From the NCBI GenBank assembly GCA_015178975.1, contig WHVD01000002.1, positions 62,001 through 126,000 of the forward strand: 64,000 bases of DNA. The letters run 5' to 3'. A program made the position numbers and the translations under genes. How positions within the stretch are numbered: position 1 is the stretch's first letter; every line of letters begins with the position of its first letter. Of this stretch, positions 1 to 64,000 are shown one piece after another. This DNA is from Hysterangium stoloniferum. Lineage: Eukaryota; Basidiomycota; Agaricomycetes; Hysterangiales; Hysterangiaceae. The notes beneath the pieces are model-generated. The model saw only the letters and a program-made list of their open reading frames with translations, was not told the DNA's origin and did not search any database.

Positions 1-2671
1 CATTGGAAGCCATGGCAAATTTGGCATGTACATTGCGGAATGTTGGAAAATACACTGAAGCTCAAGAGCTGGAAGTGCAGGTCCTGGAGGCACACAAGCA
101 ATCCCTTGGCCCAGAACATCCCCATACATTGAAAGCCATGGCAAGTTTAGCATGCACATTGTGGATTCTGGGAAAATACACAGAAGCTCAAGAGCTAGAA
201 GTGCAGGTCCTGGAGGCACACAAGCAATCCCTTGGCCCAGACCATCCAGATACATTGAATGCCATGGCAAATTTGGGATGCACATTGTGGAGTGTTGGAA
301 AATACACAGAAGCTCAAGAGGTGGAAGTGCAGGTCCTGGAGGTACACAAGCAATTCCTTGGCCCAGAACATCCCCATACATTGGAAGCCATGGCAAGTTT
401 GGCATGCACATTGCAGAGTGTTGGAAAATACACTGAAGCTCAAGAGCTGAAAATGCAGGTCCTGGAGGCACACAAGCAATCCCTTGGCCCAGACCATCCA
501 GATTCATTGAAAGCCATGGCAAGTTTAGCACGCACATTGTGGATTCTGGGAAAATACACAGAAGCTCAAGAGCTAGAAGTGCAGGTTCTGGAGGCACACA
601 AGCAATTCCTTGGCCTAGAACATCCAGATACATTGGAAGCCATGGCAAATTTGGCATGTACATTGCGGAATGTTGGAAAATACACTGAAGCTCAAGAGCT
701 GGAAGTGCAGGTCCTGGAGGCACGCAAGCAATTCCTTGGCCCAGAACATCCAGATACATTGAATGCCATGGCAAATCTGGGACGCACATTGCAAAATGTT
801 GGAAAATACACAGAAGCTCAAGAGCTGGAAGTGCAGGTCCTGGAGGCACACAAGGAATTCCTTGGCTCACAACATCCAGATACATTGAATGCCAGGGCAA
901 ATTTGGGACGCACATTGCGAAATGTTGGAAAATACACAAAAGCTCAAGAGCTGGAAGTGCAGGTCCTGGAGGCACGCAAGCAATTCCTTGGCCCAGAACA
1001 TCCACATACATTGAATGCCATGGCAAATTTGGGATGCACATTGCGAAATGTTGGAAAATACACAGAAGCTCAAGAGCTGGAAGTGCAGGTCCTGGAGGCA
1101 CGCAAGCAATTCCTTGGCCTTGAACATCCAGATACATTGGAAGCCATGGCAAATTTGGCATGTACATTGCAGAATGTTGGAAAATACACTGAAGCTCAAG
1201 AGCTGGAAGTGCAGGTCCTGGAGGCACGCAAGCAATTCCTTGGCCCAGAACATCCAGATACACTGAATGCCATGGCAAATTTGGGATGCACATTGCGGAA
1301 TATTGGAAAATACACTGAGGCTCAAGAGCTGCAAGTGCAGGTCCTGGAGGCATGCAAGCAATTCCTTGGCCCAGAACATCCAGATACATTGAATGCCATG
1401 GAAAATCTGGGACGCACATTGCAAAATGTTGGAAAATACACAGAAGCTCAAGAGCTGGAAGTGCAGGTCCTGGAGACACGCAAGGAATTCCTTGGCTCAC
1501 AACATCCAGATACATTGAATGCCAAGGGAAATTTGGCATCTACATTGCAGACTGTTGGAAAATATTTTGAAGCTCAAGAGCTGCAAGTGCAGGTCCTGGA
1601 GGCACACAAGCAATCTCTTGGCCCAGAACATCCCCATACATTGAAAGACATGGCACGTTTAGCATGCACATTGCGAATTGTTGGAAAATACACAGAAGCT
1701 CAAGAGCTGGAAGTGCAGGTCCTGGAGGCATGCAAGGAATTCCTTGGCTCACAACATCCAGATTCATTGAATGCCATGGCAAATTTGGGACACACATTGC
1801 AAAATGTTGGAAAATACACAGAAGCTCAAGAGCTGGAAGTGCAGGTCCTGGAGGCACGCAAGGAATTCCTTGGCTCACAACATCCAGATACATTGAATGC
1901 CATGGCAAATTTGGGACGCACATTGCGAAATGTTGGAAAATACACAAAAGCTCAAGAGCTGGAAGTGCAGGTCCTGGAGGCACACAAGCAATTCCTTGGC
2001 CCAGAACATCCACATACATTGAATGCCATGGCAAATTTGGGATGCACATTGCGAAATGTTGGAAAATACACAGAAGCTCAAGAGCTGGAAGTGCAGGTCC
2101 TGGAGGCACACAAGCAATTCCTTGGCCCAGAACATCCACATACATTGAATGCCAAGGGAAATTTGGCATCTACATTGCAGACTGTTGGACAATACTTTGA
2201 AGCTCAAGAGCTGCAAGTGCAGGTCCTGGAGGCACACAAGCAATCCCTTGGCCCAGAACATCCCCATACATTGAAAGACATGGCACGTTTAGCATGCACA
2301 TTGCGAATTGTTGGAAAATACACAGAAGCTCAAGAGCTGGAAGTGCATGTCCTGGAGGCCCACAAGCAATTCCTTGGCCCAGAACATCCCCATACATTGG
2401 AAGCCATGGCAAGTTTGGCATGCACATTGCAGAGTGTTGGAAAATACACTGAAGCTCAAGAGCTAGAAGTGCAGGTTCTGGAGGCACACAAGCAATTCCT
2501 TGGCCCAGAACATCCACATACATTGAAAGCCATGGGAAGTTTGGCATGCACATTGCAGATTGTTGGAAAACACACTGAAGCTCAAGAGCTGGAAGTGCAG
2601 GTTCTGGAGGCACACAAGCAATTCCTTGGCCCAGAACATCCAGATACATTGAACACCATGGCAAGTTTGGC
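1..2671 (+). CDS. Kinesin-light-chain-type TPR repeat protein, partial at both ends
   Basis: The frame is open from the window edge and holds 21 complete 42-residue units plus the start of a 22nd. Each unit carries GKYTEAQELEVQVLEA, then a LGPEHPxTL turn and an AMANLxCTL helix, the pattern of kinesin-light-chain/TPR_12 repeats. Such arrays form helical scaffolds for protein binding; in basidiomycetes they often follow an NB-ARC or other effector domain (family knowledge), but no such domain is visible because the 5' end is outside the window. There is no stop or frameshift over about 890 codons, unlike the decayed neighbours. After residues TMASLA the frame enters reversed Gypsy sequence and adds 11 foreign residues (MFEGFKYLYCK) before a stop at 2706-2708, so the native C-terminus is lost. 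No intron is seen. Confidence 0.85.
1..2671 (+). repeat. 126-bp coding tandem repeat with higher-order duplication
   Basis: The TPR units are also a DNA tandem array with a 126-bp period. Units are very similar. A diagnostic pair (a unit starting AKGNLASTLQTVG followed by one starting DMARLACTLRIVG) occurs twice, as units 13-14 and 18-19. The run of units 7-9 is nearly repeated at 15-17. This suggests block duplication of several units as well as single-unit slippage. Confidence 0.85.
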
Positions 2672-3798
2672 AATGTTTGAAGGATTCAAATACCTGTATT
2701 GCAAGTAATTTCTTCTCATCAATGTTGTAGTTGAGTGCACAACCTGTAAGAGTGTGAGATAAACAATGCCCTGGGTGGACTTCTCCATCTGTGTCATAAA
2801 TGGAGATGATGGTGGCAATGTCATACTCTAATGCATCTATTTCTCTTATGAGTGGAACATCTGGTTTCCAGTGAGAGAGTATAGGGGCAGACCTAAAAGG
2901 ATCTTTCAAAGATTGAAATGACAGATGACACTCATTAGTAAAATTCCAAGGGGTATACTTATAAGTACGGTGAGTAAGAGAAATGGTGATATCAGAGTAG
3001 GTGGAAATAAAACATTGGTAAAAGTTGGCAAAGCCAAGGAAAACCTGGATGTTTTTCACTTTGCAAGGCTCAGGCCAATCTTTCATCACTTGAAATTCAG
3101 CTGGGTCCATTCAGAGGCCATCAGATCCCAGGATGAAACCTAGATACTCAATTTTATCAATATCAAAAGAGCATTCTTTACCATTGGCAAAGAGTCCATG
3201 CTTCTGGAGTCATCTGAGGATTTCTGAGACCCTTTCATCATGGATATCAGGATCCTCTGAATATATAGATCAAAGTGTTATTGAGGTACACAATAACACA
3301 TACATCTAGCATGTTGGAGAAAATGTTGAGAAGCCTCAGGAGCATTGGTCAGCCTGAAGGGTATAACCACACATTCAATGGAACCATAACAAGTACAGAA
3401 CACAGTTTTCCATTAATCTCCTCTGGCTACTTGGGCCAATTGATTGGGATATTTGAGGTTGATTTTGGCATAGATTCAGGATTTCTGAAACACCTCAAGG
3501 ATCATGATCAGAAGAGGATACTTATCCTTTTAGGTTATCCATAGCACTAAGACCTCTGAAATCAACAGAGTCTTAGGGATTTGTCCTTTTTACAAATGAA
3601 AAGCATGGAGGCTCCATAAGGAGACTTTGAGGGTCAGATAAATTCTATAGCCAAAGATCAGTTCAAAAATTCCTGAATTGTGAAAGTTATAACTAGCCTA
3701 GGGGTGCATTGGCACTATCTTCAATGTCACTTTTTAGATCATACAATCTATGAGGTGGAAGCTGGTCAGCTTTTTGCTTACTGAAAACATCTGCATTT
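2672..3798 (-). pseudogene. Gypsy pol remnant (RT to start of RNase H), reversed
   Basis: Read on the minus strand, this starts at the FSKQKAD segment before the RT (about 3765-3790) and passes through broken RT to the RT-RNase H linker with DWPEP and FLGFANFYQ (about 3110-3000) and the SHWKPDV/DALEYDIAT segment of RNase H. It ends in FESFKH at 2672. It aligns with the same stretch of B1 at 38590-39740 but has many stops and frameshifts. The left boundary lies in a short CAATG overlap with the TPR array. No LTR or target duplication is seen, so it arrived as a fragment or lost its ends. Confidence 0.8.
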
Positions 3799-4194
3799 TC
3801 AGATTTTCCTCATCCTTGTTTTCAGGGTCTGCAAGGGCTTTGCTGGTTTCTGGGTTGTCTGGGATTTGTTCAAAGGTCATTCTTCAGAGTTGTCTGGTTG
3901 GTAAATGGGTTGGGTAGGGCCTTTGGCAGCATAAAATATTAATGGAGATCAAAGGGTAGAAGATTCAGCTTCAGCAATTGGCTGAGCTATGCATCCTTGT
4001 AGAATTGTCAGTCTCATAATTTCAGACAGACAGGAACTTAGCATATTTTCTGATGAAAGGGTGTGGATAAAGGACTAGGAGTAGGGTAGACTGAGAATAA
4101 AACCAGATTCAAAGTCAATATTTAGAACTGAAGTACAACTATGTACATTTCATTGCAGTATTTATATTCAGTGAAAGGGGACCCTCTGTTTCAG
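3799..4194. other. Unassigned spacer
   Basis: No convincing coding segment, LTR end or repeat is recognised between the Gypsy fragment and the reversed Helitron fragment. It may be decayed sequence of either element. Confidence 0.4.
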
Positions 4195-5000
4195 ACCCCT
4201 GAGAGCATTGTTGCAGGCTGATTCCCCCAATAACTCCATCAATTCCTCTAAACCATAACTTCCTCATCTTATTGAAGCCTTCTCTGAGTTTACAGTCCAA
4301 TCCTTTGCTTTCATGTCCTGTGATCTCTTTCCAGACCTGCTGGCCTGGGAACCACTTCAGGTTGAGGAATCACTATCTCTGGCAGGTTGGGGTACTATGT
4401 ATCTCCTTAGGAGCTGGTTCAAGGACTTCTGGGTCTGGAGCAATCTCCTCAATGGCTGTTGGGACTGGGGCTATCTCAGTAGGGAGTGGTTCATTTGCAT
4501 AGGGAATATCCCAGCTCCAGCCTTGCTCTCCTCTTGGAAGGAATAGCACATAATGAAGTGGGGCATATAAAGGATTAGTTTCAAAGATTATTCTAAATCC
4601 TCCACCTTAATAATTAAGCACAATGTCCCATCTGTCAGTAGGAGTACCATCCCCTGGGAGGATGACTGCCAATTCATCCCCTGTTGGAATGTTGTATAAG
4701 CCTGATATGTTAGCCTGACCTGGAGCTGAGGAGTGATTGGTTGGTCTCTCAGATGTGTCATGGCCTGTTTACATATGTGAACAAAAGGATTAAATTCTAA
4801 CATCATATCCTGTAATCCAGAAAGGGTTGTAGCATTGATTCTTTTGTCTTGGTTATGTGGATACCTAAGCTCTAATGCAACATCTGCTTCATAAATGTAG
4901 AGCTGAGCATAGGAGGGTGTCTGCCCAATATTAGGAATTGGAGCACTATTATTTACAAAAGGAAACAGTTACCAAAGGGACAATGAATACAAAACAAAAA
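4195..5000 (-). pseudogene. Helitron Rep N-terminal region, inverted fragment
   Basis: On the minus strand, conserved Helitron helitron-like N-domain motifs appear in order: PSYAQLYIYEADVALELR (about 4930-4870), LQDMMLEFNPFVHI (about 4815-4775), then LYAPLHYVLFLPRGEQGW (about 4580-4525). An acidic, proline-rich linker follows, to a stop near 4380. This is the part upstream of the HUH nuclease. The next part of the same protein lies on the plus strand from about 6950, so this fragment is inverted relative to the rest of the Helitron or comes from a second copy. No start codon or Helitron terminus is seen; 5001-5289 upstream of it shows nothing recognisable. Confidence 0.75.
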
Positions 5001-5291
5001 GAGGGACAGTCCAGAAAGGAAGGAATGGAAACTGTTCAAAGGAAGGAAACTGTTCTTTGAACAGTTCCAAAAGGAGGAATGGTTTCACCCACAGGGTTTC
5101 AATCAGAAATTGAGTTGATCTTACTGGAATTGATTCAGAATTTATATCTAAAAATAACTCTACCTAATTGGGAACAGGGAACCTTTCATTAAAGGAACAC
5201 CAGCACTACAAGTCTCTAGTGGCCCCCCAGACACCAGGCTGTTAAAGCATGATTCCAGAGTTAGTCACCTACTTTTCAGAAGTACCTATTA

Positions 5292-5504
5292 CAGTGACCC
5301 AAAAAAGCATCCAGATGTTTGGTGAAATTGGAAAGATGGGTTTGCAGCTCCAGAAATAAAATAGATAAAATTCTGAATAAATCAGAGGTAAGAGGTATAC
5401 ATCTGACCTACATGATGACATAAGCATGACATCATAGCTTTCCTTATCAGGGAAGTAGGAAATGAACAATGGACATGGTGCATCTGGACATTTTTTTTGC
5501 TCTG
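5292..5504 (+). repeat. Left terminal inverted repeat of Tc1-1
   Basis: Matches the reverse complement of 6674-6885. The outer motif (AAAAAAGCATCCAGATG) recurs at the inner end in opposite orientation (CATCTGGACATTTTTTTT), so the repeat can itself form a stem. Confidence 0.88.
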
Positions 5505-5605
5505 TCAACTGATACATGAAACTCAACTAAGGTTCATATAACTGTGGGAATTTCTGGTTAGGTTCAACAATGTAATGTGACCACATGTTTAAATAACACA
5601 TTTAC

Positions 5606-6646
5606 ATGAACCTTTGCCTCAATTCACCCCCCCACCACATGATGAAGAAGCACTCTACTGAAACAAGGCTCTCTGTCATTTCTCTTCTCCAGGAGGGTCA
5701 CTCCTGCAGAACAATTGCTTCTAAACTTTATATTGGGCACTCTACAGTATCAGAAATTCGCTCCCAACTCCCTGGTCCACTTCCAACACCTTCCAGAGGT
5801 TGTCCTCCCAAACTCTCCCCCAGGGATCATCACCACCTGGCTCATTCTATCACCTCTGGACAGGTTGAGAATGCCTCCCAAGCCAAGTCCCACCTCTCCC
5901 TCAATGTCTGCACACAGACAATTAGAAATGCATTGAAGAAAGAGAATTTGAAGGCTGTGGTGAAGGCCAAAAGACCTCTTCTTGCCTGTTAACACATCAA
6001 GGCTCGATATGAGTTTGCTATCAAGTACCAGCATTGGACTGAGGAGGACTGGTTTAGGGTTATCTTCTCAGATGAGACCAAAATCAATCATTTGGGCTCT
6101 GATGGGAGGTTGTGGGTATGGAAAAGACCAGGTTCTGCACTCACTCAGCAGCATATCAATGGAACTATCAAATTTGGAGGGGGGAGTCTAATGATTTGGG
6201 GATGTATGACAGCACATGGTGTGGGGTACATGTGCAAGATAGATGGGAGGATGGATGGGGAGATGTACAAGGACATATTGGAGGACTATATCTTCAAAAC
6301 AATGGAGTATTATGGGATGGACAGGGAAAGGTTTGTCTTCCAGCAGGACAATGACCCTAAACACACTTGCAAGTTGGCCAAGGATTGGTTCAAGGACCAT
6401 CAGGTGGAGGTTTTAGACTGGCCTGCACAGTCCCCAGACCTGAATCCAATAGAACACTTATGGTGGGAGTTGAAGAGAAGGCTTGGAACATACCCTGAGG
6501 CACCCAAGAGCATATTGGAGCTCTGGGAGAGAGTGGAGGTGGAATGGGAGGGTATTCCAAGGGAGAAATGCCTTGAATTGATCAAGAGCATGCCTAGAAG
6601 GGTTGCTGCAGTACTAAAGGCCAAGGGGGGGTACACTAAATACTGA
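5606..6646 (+). pseudogene. Tc1-1 transposase, one in-frame stop
   Basis: Tc1/mariner transposase that would cut and paste the element at TA sites. Residues 12-60 form the first helix-turn-helix (RLSVISLLQEGHSCRTIASK), followed by a GCPPKLS linker and a second HTH. The catalytic DDE_3 domain has FSDETKIN, FQQDNDPKHT and SPDLNPIEHLWWELK. The spacing between the second D and the E is 34 residues, i.e. DD34E, the Tc1 type. A TAA at 5990-5992 lies in frame between the DNA-binding and catalytic parts (after KRPLLAC, before HIKARYEFA). The frame is otherwise open to the stop at 6644-6646. A second Met at 5639 is an alternative start. Apart from this stop it looks recently active. Confidence 0.9.
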
Positions 6647-6673
6647 AACTGGTAAAAACTCGTAATTAATCAC

Positions 6674-6885
6674 AAGAGCAAAAAAAGTGTCCGGATGCAC
6701 CATGTCCATTATTAATTTCCTACTTTCCTGATAAGGAAGCTATGATGGCATGCTTATGTCATCATGTAGGTCAGATGTATACCTCTTACCTCTGATTTAT
6801 TCAGAATTCTATCTATTTTATTTCTGGAGCTGTAAACCCATCTTTCCAATTTCACCAAACATCTGGATGCTTTTTTGGGTCACTG
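6674..6885 (-). repeat. Right terminal inverted repeat of Tc1-1
   Basis: Reverse complement of the left repeat with few differences. The inner copy of the motif sits at about 6678-6705 and the outer copy at about 6862-6880. Confidence 0.88.
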
Positions 6886-6889
6886 TAGG

Positions 6890-8820
6890 TGGAGCAGCTG
6901 ATGGCTGTCATGAGAGGGAAAGTGATGGGAAGTAATAGGAATGGCTAGCATGCAAGTTGTACCTCTCCCACCTGAACAAATACATAGACATACCAGTTGA
7001 TGATACTATGCCACCTCCTGAGCCAGCTATGGAACAGGATGAGGTGCAGGCAATTACTGAAGAACTTGAACCTGAACAAGTGACAGAGGATAGGCAGAAG
7101 AAGACAAGGCAGACAAAAGTCTCCCAGATAAAACATTATTCTTATTGACTCATTCAAAGAATTGGTGAAGCAACAACAATTCTGAGGCATGGAGAACTGC
7201 TTCAGCAATACATTGTAGGTGCATGGGCAGTAGCAGAGCAAAGCAGGCTATAATGAATAAGACTCAATCAAGGCACTTTACAGGCTGAAATGTACCATCA
7301 GGTGGTTGATGTCTTCACAGAACAGGATAATAACTAGCAAACTGAGCCAAATGAAATTGGAAGTAGATTTATACAGCCAGCAACCTTCCAAGGTAGCAGT
7401 CAGGATATGATGGAAAATTTCAAATTCATTGGCTATATCATGCAAGTATGGCAATACAAGGATGTTCATTACTATGACTGTTAGGGTACGTACATGGTGG
7501 GTCTCTGGAGAAACCCGCAGAATATCCAGTAGGACTTGGCTTCAGCTTATACGCTGCACCCTTGCTAGATCATGTTGTCCAATTTCAGACAGGTGGACGG
7601 GAATCCTGGGGAGTCTGGGCGGGAGTCGTGGGTCGAGGGGTCATAGGTCGGAGGTTGTGGGTCGTGAGGTTGTGAGTCGAGATGTTAGTCGAGATAGGTG
7701 AGAGAGATAGATACACTGGAGCCCGTGGGCTCCGACTAGTGTGAGCGGTGTAATTCAAGTAGGAGTTTAGAGTGGAAAATGTATTAGATTACTGGGGGGA
7801 ATCTAAGCCGATTTTCTGACTGGATTGTATGTACAACATCTGCCAGTTTAAATAGACTGTGGAGTGAATGTCATACCAAATCCAGTAATGATGAAATGAA
7901 ATGAGCAAAACATAAAATAGGAATAGTAAACACCAAGTTTGGTGTTAGGAATGGGACGGAATGGAGCGGAGTCTGAATAGTGACAAATCATAAACCATAA
8001 CGGGAAACAGAGCGGGAGCAGAGTCTGAATCATGACAGGTCATTTGACTAAAATGGGAATGGGGCTCTGTTAGAGGGAAGATGGGTATTATGAGTGGGGT
8101 CCGGTGACTGATGTGTGGGATGAGGTCAGACATAGACAGGGACAGAGTCCGGTGGGTTTTCCGGTGACTGAAACACAACGTAATGAAGTTGAACGTAGAT
8201 GAGTCTGACGTACGGAGGAATTCCGGTAAACTGATAATAGGTGCGTATAGGGCACGGGTGCATATAAGTTAGTGCCCGGAATCCTGCAGGATTTCCGGTC
8301 ATAACAATGACAGCCAACCCCAAATGGAGGGAAATAACTTGAGCACTTCTTCCAGGCCAAACTGTAGCTGAGTTCCCAGATATAGTGTCACATATTTTTG
8401 CATTGAAAAAGGCACACTTGCTCCACCTCATTATGAAGAAAAATGTCCTTGGGAAAACAGTTGCCCATGTCCATACCATTGGATTTCAGAAGTGTGGACT
8501 GCCTCACATGCATTTGCTCATATGGTTTGAAGAGGGGGGAAAGCTTTGGACTCCTGCAGAAGTTGATGCTATGATATCTGCAGAGTTCCAGATCAAGACA
8601 AGCACCCAAAGCTTTACAAGTTGTTATCTGAGCTCATTAACCATGCATGTGGTGAAAATGTATCAAAGATAACAAATGCACAAAGGATTTTCCCAAGCCC
8701 TTTTGTGAATCTACAAGTATTAATGAAGATGGCTATTCAAAGTAGCACTGTAGAAATGATGGCAGAGAATATAAAGTCAGAGATCATGAGCTGGACAATT
8801 GAAATGTTGACCCTTACTGT
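6890..8820 (+). pseudogene. Helitron Rep (HUH) region, split by a solo LTR
   Basis: Part of a RepHel protein of a rolling-circle Helitron. Before the LTR: an acidic linker, then KVSQIKHYSY, IGEATTILRHGELLQQYIVG and AISCKYGNTRMFITMT. The host codons continue directly after the LTR as ANPKWREIT, then a stop, LPGQTVAEFPDIVSHIFALKKA and the HUH motif GLPHMHLLIWF at about 8495-8530. C-terminal to that is ITNAQRIFPSPF. Similarity ends near 8820, so the segment with the Rep catalytic tyrosines is missing. Several stops and frameshifts make it non-functional. It continues in sense with the Pif1 pieces at 16285 and 26156. Confidence 0.85.
7479..8306 (-). mobile_element. Solo LTR, family A, with 5-bp target duplication
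   Basis: An 828-bp LTR in reverse orientation, TGTTAGGGTACG to GGTCATAACA, flanked by ATGAC at 7474-7478 and 8307-8311. It matches the LTRs of elements A1 and A2. It splits the Helitron codons for FITMTANPKW, so the empty site can be read exactly. It carries the reversed leader motif at 7531-7560. Confidence 0.93.
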
Positions 8821-9045
8821 CAAGGCTCTGAATATTTTTCTTGTTTTTCATCTCTGTTTAAATTTATGTTTATTTTAGTTTATTTTGTCACACATTGTGC
8901 ATAACAATGTGTGCAGTCACACAAACATTTGCATGCAACGTCTGCATGCAACATCATGCAAATGTCTGCATGTGGACATACATATGAATGTCTGGACATG
9001 GACATGTGAATGTCTGCATGTGGTCATACAAACATCCACACATGG
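8821..9045 (+). repeat. Degenerate GCATGT/ACATGC-rich short repeat
   Basis: From about 8885 the sequence repeats variants of ATGTCTGCATGTGGACAT and CATGCAAATG at irregular spacings of about 10-25 bp. The same motif resumes at 12580-12640 on the other side of solo LTR C, so the repeat patch was interrupted by that LTR. The first 60 bp is AT-rich and unassigned. Confidence 0.6.
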
Positions 9046-9085
9046 TGTTATGACCCATGTGCTCGGCACACCATTGGACCCGATC

Positions 9086-10344
9086 TGTAATGTATTTAGG
9101 GGCTTCTCTCAGATAGCTCAATATATGCTATAGTGTTACAGAGCTTCAACAATAAAATAAGCAAAGGTCCAGTAATTTAAATACTGATAGATTAATGAGC
9201 TGTGCTATTAAGCTTAAACAACTCAAATCAATGCTTATTTTAATTATTGAAAGGTTCAAAAGAACAATATATAACTCTTTTAGCAAATAAACAACTATTC
9301 CTTCCTTGAGAACAGGGGCTAGAAGCTGAGTATATGCACAGTAACTTAGCAGAGACTTGATATAAAGCTTCGGTTTCTTGTATGCTTATTCGTAACTATT
9401 AATAGATATTTAACAAAGAGTTAAATAATTTATTAATAGAGAAAATAATTTGTATTGAATTTCCTGTGTGCTTGTACTTGATTAATTCACTGGCTTAAGG
9501 GATGGGCCTTGAATAATCCAAGTGTTGGCAGGGATTTCAGTAAGAGTCTTCTTAGATTTATTGAGGATTTAATAAGCCTAAGAGTTGTTGTGAAGCTGAT
9601 AGAAGTTAGATGATTAGCTAAGTTCAAGAGAGATGACAAAGAATTCCAGAGTTGTAGGTGCTTGCGGTAAGTATATCAGACTAAGGCTATATTTGTGCTT
9701 AGGATGATGAGATAAGCTCAATGCTGGTGCAGTAAAATATGTGTCATATGATTGATTTTATTGGAAACTTGGCCCTCCTTATATACATTTTGATAACTAA
9801 ATAACTAACTATTTATTTATTTTATGAGGTAATTATTAGGTCATAATGACCTCATATTCTACTTATTTTTACCCTTTATTTATCATATGACTCCCCCCTC
9901 TGAGACAAGGGTTCCAACCTTTTGCTTGAACATGAAGGTTCAAGGTTGCGGTCCTGGGACAGAAGCAATTGCTGAGTCGGCGGAATCAAATAATGACTCG
10001 AGTATGTCGTTACAGTCACACTTGTGACTGAATGATATCCCGAGGTCAGAGGCTTATCTAATAAGTCACATGACTCCAAAAATGCACACATAGGAGCAAG
10101 CAATGTGCCAAGAAGCAATAACTAAGTAAATAAAATATAAATAATTAGTTAAAAATTATAATTAATTAATTAAGACATAATAGCATTATATGGGCTCCTA
10201 TATGCTATTATTATGCAAATTTAAAAGTAATTAGGCCTTATATTTCACAATAGAAATATAATAAAAATACAATAAATTCATGAAAACATTAAATAATTCA
10301 AAGAAAATTAAGAGAACTTTATGAGATAATACTGATACCTCACA
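9086..10344 (+). mobile_element. Solo LTR-like element, family E, copy 1
   Basis: About 1.26 kb, AT-rich, TGTAATGTATTTAGG to ACCTCACA. It lies within LTR C between CGATC (9081-9085) and TGATC (10345-10349), a 5-bp duplication with one C-to-T change. It is closely similar to 50477-51660. No coding region is apparent. Orientation is arbitrary and the superfamily is unknown; it lacks the leader motif of the A/B/C families. Confidence 0.8.
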
Positions 10345-10636
10345 TGATCAGACCTCATGCAAAACTCCAATCATTCGCAAACTGTTGGTATTCTGACTAA
10401 TCCCATTAAGCACCTTCATTGTTCCTGATTAGTATTTCCATCTGCCCCTTATCCTATACAACCAGTTTACACCTTTTCCACCCCCATAGTAATCTACATC
10501 CAGATTTATAATGTTCTGTCTATTGTTCTCCATTTTCGTGTCACTCTATATATAGTTCCATCTTCTCCATTAGTACTTTCCTTTGTTCTGTTTTCATTTG
10601 GATAAGCACCAGATTTCTGGATATATACCACTCATG

Positions 10637-12241
10637 TACAGTGGCTTCCAAAACTGTCCCAATGTTTTGGTAATTCTCAATAAATGCTTTATAACCTACC
10701 AGATAATTTTTTTAAAATAGTGAAATTATTCTCACATATACCTTAGCATACTAGCTTTGACATACCCAGATATTACATAATATAGATGGATATTGGTGTC
10801 ACAGTGAATATTTAAAAATGACCAATCATTGGGACAGTTTTGCAGCCCTCTCTTTTCACACATTTCATTATATTATATTATATTCTAGAGGGCCAGGAAA
10901 ATTACAAGAAACTTCAGGTGACATCTATTTGATGTTCTAATTAATATGTGACATGAAACGTCATATTCTAACTATCATTCGTATCATGAAAGCTATTTCC
11001 CCTCTCAAAAGAGAACAAGCCATCTCCCTCCTACAAAATGGACTCTCCAATGGTAATGTAGCCTCTACAACAGGTCTTAGAAAATCTACTATCAGTAGAA
11101 TTGCTCAGGAGATAAAGATAGACAAAGAAAACCTGAAAGGAGGATGTCCATCCAAGCTTTCTCCTACTGACCAAAGGAGGATCATATATCAAATCACCTC
11201 TGGCAAACTAGATAATGCTATCCAGGCCACACACTACATTAATTCCATCAATAAATATCATGTCTCACCCAAAATAGTCAGAAGAACATTGAAACAGCAT
11301 GGTTTCAAAGCTGTAGTCAATGCAAAAAGACCATTGCTCAAGGCTCAACATAGAAAGGCCAGGTTAAGCTTTGCCCTCAAGTACCAAAACTGGACTGTGG
11401 ATGATCAGAAAAGGGTCTTGTGGTCTGATGAGACCAATATCAATAAGATTGGGTCATATGGACATCAATATATGTTGAAGAAAGCTGGAGAACCACTTTC
11501 TGATAGGACAACCCAACTTACAGTCAAGTATGGAGGTAGAGATATCATGGTGTATGGCTGTATGGGTTGGAATGGAGTGGGAATGCTTGCAGAGATTGAA
11601 GGAAGGATGGATTCTGCACAATATGTGGAGATCCTGGCTCAGCATTTGTCCCAGAGCATTGAAGATTTGGATTTTCCAGCAGATGATGCCATTTTCCAGC
11701 AGGATAATAACCTAAACACATATCCAAGATGGCACAAAAATGGTTTTTTGAAAATCATATTCAGGTGTTAGACTAGACAGCACAGTCTCCTGACCTGAAT
11801 CCCATAGAACATCTTTGATTCCACCTGAAGAAACAGCTCCAGAAATATCCTTCACCATTAACGGGAGTTTAGGGGTTATAGGAGAGGGTGGAAGTGGAAT
11901 GGGCAAAGATTGAGCCTCAGAAGTGTCGGAAACTAATTGAAAATATGCCCAGAAGACTTGATGCTGTAATAAAGCCTAAGGGAGGCCATACAAAGTACTA
12001 TAATAACAAGATATCTGATTCAAAAAGGGTGGTTGCAAAACTGTCCCAATGATTGGTCATTTTTAAATATTCACTGACACACCAATATCCATCTATATTA
12101 TGTACTATTTGGGTATATCAAACCTGGTAAGCTAATGTATATGTGAGAATAATTCCACTATTTTAGAAAATTTACTTGGTGGGTTATAAAGCATTTATTG
12201 AGAATTACCAAAACATTGGGACAGTTTTGGAAGCCACTGTA
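10637..12241 (+). mobile_element. Tc1/mariner element Tc1-2, complete ends
   Basis: About 1.6 kb, flanked by TA (10637-10638 and 12240-12241). Ends read CAGTGGCTTCC and GGAAGCCACTG. Terminal inverted repeats of about 210 bp lie at 10639-10848 and 12030-12239. It sits inside solo LTR C: joining CTCATG-TA to TCATAGTATTAGG restores the sequence seen uninterrupted in the C LTRs, so the insertion site is confirmed within the window. Confidence 0.93.
10953..12003 (+). pseudogene. Tc1-2 transposase, frameshifted
   Basis: Tc1-type transposase, distinct in sequence from Tc1-1. The N-terminal HTH is KREQAISLLQNGLSNGNVAS, followed by GCPSKLSPTDQ and a second HTH. The catalytic domain has LWSDETNINK and FQQDNN. 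One base is missing near 11712 (expected CCT reads CT), shifting out of frame. Beyond it the third motif reads SPDLNPIEHL in another frame, with two tryptophan codons changed to stops (TAG near 11789, TGA near 11817), both G-to-A changes. The end matches PRRLDAVIKPKGGHTKYY. An alternative start Met is near 10986. Confidence 0.88.
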
Positions 12242-12640
12242 TCATAGTATTAGGACAATCAAAATATTGATTCAGAACACTCCTAAACAACTCTCATAGT
12301 CTCACTCTAAATATCCCACTCTCCACCTCTGCTTGCACTCGCTCACCCTCAGTTTCCGACTCTCAGTCTCCAACCCTCCAACCCAACCTTCGACTTATCC
12401 TTCATTTTCTGATCAGTGACCCACCGAGAGGATTATTTGACAGGATTAGTTTTCTGCCCACCCAAAATTTAAGGACACCCAATGGTAACTTGCAAGGGCA
12501 CAGCATATAAGCTGAAGCCAAGTCCTTCCATTCAGTCCCCATTGCTCTACTGACACCAGTCAGTTTTCTGTTCTTAACAATGGTCATGCAAATTGTTTGC
12601 ATATGACATCATGTAAACATCTGTGTGCAACATTACACAT

Positions 12641-13315
12641 TGTGAGAGGTACGGTGAAATATACTCTGGAAATATAGTCTGGACAAGCTCATACTATATT
12701 TCCATTATTATTTCTACTTTCTCTCTATTTTATTATTTATATGCATATAATTAGTTCGGCAACCTATGCATTCAATACATTGACTCTTGTGGGCACATAT
12801 GCACCAGACTTATGTATTCTAGCACTGGTAGTTAGAACTCAGACACTTTTTACCCCACAACCATGACTTACTCAGACACTTTTTACCCTGCAACCACGAC
12901 TTACCCAGACACCCAGTTAGTGTCCTGTAAGTTGTGATTGGGGTATCGTCTCGACCATCACAGATGGGCTTTAACTACTAGTGCAATCAGAGTTTCGAAC
13001 TATACTAGTCGAAACTCAAACCATTATCTCAATCCGTGCAGACTACATCCATGCTACTCTGTTATTTGACTCTCTCATTATTCTCTTCAATACTCGAGCA
13101 GTCATTCATAATCATACTTTACAGTCGATTCTCCTTTATTCCTTTTAGGTCTCTATTCTACTTTAGATATCTAATTCACTCGACCGTATTGAACTAAACA
13201 GTCAATACATGTTTGGTCTGTATTAGACTTAGATAGTCAATACATCGTTGTGTCGTACCTAAACGGTCGATATTCTTTGTATATAGAACAGTTAGAACTT
13301 CCACCACTCTTCACA
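12641..13315 (+). mobile_element. LTR of family D, 5' LTR of a truncated element
   Basis: 675 bp, TGTGAGAGGTACGG to CACTCTTCACA, similar over its full length to the solo copy at 51664-52299. Its right end is followed one base later by TGGTGATCCGGGCC, a tRNA-type primer binding site, and then by a gag-like gene. No target duplication is seen because the 3' part of the element is missing. Confidence 0.8.
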
Positions 13316-13316
13316 G

Positions 13317-13330
13317 TGGTGATCCGGGCC
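13317..13330 (+). promoter_or_regulatory. Candidate tRNA primer binding site of element D
   Basis: It begins TGG, the complement of a tRNA CCA end, one base after the LTR, as in tRNA-primed retrotransposons. The tRNA was not identified. The A, B and C families instead show self-complementary sites. Confidence 0.5.
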
Positions 13331-13391
13331 AGACCACTCTTTCCCTATGAAGAAAACATTGCTCTACAACTATTAATTTCTAAGCACGCAA

Positions 13392-14900
13392 ATGACCACT
13401 GGCAAGAACCAAACACCACGATCTTCAACAACCCCAAGTAGTTCAACACCTCATCAAAGACCTGCTAGTCTGGAACCACCCCATAATGCCACCATGAGGA
13501 AGTCTTTGTTGACTTTTCAAAGACCAGCCCCTCCTGAGAATCCCCCCAGAGCAGCAGCTGGGCCATCAATGGATACTGTCCCCGATCCACCTGAGGAATG
13601 TCCATCAACCAGGCAGTTGAGCACCCCTGGAGCTAATGTCGAGCCTACCCGTGCACCCAAGCCTGTTCTCACAGTCCCACCAAGGCAGGTCATCCTTAAG
13701 CAGTTCCTTGTGGGTCATATGGTTTACTCTGAGCCCATCAATGTGAAGTGGGACACGTACTACACCAATCAAATCTCTGCTGATCAGCTTACTCCTTTTG
13801 TGGAGGAGTACAAAATGGATTACCCTTCTTTACCGATGACTGTAGCAGTCTGGTTAGGTCATTATTGGGCCATCTCATCGGCATGGGACTTATTCACATG
13901 ACCAGGAACCCTTGAGGATCTGACCCACTCGATTCCCAAATGGTTGAGTGATGTTACATCCATTATGGAAGGGGGAAGGATGATTTTTAGGTGGGAAGTG
14001 TTCTCTTTATTCCTCAAAGCACTTCGTACACATGATGATGTGCTGCAAATCCTTCACGTCCTACTCGGTGGGGATCATGTCGTGCCCAAGGTTGACTGCT
14101 AGTATATGTACATCTGAATGTTGGAGGAATCTCTTATCGGAGTCACGCCAAATCTATTGTTTGTGTACTTTACTCTAAGGGGCCGGTTGAAGTGAAATCC
14201 GAGGAGGCTCGATAAAATGGTTTTGGAGGTGCTTTACCCTTATAATAATTCGATTCAAGTGCCCGATTCACCCATCTCCATGACTAATTCATTTTTTCGC
14301 AACGTAAATGGGTCTCCTGATACTCGTTTCCTCCATTCACTCAATCGTCCTGTCATTTTGCAAGACTTCCCATTGGATATGAGGATACAAATTATAGATC
14401 ACTTTCAGGAAAAGGGGATTGAAGTCTGCGCTCCCTTCCATCAGCCTCAGCCGTGTCGGCCTTTGAATACGATCGAAATTGAGAGAGGAATTGTGATGGA
14501 ACCCAGCCCTACGCCCCACCAGGAGGGGATTCATCACTCTCACATTGTGTTCAAAAGAATTTCGGATAATCCCAACTTCAGTGATGAACAACCCACAATT
14601 AGGAATCGATCGGTCACCAACAGGGGTCAACCATCTTTCTCTACCACATTCACTGAGGGTATAGCTGGTCAGGTTGCTGGTCAAGGATCGCTGAATCCAG
14701 ATGATCCCCGCTAGTCATGGCCATGTCCTTCTCAGGGAAACCGAAGATAAAACCATCCCTAGGAGATATAATGTGAAACAGGGTAAGAAACACGGCAAGT
14801 TCTTTTTCAAATGAAGTGACAGGAAAAGTGTTGCTAAACCCCCAAAGGAGTGCTGGATTTGCGGGAGTTTGGAGCATTTTAAGAGCAACTGCCCTCACAC
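13392..14900 (+). pseudogene. Gag-like gene of element D with CCHC zinc knuckle
   Basis: Two open stretches (13392-13901 and 14217-14714) separated by stops form one decayed gene. The N-terminus is rich in Pro, Ser and Thr. It ends in CWICGSLEHFKSNC (about 14851-14892), a C-x2-C-x4-H-x4-C nucleic-acid-binding knuckle typical of gag nucleocapsid. The middle part, with VILKQFLVGHMVYSEPI and PLDMRIQIIDHFQ, resembles none of the other gags in the window. Position after the LTR and primer site supports gag. The element is cut by a solo LTR A 20 bp after the knuckle, and no pol of this family is recognised. Confidence 0.7.
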
Positions 14901-14918
14901 ACGTAGGATGTTGCATTA

Positions 14919-15731
14919 TGTTACGACCGGAAATCCCGCTGGACTCCAGGCACTAACTTATACACACTCGTGCCCTATACGCACCCATTATCAGTTCACC
15001 AGAATTCCCACTGGACTCCATACGTCAGACTTGTCTATGCTCGACTTCATTACGTTGTGTTTCAGTCACCGGAAAACCCACTGGACTCCGTCTCTGTCTA
15101 TTTCCGACCTCGTCCCATGCATCAGTCACCGGACCCCAGCTCAGTAAACCCATCACCTCTCTAACCGAGCCCCATTCCCGTTTTAGTCAAATGACCTGTC
15201 ACGATTCGGACTCCACTCCCGCTCCATTTCCCATTATGGTTTATGATTGTCACTATTCGGACTCCACTCCATTCCGTCCCATTCCTAACACCAATTTGGT
15301 GTTTACTATTCCCGTTTTATGTTTTGCTCATTTCGTTTCATCATTACTGGATTCAGTATGACATTCACTCCACAGTCTATTTAAACTGGCAGATGTTATA
15401 CAATACATACAATCCAGTCAGAAAATCGGCTTAGATTCCCCCCAGTAATCTAATACATTTTCCACTCTAAAACCCTACTTGAATTACACCGCTCACACTA
15501 GTCGGAGCCCACAGGCTCCGACACATCTATCTCTCTCACCTATCTTGACTCACGACCTATGACCTACGACCCCTCGACCCATGAACCCTGCCCAGACTCC
15601 AAGGGATTCCCGTCTGTCCGTCTGAAATTGGACAACACGATCTAGCAAGGGCGCAGCCTATAAGCTGAAGCCAAGTCCTACCAGATATCCCGTGGGTTTC
15701 TCCGGAAACCTGCCCTGTACGTATCCTAACA
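14919..15731 (+). mobile_element. Solo LTR, family A, with 5-bp target duplication
   Basis: 813 bp, TGTTACGACCGG to ATCCTAACA, flanked by CATTA at 14914-14918 and 15732-15736. It is inserted just after the zinc knuckle of the element D gag. The leader motif is at 15649-15679. Confidence 0.93.
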
Positions 15732-16130
15732 CATTATGTCTCTATTAACAAATGCTCTGTGCAAAACCCAACTGAGGAGGCAGAGGATCAGAGGGCTTAT
15801 GCTCTTGTTCCAAATTAGTTTGACATCTGGTTTATTGTCTTATTTATGCCTGTTATGTCTTTTTGTATCACTGGATATGTAGTACAATAATCTACTAGTC
15901 TATATAGTCTAGCTACTACCTGTACTTATAATCTGATCAGAAAATCAACTTAGCTTTGACTTAGTATCTGCCTCAGTGTATTCTCAAAACCCATGGGTTT
16001 CCCATCTGCTCCTGTTTGAAGTTGGACAACATGACCTTTTAGGGTGCAGTGCATAAGCTGAAGCCAAGTCCTTCCCTGGAACTTCCACAGGTTTCCTCTG
16101 GAGACCCACCCATGAGCCCCACACTAAACA
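15732..16130 (+). mobile_element. Degenerate LTR fragment, family J, plus unassigned flank
   Basis: From about 15820 to 16130 the sequence has LTR features of the A type: TATATAG near 15900, then GATCAGAAAAT (15935-15945) in the expected position, the leader motif at 16042-16071, and an end ACACTAAACA at 16130. The start is not clear and no target duplication was found. 15737-15820 may continue the D element. 16131-16284 has nothing recognisable. Confidence 0.5.
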
Positions 16131-16284
16131 GAGGAGTAGAAGCCTCAACTAGAAACCTAGTTATACACACCATCAGTTTACTTCTACACTGCTCTACTTC
16201 AGCTACTCTCATACCTAAGTAGAGAGTCCTTGTACTTTGTTCACCAGGCTACTAGTTTACTCTAATAACATCTTCATCAACCAG

Positions 16285-17401
16285 ACCCATCTGACGAGAC
16301 AGTCCATGGCTTTGGTCTTTTTAAGCTTGATGAAATTCTTCATACAAGTGGGAAACCACTCTTAGAGTACCCTCATATGTGTCAATATACAGAGCCATGG
16401 GAAAAGAGAGTGGGAGATCAATTCATGAATGAACAGAGGGCTTATAACCAGGCAACTGAGCAAATGAAAGACAATATAAATATTGAAACATTAAATCAGG
16501 GCCAGAAGGTTACAATAAAATCATGGATGCTATCATTGCAAGGCATAGAACTGGAGTAGATGGAAAGGTTTTCCTTATGAATGGACCTGGGGGTACTGGA
16601 AAATCATTTGTTTGGAATACTTTGCTACATGCCTGCAGAGGCAAAGGACTCATTGTACTCTGTGTTGCCTCCTCTGGCATTGTTTCACTTATTCAGAGTG
16701 GTGGACTGACATCTCACAGCATGTTTCAAATTCCCCTTGAAGTTGGTGAGAAATCCATCTGTACAATGAAGCAAGGCTCAGATAAGGCCAATCTGATGAA
16801 AGAGATCAGCCTTATTATTTGGGCCTGTGAGGCAGTATATTGGAGCCTTAGAGATATCCTTAACAAGGATATCCCTTTTGGAGGAATTACAGTGGCATGG
16901 GGTGGTAACTTTCAACAGACATTGCCTGACATTCCTAAAGGTTCAAAAGAAGATATAATTGGTGCATGTATCATCTCACAGTCTCTCACCTTTGGAACAA
17001 TGTGAAGATTCTGTTTTGGACTGAGAATATGCATGTAGATCCTACTGATCAAGAAAGTGCTGTTTTTGCTCAGTGACTTTTGGATATTGGACATGGAAAG
17101 GACATGCATCTTGATCATAGGTTTAAAGTCCTTGAACACATGCTATGTGGACCAACAGTGGATAATTTAGTCTCAACTATTTGTCCAAACATACATGATC
17201 CTGAGGTTCTTACAAATGAGTTTTTCTTGGAGTGGGCCATTCTCTGTCCTCAAAATTCAGATGTAGATCAACTCAATGGCATGCTGTTTTAAAAATTTCC
17301 AGGGATTGGGCAAACCTACCACAGTGAATACAGTGTCAAAGATGGAGCCAATGAAACATTATGTCCTCCTGAGTACTTAAACTCGATCAACTTTGGAGGA
17401 G
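16285..17401 (+). pseudogene. Helitron Pif1-type helicase, N-terminal two thirds
   Basis: Helicase half of a Helitron RepHel protein. It opens with HGFGLFKLDEILHTSGK and NEQRAYNQATEQ. A frameshift near 16515 follows, then AIIARHRTGVDGKVFLMNGPGGTGKS with the Walker A motif at about 16583-16606. The Walker B region reads LIIWACEAVYW where family members have a WDEA core, so the catalytic Asp-Glu is disturbed. Later come VAWGGNFQQTLPDI and IHDPEVLTNEFFLEWAIL. The end, PPEYLNSINFGG, is interrupted by element A1 at 17402. The last motifs resume at 26156. Confidence 0.85.
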
Positions 17402-17829
17402 TTTTACGACCAGAATTCCTGCCAGACTTGGGGTACCAACTTATACGCACCTGTGCCCTATACACACCTGTGCCCTATACACACCTGTGCCCTATACACA
17501 CCTGTGCCCTATACACACCTGTGCCTTATATACACCTGCACCCTACACACACCTGCACCCTATACGCACCAATTGTCAGTTTACCGGAATACCCACCGGA
17601 CTCTGTACATCAGACTTGTCTACATTTGACTTCATTATGTTGTGTATCAATCACTGGAATACCCACCAGACTCTGTCCCTGTCTATGTCCGACCTTGACC
17701 CACGCATCAGTCACTGGACCCTGCTCGGAAAACCCATCATCCCTCTAACAGAGCTCCATTCCCATTTTAGTCAAATGACCTGTCACAATTTGGGTTTCTC
17801 CAGAAACCCGCCGTGTATGTACCTTAACA
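17402..17829 (+). repeat. 5' LTR of A1, internally deleted
   Basis: It begins TTTTACGACC (normally TGTTACGACC) and ends CCTTAACA. Compared with the 3' LTR (824 bp) it lacks the stretch from GTCACAATTTGG to GGGTTTCTCC, which holds the TATTTAAA box, R and the leader motif. The remaining part is lengthened by a 17-bp tandem repeat. Confidence 0.88.
17444..17571 (+). repeat. 17-bp minisatellite inside the A1 5' LTR
   Basis: About seven head-to-tail copies of CACACCTGTGCCCTATA, the last ones diverged. Other LTR A copies have one or two copies of this segment, so it expanded locally after insertion. Confidence 0.9.
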
Positions 17830-17863
17830 GTATTTTCTGACTAAGACTCACAGATTGTTCAAT

Positions 17864-19115
17864 ATGCCACCAAGAAGAAAAGCACATGCACAGGCATCAT
17901 TACCTAGACTGTCAACTCTTCATTCCCCATTCACTTTGTATACCAGCCAGACACTCACGAACCAGTTGGAAGCCATGGAAGAAGCCCATGTCAAAGAAGT
18001 CTGGGAAAACCAGGATGAATCTGAGCACGAGGACGAGTCCATGGCCCCCAACAAGGGCAAAGTTGTCAAAAATCCTCCATCCAGCAATCAACTCCCACTT
18101 TCGGATCCCACCTCTGAGTATTTAGCAATCACTTTAGAAAGGTTGATGAATCATATGCTCAGAGAAGGCAAGAAGAAAGATCCGGAACCCCCACGGTCAA
18201 AGTCAATGCTCCAGAACCCTTCATGGGTTCCAACCCAAACAAACTCTCTACTTTCCTCATGTAATGTCACTTCAATTTCCACGATTGATCTGCTGCATTC
18301 TCCATGGACTCCTGAAAAGTCAACTACACACTTTTGTACTTGTCGGGATCTGCGTTGAAATGGTTCGAACTGGCTTTTAGCAGACTTTCCAAGGAAGAGC
18401 TGCTTTGGCTCGAAGATTGGGATGCTTTTGTTGAGGAGCTTGAAACCAACTTTGGCCCGTATGACCCAAAAGGAGAAGCTGAGAACAGTCTCACCAATCT
18501 TCATATGAAGGACACACAGTGCATCATGGACTACACCATCCAATTCAATAATCTTGCAGCTCGTTGTCAGTGGGGTGATCCCACTCTCCGCCTCCAATTC
18601 TATGCCGGTCTGCCATCCTGCCTTAAAGACAAAGTCTCGAAAGGAGAAGATGGCAAGCCAAAAACCCTGTCCCATATGTGCCTCAAAGCTCAAAACGCGG
18701 ATGCATGTTATTGGGAACTTCGTGTGGAAGTTGCCTGTGAGACCTCTGCAAACAAAGTGAACAAGTCCACGGCTAATAAAACCAACAACAACAACTCGTC
18801 AACCAGCAACCAGAACTCCATGCAATCTGACAAGAAGAATGATAAAAAGTCTTCTAACAACAACAACAACAAAGGTCAACAGTCCGGCAAGCAAGCTGGA
18901 AAACCCGACCTCACAGGCAAACTCGGATCCAATGCCAAATTGACCCCCACAGGAAAGACAATGTTGTATGGACAATAATCTCTGTCTCTTGTGCATGAAA
19001 CCCAGTCATTGAGTCCCAGAATGTCTACTGGAAAAAGCAAACTCTGCAAAGGGTTGAACAGCCAAGACCTCCATGGAAACTCCATCGAAGGACAAACTGG
19101 CTTCCAACTCGAAAA
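17864..19115 (+). pseudogene. A1 gag, frameshifted
   Basis: The start ATG at 17864 gives MPPRRKAHAQASLP, as in A2. A missing base near 18200 (CAAAGTC against CAAAAGTC in A2) shifts the frame. The main capsid region resumes at about 18334 with WFELAFSRLSKEELLWLEDW and CQWGDPTLRLQFYAGLP. After an Asn/Ser/Lys-rich stretch, a CCHC knuckle CLLCMKPSH-x4-C appears near 18983-19024, with a TGA inside. Gag would form the particle and bind the element RNA. It ends near the conserved CGAAAAAAGAG stretch before pol. Confidence 0.83.
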
Positions 19116-19219
19116 AAGAGTAAGCAACCCCACCGGACTCTGTGTGGGTTGGGGGTTGCATTGCCTCTCCGCACATTCAAGAGTTTACCCATCTCAATGC
19201 ATCTGCTCTTTCACATTCT

Positions 19220-22200
19220 GATTCATTTTTCATTAAACTTATGTCTAATATGATTCCAAAATTCGTTTTTTCAGCTCTTATAGATTCCGGCTCGACTCAT
19301 TGTTTTTTAGATTCAGAATTCACGTAAAAAAATTTGTTGTCAACTTATCTGATAAATCCCATCAGCCTCCACCTCTTTGATGGCACAAGTAATTCGGTTG
19401 TTACCCAAGCTTGTGATTTATCTATCTGTTTCCCATGTGGAACATCTCAATTGGTCACTTTCTATATGACCCAGTTGCTCGGTGGTCCTTGGACACAACT
19501 GGCTTACCCACTACAATCCATTGCTGGATAGCTAACAGTATAACATTCTGGACCCCTGTGGCAGCCGGGGAAACTGTGCCCGAAACTGCACCCATCACAG
19601 CCTCCATGGCACCCATGGCCTTCCTGGCACCTGCAGTCTCGAGGACTCCTGTGATGCCTATGGCACCCATGGCTTCCCTGGAACCCACAGCACCTCTGTC
19701 TATTTCTCTGATTAATGCTGCAGCTTTTATTAGGGCTACAAAAATGGATGGGTCCCAGGCATTCACTATCAACTTAAAAATTGATGAAGCAACTGGACAT
19801 TTTTCAACCCCGGTATCCGCATCTGAGCAAGCCGCTGACCTAGAAGGCGTCCCGGAGAAATATCATGAACTTCATGGATGTTTTTAGCAAGCGAAAAGCT
19901 GACCGGCTTCCACCCCACAGAGAATATGACTTAAAAATTGATCTTGAAGATGGTGCCCAGCCACCCCTAGGACATATTTACCCGCTCTCGTCCACGGAAC
20001 CTTCTGTGATCCACAATTTCCTGGATGAACATTTGTCCATAGGATTTATCTGACCCTCAAAGTCTCCTTTTGGAGCACCTGTTCTTTTTGTCAGAAAAAA
20101 GGATGGATCCCTTAGACTATGTGTTGATTTTAGAGGACTCAATGCTGTCACCAAAAAGGACAAGTATCCACTTCCACTTATATCTGATCTGCTCGATGCC
20201 CCACAGAGTGCCCAGATTTACACCAAAATAGATCTCAAACATGCTTATCACTTGGTCTGGATCTCCATGGGCGACAAATGGAAAACCACTTTTAGAACCT
20301 GCCATGGGGCCTTTGAGTGGTTGGTGATGCCCTTTGGACTCACCAATGCTCCATCTGTTTTTCAACATTTTATCAATGACATTTTCTCTGACATGCTCGA
20401 TGTATGCGTCATTGTTTACTTGGATGACATTCTTATCTACTCTGAGAATCCCATGGAACATGACAAACAAGTCCATGAAGTTCTCTGGAGACTCAGACAA
20501 CATGGTTTATTCGCAAATGGCAAAAAATGTACTTTTGACACGGACTCCATGGAATACCTGGGTTTCATAATGGGACCCGACAGACTCTGCATGGATGAAA
20601 CTAAAGTGCAAGTCATCAAAGATTGGCCTGAACCCTAAAAAGTTAAAGATATACAATCCTTCCTCAGCTTTGCCAATTTTTACTGACGGTTTATCTGTGG
20701 ATATTCTGACATCACGGTTCCCCTTACCCATCTTACGCATAAGGATACTCCATGGAATTTTAATGATAAGTGTCAAAAAGCTTTCAATCTTTTAAAAAAT
20801 TCTTTTTCTTCAGCTCCTATTCTGTCGCATTGGAAACCGGACCTCCCGCTCATTGTTGAAATGGACACCTCAGACTATGCACTTGGAGCCATTCTGTCTA
20901 TCCAGGACTCCGACAGAGAAGTCCACCCCGTGGCTTTTCTGTCCCAGACTTTCACCAGAGCAGAGCTCAATTATGACATTCATGATAAGGAACCCCTGGC
21001 AATCTTTTCAGCTTTCAAAGTGTGGTAACACTATTTGGAAGGCTTGGGAACTCCAATTGATGTTGTAACAGATCACAAAAACCTGGAATACTTTTCTACC
21101 ACAAAACGTTTGACCCATCAGCAGGCCCGCTGGTCTGAATATCTATCTGCCTTCAATATGACCATCCATTTTTGACCCGGCTGTCTCAGTGGCAAATCCA
21201 ACGCTTTAACTAGACGATGGGACGTCTATCCTAAAGAGGGGAGCAACGACTATGCCATGGTAAACCCGCACAACCTGAAACCTATTTTCACAAATCAGCA
21301 ACTTACCGCATCGGTCCACGCAACTTTCCTCATCAATCCCATTGTCCGTGGAATTATCATTATGGATATTGAGAAGTTACATCAAGATATTCTATTGGCA
21401 ATTCCACTAGACCCGATTACTAAAGCTCACCTTGACAATCCCGTGGACCCCGATCAACCCCAGTGGTCTCTTTATCAGCATGGTTTCATTAGACTTGATG
21501 ATCGGATCTCTGTACCAGACTCCAATGGCCTCCGCCTCAGGATCCTTCAGTACAAACACAATCATCCACTCTCAGGACATTTCAGGTACAACAAAACTCT
21601 ATCATTAATAAGAAGAGAATACACTTGGCCCAGACTCCATGGATTTGTTAAGCACTATTGCAAATCTTGCACTACTTGTCCCCGCTGGAAATCTCAGTGA
21701 CACAAGCCATACAGCCTTTTGAAACAACTCCCGGTACTGGAACACCTGTGGAATTCTATCTCTATGGATTTCATTGAACACCTACTGGATTCTGAAGGCT
21801 TTTCTGCCATTCTAGTCGTTGTTGACAGATTCTCAAAACAAGGTATATTCATCCCTACATATGATACAATTATGTCTGTGCAGTTAGCGGAACTTTTTTT
21901 TATCCACATATTTTCCGAGCATGGAGTTCCATCCCATCTAACTTCTGATCGAGGATCAGAGTTCATGTCTCACTTCTTTAGATCCCTCAGGAAATCCTTG
22001 GACATGAAACTACATTTCATGTCCAGACATCACCTGGAAGGTGATGGACAAACCAAATGCATCAACCAGACATTGGAACAATATCTCCGTGTATATTGCA
22101 ATTATCAACAGGACAATTGGAAATCCTTGTTACCACTTTGTTACGACCCGTTCCCGGATGTTTCAATATCCGACTTCCGATCTCCGACTATGGAAACATC

Positions 22201-23088
22201 ATAGTTACCGTATCATCCATATTCCTCCCTTGTTCTGCATTTGGTAATTTGTCTGTTGACAAGTATTCACTCGTTTGTTTGTTATATTCCCATTTCGGAA
22301 TATTGTCTCCCTAATATGTCTTATTGTATTTCCGTTTTAAGAACACTTCCATTTCTGTCTTATTATGGTCTTAGTTTGTAGTACAATAACGAGTAGACTT
22401 ATATTAGTTTCCGCAAATTTGTACTTTGCCTTAGATCTGATATCGACTTAGTTTCTTATTCCTCCTCCCGTCTTTCTGTACGCTCAATATTCGGGACTCT
22501 TCAGAACTCTGAATATCCATATCTTCCATTGTAAGCCTTACTTCTGAAATTAAGGACTTTGAGCGTTTGCATAGAGGCGCAGCACATAAGCTGAAGCCGA
22601 CATCCTGACCCTATCCACTAGTTCCTGACTTCCCAGTGACTTTCCGATAGTTCCCGAATAAGTTCCCGACACGGCACTTAACACACTTGCAGAATTTGCT
22701 TACAACAATGCACCCTCAGCCACTACTGGTGTTTCCCTCTTGGACCCTATGGCTTCTGGATAGCATGCATGTGGTACACCTGGTATTTCATGTTTCTATG
22801 CTAGAACCTTGTACTGCTAACACTATCCCAGATTGCATGCAATCTCCACCCCCTCCAGTCATTATTAACGGAGAACCCGAGTTTGAAATCTTGCAAATTT
22901 TAGATTCAAAAATTGACAAGTGTTGACGCACTTGTAAACTGCTTTACCTGGTCAAGTGAGTGGGTTACAAGGGCACCAATGAAGAAGCCTCATCGATTTT
23001 GGCCACGGAACTCGGTAATGCCATGGAAATCGTTACTGACTTTCATACAGCTTACCCACTCAAACCCGGACCACTATTGTCTCTCTGA
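19220..23088 (+). pseudogene. A1 pol: protease, RT, RNase H, integrase, chromodomain (broken)
   Basis: Domains in order: aspartic protease [12 protein letters not shown] (about 19276); RT with [20 protein letters not shown] (about 20070), [15 protein letters not shown] and YLDD (about 20417); RNase H with SQTFTRAELNYD; integrase with a zinc-finger region (about 21650), [11 protein letters not shown] (about 21811), TSDRGSEF and EGDGQTKC; and a chromodomain CKLLYLVK-VGYKGTNEEAS (about 22930). At least six stops are visible (for example the TGA at 21698 in KSQ-HKP). Solo LTR B5 splits the integrase after WKSLLPL, and part of the integrase C-terminal domain is deleted near 22755. Family role: polyprotein for reverse transcription and integration; the chromodomain probably guides insertion to certain chromatin. 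Confidence 0.88.
22139..22683 (+). mobile_element. Solo LTR, family B, with 5-bp target duplication
   Basis: 545 bp, TGTTACGACCCG to GCACTTAACA, flanked by CACTT at 22134-22138 and 22684-22688. It sits inside the integrase of A1, so it is younger than A1. The leader motif is at 22575-22602. Confidence 0.93.
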
Positions 23089-23295
23089 CCGCACTCTGCA
23101 GACCCCGTGTTATGTTTGGACTCATTTTCATTATTCCCTGTCACCCTATGTCTCTCTTTGCTTTTCCAGGTTCTGACATGACTTTCAAGTCCTTAAGCAG
23201 ATTTCCCACAGACTTTGATCTCATGTTTTTTTTTCACACTTTACTTTTACTTTCAAAAAAATTATTAAACTTTTATTTTTATTTTCAATCTACAT

Positions 23296-24247
23296 TTATG
23301 GGGCTATGTTTTGCCCAACCTCAGCCATCTCTTGAGGAAGCTCTGCTACCTCTGTGGGCACCCCATCCTCATCCGACCTGGCATCCTCGGAACTCCCAGC
23401 TTGTGGCTCCTCATATATGTATCCACCGAACTCCATGAGGAATTTCCAAAACTCTGAGCGGAGCTCATGGAGCTCATTCGCCACCACAATTTGGACCTTG
23501 TTGCTTTTTTGGAGCAACTCGTTCTGTGCCTCAATGCCCTCAGCAATCCACCCCAATACATTGTCCAACCCAGACATCCCATCTGTCCCACTAACGTCCC
23601 GCACCCCAGACTCTGTGGGTTGCTTGTGGACGAGCGAGCACCTCACCTTGAGGTGCGCACACTGGTAGCACCCTGGTCCCCACCCGGACTTCCAATTACA
23701 CTCCATGTTCTGGTCATTGCAACCGGAACACTGTGGATTGTTCTGCATTGGTAGGCAGACTGGTGCCGCCTTCCTTGCCTTCTGTTGATCATGGTCAGTT
23801 TTCCCCAGATATCCCACAGACCCAAGACTTACTTTCTGGGGGCTCTCCGGCTCCCCCTCAGACTTGGACTCCACCTCTGTCACTTTGCACTGAAAATACA
23901 AGTCAGTCAAAAGTTCGACAAGTTGAATTATTGGGACTTACCTTTCCGGCAGCAACCGCGGCCCTGTCCACAGCTGCCCGGGCTTTTTCCACGGCCACCT
24001 GCGCAGCCTCCTCCTCATCTCTCTTCCTCTGCCTCTCTGCCTCTTCCTCCATGGCCAAGGCCACCTGGTATTCCATGTCTAGGGCTTCCTCCACCTCCCT
24101 CGCCTCCTTTTCTGCCTCTTCATGTTGTTGGCACTGTTCCTCTCACTGCACCAGTATTTGGGCCATGCTGAGTGGTGCCCAGTATGGAGTGCCCGAGGAG
24201 GGCCCAGTGGTCAGCATGGGTCTTCTTGGCATTGGCTTAGGTCCCAT
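23296..24247 (-). pseudogene. A1 antisense gene: coiled coil, Zn2Cys6-like cluster, acidic tail; three exons
   Basis: Convergent to pol, between integrase and 3' LTR. Exon 1 is 24247-23942 (MGPKPMPRRPM, then Glu/Arg/Ala-rich coiled coil, one TGA in place of an Arg codon). Intron 1 is 23941-23890 (GTAAGT...TTTTCAG). Exon 2 is 23889-23833 (CKVTEVESKSEGEPESPQK). Intron 2 is 23832-23782 (GTAAGT...ATCAACAG). Exon 3 is 23781-23296. All junctions are phase 0. Exon 3 has C-x2-C-x6-C-x9-C-x2-C-x6-C (CSGCNDQNMEC, then CYQCAHLKVRC), the spacing of fungal Zn2Cys6 clusters. Next come a predicted helix (EGIEAQNELLQKSNKVQIVV) and a tail rich in Glu and Asp. The layout suggests a DNA- or RNA-binding regulator of the element, but function is inferred only from spacing and composition. 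Confidence 0.72.
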
Positions 24248-24298
24248 TATGGCAAGATGGGGGTAATAAGAAGAAGAAATTTTCATTTATTCGAAATT

Positions 24299-24306
24299 TC
24301 ATATAG
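24299..24306 (-). promoter_or_regulatory. TATA-like box of the A1 antisense gene
   Basis: On the minus strand CTATATGA lies about 55 bp before the ATG at 24247. A TATA-like box at a similar distance (42-60 bp) precedes the antisense gene in B1, C and the two decayed B copies. Confidence 0.5.
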
Positions 24307-24455
24307 GCTCGTCGTGTCTGAACCTTACCTTCCAGATCACATGACTCTTTGACACATACATGTAGCTGACATGACTTTTGACACATGCTTGTAGCCGACA
24401 AGAACCTTATCGAGGTCTAGAGCCTCTTTGGGACTTCGGCATAAAGGGGGGGTAC

Positions 24456-25279
24456 CGTTATGACTGGAATTCCCACCAGACTCCGGGTACTAACTTATAT
24501 GCACCCATGCCCTATACACACCAATTGTCAGTTTACCAGAATTCCCACCGGACTCTGTACGTCAGACTTGTCTACATTTGACTTCATTACATTGTGTATC
24601 AGTCACCAGAATACCCACCAAACTATGTCCCTGTCTATGTCTGACCTCGTCCCATGCATCAGTCACCAGACCCCGCTTGGAAAACCCGTCATCCCTCTAA
24701 CAGACCCCCATTCCCATTTTAGTCAAATGACCTGTCACAATTTGGACTCCGCTCCCGCTCCGTTTCCCATTATGGTTTATGATTTGTCATGATTCGGACT
24801 CCGCTCCATTCCATCCCGTTCCTAACACCAAATTTGGTGTTTGCTATTCCCATTTTATATTTTGCTAGTTTCATTTCACTTTTACTGGATTTGGTATGTC
24901 ATTCATTCCACGGTCTATATAGTCTGGCAGATGTTGTACATACAATCCAGTCAGAAAATCAGCTTAGATTCCCCCCAGTAATCTAATAGATTTTCTGCTC
25001 TAAACTCCTACTTGAATTACACTGCTCACGCTAGTTGGAGCCCACGGGCTCCAGCACATCTATCTCTCTTATTCATCTGGACTCCCGACCTCTCAAACCA
25101 CAACCTCCAAGCTACAACCCCTCGACCCACAAACCCCACCCAGACTCCCCGGGATTCCCATCCACCTGTCTGAAATTGGACAACACGATCTCGCAAGGGT
25201 GCAGCCTATAAGCTGAAGCCAAGTCCTACCAGATATTCCATGGGTTTCTCCGGAAACCTGCTGTGTACGTACCCTAACA
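24456..25279 (+). repeat. 3' LTR of A1
   Basis: 824 bp, CGTTATGACTGG (first base T changed to C) to GTACCCTAACA. It is preceded by a polypurine tract, ATAAAGGGGGGG, at about 24441-24452. It retains TATATAG, the R start and the leader motif (25198-25227). Confidence 0.92.
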
Positions 25280-25286
25280 AGGAGTG

Positions 25287-26155
25287 TGTTAAGTTCCGAG
25301 GATCTCCTCGAGCCCATGGAGGTTTCTGGTAATTATTCTGAACACTTTCTGGGAATGTCCCACCAAATCCCCAGGTAATAGTCCAGGTAATAGTCTGGGG
25401 GAGTTTCTGGGGATTAGTACAAGGAGTTATCAGAATAATCACCAGAGTACTGAGGTGGACTTGGCTTCAGCTTATGTATGTGCTGTGCCCTTGTACACTC
25501 ATTTGGGTGTCCATATTTTGAGCTAACAGAATGCCTACAAGGAAGAGTAGATTCTGGAGTTCCTGTGGGAGTTCTGGGAATCGAGTGTGCAGACAGACAG
25601 GAGGAGTAGAGACTGGATCAGGATGTACATATTTGGGGTGTAACTAGTTCGAGATTGAAACTGGATTGTAAGTACACGAGTATGGGAGACTATATAAACT
25701 TTGAGATATATGCAATATCAAATATGGTAATAATGAGGTGCAAAACATAATCATGAAATGAGACAGGTAAACACCAAACTAGGTGTTAGGGATGGAACAG
25801 AATGGGAGCAGGGTGCAAAACATGACAGGTCATTTGACCATAATGGGAATGGGGTTCTATGCTCTGTTAGAGGCGATCTGGGAGTCCAGTCGGAGTCTGG
25901 TGAGGGGTGCAGAGAGTTGGGTATAAACAGGTTGATGTGCAGGTCCGGCAGAGTCTGAGGACTGGTGCATGAGACACAGTGTCAGATATAGATAGGTTGA
26001 TGTGCAGGTCCAGTGGAGTCCAACAACTGGTGCATATAGGGTGACGTGGGGGTCCCAGTGGGTACCCTAGTTGTAACTGTACCTTGTGTACGATATAGAG
26101 AGTCAGGTGCATATAGGATGGGGTCTGGAGCCCAGCAGGTTTTCCAGTCCTAACA
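25287..26155 (-). mobile_element. Solo LTR, family F, with 5-bp target duplication
   Basis: 869 bp, TGTTAAGTTCCGAGG to CCAGTCCTAACA, flanked by GAGTG at 25282-25286 and 26156-26160. The reversed leader motif at 25457-25490 (with a 4-bp internal duplication) gives the orientation. It lies directly after the AGGAG of A1; removing both restores Helitron sequence AGGAGTGTCACC. No internal region of this family is in the window. Confidence 0.9.
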
Positions 26156-26390
26156 GAGTGTCACCAAGTAAATATCACTACAGGACCTTCAACAGAAGAG
26201 CTGGCATTCATCCCTCAAATAACAATTATTCCAAATACAAAACAAGTGCCATTTGAACTTCATTGTCAGCAGTTTCCAGTCAGGCTAGTATGTTCTATGA
26301 CCATCAATAAGTCACAGGGTCAATCTTTAAAATTAGTTGGATTGGATCTTGTCAGGGCTCATACATATATTATATTATATTATATTGGTC
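26156..26390 (+). pseudogene. Helitron Pif1-type helicase, C-terminal motifs
   Basis: Continues the helicase interrupted at 17401, with a gap after NFGGVSPSK. It shows ITTGPSTEELAFIPQI, FELHCQQFPVRLVCSMT and the motif VI signature MTINKSQGQSL (about 26294-26329). It ends in an AT-rich stretch near 26370-26390, after which Gypsy G sequence follows. The usual last motif (LYVALSR) is absent. Confidence 0.85.
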
Positions 26391-27796
26391 TTTTGCTGGA
26401 TAAGAAATTTGTGGAGTATCATAACCTTAACACTGTCAAGCTCCCTAGAGCTGTTCCAGTCTACAATGTTGATGGGACACTGAATCATGGAGGATCTATC
26501 CAAGAGGAGGTACATTTAACAATGATATTACAAAACCATACAGAAAAAGCCACCTTTGCTGTATGTGATCTAGGGAATAAGTCTGCTATCATTGGACACA
26601 CTTGGTTATACCAACACAACCCAGAAATAAATTGGAGGACTGGAGAAGTTCACTTTACCAGGTGTCCATCTCAATGTCCTGTAGAAGTTAGGAGAATTAG
26701 GAGGAAGAGGCAGAAGAAGGCAGCAGAATTTAAGAGGAAACTTTCTAGTCCCATTGAGACTGAAGATGATGATGAGGAGGAGGAAGATGACCAGTCAGAG
26801 ATTGAAGACAGTGATAGGATCTGGGCTACAACTATCTATCCTCAAGCTCATGTCAATGCTACTTCTATGTATCTCAGAAGTTGGCAGAAGAATCTCATAA
26901 ACAGGACCAGAAGAAAGCCTTTGAGGATTTAGTCCCCAGCTGTTACCACCAATTTAAAGAGGTGTTCTCCAAAGATCCCTTTGACAGATTACCTGACAGG
27001 AAACCCTGGGATCATGCCATTGAACTAAAACCTGGGTCAGAACCTTTCAGAACCAAGCTTTACCCCTTAGCACCAAATGAACAAAAGGAGCTTTTCTAGA
27101 GGAGAACCTCAAAAGTGGCAGGATCCAACCCTCCAAATCCCCCATGGCATCTTCAGTGTTTTGTGTCAAAAAGAAGGATGGATCCCTGAGGCTAGTTCAG
27201 GATTTCAGGATTATAGGAAACTAAATGACATAACAATCAAAAATTCCTATCCCCTGCCACTTAGATCTGACATTATCAACAAGTTGAAGAAAGCCAAATA
27301 CTTCACCAAACTGGATGTCAGACGGGGTTATAACAATGTGAGGATAAAGAAGGGTGATGGATGGAATGCAGCATTTAGGACCAATAGAGGACTATTTGAA
27401 CCACTGGTCATGTTCTTTGGTCTTACCAACAGTCCTGCTACCTTTCAGACCATGGTGAAGGATCTGTTCATAGAACTGATTGATGGACAGATTGTCATTG
27501 TCTACATGGATGATATCCTTATCTTCACAGAGACCCTTGAAAAACACAGGGAAGCAGTCAAAAGTGTTCTGGAGATTTTGGAGAAAAATAAGTTATACTT
27601 AAAGGCAGAAAAATGTGAATTTGAAAAGGAAAGATTGAATATCTTGGACTTATCATTTCACATGGCTGCATCTCCATGGATCCAGTAAAGATAGAAGGTG
27701 TTTCCAAATGGCCTGAACCTACTACTGTAAAAGAGACACAGTCTTTCCTTGGCTTTGTCAACTCCCAATCATAGAATGTGGTGCCATTTCCCTTTC
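26390..27796 (+). pseudogene. Gypsy family G protease and RT fragment
   Basis: A Gypsy lineage different from A, B and C. It starts inside the protease (LLDKKFVEYHNLNTVKLP, AIIGHTWLYQHNPEINW), followed by a Lys/Arg and Asp/Glu-rich linker. RT motifs are [17 protein letters not shown] (about 27155, needing a frame change), [33 protein letters not shown] and YMDD (about 27505). It ends at FLGFVN near 27770. Gag, the protease active site, RNase H and integrase are missing. The 5' junction with the Helitron is fused in frame by chance, giving an open frame 26246-26932 that spans both elements. Confidence 0.85.
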
Positions 27797-28384
27797 TGTT
27801 ATGACCCATTCCCAGATATTTTAATATCCAATATCATCTGAAACATCCAACCTCTGCCCTAATATATGACCCTGACTTCCGACTATGGAACACTCATAGT
27901 TCCCATACATAGTTCCCATACATACTTCCAGATCTCACCTTTGTGCCATTTAGTAATTTATCAACTGACAAGGATTCACTTGTTTACTTATTGTATTCCC
28001 ATTTTGGAATATTTTCCCTAGTCCATCTTATTGTATTCCCATTTTGGAATATTTCCAATTTCATCTTATTATGATCCTAAATTTGTAGTACAATAATGAG
28101 ATGATCTATATTAGTTCCCACAAATTGTACTTTACTTTAGATCTGATATTGACTTAGTTTCTTATCTCTATTGTCCATCTTTCTGTATGCTCCATATTTG
28201 GAACTCTCCAGAACTCTGAATATCCATATCTTCCAGCATAAGTTTTCATCTCTGAAATTAAGGACCCTGAGTGTTTGTGTAGAGGCAGAGCACATAAGCT
28301 GAAGCTGATGTCCTGACCCTATCCAATAGTTTCCAAGTTCCCAGTGACTTTCCAATAGTATAGGTTCTGACATGGACTTAAACA
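27797..28384 (+). repeat. LTR of decayed Gypsy B copy B2 (5')
   Basis: 588 bp, TGTTATGACCC to ACTTAAACA, with the R-start 11-mer AGATCTGATAT (about 28140) and leader motif 28283-28312. A TATATCAGATCT sequence follows the LTR, as in B1. It is strongly CpG-depleted compared with the B1 LTRs. Confidence 0.9.
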
Positions 28385-28418
28385 GTATATCAGATCTCAA
28401 CTCTGCAACTCGCTCATC

Positions 28419-30331
28419 ATGGGTCCCAAATGCAAAGCTGCCAAAGAACCATCTCAACTTCAATCCCCATTTCAACTTTATACCACCTAACCTGAAACCC
28501 CAACTCAGCTGACAGCATCAGCTTCCATTGAAGAAGTTACTGAGGTAGTGAAGGATCCCGACACTCCCAACATTTCTGACAATGAAGTAGAAGAATACCT
28601 GCACAAATAGAAATAGAAATCTTCTGATGAACCAACTGAAATGATGTTTGTCAACCCCATTGTGAAATTTGCTGACTATTTGAAATCCACTGGGGAAAGC
28701 AAAGAATCTTCCCACACCAGAGTCAAAGAACCCAAACCATTTACTGACCAAGATCTGAAAAAAATGAAGAATTTTCTTCTCCAATGCCATTTCAGTTTTC
28801 ATGATTGACCCACTGCATTTAAATCCACAGTCAAAAAGTCAATTTCATGCTCTCTTACATACACATCTCAAGGATACCACTCAGGATTGGTTCGAACCTG
28901 GACTATCTGTAATATCTGATGAGACATGTGTATGGCTCGACAACTGGAACACATTGGTGGAAGAACTGGAAACTGATTTCAGACCTTACAACCAATCTGG
29001 TGAAGCGGAAAATGAATTAATAATGCTTAGGATGAAGGACAATCAATGAGTTTCTGATTATCTTGTCAAGTTCAATACTGTCATTACACATTGTGGATGG
29101 GATGATTCCACCCTCAGGTACCATTTCTATATGGGACTTCCGTCACGCCTTAAAGACGAGATCTGCAAAGATGGAAAGCTGAAAACTCTCCAACTCATGC
29201 AGATTAAAGCTCAGACATCCAATGCCTGTTATTGGGAGCAAAAAGCCGAGGTTTCTCAAGAGAATCTGATGGAATGTTCTCACGGCAATAAGGCATCATC
29301 TAGCAAGTCTTCCAGCAATAACTCAGGATGGTGTTTATAATTACTATAATCTAAATATTTACTAATAAAAGTCTTATTTTTACAAAACTCTATATTTAAA
29401 TAGTGATATCTATTCTGAAACAATTATATCATCAAAAAACAACCATCAGAAATAGTTCTCCATATTACATCTTATACAACCCATAGTTATTTAACAAATT
29501 CCATTGTATATATGTAATTTCCTTCCTTTTACAGATGCCTACTAATACTTTTATTAGTACTTTGTTTTTTAAAAGTTGTAATGTAGTTACTGTATTTCCA
29601 TGTAAAATATGTAAAATATTATTGGAAATTTTTCATACCACAGCTGCCTTTATTAAGTAAAACCCCCTATATATTCTGGGTATGTTGAATCAAGTAGAAA
29701 TCTGTTCAGATTGACAGATCCATTCTGAAGTAATACATATGTATTTAGAGGTGCCAATGATATACATATGCATGAAATGGACTATCTAAAGGTATCTATT
29801 TTTTTTAAAGTATTAGTGTTTCAAACTACTAATTTCTTTTTGTCTGCTCGTGTCCAGAAAGATTCTTTAGTTTGTAATGTACAAGAGAGTTTAAAACTTT
29901 TTGAAAGTTTTAAAAACCAAATTATGTTTGAATCACATCCCAGATGTTTAAATGACCTTTAGAGTACATATATTAGAATTTGGTATACTTAATAGTTTTC
30001 AGATATCCTCCTCAGGCAATAACACTGGCAACTCTGGCACTAATACTGGCAAATCAAATTCTGATTGGAAAACAGAGAAGAAATCCAACAAGGAAAAACA
30101 GTCAACCTCTGACAAACCTGACTTTTCCCATTTGTTGGGTACTGATGGTAAACTCACCCTGAAGGAGAAACAATGATGCATGGATAACAACCTCTGCCTT
30201 TTCTGTGGGAAAGGCAGACACAAGGTTTCTGATTGTACCGTTAAGTCTAACTCTTCCAAGGCCCACACGGTAACTTCCACTATGACTACAATGTCCAAGG
30301 AAAAACCCACCACAGAGTTGAAAAAAGAATA
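28419..30331 (+). pseudogene. B2 gag, interrupted by an AT-rich insertion
   Basis: ATG at 28419 (MGPKCKAAKEPSQLQSPF) parallels B1 gag, with stops at several sites (for example after IEEYLHK and at 29047). Capsid part: WFEPGLSVISDETCVWLDNW and YHFYMGLPSRLKDEI. The insertion at 29328-30010 splits it at the Ser/Asn-rich linker. The CCHC knuckle CLFCGKGRHKVSDC lies at about 30195-30237. It ends in KKE-stop at 30331, next to the A-rich gag-pol junction. Confidence 0.82.
29328..30010. mobile_element. AT-rich 683-bp insertion flanked by CTCAGG
   Basis: Comparison with B1 shows that this block is inserted in the gag linker. CTCAGG stands on both sides (29322-29327 and 30011-30016), a 6-bp direct repeat. 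It starts ATGGTGTTTATAATTAC and ends TTTTCAGATATCCTC. I see no clear terminal inverted repeats and no gene. It could be a non-autonomous DNA element or a retroposed fragment. Confidence 0.6.
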
Positions 30332-30339
30332 AGCAACCC

Positions 30340-31488
30340 TCCGGAATCTGCATGGACAGAGGGTTGCATTGACTCTCTCCGTGTTTCCGAGGTTATCCGT
30401 CTCAACATGTCCGCTCTCTCTAATCCCGATTCATTATTTGTAAAACTCATTTCTGACTTTCTTGGAAATTTAGTGTTCCGAGCTCTGATAGATTCCGGCT
30501 CCACACACTGTTTTGTAGATACCACCTTTGCCTCAAAACATAATCTGAAACTCCATTCTGTTCCTGCAATTTCCTTGCATCTGTTTGACAGCACTAGCAA
30601 TATGGCAATTACTCAGGCCTGTAACATACCTATCCAGTTCCCATGTGGAACACCCCAGATGGCTACTTTTTTCGTAACACAGTTGGACTCTAGCTGTTCG
30701 ATAGTTCTTGGATACAACTGGCTCACCCAATATAATCTGTTGATTGACTGGGTATTGGGCAGTATTAATTTCTGAATTCCCAAACACTTCTGTTTCTCCT
30801 GCAGCGTCTAATCCAGCCAGAGCCTCTTTGACATCTACAGCACCTCAGGCATCTACCGAAACCTCTGAACCTCCAAAAATCTCTCTCATCAATGCTTCAG
30901 CATTTGTCAGGGCAAGTAAACTGGATGGATCACAGTGTTTTTTGATCAGCTTAAAAGTTGTTGGAGCATCTGGACATTTTGCAACTCCAGAATTATCTGA
31001 GCTAAAAGCCAATCTGGAAGGAGTTCCCAAAAAATACCATGATTTCACAGACATTTTCAGTAAACAAAAAGCTCACTGACTTGCACCACATAGGCCTTAC
31101 AACTTAAAAATCAATATTGAGCCCAGTTCAAACCCTCCATTAGGACCTATTTACCTGTTATCCCAATTGGAACTTTCATCTATTCAGGAGTTCTTGGATG
31201 AACATCTGTCAATAGGTTTCATCCATCCTTCAAAATCTCTGTATGGAGTACCTGTCCTTTTTGTCAAGAAAAAGGATGGTTCCCTTTGACTCTGTATCGA
31301 TTTCAGAGGTTTAAATTCCATCACACAGAAAGATAGGTATCCACTTCTGTTTGTTACTGACTTGCTCGATGCCCCACAGAAAGCTCAGATTTATACCAAA
31401 ATAGACCATAAACATGCCTATTATTTGGTCCAAATTGCTGAGGGCAACGAATGGAAAACTGCTTTGTGAACTCACTATGGACCCTTTG
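30340..31488 (+). pseudogene. B2 pro-RT fragment
   Basis: Aligns with B1 pol from its start: [16 protein letters not shown]-type protease (about 30480-30520), [10 protein letters not shown], then the RT N-terminus with [15 protein letters not shown], a [23 protein letters not shown] and AEGNEWKTAL. Stops at 31078, 31288 and 31468 are visible. It is cut at 31488 in the middle of RT, where the Tc1-3 relic begins. Confidence 0.85.
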
Positions 31489-32096
31489 TTGGTGGAATAT
31501 CCTGGTCCTTCCCACAACATACAGCCTCACAACATCAGATTTCTCCCTCCAAACCTGATTGTAACCTCAGCCACCCTATCACTGAGCCCCTCTCCTGCCT
31601 TTTTCCACACCTACTTCCTCCCATCTGACTCCCTAACAATTTATTTTTGTCTCATCTAACCAAACAGCCCTCTTCCAATCATCCACAGTCCAGTCCTTGT
31701 GTGCCAGAGCAAAGTCCATTCTTGCCTTCCTATGTCTCTTAGTGAGTAAAGGACTTTTCTCTCCACCACAGCCCTCATTCCAGCCATCTTGAGTGCTCTA
31801 TGAACAGTCTTCACTGAAATGGACTGTCCAGTCATATTTTGAAGGATTTTGGTCACCTCAGTGGCATGTTCTGCCTTCTGAGAAGTGATTTGTTAGAGGG
31901 AATAATGAATATCTGAGGGAGAAAGCTTGCATGGATGGCCACCAGGTGCTTTGGCAAGTGATGGGCAATGGGTAAAGTGAATTCTGGATATAGTAACCAG
32001 ATCACTGCCAGTGATTGCAGAGATCTGAGAAGTAGACTTGCCCTTATTGAGCAAAATGAGATTGTGGCTAACCTGAGGAGGAGTAAGAGCTTTCAT
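31489..32096 (-). pseudogene. Tc1-3 transposase, N-terminal half
   Basis: It starts with MKALTPPQVSHNLILLNKGK at 32096 (HTH), then GGHPCKLSPSDI, GQSISVKTVHRALK and MAGMRAVVERK. A tail reads RTGLWMIGRGLFG with broken frames, then MLWEGPGY beside the breakpoint. The catalytic D of the first motif is not preserved in frame and the rest is missing. Confidence 0.78.
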
Positions 32097-32171
32097 GGTG
32101 TAGAATGTTGAGTTGTGGGGATGTTGTTGAACTAGAAAGTGAACAACTATATATATATCTAATTTTGGCAG

Positions 32172-32238
32172 GTCACATGATTAAACAAAACCTTATTTGC
32201 TGATAATCAATAAGGTTTTGTGTTAATCATGTGACTGG
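32172..32238. repeat. Perfect-like hairpin inside Tc1-3
   Basis: GTCACATGATTAAACAAAAC and its near-complement (GTTTTGTGTTAATCATGTGAC with one extra base) face each other across a short loop, a stem of about 28 bp directly inside the terminal repeat. Confidence 0.75.
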
Positions 32239-32447
32239 GACAAAACCCTTCCAATGTGATTTTAGTATTATTTTATTTGTAGTGTGGGAAATACTAATGC
32301 TTATGTCATAACATTTTAAGGGCTTATAGATAACATGTAGACCTAACCAACCACCAAATTTCAGGTCTGTATCTACAGTGGTTCTTGAGTTATTCAAGAA
32401 TCTTTGCACAACTAAAAATCATTGGAAGGGTTTTGTCCCTCACTGTA

Positions 32448-33379
32448 TGTACCTTCCAATTGAGGCTCCAAGTTCATTTCCCATTTCTTCCAGGCCCTCA
32501 TAAAAAGCCTCGACATGAAATTACACTTCATCTCGGGATATCATCTGGAAGGTGATGGACAAATGGAATGTGTCAACCAAACCCTGGAACAATATCTCCA
32601 CATCTATTGCAACTACCAACAGGACAACTGGAAATCCCTTCTTCTGCTTGCGGAATTCGCCTACAATAACTCTCTGAACACAACTGCCGGCATCTCTCCC
32701 TTTTTTGCCAATAAAGGCTATAATCCGAATCTCACAGTACATTCTGAATGAGATCTGGTGTCCGCCTGTACTCAAGAATTTATTACCAACCTCAATGAGT
32801 TACATCAAGAACTTCAGAAAGCTATTTCTTCTGCTCAGGAACATTATCAACATTCCACAGACAAAAACAGGATTCCTCCTAACTTTAAAATTGGTGATCA
32901 GGTTTTTGTAAAAGCTCAATTCTTCTGAACTACCTGACCTTCTAAAAAACGTGCTGAGAAATTCTTAGGCCCTTTTGAAATTATAGCACAAGCTGGCTCA
33001 CTTTCCTGGACTCTCCAACTTCCCGATAGTATGCAAGCAGTTCACCCCATTTTCCACGTTTACATGTTAGAGTCTTGTGTTCCTAACAATATCCCAGAAT
33101 GTAATCAACCTCTGCCTCCTCCAGTCATCATTGATTGAGAACCTGAACTTGAAGTTTCCGAGATTTTGGATTCTAAAATTGACAATCACCGATGTACTTG
33201 TAAATTGCTTTATTTGGTCAAATGGGCAGGCTACGAAGGTACTGATGAAGAAACTTCATGAATATTGGTCATGGAACTTGGACATGCTACAGAAATTGTA
33301 ACTGACCTGCATATTCTAGTAAACCCAGACCTTTATCGTCACTCTGACTTTCTTTTCCATTCTCTTTCTATTTTCTGAC
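32448..33379 (+). pseudogene. Gypsy B integrase and chromodomain, copy (i)
   Basis: Starts in the integrase core just before GSKFISHFFQAL and passes through EGDGQMECVNQTLEQYLHIYC, AEFAYNNSLNTTAG and the C-terminal domain with LGPFEIIAQAGSLSW. It ends with the chromodomain CKLLYLVKWAGYEGTDEETS (about 33195-33258). Stops at about 32748, 32926 and 33136 break it. The His/Cys finger and first catalytic Asp are missing because the piece is truncated by Tc1-3. Confidence 0.85.
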
Positions 33380-33418
33380 ACTTCCGATCTGACACTTGTT
33401 CTTCAAAATCATGCAAGT

Positions 33419-33443
33419 TAATATATATATATATATATATATT
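33419..33443. repeat. (AT)n microsatellite
   Basis: About 12 AT dinucleotides between the chromodomain end and the antisense gene end of copy (i). Other B copies lack it. Confidence 0.9.
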
Positions 33444-33453
33444 ATTGCAACTA

Positions 33454-34592
33454 TCATAAAGTTTCCGACACCTCAAATCCTCCTTCCACTTCAACTCCCA
33501 TATTATCATCTGCAACCTCCACACTTTCCACCATATCCTGCACTTAATCATCTTCACTTTCCGGCCCCTTTCCCGACTCCCACCTTTTCTCCACACATTC
33601 TGCCAACAGATCATTTGGCTGGTCCCTTGCCTTATTGGAAAACCTTTCAGAAACTGCAATAATGCCAATGCTGACCATTACTTTCTCCAGGAAATTGTTC
33701 TACCTCCAGAAATTTCGGGTCAAAGACTGGAAACCTTTTTCTTGGATATCATTATGGCACTCCAGAGCATCCTGCATCTTCATCAGTTCTGTCCCGATAA
33801 AACCCAATGCATCCACAGCATCTTTGAGAAGTTCAATGCTGGAACTATCCATATTCGGTACCTCAGCCTCTGCAGTCTTGGCCATTCCCAGATTTTCTGC
33901 ACTGTCAGTTTTCTGAGCCTTCTCACCTTTTGGAGCCCTCTTCATGGTGAGAGTGCACAGAAGTTTGAGTACTGTGCAAGGGTAGCAAGTTCCACCCCAT
34001 TTTACCTTCTGCTTCCAACAAGTCAAGTTCTGAATTGAGCACCAATAACATGGATTATTGTGGACAATTTCCATCTGTTCTGGAGCCTTGACCTTTTGTT
34101 TCTGTTTCAGAAATTAGTCATGTTCTGACCTTATACAGAATCACTTACTTTAGGGCTCAAAGGCCCAGCCTCTCCCTCCACTTCCACTCCACCTCCATGG
34201 CTTTTTGTACGTTAAATTGTTATCAAAAGAAATATGGAACATTGTTTTTTTTGACTTACCTTTCCCTCCCTTATCTCCCTCACTCGCTTTTCCGCCACTT
34301 TGGCATCCACTGCTTTTTCTCTGCTTCTTCCTTCAACTTCCAATCCCCCACCATTTTCTGCAACCACACCTCCTTTTCTGCCTTCACCCACTCCAACTCA
34401 CACTTTTCCACTTCTTCTGCCTCCTTCAATTCCCACATCAACACTTTCTCCTCCTCCTCTTGTTCACTTCAACTCCTCCATCCTCTGTCATTTTCATTGA
34501 AGTTCTTTGACCTTCAAAATTTTTGTGAGTACAGTAATTTTGGCATCTGAATCTTCCGGAGTGGTGGAAAATAACAGTTGATGAATCAACAT
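33454..34592 (-). pseudogene. Antisense Zn2Cys6-like gene of Gypsy B copy (i)
   Basis: Same gene as in B1. ATG at 34592 is preceded by TATAAAAAA about 50 bp upstream (plus strand 34640-34649). The cysteine cluster reads CYWCSIQNLTC, then CYPCTVLKLLC (C-x2-C-x6-C-x10-C-x2-C-x6-C) at about 34050-33960. It is followed by LLKDAVDALGFIGTELMKM and EKGFQSLTRNF helices, then a stop after NFWR at 33700 and an acidic tail in broken frames. A donor GTAAGT and the exon 2 GPLSPK-type motif lie near 34160. Confidence 0.68.
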
Positions 34593-34742
34593 GCAAGTTG
34601 TGGTTAAAGAAACAAAATCATTAATTCGAATATTTAAAATTTTTTATACTCAGACCAGCAGCTGAAACTTTCAATTCCAGAATTGCATAAATTTCACAAC
34701 ACATAATGATCAACCGTCACTTCAATGCTCAGTACCTAATTG

Positions 34743-34916
34743 TGAAGATCTGTTCCTGGAAACTCTTTGGAGTATTTCCCAGATATTATCTCTGGGTCTG
34801 AACCATCTTCTGGACCAGTATCAAGATTCAGAATCCACTGGAACCTGACCATCATCCCTTCAAGGCAAATCCCATTCTGGTATTCTGCCCTCATTTAGAC
34901 ACCTCCTGTTATGACC
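34743..34916. other. Unassigned segment before LTR G
   Basis: B-family similarity stops at CAGTACCTAATTG (34742). The next 174 bp match nothing else in the window. It may be the 3' internal end of the element that owned LTR G. Confidence 0.4.
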
Positions 34917-35375
34917 CAGAACTCATCAGACTCTGCCCTTCAGTAGTTGACTTCTACACATGTTCTGTGGTCATTTCCTTGCCCAGACTCCCAGTCAGAC
35001 CCCTGGTCAGACTTCCATAGCCATGTACTTAGTCTTCAGTTTTAATCTTGAATTAGTTTGTATCTCTTCTGTCTTTCTGTACACTCAACCTTCAGAATTC
35101 TCTGGACTCTGGATATCCGGAACTCCCGGAACTTCCGAGTATCTGTAAACATTCCGACATATATTCATCCTCTGAAACATGGACACCCGAGTGAGTGCAC
35201 GAGGGTGCAGCACATAAGCTGAAGCCAAGTCCATCTGTACTCTGGTAATATTCTGATACTCCCATTACTAATCCCCAGAAACTCCCGGACTAATTCTCCA
35301 AAACTCCATGGACATATTTCCAGGAAGTGTCTGGAGTATCCCTGGAAAATCTGCCCTGAGATCTGGAACTTAACA
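34917..35375 (+). mobile_element. LTR-like copy, family G2
   Basis: 459 bp, TGTTATGACCCAGAAC to CTGGAACTTAACA, with the leader motif at 35203-35232. No target duplication is found (CCTCC against CTAAT), so a rearrangement is likely. It is followed directly by a truncated LTR B. Confidence 0.7.
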
Positions 35376-35446
35376 CTAATTACCTCTCATTTGTTTATTA
35401 TATTCCCATTTTGGAATAATGTCTCCCTAATCCATCTTATTGAATT

Positions 35447-36070
35447 TGTTAAGAACTGAAAACTGAATAATGTCGGTAGGTTGACGGGGACCAATCGGAA
35501 GGACTTGGCTTCAGCTTATGTGCTGCACCCTCACAAGTTCCATCAGATGTCCTTAAATTTCAGGCGGGCAGAAAACTTATCCTGTCATATAGTCCTCTTG
35601 GTAAATCACTGATTGGAGGCCAACAGATAGTAGTGGGTCATGGGGTCGGAGACCAAGAATGAGTGAGTGCAAGCAAGGGTGGGAGCGGAACTACTCAGAG
35701 TGGAACTATGAGAGAGGTATACAAGTGTTCTGAGTTGATATTCTGATTGGCCTAATACTACGATACATGAGCAGCATATATATGGAAAACCGGGCGCTTA
35801 TCTGAATGAAAATGGAACAAAGGAAAATACTAATGGAGCAGATGGAACTACATATAAAGTGACATGAAAATGGAGAGCGATAGTCGGAACATTACAAATC
35901 TAGACATAGACTACTACAGGGCGGAAAAGGTGTATGCTGGTTGTGTATAGGATAAAGGGTGGATGGAAATACTAATCAGGAACAATGAAGGTGCTTAATA
36001 GGATTAGTCAGAATACCAATGGTTTGCGAGCGATTGGAGTTTTGTGTGAGGTCCAATCGGGCCTGACGGT
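35447..36070 (-). repeat. 3' LTR of element C, major part
   Basis: TGTTAAGAACTG at the left end. It stops at ACGGT, where B1 is inserted, and resumes at 43426-43449 (GTGCCAAATGC to CATAACA). The leader motif is reversed at 35501-35530. Confidence 0.9.
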
Positions 36071-36615
36071 TGTTACGACCCGTTCCCGGATGTTTTCAAT
36101 ATCCGACTTCCGATCTCCGACCACGGAACATCATAGTTACCATATCATCCACATTCTTCCCTTGTTCTGCATTTGGTAATTTGTCCGTTGACAAGGATTC
36201 ACTCATTTGTTTGTTGTATTCCCGTTTCGGAATATTGTCCCCCTAATATGTCTTATTGTATTTCCGTTTTAAGAACACTTCCATTTCCATCTTATTATGG
36301 TCTTAGTTTGTAGTACAATAACGAGTAGACTTATATTAGTTTCCACGAATTTGTACTTTACCTTAGATCTGATATCAACTTAGCTTCTTATTCCTCCTCC
36401 CATCTTTCTATACGCTCGATATTCGGAACTCTTCGGAACTCTGAATATCCGTATCTTCCATCATAAGCCTTACTTCCGAAATTAAGGACTTTGAGCGTTT
36501 GCGTAGAGGTGCAGCACATAAGCTGAAGCCGGCGTCCTGACCCTATCCAATAGTTCCTGACTTCCCGGTGACTTCCCGATAGTTCCGGAATAAGTTCCCG
36601 ACACAGCACTTAACA
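36071..36615 (+). repeat. 5' LTR of B1
   Basis: TGTTACGACCCG to GCACTTAACA. TTATATTA at 36331-36338 is a TATA-like box; 33 bp further is AGATCTGATAT (36365-36375), the presumed transcript start. The leader motif is at 36507-36537. Confidence 0.93.
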
Positions 36616-36617
36616 GT

Positions 36618-36628
36618 ATATCAGATCT
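36618..36628 (+). promoter_or_regulatory. Self-priming site of B1
   Basis: ATATCAGATCT, two bases after the LTR, is the exact complement of AGATCTGATAT at 36365-36375 in the LTR. This is the layout of Tf1-type self-primed elements, in which the mRNA 5' end folds back to prime minus-strand synthesis. Confidence 0.7.
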
Positions 36629-36649
36629 GAACTCTGCGACTCACTCATC

Positions 36650-37879
36650 ATGGGTCCCAAACACAAAGCTGCTGAAGGACCATACCAACTTCAATCCCCG
36701 TTGCAACTTTACACCTCTCAACCCGAAACCCCATTTCAGCCGACAACATCAGCTTCCGTCGAAGAAGTTACCGAGGAGGTTACCGAGGTAATGAAGGACA
36801 CCAATGTTCCCCACACTTCCGACAATGAAGCAGAAGATCAGCCAGAGACATCGAAAAAGCAATCTTCCGATGAACCGACTGAAATGTTGTTCATCAACTC
36901 CATTGTGAAATTCGCTGACTACTTGAAATCCGCTGAGGATAGTAAAGAATCATCCCGCACCAGAGTCAAAGAACCTGAACCATTTACCAGCAAGGATCTG
37001 AAAAAATTGAAGAATTTCCTTCTCCAATGCTGTTTCAGTTTCCGTGATCGACCTGCTGTATTTAAATCCAACAGTCGAAAAGTCAATTTCACGCTCTCTT
37101 ATCTCAAGGATTCCGCTCAAGATTGGTTCAAACCCAGACTATCTGGAATATCCGACGAGACACCCGTATGGCTCGACGACTGGGACGCTTTTGTGGAAGA
37201 ACTGGAAACTAATTTCGGACCTTACAATCAATCCGGCGAGGCGGAAAATGCATTAATGATGCTCAAGATGAAGGACAACCAACGAGTTTCCGATTATCTC
37301 ATCAAGTTCAATACCCTCGCCACATGATGTGGATGGGATAATTCCGCCCTCAGACACCATTTCTATATGGGACTTCTGTCACACCTTAAAGACGAGATCA
37401 GCAAAGATGGGAAGCCGAAAACTCTCCAACTTATGCAGATCAAAGCTCAAACATCCGATGCCCGTTATTGGGAATGAAAAGCCAAGGTCTCTCGAGAGAA
37501 CCCGATGGAACATTCTCAGAATAACAAGGCGTCGACTAGCAAGTCTTCCGGCAACAACTCAGGCAATAACACCGGCAACTCTGGCACTAATACTGGCAAA
37601 TCAAACTCCGACAGGAAGAAAGACAAGAAATCCAACAAGGAAAAACAGTCAACTTCCGACAAACCTGACATTTCCCATTTGTTGGGTACCGACGGTAAAC
37701 TCACCCCGAAGGAGAAACAACGATGTATGGACAACGACCTCTGCCTTTTCTGCAGGAAAGGCGGACACAAGGTTTCCAACTGTACCGTTAAATCTAGCTC
37801 TTCCAAGGCCTGCACAGCAACTTCCACTACGACTACAACGTCTAAGGAAAAACCTGCCACGGAGTCGAAAAAAGAGTAA
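36650..37879 (+). pseudogene. B1 gag with two in-frame TGA codons
   Basis: One frame from MGPKHKAAEGPYQLQ to KKE-stop, interrupted by TGA at 37325-37327 and near 37476, both at sites where a CGA arginine codon is a likely ancestor. The N-terminal third is acidic and low in hydrophobics. The capsid region has WFKPRLSGISDETPVWLDDW and FGPYNQSGEAENALMML. Next come a Ser/Asn/Gly/Lys-rich linker and a CCHC knuckle CLFCRKGGHKVSNC (about 37741-37783). It forms the nucleocapsid of the element. It ends in an A6 run just before the stop (37868-37873), with pol in the -1 frame. Confidence 0.88.
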
Positions 37880-40800
37880 GCAACCCTCCGGAATCTGCAC
37901 GGACAGAGGGTTGCGTTGACTCTCTCCGTGTTTCCGAGGTTATCCGTCTCAACATGTCCGCTCTCTCTAATCCCGATTCATTATTTGTAAAACTCATTTC
38001 TGACTTTCTTGGAAATTTAGTGTTCCGAGCTCTGATAGATTCCGGCTCCACACACTGTTTTGTAGATACCTCCTTTGCCTCGAAACATAATCTGAAACTC
38101 CATTCTGTTCCTGCAATTTCCTTGCATCTGTTTGACAGCACTAGCAATACGGCAATTACCCAAGCCTGCGACATGTCTATCCAGTTCCCTTGTGGAACAT
38201 CCCAGATGGTTACTTTTTTCGTAACACAGTTGGACTCTAGCTGTTCGGTAGTTCTTGGATACAACTGGCTCACCCAATATAATCCGTTGATTGACTGGGT
38301 ATTGGGCAGTATTAATTTCCGAATTCCCGACACTTCGGTTCCTCCTGCAGCATCTTTTCCGGCCAACGCCTTTTCGGCATCAACAGCATCTCCGGCTTCT
38401 ACCGAAACCTCCATGCCTCCAAAAATCTCTCTCATCAACACTTCGGCATTTGTTAGGGCGAGTAAACTGGATGGTTCGCAGTGTTTTTCGATCAGCTTAA
38501 AAGTTGATGAAGCATCTGGACGTTTTGCGACTCCAGAATTATCCGAGCTAAAAGCCGACCTGGAAGAAGTTCCCGAAAAATACCATGATTTCGCAGACAT
38601 TTTCAGTAAGCAAAAAGCTGACAGGCTTGCACCACATAGGCCCTACGACTTAAAAATTGATATTGAGCCCGGTTCAAACCCTCCGTTAGGACCTATTTAC
38701 CCATTATCCCAATTGGAACTTTCATCTATTCGGGAGTTCCTGGATGAACATCTGTCGATAGGTTTTATCCGTCCCTCAAAGTCTCCGTATGGAGCACCCA
38801 TCCTTTTCGTCAGAAAGAAGGATGGCTCTCTTCAACTCTGTGTCGATTTCAGAGGATTAAATTCCATCACACGGAAAGATAAGTATCCACTTCCACTCAT
38901 TACCGATTTACTCGACACCCCACAGAAAGCTCGGATCTACACCAAAATAGACCTCAAACACGCCTATCATTTGGTCCAAATTGCCGAGGGTGATGAATGG
39001 AAAACTGCTTTTCGGACTTGCTATGGATCCTTTGAATGGTTGGTTATGCCGTTCGGCTGTACCAATGCCCCTTCCGCTTTTCAACGTTTTGTTAATGATA
39101 TATTTTCCGACATGCTTGACGTATGGGTTATAGTCTATTTGGACGACATTTTGGTATTTTCCGAGGTTCCCGCTCTCCACGATGAACAGGTCCATGAGGT
39201 CTTCCGAAGACTCCATAAAAACGGTCTTTTCACCAACAGTAAAAAATGCTACTTTGACATGGATTCTATTGAATACTTAGGTTTCATTATCGGGCCTGAT
39301 GGTCTCCGTATGGATGAAACCAAGGTTCAAGTTGTCCGTGATTGGCCCGAACCACAGAAAGTCAAGGATATTCAGTCATTTTTAGGTTTTGCCAACTTTT
39401 ACCATCATTTTATTCGGAACTACTCGGACATTACAGTACCGCTCACTCATCTTACCCGTAAAACTCAACCATGGCTCTTTGACGACAAATGCCACTCCGC
39501 CTTCCAGACTTTAAAAAATGCTTTTACTTCGGCCCTGATTCTTTCCCATTGGAAACCTGATGTTCCAATTATTGTGGAAACCGATGCTTCCGATTATGCA
39601 ATTGCCACGATTCTTTCCATTCAAGATTCCGACGGTGAAATTCATCCAGTCGCATTTCTTTCTCGGACACTGAAAGTGTCCGAACTCAACTACGATGTTC
39701 ATGATAAGGAACTTTTGGCAATTTTTGAAGCTTTCAAACATTGGTGCCATTATCTCGAAGGTTCCGCAACTCCCGTTGACGTTGTTACCAATCACAAAAA
39801 TCTTGAATATTTTTCCACCACTAAACTTTTAACCTGCCAGCAGGCCCGCTGGTCCGAATTCCTTTCTGCTTTCAACATGATTATCCGTTTCCAACCCGGA
39901 TGTCTTGGTGGAAAACCAGATGCCATGACTTGACGATGGGATGTCTATCCTAAAGAGGGGGAAAGTAACTATGCCATTGTTAATCCACATAACTTAAAAC
40001 CAGTTTTTACAATGCAACAACTTTCCGCATCTATCCGAGCAATTTCCCTCTACTATCCAATTATGCGTAGTGTCATGATTATGGACATTGGGCAATTACA
40101 TCAAGATATCCTTTCCACACTCACTTCCGATCCAGCTCTCAAGCCACACCTAGAAGTTCCTGACAATCCGGACCAACCCCGATGGTCACAAGACTCTTGA
40201 GGTTTTATCCGTCTCGATGGACATATCTACGTTCCAGATTCCAACAATCTCCGACTCCGCGTACTTCAGTATAAACACGATCATCCAATCTCCGGACATT
40301 ATGGCATTAACAATACTCTCGGTTTGATCCGTAGAGAATACACTTGGCCCAGCCTCCGAGATTTCGTAACCCAGTTCTAAAAACCCTGGAACTCAATTTC
40401 CATGGATTTTATCGAACAACTCCCGACTTCCGAAGGCTTTACATCCATTCTAGTTGTTGTGGATCGATTCTCGAAACAAGGCATTTTCATACCCACTCAT
40501 GATACCATCACGTCCTTATAATTAGCGGAACTTTTCATTATTCACGTATTTTCCAAACACGGAGTTCCATCTCACGTAACTTCCGATCGAGGCTCCAAGT
40601 TCATCTCCCATTTTTTCCAGGCCCTCGGAAAAGCCCTTGACATGAAACTACACTTCACCTTGGGATATCACCTGGAAGGTGATGGACAAATGGAAAGCGT
40701 AAATCAAACATTGGAACAATACCTCCACATCTATTGCAATTATCAACAGGACAACTGGAAATCCCTTCTCCCGATCGCGGAATTCACCTACAATAACTCT

Positions 40801-41483
40801 CCGAATGCAACTACCGGTGTATCTCCTTTCTTCGCCAACAAAGGCTATAATCCGAATCTCACTGTACATTCTGAACAAGATTTGGCTTCCATCTGTGCTC
40901 AAGAATTTATTACTGACCTCGACGAATTACATCAAGAACTTCGGAAAGCTATTTCTTCTGCACAGGAATATTATCAACGTTCTGCAGACAAAAACAGGAT
41001 CCCACCTCCTAATTTTAAAATCGGTGATCAGGTTTTTGTAAAAGCTCAATTCTTCTGTACTACCTGACCTTCTAAAAAACTTGCTGAGAAATTCTTAGGA
41101 CCTTTTGAAATTATAGCACAAGCCGGTTCACTCTCATGGACTCTCCGACTTTCCAATAGTATGCGAGCAGTTCATCCCGTTTCCACGTTTCCATGTTAGA
41201 ACCCTGTGTTCCTAACAAAATCCCAGAACGTATTCAACCTCCGTCCCCTCTGGTCATCATTGACGGAGAACCCGAATTTGAAGTTTCCGAAAATTTGGAT
41301 TCTAAAATCGACAATCACCGATGTACTTGTAAATTGCTCTATTTAGTCAAATGGGCAGGTTATGAAGGTACTGACAAGGAAACTTCATGGATATTGGCCA
41401 TGTAACTCGGACACGCTATGGAAATTGCTACTGATTTCCACACGGCTTATCCAAGCAAACCCGGACCTTTATCATTACTCTGA
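37880..41483 (+). pseudogene. B1 pol: 659 codons open for pro-RT-RNase H, then broken integrase
   Basis: The open frame 37954-39933 begins [14 protein letters not shown]; the same frame is open back to the end of gag. Protease: [12 protein letters not shown] (about 38032). [41 protein letters not shown] and YLDD (39136-39147). RNase H: VETDASDYAIATI and HDKELLAIFEAFKHW. A TGA at 39931 replaces an Arg codon (MT-RWD). The integrase follows with TILVVVDRF-type and TSDRGSKF motifs, EGDGQMESVNQ, a C-terminal domain and the chromodomain CKLLYLVKWAGYEGTDKETS (about 41325-41385). A deletion at about 40380 removed the C-terminal half of the zinc finger and its linker, and stops occur near 40198, 40378, 40521, 41065 and 41402. 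A typical chromovirus polyprotein. Confidence 0.9.
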
Positions 41484-41579
41484 CCATTTCTGTTTTCTTT
41501 CTGTTCAGTTTTCCGACACTTCCGTTATTTCCGATATCACACTCATTTTGAAATCATACAAGTCAAATTTATTTGCATT

Positions 41580-42691
41580 CTATTTTAAAGTCTCTGACAC
41601 CCCAAATCCACCTTCCATCCTGACTTCCGTCTCATCAGCAATTTCCGCACTTTCCACCATATCCTGCACCTCTTCATCCTCACTCTCTAATATTTCCGGC
41701 CCATTCCCTGACTCCCATCTTTTCTCGACACATTCCACCAACAGATCATTTGGCTGTTCCCTTGCCTTATTGGAAAATCTTTCGGAAACTGCGATAATAC
41801 TGATGCTAACCATTACCTTCTCCAGGAATTCGTTTTGCCTCCGGAAGTTTCGAATCAACAAATGGAAACCTTTTTCCTGGATCTCATTATGGCGATCTAG
41901 TGTATCCCGCATTTTCATAACTTCTGTCCCGATAAAGACTAACACGTCGACTGTGTCCTTGAGGAGCTCCATGCCCGTACTATCCATTTTCGGTACCTCA
42001 GTTTCCGCAGTTTTTGGCCACTCCCGAACCTTCCACGTCGTTAGTTTTCTGAGGCTTCTCACCTTTCGGAACCCTTTTTGAGGAAAGAGTGCATGGAAGT
42101 TTAAGGACCGCGCAGGGATAGCAGGTTCCACCCCATTTTACCTCCTGTTTCCAACATGTCATACTCTGTATGGAACAATGATAACACGGATTTTCATGGA
42201 CCACTTCCATCCGTTCTGGAGCCTTGACCTTTGGCTTCTGTTTCGGAAGTTAATCAAATATCGGCCTTTTGTATATGCACTACTTTAGGACTCGAAGGTC
42301 CAGCTTCTCCCTCTACCTCCACCTCCATGGCTTTTCACTGTACCCAATAGTTATCGGTTGAAACCACGGAATCTACGGATGGCACTTACCTTTCCTTCCC
42401 TTATCTCCTCACATTTCTTCACCGCCTCTGACTCCCGCTGTAACCTTTCCGCCTCTTCCTTCCTTTTCTGAGCCTCCACCTTTGCCCGCTCCAACTCCTG
42501 CTTTTCCGCCTCTTCCGCATCTTTCAACTCCTGCATCAACGCTTTCTCCTCCTCCTCCTGTCGTCGCTTCAACTCCTCCATCTTTCGTTGTTTTTGTTAA
42601 GTTCTGCAACCTTCGACATTTTTTGTAGAACGGCAATTTTGGTATCTGAATCTTCCAGGGTAGTGATGAACAGAGGCCGACGAATTGACAT
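41580..42691 (-). pseudogene. B1 antisense gene: coiled coil, Zn2Cys6-like cluster, acidic tail
   Basis: Ends 97 bp from the pol stop, tail to tail. ATG at 42691 (MSIRRPLFITTLEDSD), then after a 1-base loss the coiled coil MEELKRRQEEEEKALMQELK running to EEIREGK, where a GTAAGT donor lies at 42389. Exon 2 is short (MEVEVEGEAGPSSPK). A second intron runs from GTAGTG to GAAACAG. Exon 3 carries CYHCSIQSMTC, then CYPCAVLKLPC, i.e. C-x2-C-x6-C-x10-C-x2-C-x6-C (about 42187-42095). Helices follow (GMELLKDTVDVLVFIGTEVM, NEFLEKVMVSISIIAV), then the acidic tail ILESEDEEVQDMVESAEIAD. One extra A near 42017 shifts exon 3. The intron 1 acceptor is not certain. The protein is predicted to be nuclear, binding DNA through the zinc cluster; this is inference. 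Confidence 0.75.
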
Positions 42692-42738
42692 ACAAGTTGT
42701 GGATGAAGAAACAAAAACATTAATTCGAATATTTGGAG

Positions 42739-42748
42739 GTTTTTATAC
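42739..42748 (-). promoter_or_regulatory. TATA box of the B1 antisense gene
   Basis: On the minus strand GTATAAAAAC lies about 50 bp before the ATG. The same element stands at the same distance in copy (i) (34640-34649) and copy (ii) (62473-62482). Confidence 0.65.
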
Positions 42749-42875
42749 TCAGAACATCAGCCGAAACTCTCACCTCCAGAATTGCGTAAATTTCACAACA
42801 CATAATAATCAGCCGTCGCTTCAATCGCTCAGTACCTAATTGCCTCTATGGGATTTCAGCCTAACAGGGGGGTAC

Positions 42876-43420
42876 TGTTACGACCCGTTCCCAGATGTTT
42901 TCAATATCCGACTTCCGATCTCCGACCACGGAACATCATAGTTACCGTATCATCCACATTCTTCCCTTGTTCCGCATTTGGTAATTTGTCCGTTGACAAG
43001 TATTCACTCGTTTGTTTGTTGTATTCCCGTTTCGGAATATTGTCCCCCTAATATGTCTTATTGTATTTCCGTTTTAAGAACACTTCCATTTCCATCTTAT
43101 TATGGTCTTAGTTTGTAGTACAATAACGAGTAGACTTATATTAGTTTCCCCAAATTTGTACTTTACCTTAGGTCTGATATCGACTTAGCTTCTTATTCCT
43201 CCTCCCGTCTTTCTGTACGCTCGATATTCGGAACTCTTCGGAACACTGAATATCTGTATCTTCCATGGTAAGCCTTACTTCCGAAATTAAGGACTTTGAG
43301 TGTTTGCATAGAGGCACAGCACATAAGCTGAAGCCGACGTCCTGACCCTATCCAATAGTTCCCGACTTCCCAGTGACTTCCCAATAGTTCCGGAATAAGT
43401 TCCCGACACGGCACTTAACA
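42876..43420 (+). repeat. 3' LTR of B1
   Basis: 545 bp, same length as the 5' LTR. Preceded by the polypurine tract AGGGGGG (about 42866-42872). The leader motif is at 43312-43342. Confidence 0.93.
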
Positions 43421-43544
43421 ACGGTGTGCCAAATGCATGGGTCATAACAGTATCTCCCCATATGGCCGAAGTCCCATGGAGGCTGAGAAATGAAAAATGT
43501 ACACATCAAGCGAGTTAGCCGATGTGTCAAGAAACGAAAAAGCT

Positions 43545-43552
43545 TATATAAG
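43545..43552 (+). promoter_or_regulatory. TATA box of the element C antisense gene
   Basis: TATATAAG lies 40 bp before the ATG at 43591, matching the spacing of the B-family copies though the surrounding sequence differs. Confidence 0.65.
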
Positions 43553-43590
43553 GTTACCAGGGCGTCTTTGTCTCCTATTCTTTATCCACC

Positions 43591-44487
43591 ATGTCATCTA
43601 ACAACAGGACGATCTCTAGCCCCTCGGGACCCATGGGTACACCAAGTCTGAACAACTTGCAACGCTAAGTACAAGAGAGGGAGGTGCGTCGTTTGCAAGA
43701 AGAGGAGGAGGCGAGGAGAGACACTGAGTTGCTGGTGGCCGCTGAGAGGGCCGAGGAGGAGTGAAAGAAGAGGGAGGAGCAAAAAAGGGCAGAAAAGTGG
43801 AAAAAGGCAGAGGAGGATGCATGTTGGAGGGCGGCGGTTGCTGCACTTGCAAACGAGAAGGCCGAGGCCAAGGCGAGAAAGGTCAGTGTCCAAAAAACTA
43901 AGGATTGCTGAGCACTAATGACTTGGAGGAACCAGAAGTGGGGCTGTCATCCCCGAAGGTAAGTGATTTTCTTCTTTTTTTTTTTTGTTTAGCATACTAA
44001 TATTGTCGAATAGAAAGCACGTCGTGCCCCCAAAGTGGGGCCCAAAAACAACCCAAGGTGCATTCGGTGTGCTTCGTGCAACTGAACATGCCATTGCCAG
44101 GTTGGAGGCCAAGGGCACACTTGTACAGAGTGCACCAATTTGAAACTTGGGTGCATGTGGCCGGCTGCCAACAGGATGTTGGAGAGCCTTCTGGAGTGTC
44201 TTACCGACACTCTTGAGGAGTGAAACCAGCTGTTCAGAATTATGAGTGACACCCTGGCATGGGTCAAGGAACATGCAACATCTGCACGCTTCAATGGGCG
44301 TGCGATACGAAAGTCACTGGAGATTCTGACTGCACAGGCTGGCTCCTTTTTGCAGGCATGCAGAATCCAGGATGGGGTTCCTGGTGAAGGCAGATGCTGA
44401 TACTGATGAGTTGGAGTCAGAGGAGGCGGAAGAGACTGGGGGCTCTGAGGAGGTTGAAGAGGAGGTGGTACCGGGAGAAACCCTCTA
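43591..44487 (+). pseudogene. Element C antisense gene: coiled coil, Zn2Cys6-like cluster, acidic tail; three exons
   Basis: Lies on the plus strand while element C runs on the minus strand, so it is antisense and convergent with pol (stop at 44612). Exon 1 is 43591-43881 (MSSNNRTISSPSGPMGTPS, then a Glu/Arg/Lys/Ala coiled coil with two stops at likely CAA and CGA sites). Intron 43882-43928 (GTCAGT, branch ACTAATG, TTGGAG). Exon 2 is 43929-43958 (EPEVGLSSPK). Intron 43959-44013 (GTAAGT, branch TACTAAT, GAATAG). Exon 3 is 44014-44487 with C-x2-C-x6-C-x10-C-x2-C-x6-C (CIRCASCN then a TGA, CTECTNLKLGC). The tail is ELESEEAEETGGSEEVEEE. A frameshift near 44380 precedes the tail. Sequence identity to the A and B genes is low, but the exon layout is the same. 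Confidence 0.72.
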
Positions 44488-44611
44488 GTAGATTAGTTTT
44501 CTAATAATAATTAAATTTTTTGAAACTTGAATGAAAATGCAGGGAGTGTCGGCAAAATGACTTGGAAGGAGAACAAACAATGAGTATCGGAAAACATCGG
44601 ATTGCCATGGG

Positions 44612-46915
44612 TTAAAGGGATGATCGGGGTCCGGGTTTGTTCAGATATAGTTGGTAAAAATCTTCAACAATGTCCAACACATTCCTGAGTTCTGTAGCCA
44701 GAATCCAGGAAGTTTCTTCATCGGTACCTTTGTAGCCTGTCCATTTGACCAAATAGAGTAGTTTGCAGGTATGTCAGCGGTTATCAATCTTTGAATCTAA
44801 GATTTCTGATATCTCAAATTCAGGTTCCCCATCAATAACCACAGGTGGAGGCAGAGATTGTATGCATTCCGGTATAGTGTTGGCAACATGAGGTGCCAAC
44901 ATTGAAACATTAAATACTAGGTGTACAGCACGCATATTCTCAGGGAGCTGAAGTGTCCAAGAGAGCGTGCCAGCTTGTGCAATAATTTTGAAGGGTCCTA
45001 AGTACTTATCAGCGAGCTTTTTGGATGGCCTAGTTGTTTGGAAAAGCTCAGCTTTGATGAACACTCAATCACCGATCTTGAATTTAGGGGGAAGCAACCG
45101 ATTCTTGTCTGCAGAGCATTGATAGTGTTCCTGGGCTGATACAATGTCCTGTAGCTCATCGAGGTTCATGACAAAGTCCTGAGCACAGGTTGAAGCGAGA
45201 TCGTGTTCCAGGTGAATAGCGATGTTTGGGTCGTAGCCTTTATTTGCAAAGAAAGGTGAAATGCAGGTATTAGCATTTGGGGCATTGTTATATGCGAATT
45301 TGGCAAGTGGTAGTAGTGATTTCCAATTATCTTGTTGGTAGTTACAATAGACATGAATGTACTGTTCCAAGGTTTATTCATGCGTTCAGTTTGGCCATCA
45401 CCTTCTGGGTGATAGCCCGAAGTGAAATGTAATTTCATGTCTAGTGTTTTTCTGAGTGACCTAAAAAAGTGAGAGATGAACTCAGATCCGCAATCAGAAG
45501 TGACATGTGACGGAACACCATATTTGGAGAATACATGAGTGACAAACAATTCAGCCAACTGTACCAATGTTATTGTATCATAAGTTGGAATGAAAATACT
45601 TTGCTTGGTAAGCCAATCCACAACAACGAGAATTGCAGTATGGCCATCAGATGCTGGTAGGTGTTTGATGAAATCCATTGAATTCCTGGGTTTTTCCAGT
45701 ATTGGGAGTTGTTTGAGTAGGCCATATGGTTTGTGACATCATGATTTGCAGTGTGCACAATTGGTGCATGATTTACAGTAATGCTTGACAAAATCTCAGA
45801 GACCAGGCCATGTATATTCTCTTCGGATAAGTCTGATAATTTTATTGATGCCGAAATGTCCTGAGATTGGGTGGATGTGTTTATGCTGTAAGACTCTGTG
45901 ACCATCGGAGATGATTGGGGTCAGACAGGTTATCGAGATGTGCTTTGGTGACTGGGTCTAATGGAATTGCCAATAGTATGTCTTGACGGAACTTTTCAGT
46001 ATCCATAAGGATAACACTTTGCAAGACTGGATGAAGGAGGTAAGTGGCCCAGATAGATGTGGACAGTTGTTCGGATGAAAACATAGGCTTAAAATTATGC
46101 AGATTAACTGTGGCATAGTCACTACTCCCCTCTTTAGGATAGACGTCCCATCGTCTAGTCATAGCATTGGGTTTTCCACCAAGGTGGCTGGGATGGAAGC
46201 AGATTATCATATTGAAAGCGCAGAGGTATTTGGACCATCGGGCTTGCTGATGGGTGAGCAGTTTTGTGGTTGAAAAGTAAACCAAATTCTTGTGGTTGGT
46301 TATAACATCTATCGGATCTTTCCAAATAATGTCCCCATGTCTTGAAAGCTTCAAATATTGCAAGTAGTTCTTTATCATGAACATCATAGTTGAGTTCAGG
46401 TGCTGAAAAGGTGTGAGACAAACTACTGGGTAGACTTCACCGTCAGTGTCCAGAATGGACAATATCGCAGCAAGCTCATAATCTGAGGCATCAGTTTCCA
46501 CAATGAGTTGAACATTGGGCTTCCAGTGCGACAAAATAGAGGCAGATGTAAACACACTTTTCAATTCTCAGAATGCTGTTTGGGATTCCTCGGAGAAATT
46601 CCATGGGGTGTCTTTACAAGTAAGACAAGTGAGTGGAACGGTAATTGTTGAGTAGTTGTGAATGAAACATCGATAAAAATTGGCGAAGCCTAAAATGGAC
46701 TGAATGTCCTTAACCTTTCGGGTTCTGGCCAATCTTGAATGACTTGAATTTTAGAGTTATCCATGCAGAGACCGTCGGGTCACATCATGAAACCTAAATA
46801 TTCAAACTGTGTCAACATCAAATGAACATTTTTTACCATTCGCAAAAAGACCATGTTTTCGGTGTCTTCAGAGGACTCCTTGTACAGGAATTCTAGTGAT
46901 TTGGCTCGGGTGAGA
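44612..46915 (-). pseudogene. Element C pol: RT C-terminus, RNase H, integrase, chromodomain
   Basis: Minus strand. It begins at RT residues equivalent to [11 protein letters not shown] (about 46860), after the YLDD, then FEYLGFMM. RNase H has SHWKPNVQLIVETDASDYELA. The integrase shows AILVVVDWLTKQ (about 45640), TSDCGSEFISHFFRSL, a complete PEGDGQTERMN and, after a frameshift, EQYIHVYCNYQQDNWKSLLP. The C-terminal domain has LGPFKIIAQAGTLSWTL and LDSKIDNR; the chromodomain is CKLLYLVKWTGYKGTDEETS (about 44765-44700). The integrase keeps more of the usual TER motif than the B copies. Stops are few but several frames are used. The protease and RT N-terminus are missing. Confidence 0.88.
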
Positions 46916-46919
46916 ATAG

Positions 46920-47702
46920 CTGAATCCTTCAGAGTAAAAAGGGAATGATGGGGAAACATCATTTTGGACCTTGGGGGATCCTCACAGGAAGCTTGGGGCG
47001 GCGTCCCAGATGCTCTTCGACACCTAGTATAGCACATCCCTTCGAACTGGGGGGAACTGTAAAGGGTATGCATATATGCATACCTGGACTAAGGAATAAT
47101 AGCCAGATTATAGTACTTTATTATTTACCTTTTATTTTCTTTCTTTATATTCTTTCTATATTTCGAGCACGCCTTGATTTTGTAGTTCGAAGCTTTGTGT
47201 ATACGTATGGGTGCTCTCGGCGCCAAAAGAGACAGACAACTTTTACCCAGCAGACACCACCTCATAAACAACCCAGACATCGAATAGCGAGAGGTGTCAA
47301 GGGTAACGTTTCAACTACCTTTAAAGGTAGTATTCTCTTGTATACTAACGTACTTTGGACTCGAACCGCGAAGGTCGAGTTCCAATCTAAGGTCTTTGCG
47401 CTAGTCGACATTATAGTCGACTCGTGCTATTATTTCTTTACTCTAGATATTCAGCTTCGCGTTGATTATCTATTTTACATCTAGCTACGAGTTGTACCGT
47501 GAAGGTCAACTCTTTCATTCTTTCATTCTAGCCGTCAAGAGCAACTGTACAGTTGCTATTGTGACGCATAGCATGTCTTCTTACTAGCACAGCTTGTCTA
47601 GTAATCTACGGTATTGTACTGTACGGTCAATATCTGCTAATAGCAGTTGAATAGACGCTATTCTTCGTATATCGAACGGTCAGAATCTATTGACTCTTCA
47701 CA
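46920..47702 (+). mobile_element. LTR I with polypurine tract, embedded in element C
   Basis: A TG...CA unit at 47058-47702 (TGTAAAGGGTATGC to GACTCTTCACA) follows CTGGGGGGAAC, a polypurine tract, so it looks like the 3' end of another retrotransposon on the plus strand. Its end resembles that of LTR D (AACGGTCAGAATCT and CTCTTCACA), and it is CG-richer. No target duplication (GGAAC against CCTTG), so it came with a deletion of element C pro-RT. Confidence 0.7.
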
Positions 47703-48771
47703 CCTTGCCTTTTTTGTTGTTAGAACCCTTGTTGTTGGACTTCTTATCAGAGTTCGAGTTGCCACTATTGTTGGTGTTTTGATTACCAGACTTGTTGGCA
47801 TTCTTGTTGTCTGATGATTTTTTGTCCGATGGGTTTTTGCGACTGATTTCCAAGTGTTGTTCCCAGTATCAGGCATCCACATTTTGGGCCTTTAGACACA
47901 TGAGGGGGAGAGTCTTCAGTTTGCCGGTCTCTCCTTTGGAAACTTTGTCTTTGAGGCAAGACAGGAGGCCAGAGTAAAACTGGTAACAGAGGGCTGAATC
48001 GCCCCAGTCACAACATGTGGTGAGATTGTTGAACTGGACAATGTGCTCGGTGATGCATTGGGTGTCTTTCATTTTGAGATTAGAAAGTGCAGTCTCGGCA
48101 TCGCTGGTGTGGTCATAGGGGCTGAAGTTTGTTTTGAGTTCCTCAACAAAGGCATCCCAATCGTGAAGCCAATTGGGATCTTCGGAAGTGAGGCCAGAGA
48201 ATGTGGGTTCAAACCAGGCTGCTGTGGAATCCTTGAGGTAAGAGAGTGCGAAGTTTACCTTTCAGTCATCCGTTGCAAAAGCAGCCAGGCGGTCCCAAAA
48301 ATTAAATCGACATTGCATAAGAAATGTCGGCAATTTCTTCAGGTTTGAGCCGGTAAATGGTTCAGGTTTATTGACTTGGGTTTGCCCAGGTTCTTTTTCC
48401 TTGGTATTGTTCTTAAGGAAATCGTTAAGGGATCCTAAGGTACCTGAGAACAATTCCCATGTCTTGTCAGGGTCAAAATCCAGTTTTTGTTTTGCGGACT
48501 TCATAGGACCACTAGCCTGAGGTAAGGACTGGTCGCTATCCTCGGGTTCGGGTCCCAGAGCTGACAGATTGTTAACCTCTTCAGGTGCTTCAGGTTCTGT
48601 GGCTTCAGTAACTTCTTCAGCATTGCTGGTAATTTCCACAAAATGGGATTCTTTGGAGGTTCCTGGTTGTGGGGTTTTCAGAGTAGCTTGGGCTGTATAC
48701 AGGAATGGAGACTTGAGAGTGGAAGATTCTGCTTTGCCACTTGGCTTGGCATCCTTTTTCCTTGGAGGCAT
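47703..48771 (-). pseudogene. Element C gag
   Basis: ATG at 48771 (MPPRKKDAKPSGKAESS) on the minus strand, 38 bp after the LTR. The N-terminal region is acidic (NAEEVTEATEPEAPEEV). The capsid region has PEPFTGSNLKKLPTFLMQCRFNFWDR, a stop at 48262, then FEPTFSGL and WDAFVEEL in the same order as in A and B, and YQFYSGLLSCLKDKVSKGETG. A Ser/Asn/Lys-rich linker runs to the junction with LTR I at 47702. The zinc knuckle is lost. Confidence 0.83.
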
Positions 48772-48795
48772 GATTAACAGAAAATGCAAGTGTGA

Positions 48796-48806
48796 AATCA
48801 GAATAT
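48796..48806 (-). promoter_or_regulatory. Self-priming site of element C
   Basis: In the sense of the element, ATATTCTGATT two bases after the 5' LTR is the exact complement of AATCAGAATAT inside the LTR (plus-strand 49099-49109). That 11-mer lies about 30 bp after a TATATAT box (49136-49145). Confidence 0.7.
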
Positions 48807-48808
48807 AC

Positions 48809-49450
48809 TGTTAAGAACCGAAAACTGACTAATGTCGGTAGGCCAATCGGGACCAATCGGAAGGACTTGGCTTCAGCTTATGTGCTGTGCCCTCGCAAGT
48901 TCCATTGGATGTCCTTAAATTTTGGGTGGGCAGAAAACTTATCCTGTCATATAGTCCTCTCAGTAAATCACCAATTGGAGGCCAACAGATAGTAGTGGGT
49001 TGTGGGTTGGAGACCAAGAATGAGCAAGTGCAAGCAAGGGTGGGAGCGGAACTACTCAGAGTGGAACTATGAGAGAGGTATACAAGTGTTCTGAGTTGAT
49101 ATTCTGATTGTCCTAATACTACGATACATGAGCAGCATATATATGGAAAACCAGTGCTTATCCGAACGAAATGGAACAAAGGAAAATCTAATGGAGCAGA
49201 CAGAACTACATATAAAGTGATGCGAAAATGGAGAGTGATAGTCGGAACATTACAAATCTGGATGTAGACTACTATGGGGCAGAAAAGGCATAAGCTGGGT
49301 GTATAGGATAAAGGGTGGATGGAGATACTAATTGGGAACAATGAAGGTGCTTAATGGGGTTAGTTGGAATATTGACGGTTTGTGAGTGATTGGAGTTTTG
49401 CATGAGGTCCAATCAGGTCCAACAGTGTGCTGAACACACAGGTCGTAACA
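48809..49450 (-). repeat. 5' LTR of element C
   Basis: 642 bp, TGTTACGACCTGTG to TTCTTAACA on the minus strand. The leader motif is at 48863-48892. Confidence 0.9.
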
Positions 49451-49806
49451 GTATTCCCATTTCGGAATACTTCTGTTTCTGTCTTATTGTGGTCTTAGTT
49501 TGTAGTACAATAACAAGAAGACTTATATTAGTTTCCCCAAATTTGTACTTTACTTTAGATCTGATATTGACTGAGTTTCTTATTCCCTCTTCCATCTTTC
49601 TGTATGCTCGATATTCAGAACTCTTCGGAACTCTGAATATCCATAACTTCCAGCATAAGTCCCATCTTCAAAATTAAGGACTTCCAAGCATTGTGTAGAG
49701 GCACAGCACATAAGCTGAAGCCAACATCCTGACCCTATTCGATAGTTTCTGAGTTTCTGGTGACTTTCCAATAGATCTGGAATAAGTTCCAACATGGCAC
49801 TTAACA

Positions 49807-49940
49807 CCACAAAACATAATCTGAAACTCCATTCTGTTCCCATAATTTCCTTGCATCTGTTTGACAGCACTAGCAATATGGGAATTACTCAAGCCTGTGA
49901 CATGTCTATCTGGTTCCCATGTGGAACATCCCAGATGGTG
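49807..49940 (+). pseudogene. Gypsy B protease fragment
   Basis: Short match to B1 pol 38088-38212 ([20 protein letters not shown] and ITQACDMSI-FPCGTSQMV), directly after LTR B4. It ends abruptly at GATGGT. Confidence 0.8.
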
Positions 49941-50476
49941 TAGAGTGTTCAATTGGAAAGTAACCTATATGGCTATAGTTTCAAGTCACATAACAAGCAC
50001 AAATTCTTATATATACTTTGGCACTCAAGATGACTTCCACACAGCCAAATCAGTTTCATCAATCAGATGTGCAAAAATTCCATCATGTTCAACACTGTAT
50101 CATCCTCCAAAGTAACCTTCAGTTCCTACTCAAAACTGACTCCCTAATAGAACTTAAAGAAGTAACATCTCAATTCTCTTCATGCTCAGACATCATACAT
50201 GAGCCCAAACCAGCCTATTCATACTTCTCAAAGAAACACCATCATTACCTCTGTCAAAAAGGTATTCAACGCCATATGCTCCAGATGATCCTGTCTTTAT
50301 TTGTCTATACAATAACTCCCATGAACTCTTCCACTATCGATTCAATCGAGTACTCTGGTGAGAGTGTTCACCATCATAGGGATTCTTTTACAAGGCAGCA
50401 TTCACTCCAGTAGGAGATCATAGAGGACCCTCGTTGAGGATGTTCCCAGTTCAAGAAGGGAGTCAAGTAGAGCCTC
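49941..50476. other. Unassigned, possibly coding relic
   Basis: A 131-codon open frame (50018-50413, rich in His, Gln and Ser) is present but resembles no family I recognise. Joined across the E and D LTRs (GAGCCTC to ATCAAAG) the sequence continues at 52300-52605. It may be a decayed retroelement or host gene. Confidence 0.35.
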
Positions 50477-51660
50477 TGTAATGTATTTAGGGGTTTCTCT
50501 TAGATAGCTCAATACATATACATATGCTATAGTGTCACAGAGCTTCAACAATCAAATAAGCAAAGGTCCAGTAATTTAAATACTGATAGATTAATTAGTT
50601 GTGCTATTAAGCTTAAACAACTAAAATCAATGCTTATTTTGATTATTGAAAGGTTCAATAGAACAATATATGACTCCTTTAGCAAATAAAAGAACTATTC
50701 CTTGAGAATAGGGGCTGGAAGCTGAATATATGTGCAGTAACTTGGGACATAAGAGCTTCAGTTTCTTGTATGCTTATTTGTAACTATTAATAGATATTTA
50801 ACAAGGAGTTAAATATTTTATTAATAGAGAAAATAATTTCTATTGGATTTCTTGTGTGCTTGTACTTGATTAATTCACTAACTTAGGGATGGGCCTTGAA
50901 TAATCTAAGTGTTGGCAGGGATTTCAGTAAGGATACTTAGATACTTATTAGGCTTATTATATATTTAATAAGCCTAAGAGGTAGCTGTGAGGCTGGGGAA
51001 CTTAGATGATTAGCTAAGTTCAAAAGTGCTGACAAAGAGTTCTAGATTCTGCAAGTGTACAGTAGGTGCTTGCAGTTAGTATATCAGACTAAGGCTATTA
51101 TTGTCCTTAGGATGATGAGATAAGCTTCTGAGCTGTGCAGTAAAATATGTGTGATAAGATGATTTGTTGTGGATTTCTGGCCCTCCTTATATACATTTTG
51201 ATAACTAATTATTTAACTATTTAATTATTTTATGATATCATGTCTAACTATTTATTACCCCTTTTTGATCCTATGACTCCCCAATCTGAGACAAGGGCTT
51301 CAATCTAAGCCTGAATTTGAAGGTTCAGATGCCAAGATCCGGGTTGGAATCAAATGCCAATTGACTCGAAGTTGACTTAAGTAATAAGTCACGTGACTCC
51401 AAAAATGACTTAGGAGTAAGCAATGTGCCGAGAAGCAATAACTAAGTAAATAAAATATAAATAATTAGCTAAAAATTATAATTAATTAATTAAGATATAA
51501 TAGCATTATATGAGCTCATACATATATGCTATTATTACGCAAAGTTAAAAGGAACTAGGCCTTATATTTCACAATAGAAATATAATAAAAATACAATAAA
51601 TTTGAGAAAATATTAAATAATTCAAAGAAAATTAAGAGAACCTTATGAGATAATGCCACA
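50477..51660 (+). mobile_element. Solo LTR-like element, family E, copy 2
   Basis: 1,184 bp, closely similar to 9086-10344. The left flank GCCTC (50472-50476) matches GCCTC at the right once the later D insertion is removed (CAGCC duplicated across the junction). This gives a perfect 5-bp duplication and shows E came before D. Confidence 0.85.
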
Positions 51661-51663
51661 GCC

Positions 51664-52299
51664 TGTGAGAGGTATGGCGAAATATGCTCAGGAAATATAG
51701 TCTGGATTAGCCCATACTATATTTCCATTATTATTTCTTCTTTCTCTCTATTTTATTATACACTTATATTTAGTTTGATGACCTATGTATGCAGTACATC
51801 GACTCTTGTGGGCACATACACGCCAGACTTATGTATTCTAGCACCCGTAATTAGAACTCAGACACTTTTTACCCCGCAACCATGACTTACCCAGACACCC
51901 AGTTAGTGTCCTGTAAGTTGTGATTGGGGTATCATCTCGACCATCACAGACAGGCTTTAACTATCTACACAATCAGAGCTTTGAACTGTACCAGTCAAAA
52001 CTCCATCTATATCTCAATCCACGTGGACCACATCCACGCTACTCTATTATTTGACTCTCTCGCTACTCTTTTCTATATTCAAGCAGTCCTTTGGAATTGC
52101 ACTTAACAGTCGATTCCCTTTATTCATTTTAGCTCTCTACTCTACTTTAGATAGCTATTTCACTCAACTGTATTGAACTAAGTAGTCAATACCCATTCGG
52201 TCTGTATTAGACTTAGACAGTCAATACATCTACGTGTCGCACCTAAATGGTCGATATTCTTCGTATATAGAACAGTTAGAACTTCCACCACTCTTCACA
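51664..52299 (+). mobile_element. Solo LTR, family D, with 5-bp target duplication
   Basis: 636 bp, TGTGAGAGGTATGG to CTCTTCACA, flanked by CAGCC at 51659-51663 and 52300-52304. It is inserted across the right edge of the LTR E copy. Confidence 0.92.
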
Positions 52300-52605
52300 C
52301 AGCCTCATCAAAGTCATCGATTCATGTTCCTTGTGTGGTTGTGGAGCCTACTCACCACCTGGTTCTGATGTAGACATTGGTTGCTCCTCCTTATACTGAA
52401 AAATTAGGAACAGAACACATCCAATCTCAGTTCATTGATTGGTAGTATTGTCAAAATGTCGAATTCAAGCATAGCATTTGAGGGTGACACATTATCATGA
52501 GATTCTTGGGTGTTTCTGACTCATTATCATCAATCTTTCATCAGCCATCACTTCTATAACTCCATCTCTCCTATTGTCTGACTCAGTTGCCCCTATTGTT
52601 CTATT
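52300..52605. other. Unassigned segment
   Basis: Continuation of the unassigned sequence before LTR E. No open frame or repeat is recognised. It joins Gypsy B RNase H near 52605. Confidence 0.35.
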
Positions 52606-53474
52606 GTGTTTCACTTGCCTTACCCATAAATCTCAAACATGGGTTTTTTACAACAAATGCCATTCTGCTTTCCAGACTTTAAAAGATGCTTTCACTTCCA
52701 CTCTGATTCTTTCTCATTGGAAACCTGATGTTCTGATTACTGTGGAAACTGATGCTTCCAACTATGCAATTGCTGCAATTCTTTCCATTCAAGATTCTGA
52801 TGGTGAAATTCATCCAGTCACATTCCTTTCTCGGACACTTTCAGTTTCCAAACTCAACTACAATGTTCATTATAAGGAACTTTGGCAATCTTTGAAGCCT
52901 TCAAACATTGGTGGCACTACCTCAAAGGTTCCACAACTCCCATTGATGTTGTAACTGATCACAAAAATATCAAATATTTTTCCACTACTAAACTTTTGGC
53001 CCACCAGCAAGCCCACTAGTCCAAATTTCTTTCTGCTTTCAACATGATCATCTGTTTCCAACCTGGACATCTTGGTGGAAAACCAGATGCCATGACTTGA
53101 TGATGGGACATCTATCCTAAAGAGGGGAAAAGTAACTATGCCATTGTTAATCTGCATAACTTGAAACCAGTTTTTACAACACAGCAACTTTCCATATCTA
53201 TCTGAGAAACTTCTCTCTACTATCCAATTATGCATAGCATCATGATTATGGACATTGAGCAATTACATCAAGATATCCTTTCTGCACTCACTTCCAATCT
53301 GGCCTTCAAAGCACATCTAGAAGTCTCCAATAACCCTGATCAACCCCAATGGCCACAAGACTCTCAAAGTTTCATCCATCTCAATGGATGTATCTACATT
53401 CCAGATTCTGACAATCTCTGAGTCCAAGTACTTCAGTACAAACATGATCATCCAATCTCCAGACACTATGGCAT
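52606..53474 (+). pseudogene. Gypsy B RNase H and integrase N-terminus
   Basis: LTHKSQTWVFYNKCHSAF, SHWKPDVLITVETDASNYAIA and VSKLNYNVHYKEL belong to RNase H. After the PKEGKSNYAIVNLHNL linker comes the start of integrase with HPISRHYGI, interrupted by element A2. Several stops (for example at 53097 and 53421). The same integrase resumes at 59080. Confidence 0.87.
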
Positions 53475-54302
53475 TGTTACGACTGGAAATCCCGCTGGAC
53501 TCCGGGCACTAACTTATACACACCTCCGCCCTATACGCACACATTATGGGTTTACCGGAATTCCTGCCAGACTCTGTACATCAGACTTGTCTACGTTTGA
53601 CTTCATTACATTGTGTTTCAGTCACCGGAAAACCTACCGTCCCTGTCTATGTCCGACCTCGTCCCACGCATCAGTCACCAGACCCCGCTTGGAAAACCCA
53701 TCTTCCCTCTAACAGAGCCCCATTCCTGTTTTAGTCAAATGACCTGTCACGATTTTGACTCTGCTCCCGCTCCATTTCCCTTGGTTTATGATTTGTCACT
53801 ATTCGGACTCCGCTCTGTTCCATCCCATTCCTAACACCAAACTTGGTGTTTACTATTCCCGCTTTATGTTTTGCTCATTTTGTTTCATCATTACTGGATT
53901 TGGTATGTCATTCACTCCATGGTCTATTTAAACTGGCAGATGTTGTACATACAATCCAGTCAGAAAATCGGCTTAGATTCCCCCCAGTAATCTAATACAT
54001 TTTCCACTCTAAACTCCTACTTGAATCACACTGCTCATGCTAGTCAGAGCCCATGGGCTCTGGCACATCTATATCTCTTACCTATCTTGACTCACAACCT
54101 CTCGACCCATGACCTCTGACCCACAACCTCTAACCCATGACCCCTCGACCCACGAACCCTGCCCAGACTCCCCAGGATTCCCATCCACCTGTCTGAAATT
54201 GGACAACATGATCTCGTGAGGGCGCAGCCTATAAGCTGAAGCCAAGTCCTACTGGATATTCTGCGGGTTTCTCCGGAAACCTGCCGTGTACGTACCCTAA
54301 CA
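53475..54302 (+). repeat. 5' LTR of A2
   Basis: 828 bp, TGTTACGACTGG to GTACCCTAACA. TATTTAAA at 53925-53932, then AGTCAGAAAAT at 53958-53968. The leader motif is at 54220-54249. Confidence 0.93.
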
Positions 54303-54304
54303 GT

Positions 54305-54315
54305 ATTTTCTGACT
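54305..54315 (+). promoter_or_regulatory. Self-priming site of A2
   Basis: ATTTTCTGACT, two bases after the LTR, is the exact complement of AGTCAGAAAAT at 53958-53968. The same pair is present in A1 (17832-17842 with the 3' LTR copy). Confidence 0.7.
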
Positions 54316-54338
54316 AAGACTTGCAGATTGTTTTCATT

Positions 54339-55605
54339 ATGCCACCAAGAAGAAAAACGCACACACAGGCATCATTACCTGGACCGTTGACTCTTCATTC
54401 CCCATTAACTTTGTATACCAGCCAGATGCTTGCGAACCAGTTTGAAGCCATGGAAGAAGCCCGTATCGAAGAAGTCCCGGAAAACCAGGATGAATCCGAG
54501 CATGAGGATGAGTCTGTGGTCCCTGACAAGGGCAAAGGTGTCGAAAATCCTCTGTCTAACCATCAGCTGCACATGGAGGACCCTACTTCTGAATTTTTAA
54601 CAGGTGCTATAGCCAAATTTATGATGCACCTGCTCGACGAACGAAAGAAAAAGGAACAAGAACCTCCATGGTCAAAAGTCAATGCTCCGGAACCCTTCAT
54701 GGGTTCCAACCCAAACAAACTCTCTACCTTCCTCATGCAATGTCACTTCAATTTCCACGATCGATCTGCCACATTCCCCACAGACTCCCGAAAAGTCAAC
54801 TATGCATTTTCGTACTTGTCAGGATCTGTGTTGAAATGGTTCAAACCAGCTTTTAGTGGACTTTCCAAGGAAGAGCCACTTTGGCTCGAAGATTGGGATG
54901 CTTTTGTTATAGAGCTTGAAACCAACTTTGGGCAGTATGACCCAACAGGGCAAGCCGAGAACAGTCTCACAAATCTTCATATGAAGGACACGCAGCGCAT
55001 CACAGACTATATTGTCCAATTCAATACCCTTGCAGCTCATTGTCAGTGGGGCGATCCCACTCTCCACCACCAATTCTATGCCGGTCTGCCGTCCCACCTT
55101 AAAGACAAAGTCTCAAAAGGAGAAGATGGCAAGCCAAAAACCTTGTCCTGTATGTGCCTCAAGGCTCAAAATGCGGATGCACATTATTGGGAACGTCGTG
55201 CGGAAGTTGCCCACGAGACCTCCGCAGACAAAGTAAACAAGTCCATAGCCAATAAAACAACAACAACAACTTGTCAACCAGCAACCAAAACTCCACACAG
55301 TCTGACAAGAAGAATGATAAAAAGTCTTCTAACAACAACAACAACAAGGACAATAACAAGGGTCAACAGTCTGGAAGCAAGCCGGAAAACCCAACCTCAC
55401 AGGCAAACTCAGACCCAATGGCAAATTGACCCCACAGGAAAGACAACATTGCATGGACAATAACCTCTCTCTCCTGTGCAGGAAACCCAGTCATTGAGTC
55501 CCAGAATGTCTGCTGGCAAAAGCAAACTCTTCAAAGGGTCGAACAGCCAAGGCCTCCACAGAAACTCCATCAAAGGACAAACTGGCTTCTGACTCGAAAA
55601 AGAGT
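54339..55605 (+). pseudogene. A2 gag, nearly intact
   Basis: ATG at 54339 (MPPRRKTHTQASLPGP) is chosen by match to A1. The frame is open to 55463. Acidic N-terminal part; capsid with PEPFMGSNPNKLSTFLMQCHFNF, WFKPAFSGLSKEEPLWLEDW and CQWGDPTLHHQFYAGLP. A frameshift lies in the (AAC)n stretch near 55260-55350, so the last part of the open frame is not native. In the correct frame the knuckle reads SLLCRKPSH with Ser for the first Cys and a stop, so nucleocapsid function is lost. Confidence 0.85.
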
Positions 55606-55619
55606 AAGCAACCCACACG

Positions 55620-58315
55620 GGTTGGGGGTTGCATTGCCTCTCCGTGCATTCAAGAGTTTACCCGTCTCAACGCATCCACTCTTTCACATTCTGATTCATT
55701 TTTCATTAAACTTACATCTAATATGATTCTGAAATTCATTTTTCCAGCTCTTATAGATTCCGGCTCGACTCATTGTTTTTTAGATACAAAATTCATGCAA
55801 AAACATTTGTTGTCAAATTATCTGATAAATCCCATTGGCCTCCGCCTCTTTGATGGCACAAGTATGTAATTCGGTTGTTACCCAAGCTTGTGATTTATCC
55901 ATCTGTTTCCCATGTGGAACATCTCAATTGGTCACTTTCTATGTGACCCAGTTAGACTCAAGTTGCTCAGTGGTCCTTGGACACAACTGGCTTCCCCGCC
56001 ACAATCTGTTGATTGACTGGATAGCTAACAGTATAACTTTCCAGACCCCATGGCAGCCGAGGAAACTCCACCCGACCCGGCCTCCACAGCACCCATGGCC
56101 TTCCTGGCACCTGCAGTCTCAAGGACTCCTGTGATCCCTACGGCACCCATGGCTTCCCCGGAACCCACAGCACCTCCATCTATTTTTCTGATTAATGCTG
56201 CAGCTTTTATTAAGGCTACAAAAATGGACGGGTCCCAGGCATTCACTATCAACTTAAAAATTGATGAAGCAACTGGACGTTTTTCAACCCTGGTATCCAA
56301 ATCTGAGCAAGCCACTGACCTAGAAGGCATCCCGGAGAAATATCATGACTTCACGGATGTTTTCAGCAAGTGGAAAGCTGACCAGCTTCCACCCCACAGA
56401 GAATACGACTTAAAAATTGATCTCGAAGATGGCGCCCAGCCACCCCTAGGACATATTTACCTGCTCTCGTCCATGGAACTTTCCGTGATCCACAATTTCC
56501 TGGATGAACATTTGTCCATAGGTTTTATCAGACCCTCAAAGTCTCCTTTTGGAGCACCTGTTCTGTTTGTCAGAAAAAAGGATGGATCCCTTAGACTATG
56601 TGTTGATTTTAGAGGACTCAATGCTGTCACCAAAACAGATAAGTATCCACTTCCACTTATATCTGATCTGCTTGATGCTCTGCGGAATGCCCAGATTTAC
56701 ACCAAAATAGATCTCAAACATGCCTATCATTTGGTCTGGATTGCTATGGGTGACGAATGGAAGACCACTTTTAGAACCTGCTATGGGGCCTTTGAGTGGT
56801 TGGTGATGCCCTTTGGACTCACCAATGCTCCGTCTGTTTTTCAGCATTTTATCAATGACATTTTCTCTGACATGCTCAATGTATGCGTTATTGTTTACTT
56901 GGATGACATTCTTATCTACTCTGATAATCCCGTGGAACACGACAAACAAGTCTGTGAAGTTCTCTGGAGACTCAGACAACATGGTTTATTCGCTAATGTG
57001 TTAAGAACTGACTGACAGGCCAAATGTCGGGTAACTGACGGGCCAAATGTCGGGTAACCAACGGGGGCCAAACAGAAGGACTTGGCTTCAGCTTATGTGC
57101 TGCGCCCTCACAAGTTCATGTTGAATGTCCTTAGATTTCGAGGCCGAGGTCAGAGGCCGAGGTTGGAGACCGAGGTTAGAGACTGAGGTCAGACCGAGGT
57201 CGAAGACCAAGGATGCAGATGGCGGGATACTTATAGTAGAGCTAGGGGGATGTTCTGAGTCAATATTCTGATTGCCTAGTAACTACAACTACAGCAGGTT
57301 CATATACAAGTAACAGGCGTCTAGAAAATACTAATGGGGAGAAAGGCGGAAAATGGTATTAACAATAAGCTTGACTAGAAACGGGAAGTTTATGATTAGT
57401 TCAAAGGCCAATGATAACCGAGAGTGGGACTACGGTAAAAGGAAATAGTTTGAGGGTTACAGATATATATAGACATATGTGAAACATAGTGTAAAACGGA
57501 TCATCATAATGGAAAGGGACGTATCAAAGCATAACCAGACAGAAAAGGCATAGTCGGGTTTGAATAACCAGGAGGGTATACGTCAGTGTCGGGATGCCAA
57601 CAGCTTCCGAGATGTCGACTTGATTGAAGACAGACAAATACTACGACGATATACCATGGGGGCCATCGGCTTGCAAGGGGTCACAACACAGTCGTAACAG
57701 AATGGTAAAAAATGTACTTTTGACACGGACTCCATGGAATACCTGGGTTTCATCATGGGACCCAACAGACTCTGCATGGATGAAACTAAAGTGCAAGTCA
57801 TCAAAGATTGGCCCAAACCCTGAAAAGTTGAAGATATATAATCCTTCCTCGGCTTTGCCAATTTTTACTGACGGTTTATCCGTGGATATTCCAACATCAC
57901 GGTACCCCTTACCCATCTTATGCATAAGGATACTCTGTGGAATTTTAATGATAAGTGTCAAAAAGCTTTCAATCTTTTCAAAAATTCTTTTTCTTCAGCT
58001 CCTATTCTATCGCATTGAAAACTGGACTTCCCACTCATTGTCAAAATGGATGCCTTGGACTATGCACTTGGAGCCATTCTGTCTATCCAGGACTCTGACA
58101 GAGAAGTCCACCCCGTGGCTTTTCTATCCCAGACTTTTACCAGAGCAGAGCTCAACTACGATGTTCATGATAAGGAACTCCTGGCAATTTTTTCAGCTTT
58201 CAAAGCATGGCGACACTATTTGGAAGGCTCGGGAACTCCGATTGACATTGTTAAAGATCACAAAAACCTGGAATACTTTTCTACCACAAAACTTTTGACC
58301 CATCGGCAACCCCGT
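55620..58315 (+). pseudogene. A2 pol: protease, RT, RNase H (integrase deleted)
   Basis: Protease [12 protein letters not shown] at about 55755. The open frame 56050-57015 covers the [37 protein letters not shown] and YLDD (about 56896-56907). It is interrupted at 56999 by solo LTR H and resumes at 57700 ([10 protein letters not shown] in another frame). RNase H follows with SQTFTRAELNYDVHDKELLAIF and YFSTTKLLTH. At about 58315 it jumps to antisense-gene sequence. Stops occur at about 57823, 57868 and 58018. Confidence 0.87.
56999..57699 (-). mobile_element. Solo LTR, family H, inside A2 RT
   Basis: 701 bp, TGTTAAGAACTGACTG to CAGTCGTAACA, flanked by TAATG (56994-56998) and GAATG (57700-57704), a 4-of-5 match. 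It contains the reversed leader motif (57078-57107), a doubled GGCCAAATGTCGGGTAAC unit (about 57017-57060) and a GACCGAGGT-rich minisatellite (about 57136-57215). Confidence 0.85.
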
Positions 58316-58915
58316 CCTCATCCAACCCAGCATCCTTGGAACTCCTGACTTGCGGCTCTTCATACACATAGCTGCCATACTCTGCCAGGAACCTCCAAAA
58401 CTCCTCATGGAGTCCACACAGCTCCTTTGCCACCACAATCTGGACCTTGTTGCTCTTCCAGAGCAACTCATTTTGGGCCTCGATGCCCTTGGCAATCCGT
58501 CCTAGGACCTCATCCAGCCTGGAAAACCCGTCCAACCCACTGATGTCTTGCGCCCCGGACCCCATGGCCTGCTCATGAACGAGCGAGCACCTCGCCTTGA
58601 GGTGCACGCATTGGTAGCAGCCTGGACCCTGGCCAGACTTTCAGTTGCATTCAGTGTTCCGGTCATTACAACCGGAACACTGCAGGTCATTCTGTGTGGG
58701 TAGGTGGACTGGTGCCACCTTCCTTGCCTTCTGTTGATATGGTTAGTTCCCTGGTTATCCCACAGACCCGAGACTTACCTTTTGGGGGCTCTCCGGCTCC
58801 CCCTCAGACTCCAATTTGACCTCTGTTGCCTTGCACTGAAAATGACAAGTCAGTGAAAAGAAAAAACAACAAGTGGAAATTTGGGACTTACTTTTCCCAC
58901 AACAAGCATACATGG
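58316..58915 (-). pseudogene. A2 antisense gene, exons 2-3, truncated
   Basis: Both introns of the A1 gene are conserved: exon 1 end then GTAAGTCCC to TTTTCAG, and GAGCCCCCAAAAG then GTAAGTC to ATCAACAG. The cysteine cluster CSGCNDRNTEC, then CYQCVHLKARC is complete, with a TGA in place of the Trp after the third Cys. The C-terminal acidic part is lost at the deletion joint with RNase H (58315), and exon 1 is cut near 58910. Confidence 0.7.
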
Positions 58916-58940
58916 ACTCTCGAACTAATAAAAAGGGGGT

Positions 58941-59079
58941 ATGACCCGTATTTATGAGTGATAGAAAAGAAAATAAAAATATAAAACATAAAGGAAATAA
59001 TGGAATTATAAAGTGGCTAAGGGGTAAGGCTTAGAGTCTTTGGTCGTGCCTCCTATGTGATCTATCCTTCACACTAACA
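58941..59079 (+). repeat. Atypical 3' terminal segment of A2
   Basis: It follows a polypurine tract and runs TATGACCCGTATTTATGAG to TTCACACTAACA against the GGCAT duplication. It is AT-rich and does not match LTR A beyond the ends. It may be a rearranged or different LTR. Confidence 0.5.
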
Positions 59080-60069
59080 GGCATTAAGAATACTCTTGGT
59101 CTAATCTGAAGAGAGTATACTTGGCCCAACCTCCAAGATTTCATAACCCAGTTCTGTAAGTCATGCACACTTGCTTACACTCTAAATCCCAGAGACATAA
59201 GCCATACGGCCTTCTCAAGCAACTTCCAATACCAGAAAAACCCTGGAACTCAATTTCCATGGATTTTATTGAACAACTTCTGACTTCCAAAGGCTTTACA
59301 TCCATCCTAGTTGTTGTAGATTCATTCTTGAAACAAGGAAATTTCATACCTACTCATGATACAATCACATCCTTACAATTAGCAGAACTTTTCATTATTC
59401 ATGTATTTTCCAAACATGGTGTTCCATCTCACATAACTTCCAATCGAGGCTCCAAGTTTGTTTCTCATTTCTTCCAGGCCCTTGGAAAAAGCCTCAACAT
59501 GAAATTACACTTCACCTCGGGATATCATCTGGCAGGTGATGGACAAATGGAATGTGTCAACCAAACCCTGGAACAATATCTCCACATTTATTGCAACTAC
59601 CAACAGGACAATTGGAAATCCTTTCTTCCACTTGTGGAATTTGCCTGCAATAACTCTCTGAATGCAACCACCAGTATCTCTCCCTTTTTTGCCAATAAAG
59701 GCTATAATCTGAATCTCACAGTACATTCCAAACAATATTTGGCATCTGCCTGTGCTTAAGAATTTATTACTGACCTCAATGAGTTACATCAAGAACTTCA
59801 GAAAGCTATTTCTTCTGCTCAGGAACACTATCAACATTCCACAGATAAAAACAGGATCCCACCTCCTAAGTTTAAAATTGGTGATCAGGTTTTTGAAAAA
59901 CTGAATTCTTCCGAACTACTCGACCCTCTAAAAAACTTGCTGAGAAATTCTTAGGCCCTTTCAAAATTATAGCACAAGCCGGCTCACTTTTCTGGACTCT
60001 CTGACTTCCTGATAACATGCAAGCAGTTCATCCTGTTTTCCATGTTTCCATGTTAGAACCTTGCATCCC
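59080..60069 (+). pseudogene. Gypsy B integrase, middle part, copy (ii)
   Basis: Continues from 53474: GIKNTLGLI, CKSC zinc-finger part (about 59155, partly frameshifted), SILVVVDSFLKQG (the Arg after Asp changed), ITSNRGSKFVSHFF (catalytic Asp changed to Asn), AGDGQMECVNQ, then the integrase C-terminus with LGPFKIIAQAGSLFW. The D-to-N change and stops make it dead. It is interrupted at 60070 by a solo LTR A in the codons for PCIPNN. Confidence 0.87.
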
Positions 60070-60889
60070 TGTTACGACCGGACAAATCCCGCCGGACTCC
60101 GGGCACTAACCCGTACGCCCCCACGCGCTACAAGCACCAATCGTCTGTTTATAGGATTTCCCGCCCGGACTCCGTTACATCAAGACTCGTTACGTTCGAC
60201 CTCATTAAGACACATATCAGTCACCGGACTTCCCCCGGACCCCGTCTCTGTCTATGTCCGTCTTCGTCCCACGCATCAGTCACCGGTCCCGGCTTAGAAT
60301 CCCGTCACCGCTCTAATCGAGCCCCGTTCCCGTTTTAGTCAAATGACCTGTCACGATTTAGGACTCCGCTCCCGCTCCGTTTCCCGTTATGGGTTATGCT
60401 TTGTCACGATTCGGACTCCGCTCCGTTCCGTCCCGTTCCTAACACCAATTTGGTGTTTACTATTCCCGTTCTATGTTTTGCTCGTTTCGTCTCATTATTA
60501 CTGGATTCGGTATGTCATGCATTCCACGGTCTATATAAACTGGCAGATGTTGTACATACAATCCAGTCAGAAAATTAGCTTAGATTCCCCCCAGTAATCT
60601 AATACATTTTCCTCTCTAAAACCCTACTCTTATCAGACCGCTCGCACTAGTCGGAGCCCACGGGCTCCGGCGCATCTATCTCTCTCGACTATCTCGATTC
60701 ATGACTCTCGACTCACGACCTACGACTCACAACCCACGAACCCCCGCCCGGACTCCCCGGGATTCCCGTCCGCCTGTCTGAAATTGGACAACACGATCTA
60801 GCAAGGGCGCAGCCTATAAGCTGAAGCCAAGTCCTACCGGATATCCCGCGGGTTTCTCCGGAAACCCGGCCTGAGTGTGTATCCTAACA
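60070..60889 (+). mobile_element. Solo LTR, family A, CpG-rich, with target duplication
   Basis: 820 bp, TGTTACGACCGG to ATCCTAACA, flanked by ATCCC at 60065-60069 and 60890-60894. It keeps many CpG sites that are TpG or CpA in the other A LTRs, so it is probably the youngest A insertion here. The leader motif is at 60805-60835. Confidence 0.94.
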
Positions 60890-61165
60890 ATCCCTAACAA
60901 CATCCTGGAATGTATTCAACCCCCACCTCCTCCAGTCATCATTGATGGAGAACCCAAATTTGAAGTTTCTGAGATTTTGGATTCTAAAATTGACAATTGC
61001 TGACATACTTGTAAATTGCTCTATTTGGTCAAATGGGCAAGCTACAAAGGTACCAATGAAGAAACTTCATGGATATTGGCCATGGAACTTGGACATGCTA
61101 CGGAAATTGTAACTGACTTCCACACCACCTATCCTAGTAAACCCAGACCTTTATTGTCACTCTGA
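60890..61165 (+). pseudogene. Gypsy B integrase tail and chromodomain, copy (ii)
   Basis: NNILECIQPPPPPVIIDGEP, EVSEILDSKIDN, then a stop and the chromodomain CKLLYLVKWASYKGTNEETS (about 61010-61070), ending KPRPLLSL-stop near 61165. One intact copy of the W-x-x-Y-x-G pattern has Ser for Gly (KWASY). Confidence 0.85.
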
Positions 61166-61280
61166 CTTCTTCCATTCTCTTTCCATTTACTTTCCGACAC
61201 TTCCAATTCTGACACTCATTCTTCAAGATTATGCAAGTTAAAAAAAGAAATTATTATTGCAACTTTCATAAAGTTTCTAA

Positions 61281-62426
61281 TCATCCCTCTGCTTCAACTC
61301 CCATCTCATCTGCAATCTCCACACTCTCCACCATTTCCTCCACCTCCCCATCTTCACTTTCCGACTTTTCTCCCAACACCTATCTTTTCTTGACAATATC
61401 TGCCAATTGATCATTCAGTGCATCCTTCTCCTTATCAGCATATCTTTCAGAAACCACAATAATACCAATGCTGACCATTACCTTTTCCAGAAACTCATTC
61501 TTTTTTCGGAAGTTCTGATTCAATGCCCAGAAACCTTTCTCTTGGACATCATTATGGCACTCTAAGGTTTCCCAAACCTTCATCAATTCCATCCTGATAA
61601 ATATCATTGCATTAATGGTATCCTTAAGGAGTCTGATGCTGGTATCATCATCCATATTCAGCACTTCAGTTTCCATAGTTTTAGCTGTTCCTGAGGTTTC
61701 CACAACTGCCACTTTTTCCACCTTTTTGACCTTTTGAGCCTTGTCATTTTTTGGAGTCTGCTTCACAGTGAGAGTACATGGGATTTTGTTCACTGTGCAA
61801 GGGAAACAGGTGCTGCCCCATTTTACCTTTTGTCTCCCACAAGTGATGCCCCAGCTCCCACAATGCTGACATGGAATTTCATGGGCAGTTTCCATCTGTT
61901 CCAGAGCCTTGGTCTTTTGTTTCTGTTTCAGAAACTGATCATAACCTGGAACTATTACCAATCACTTACCTTTGGGCTCAAAGGCCCAACCTCCTCATCC
62001 ACCTCAACGGCTTTCTGCTGTTATGTATCTACCGTTATCAGATATACATGGAACTTTTTCAGCCCACTTACTTTCCATCCTGATTCTCTTTCAACCACTG
62101 CTCTTCCACCATGGCATCCTGCTGTTTCTTCTCTCCCTCTTCCCACAACCTCTGATCTTCCATAACCTTCTGCAACCACATCTTTCTCTTTTCCTCCACT
62201 GCTTCCTTCTCCACCTTCACCTGCTCCAACTCCCACTCTTTCCACTTCTTCCACCCCTTTCAATTCCCACATCAACACTCTCCTCCTCCTCTAGCTGTCG
62301 CTTCAACTCCTCCATCCTCTGTCATTTTCATTTAAGTTCTTCAACCTTTGACATTTTGGCTAGTATGGAAATTTCAGCATCTGAATCTTCCGGAGTGTTG
62401 GCAAATAACAGTTGATGAATCGACAT
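61281..62426 (-). pseudogene. Antisense Zn2Cys6-like gene of Gypsy B copy (ii)
   Basis: ATG at 62426 (MSIHQLLFANTPEDSDAEI), TATA box 50 bp upstream. The coiled coil MEELKRQLEEE follows after two stops. Exon 2 carries AVEVDEEVGPLSPK (about 62016-61972), then the donor GTAAGTG and an intron to GAAACAG near 61925. Exon 3: QMETAHEIPCQHCGSW, the cluster CQHCGSWGITC, then CFPCTVNKIPC (x2, x6, x10, x2, x6), and helices NEFLEKVMVSIGIIVV. A TAG at 61380 replaces a Trp codon. After it the acidic tail SESEDGEVEEMVESVEIADE is still readable to a stop at 61281. Confidence 0.73.
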
Positions 62427-62609
62427 GCAAGTTATGGTTAAAGAAACAAAATTGTTAATTTGAATATTTGGGAGTTTTTATACTCAGACCAGCAGCCAAA
62501 ACTCTGACTTCCAGAATTGTGTAAATTTCACAACACATAATGATCAACTGTTGCTTCAACACTCAGTACCTAATTGCCTCTATGGGACTTCAGCCTAACA
62601 GGGGGGTAC

Positions 62610-63164
62610 TGTTATGACCCATTCCCAGATACTTTAATATCCAATATCATCCGAAACATCTGACCTCCACCTTAATATCTGACCCCAATGTCTATGGAAC
62701 ATTGATAGTTCCTGTACTTCTGGATCTCACCTTTGTTCCACAATTAGTAACTTGTCAACTGACAAGTATTCACTTGTTTACTTATTGTATTTCCATTTCA
62801 GAATATTTTCCCTAGTCCATCTTATTGTATTCCCATTTCGGAATATTTCCAATTTCATCTTATTATGATCCTAAATTTGTAGTACAATAACGAGATGATC
62901 TATATTAGTTCCCACAAATTGTACTTTACTTTAGATCTGATATCGACTTAGTTTCTTATTCCCTTTTCCATCTTTCTGTACACTTGATATTTGGAACTCT
63001 TAAGAACCCTTAATATCCATATATCTGAAATTAAGGACTCCCAAGTGTTTGTGTAGAGGTGCAGCACATAAGCTGAAGCTGACATCCTGACCCTATCCAA
63101 TAGTTTCTGAGTTCCTGGTGACTTTCTGATAGTTCCAGAATAGATTCCAACACAGCACATAACA
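62610..63164 (+). repeat. LTR B, right boundary of the nest
   Basis: 555 bp, TGTTATGACCC to GCACATAACA, after a polypurine tract CAGGGGGG. Same subtype as 27797-28384. The leader motif is at 63058-63088. The outer flank is CTTTC. Confidence 0.9.
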
Positions 63165-64000
63165 CTTTCTGACTTTTAGCTCCTACTGCACATATTCACA
63201 GCATTCCATTATTGCTCTCCACCATTTCTGCAAAGACCATCCATTTTTCTCCAGGGGGAGGGGAAATACTTGCAGTCAAGATGTGGCCTGCTCAGATTCT
63301 TTCCTCCCTTCTTTGGGCCTTTGGGGGTACACCCACTTGTGCTCCTCTTTCTTTGTAGTCTCATAGAAATTTCTCTCTCCTTTCTCTTTTACATTTCTTG
63401 TCCTGTTGACTTCAAGCATCATGTTCTTCATTTTGGTGACACTTCTGAGCTTCTTCTTTGGGTGAGAGGTTGGGATGACTTGATCGAGAGGTCCTTTTCA
63501 GGTAACTTCCATCAAACCCCAAGGTCTTGAAGAAGGATACCAAGAGTCTGAAGGGGAAGTTTCACAATGAGGGGCAGCAGACTCAACCCTTTCAGTGCAA
63601 GGTGACTCTTGAGAATCACTCTCAAGGAGGTATCCACCAACTCCCTAGATCTCAAAGAGGAAGACTGGGGATTAGAGAAAGGGGCCTCATGATAAGAGAT
63701 GACATGCTTGACTTTTTCAGTGCAAGGTGGCCCTTGAGAAGTGGAGGCAGTGTCTACTGGGGGCTCCATGGCAGGTAGTTGTGGGATTCTCTTGAAGTTA
63801 GGGAATTTGGGTCTCATGTTGGGTGGTTGTGACATGTTGTAACTATCTACTGTACAAGTGATACATGGTGATGATAGTTGAAGAGCAAAAAGAGGTTAGG
63901 AATTTTCTCTAAGTGATTTTACATTTTGTATCCTTAGGGATTTGAACTCCACTTGGTTACTGGCATGAGGTGGTGAGGTAATGGGTCAAGGACTGGTGCT
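63165..64000. other. Unassigned right flank
   Basis: No family recognised. A minus-strand open frame 63835-63512 starts MSQPPNMRPKFPNFKRIPQ and could be the N-terminus of a gag-like protein, but it has no supporting motif. CAGTGCAAGGTG with similar flanks occurs twice (about 63593 and 63718), so there may be a short duplication of about 125 bp spacing. Confidence 0.35.

Follow-up and report, generated by a model that had tools for sequence, protein, structure and literature searches.

An intron-bearing antisense gene shared by related Gypsy families

A 64,000-nucleotide stretch of DNA from the truffle-like fungus Hysterangium stoloniferum (the window) contains Gypsy elements in which an intron-bearing gene runs opposite to the element. 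This arrangement raises the question of whether such frames encode a protein kept by selection and, if so, what the protein does for the element. The original prediction placed a gene of the same design at six places in the window, and we confirmed its exon–intron structure, cysteine clusters and coordinates, as listed here together with features of the carrier elements.

24247-23942, minus strand: A1 exon 1, predicted charged helix; one internal stop codon
23889-23833, minus strand: A1 exon 2, ending ESPQK at a GTAAGT donor
23781-23299, minus strand: A1 exon 3, open; six-cysteine (Cys6) cluster, helices and acidic tail
23730-23638, minus strand: A1 Cys6 cluster, CSGCNDQNMECNWKSGWGPGCYQCAHLKVRC
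24301-24305, minus strand: A1 TATA-like box (family A TATA[AT] median, 57 bp before the ATG)
24457-25279, plus strand: A1 3΄ LTR, with a G-run (polypurine tract) directly before it
58316-58915, minus strand: what is left of the A2 antisense gene (exons 2-3); Cys cluster at about 58679-58587, containing a stop
33454-34592, minus strand: B1 antisense gene; cluster 34050-33955 stop-free, stops interrupting exon 3
42390-42691, minus strand: B2 exon 1, frame broken inside
42284-42337, minus strand: B2 exon 2, ending SSPK; starts with a stop in B2
41583-42237, minus strand: B2 exon 3, reading frame broken; stop-free cluster at 42186-42091
42740-42747, minus strand: B2 TATA box, reading TATAAAAA along the gene strand; located between the 3΄ LTR and the ATG
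36071-36615, plus strand: B2 element 5΄ LTR, 95.6% identical to its 3΄ LTR
42876-43420, plus strand: B2 element 3΄ LTR, pairing with the 5΄ LTR at 36071-36615
37954-39933, plus strand: B2 pol, with protease, reverse transcriptase and RNase H (Pfam)
41160-41405, plus strand: B2 pol C-terminal piece, chromodomain trace below the Pfam cut-off in this decayed copy
61281-62426, minus strand: B3 antisense gene; cluster 61871-61776 stop-free, exon 3 ending early at a stop
43591-44487, plus strand: C antisense gene; cluster spacing at 44059-44154, interrupted by one stop; TATA at about 43544-43551

The C copy lies on the plus strand, its element being oriented along the minus strand. All six window copies of the gene are damaged; A2 lacks exon 1, for example, and the C copy contains stops and frame breaks. 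The cysteine spacing attributed to these copies held in A1 and was free of stops in B1, B2 and B3, whereas A2 and C keep the spacing with one stop inside it. The TATA-like box expected before the ATG of the five copies with exon 1 was found in A1, B1, B2, B3 and C.

In addition to A, B and C, two further related Gypsy families carrying the antisense gene, D and E, were found here. The gene lies on the opposite strand, in the interval between the chromodomain end of pol and the 3΄ LTR and in tail-to-tail orientation with pol, and has three exons, two host-type phase-0 introns of 44–58 nt and one Cys6 cluster. The predicted protein begins with a long helix rich in charged residues; after a short linker of acidic character come the six-cysteine zinc-type cluster, more helices and an acidic tail. 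Splice sites were nearly invariant among the scored sites (GT 210/212, AG 209/212), and TATA[AT] was present in 99 of 106 scored copies, at a median of 56–57 bp upstream of the ATG in each of three groups (A, B+E and D). This box lies on the LTR side of the antisense ATG; in B2 some 130 bp separate it from the 3΄ LTR. Read in the gene frame, exon 3 was open in 51 of the 106 copies, whereas the other five frames were open in none of them. Conservation of the cysteines in wider alignments had been proposed as a check, and among copies with the six codons present all six were kept in 49/50 (B+E), 37/39 (A) and 15/17 (D).

A first look gave hundreds of candidate copies, and family E includes copies more than 99% identical. 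We searched 98 fetched loci, which were the best similarity matches rather than a random sample, in six frames; the cysteine spacing was found in 87, of which 21 had a stop inside, and in none of the other 11. Some copies are near-identical, possibly assembly or segmental duplicates, so the copies are not all independent.

Position and carrier elements

The carriers are chromoviruses (Ty3/Gypsy elements with an integrase chromodomain) according to Pfam cut-offs. Reverse transcriptase and RNase H exceeded their cut-offs in B2, and H2C2, rve, SH3_Tf2-1 and Chromo did so in locus L128 (Chromo, 27.4 versus 25.1 bits); Chromo was below the cut-off in L125 (25.0), L003 (24.1) and decayed pieces of the window (16.3 and 21.0).

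In the B/E group, an exon 3 match lay directly downstream of 77 of the 92 best integrase–chromodomain matches when the best 150 of 914 gene matches were considered, on the opposite strand in all 77 and at a median of 123 nt from the pol match. The remaining 15 pol matches had no gene match among the best 150 of 914; three of these loci were fetched and antisense gene sequence was present in 3/3, two with internal deletions and one at 79% identity as far as fetched. The gene is therefore antisense and between pol and the 3΄ LTR, as in the class termed aORF-3R, and, within the B/E group and the best 150 of 914 gene matches, it is present in most copies of its family, as that class requires.

Protein identity of the antisense gene between families, outside the close E/B pair, was 22–43%, compared with 69–87% for the neighbouring pol end. 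As a separate observation, B–E synonymous divergence in exons 1 and 3 of the antisense gene was about twice that of pol.

Purifying selection on the antisense protein

We computed dN/dS by NG86 for A, B+E and D, masking stop codons and filtering at 80% coverage; in A and D, exon 2 was too short for scoring. The values were 0.24 and 0.26 for exons 1 and 3 of family A (39/40 copies each), 0.20 and 0.20 for those of family D (17/17 copies), and 0.24, 0.18 and 0.23 for exons 1, 2 and 3 of B+E (49, 49 and 50 of 50 copies); exon 1 of E by itself gave 0.31 (8 copies). The original prediction had taken a ratio near 1 as evidence against selection; the pooled ratios were 0.18–0.26 in the predicted frame versus 0.81–1.28 in forward-shifted frames. 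For 13 B/E elements, the integrase–chromodomain part of pol (INT-CHD) had a dN/dS of 0.44 versus 0.21 and 0.19 for antisense exons 1 and 3, the shifted frames of which gave 0.94–1.78.

We also compared variants by the number of copies sharing them. At non-CpG sites of the six exon sets combined, single-copy variants comprised 147 synonymous and 545 nonsynonymous changes, and variants in at least three copies comprised 163 and 88, respectively (Fisher tests, P = 1.4e-5 to 2.3e-10 per exon set). Single-copy changes thus look neutral, and changes common to at least three copies look constrained. These computations show purifying selection on the moving lineage and neutral decay after insertion.

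Chance antisense frames are ruled out by the dN/dS values, the contrast between single-copy and shared variants and the openness of the frame. CpG decay does not account for the low ratios, since CpG-free codons gave 0.08–0.20. One reverse frame was also low (0.31–0.41), which we read as a mirror of the gene frame. Sense-strand coding in exon 3 was rejected, as every sense frame is interrupted within exon 3 in every copy; in A and D, both strands of exon 1 contain few stops, and this exon leaves the choice undecided. Changes that separate the two frames favoured the gene frame by 30 to 16 over the mirror frame in the six sets together, and favoured the mirror frame in B+E exon 3 (6 to 1) and D exon 1 (1 to 0).

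A homologue was also found elsewhere. P0003, a metagenomic protein, is 44% identical to E and 39% to B and keeps all six cysteines; it was the only one of five proteins found (P0001–P0005) that was not a Hysterangium fragment. The other four (P0001, P0002, P0004 and P0005) are predicted proteins in H. stoloniferum records and derive from such element copies. Viral contigs searched with P0003 gave no match, and exon 3 of locus L122 matched nothing in plasmids or among sequences of solved structures. Past selection on the protein, as originally argued, is strongly supported by the frame-specific dN/dS, the variant contrast, the conserved splice sites and TATA box, and P0003.

The cysteine cluster and the exon 1 helix

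The cysteine spacing fits the canonical range of PF00172, C-x2-C-x6-C-x5..12-C-x2-C-x6..8-C. Pfam Zn_clus scores, however, were 15.7 (A1), 10.2 (L122) and 8.8 bits (L128) against a gathering score of 21, and Zn_clus did not match L103, L066 or P0003. When six half-cluster pieces were compared with Zn_clus, only the A1 first half matched (14.0 bits), and it matched the second half of the profile. The canonical basic DNA-contact signature of Zn2Cys6 proteins was not found in the first half of the cluster. In a weak test against canonical yeast motifs, first halves were nearer to canonical second halves in 5/5 cases and second halves nearer to canonical first halves in 3/5. No Pfam family matched exon 3 at its cut-off. 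Compared with fungal Zn(2)-Cys(6) transcription factors (PF00172), the antisense protein thus has the six-cysteine spacing and an acidic tail, but it falls below the Pfam cut-off, lacks the CxxCRxRKxKC signature and has a first half resembling a canonical second half; we accordingly rejected canonical membership on the gathering score and first-half signature.

Exon 1 had been described as a Glu/Lys/Arg coiled coil, and this was not upheld. In one sequence each of D, E and A (a piece), hydrophobic residues at heptad positions a/d were not above shuffles (P = 0.98, 0.37 and 0.77), and i,i+4 salt pairs were enriched (P = 0.017, 0.011 and 0.043). A dimerising coiled coil is not supported by this salt-bridge rather than heptad periodicity, and exon 1 appears to form a single helix of charged residues. 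The suggested likeness to a small transcription regulator survives in the cysteine spacing and acidic tail, but not in the Zn_clus score, the basic signature or the periodicity of the helix.

What the antisense gene may do

The gene structure, its position and the selection followed by decay come directly from computation. We propose that the gene is a chromovirus accessory gene whose product is, on balance, probably a nuclear regulator of its element. Retrotransposition would leave introns on the antisense strand in place, since it is the sense RNA that is copied back. The antisense RNA may be made and spliced, with the conserved TATA box as a candidate promoter of its own, and the protein could bind zinc and work in trans on nuclear DNA or chromatin. 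By analogy with antisense HBZ for HTLV-1, it might tune the expression or silencing of its own family. Most likely, the gene has been kept working for the element's control of its own activity.

It is possible, if rather unlikely, that the product instead serves as a nucleic-acid-binding cofactor of replication or integration, acting on RNA or cDNA of the element and not on transcription; it could then be nucleocapsid-like or an integrase-targeting partner. The failure of the cluster in canonical Zn2Cys6 tests is consistent with such a role, as are the chromodomain of the carriers and the adjoining integrase end. However, an independent antisense promoter would be an odd source for a particle component, and exon 3 matched neither gag nor zinc-knuckle families in Pfam. 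A repressor that damps its own element and spares the host, with selection acting via copy control, could have this same anatomy, and HBZ is described as antagonising the Tax activator of HTLV-1; we consider this decidedly doubtful, since hundreds of first-look candidates and E copies more than 99% identical imply that any restraint is weak. The four predicted proteins in H. stoloniferum records could suggest a captured or domesticated gene serving the host, but this is very improbable, given that the same position recurs in elements and that single-copy changes look neutral, as would not be expected of a host gene. It is hardly credible that antisense transcription alone matters, as double-stranded RNA or interference in copy control with the reading frame as a passenger: PMC7264820 discusses antisense promoters acting through RNA in LTR elements, but frame-specific purifying selection on the tested exons, the variant contrast and conserved splice sites contradict it.

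Relation to known systems

The original prediction knew of no described fungal example, but brtn of Boty, an antisense gene in a fungal chromovirus, was in print earlier. It was reportedly described by Zhao et al. in 2011 in Botrytis cinerea and Sclerotinia sclerotiorum. Boty is a chromodomain-bearing fungal Gypsy element, and brtn occupies the stretch between its pol and 3΄ LTR (PMC7264820, PMC8365987, PMC4227169), in the same position and orientation as the gene here; the hosts of Boty are ascomycetes, unlike H. stoloniferum, and the two genes are likened by position and orientation. The plant aORF-3R genes, namely maize Grande gene23, rice RIRE2, Silene Retand and PvRetro13, also share position, orientation and presence in most family copies (PMC7264820). 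According to the same source, a promoter lies upstream of Grande gene23 and the product of this gene is nuclear, the plant proteins show no clear database similarity except an SMC domain in PvRetro13, and the function of LTR-element antisense accessory genes is unknown; the words 'zinc' and 'intron' are absent from its main text.

HBZ of HTLV-1 is likewise an antisense, element-encoded regulator. Its transcript is spliced. It differs in being a leucine-zipper protein with a transcript start in the 3΄ LTR, and no homology is claimed. VANDALs are DNA transposons. The VANC proteins of Arabidopsis VANDALs are also accessory proteins of a mobile element, and the family of VANC21 is dense in the short motif that this protein recognises (PMC5735166); they are unrelated to the antisense protein, and the motif link is only a lead.

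We examined TTCCG/CGGAA in this light. Observed versus expected counts in LTRs were 16 versus 2.4 (E), 10 versus 1.4 (B) and 1 versus 0.9 (A), and the motif was also enriched in E pol and the E antisense gene. The observed/expected ratio by group was 4.2 (E), 3.3 (B), 2.0 (C), 1.9 (A) and 0.9 (D), and a control stretch (window 1-14000) was also 2.3-fold enriched. CGGAA in E was no better preserved than other CpG sites. CGGAA is not supported as a selected binding site, for want of preferential retention and because its enrichment is not unique to the element. A tentative and doubtful extension is that every family encodes a fast-diverging, self-recognising factor of its own, which would bind short CGG-type motifs that abound in that family (CGGAA in B/E) and keep or set the expression of the element against host silencing. 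If true, this would be an LTR-element analogue of VANC anti-silencing, based on a zinc cluster and hidden antisense where introns survive retrotransposition.

Antisense accessory genes were already known to recur in plant LTR retrotransposons, and one was known from ascomycetes. In the present gene the cysteine cluster is well defined, introns and promoter position are conserved, first-look candidates number in the hundreds, and purifying selection is clear, even to a difference between shared changes, which look selected, and single-copy changes, which look neutral. What such genes do thereby becomes accessible to ordinary biochemical and RNA tests, and the gene provides an example in which introns would be protected from loss, the RNA that is copied being that of the opposite strand.

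Structure and genomic context of the antisense gene

In these related Gypsy chromovirus families (A to E), the antisense gene lies on the opposite strand to pol, bounded by the pol chromodomain end and the 3' LTR. It consists of three exons separated by two phase-0 introns, as in A1, one of the family A copies in the window. Glu, Lys and Arg abound in exon 1; the short exon 2 terminates in SPK or SPQK; and exon 3 encodes the cysteine cluster, followed by further helices and an acidic tail. All three exons are open in L122 (family D) and L128 (family E), copies from elsewhere in the assembly; in L128, pol and the antisense gene are arranged tail to tail, with stop codons approximately 85 bases apart. 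The TATA box separates the antisense gene from the 3' LTR and its polypurine tract. Four public H. stoloniferum 'hypothetical proteins' (P0001, P0002, P0004 and P0005) are fragments of these genes, and P0002 crosses from exon 1 to exon 2 at the predicted intron 1 junction.

We searched the 111-Mb H. stoloniferum assembly, in which the window covers positions 62001–126000 of its contig, and scored the best matches among the first-look candidates, namely 40 of 763 for family A, 40 of 356 for family B, 150 of 507 for family D, and 150 of 914 for B/E with the metagenomic protein P0003 as the query; these candidate lists partly overlap. Among the best 92 of 5685 integrase-chromodomain candidates of the B/E type, 77 had an exon 3 match directly downstream, on the opposite strand in all 77, at a gap of 83–784 (median 123, n = 77). 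Three of the remaining 15 were fetched and all contained antisense gene sequence: two carried internal gene deletions, and one matched at 79% identity as far as the fetched sequence reached. The E-like copies L136 and L138, in which the gene bears differing internal deletions, have pol ends whose protein sequence matches the L128 pol end at 97–98% identity.

Conservation of signals and selection on the protein

Splice, promoter, cysteine and reading-frame signals are summarized in the table below. They agree with the conserved cysteines and TATA-like box about 40–60 bp before the ATG that the original prediction described.

Table. Signals and dN/dS of the antisense gene (copies in brackets for dN/dS, after the coverage filter)
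Feature	B+E	A	D
GT donor, intron 1; intron 2	50/50; 49/49	38/39; 39/40	17/17; 17/17
AG acceptor, intron 1; intron 2	49/49; 47/49	40/40; 39/40	17/17; 17/17
TATA[AT] within 90 bases of ATG	48/49	36/40	15/17
Median distance of TATA[AT] to ATG	56	57	57
All six cysteines kept (copies with six codons present)	49/50	37/39	15/17
Exon 3 open in gene frame	29/50	15/39	7/17
Exon 3 open in any of the other five frames	0/50	0/39	0/17
dN/dS, exon 1	0.243 (49/50)	0.239 (39/40)	0.195 (17/17)
dN/dS, exon 2	0.181 (49)	too short to score	too short to score
dN/dS, exon 3	0.226 (50)	0.255 (39/40)	0.196 (17/17)

We computed dN/dS by the Nei-Gojobori method within families A, D and B+E (family C lies outside these sets), with copies mapped onto a real reference copy. 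As shown in the table, values in the gene frame (0.181–0.255) were well below 1, compared with 0.81–1.28 in same-strand shifted frames, which bears out the predicted past selection on a protein. The eight E copies alone gave 0.31, 0.17 and 0.18 for exons 1, 2 and 3. When every codon touched by CpG in any copy was removed, dN/dS was 0.08–0.20, compared with 1.0–2.4 in shifted frames. For 13 B/E elements whose pol could be used (8 E and 5 of 7 B), dN/dS was 0.44 for pol INT-CHD and 0.21 and 0.19 for exons 1 and 3, respectively, of the antisense gene in those same elements.

One reverse frame, the mirror of the gene frame, gave dN/dS of 0.31–0.41. Changes separating these two frames went against the gene frame in B+E exon 3 (one for, six against) and D exon 1 (none for, one against), and favored it 29 to 9 in the other four exon sets and 30 to 16 in all six. 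Exon 1 of A and D has few stops on either strand, with sense frames open in up to 24/36 and 8/17 copies, respectively, and is not decisive for the frame.

We also compared variants at non-CpG sites relative to the reference, leaving out sites with a minority reference base and variants present in exactly two copies. Pooled over the six exon sets, single-copy variants comprised 147 synonymous, 545 nonsynonymous and 38 stop changes, and variants shared by three or more copies comprised 163, 88 and 6 (Fisher P from 1.4e-5 to 2.3e-10 per exon set); not all copies are independent, some being near-identical, for example L025, L026, L028, L029, L033 and L035, and L098, L101 and L102. This contrast indicates that the moving lineage was constrained and that inserted copies decay freely. 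We are almost certain that the antisense accessory gene is a real, selected protein gene.

Divergence between families

Exon 3 proteins are 22–43% identical between families, except for the E/B pair (79%), and SH3-chromodomain ends are 69–90% identical, the gene and pol being taken from different copies for A, B and C. P0003 (227 aa) aligns with exon 3 and retains each of the six cysteines, at 39% identity to B and 44% to E. Synonymous differences between E and B (five copies each) were 0.43, 0.31 and 0.39 for exons 1–3 and 0.20 for pol, with 95% ranges of 0.33–0.45 for exon 3 and 0.17–0.23 for pol; exon 2 is too short for a conclusion. Because this divergence is about twice as high in exons 1 and 3 as in the adjacent pol, the gene and pol may have had partly separate histories, hinting at mosaic ancestry. 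Alternatively, the excess may reflect unequal mutation rates.

Other features of the window

3–2708, + strand: open frame of 901 aa with about twenty 42-aa TPR_10 units
5290–6887 and 10637–12241: two DNA-transposon-like units with inverted repeats 98% and 91% identical
16523–17005: PIF1-like helicase fragment
24463–24628: three repeats of about 24 bases, 70–72 bp apart, near the A LTR start

The TPR_10 units are encoded by 126-bp DNA repeats, 84–93% like the first repeat, and resemble the homogenised repeats that fungal NLR-type proteins carry in arrays. The inverted repeats enclose DDE_3 and Tc3-type transposase frames, and the PIF1-like fragment may stem from a Helitron or belong to a host gene.

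A candidate target motif

Ranked by departure from a Markov expectation, TTCCG/CGGAA came first among the 5-mers of the E LTR, with 16 occurrences versus 2.4 expected under dinucleotide shuffling, 12 of the 16 in one orientation. It is also dense in E pol and the E antisense gene, near expectation in D, and in approximately twofold excess in A and C loci and in a control stretch of the window. Its CpG was retained no better than other CpGs in B-copy LTRs (P = 0.69) and less than other CpGs in B-copy pol (P = 0.006). We regard this motif as a lead to a putative target of the antisense protein. Among B/E elements, it is strongly over-represented in the LTR and body of L128 and in the 3' LTR of the family B element B2 (window 42876–43420). 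The sequence GACTTCCG is present three times in the L128 LTR.

Relation to known antisense genes and likely role

Antisense genes at the same position have been reviewed for plant elements and Boty (PMC7264820). The Boty gene brtn, also cited in PMC8365987 and PMC4227169, was already published (PMC7264820), so the earlier remark that no described fungal example was known does not hold. A survey of LTR elements in fungi (PMC3248453) uses neither 'antisense' nor 'zinc' in its main text, and a screen for co-option in fungi (PMC10799480) uses neither 'Zn2Cys6' nor 'antisense' in its own. The titles and abstract openings retrieved in literature searches, which covered papers outside subscription, describe no zinc-cluster antisense gene of a basidiomycete element.

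The predicted zinc cluster keeps its six cysteines in most copies and falls short of a Pfam Zn_clus domain. Contrary to what had been proposed, exon 1 did not show coiled-coil behavior in the sequences tested, one each from D, E and A. The anatomy of the predicted protein fits a nuclear regulator made by the element, and we somewhat favor a role in nuclear regulation of the element. Such a protein would bind zinc, enter the nucleus and bind DNA. In its logic, this proposed regulator resembles HBZ of HTLV-1, which is likewise encoded antisense by its element, and the VANC proteins (PMC5735166).
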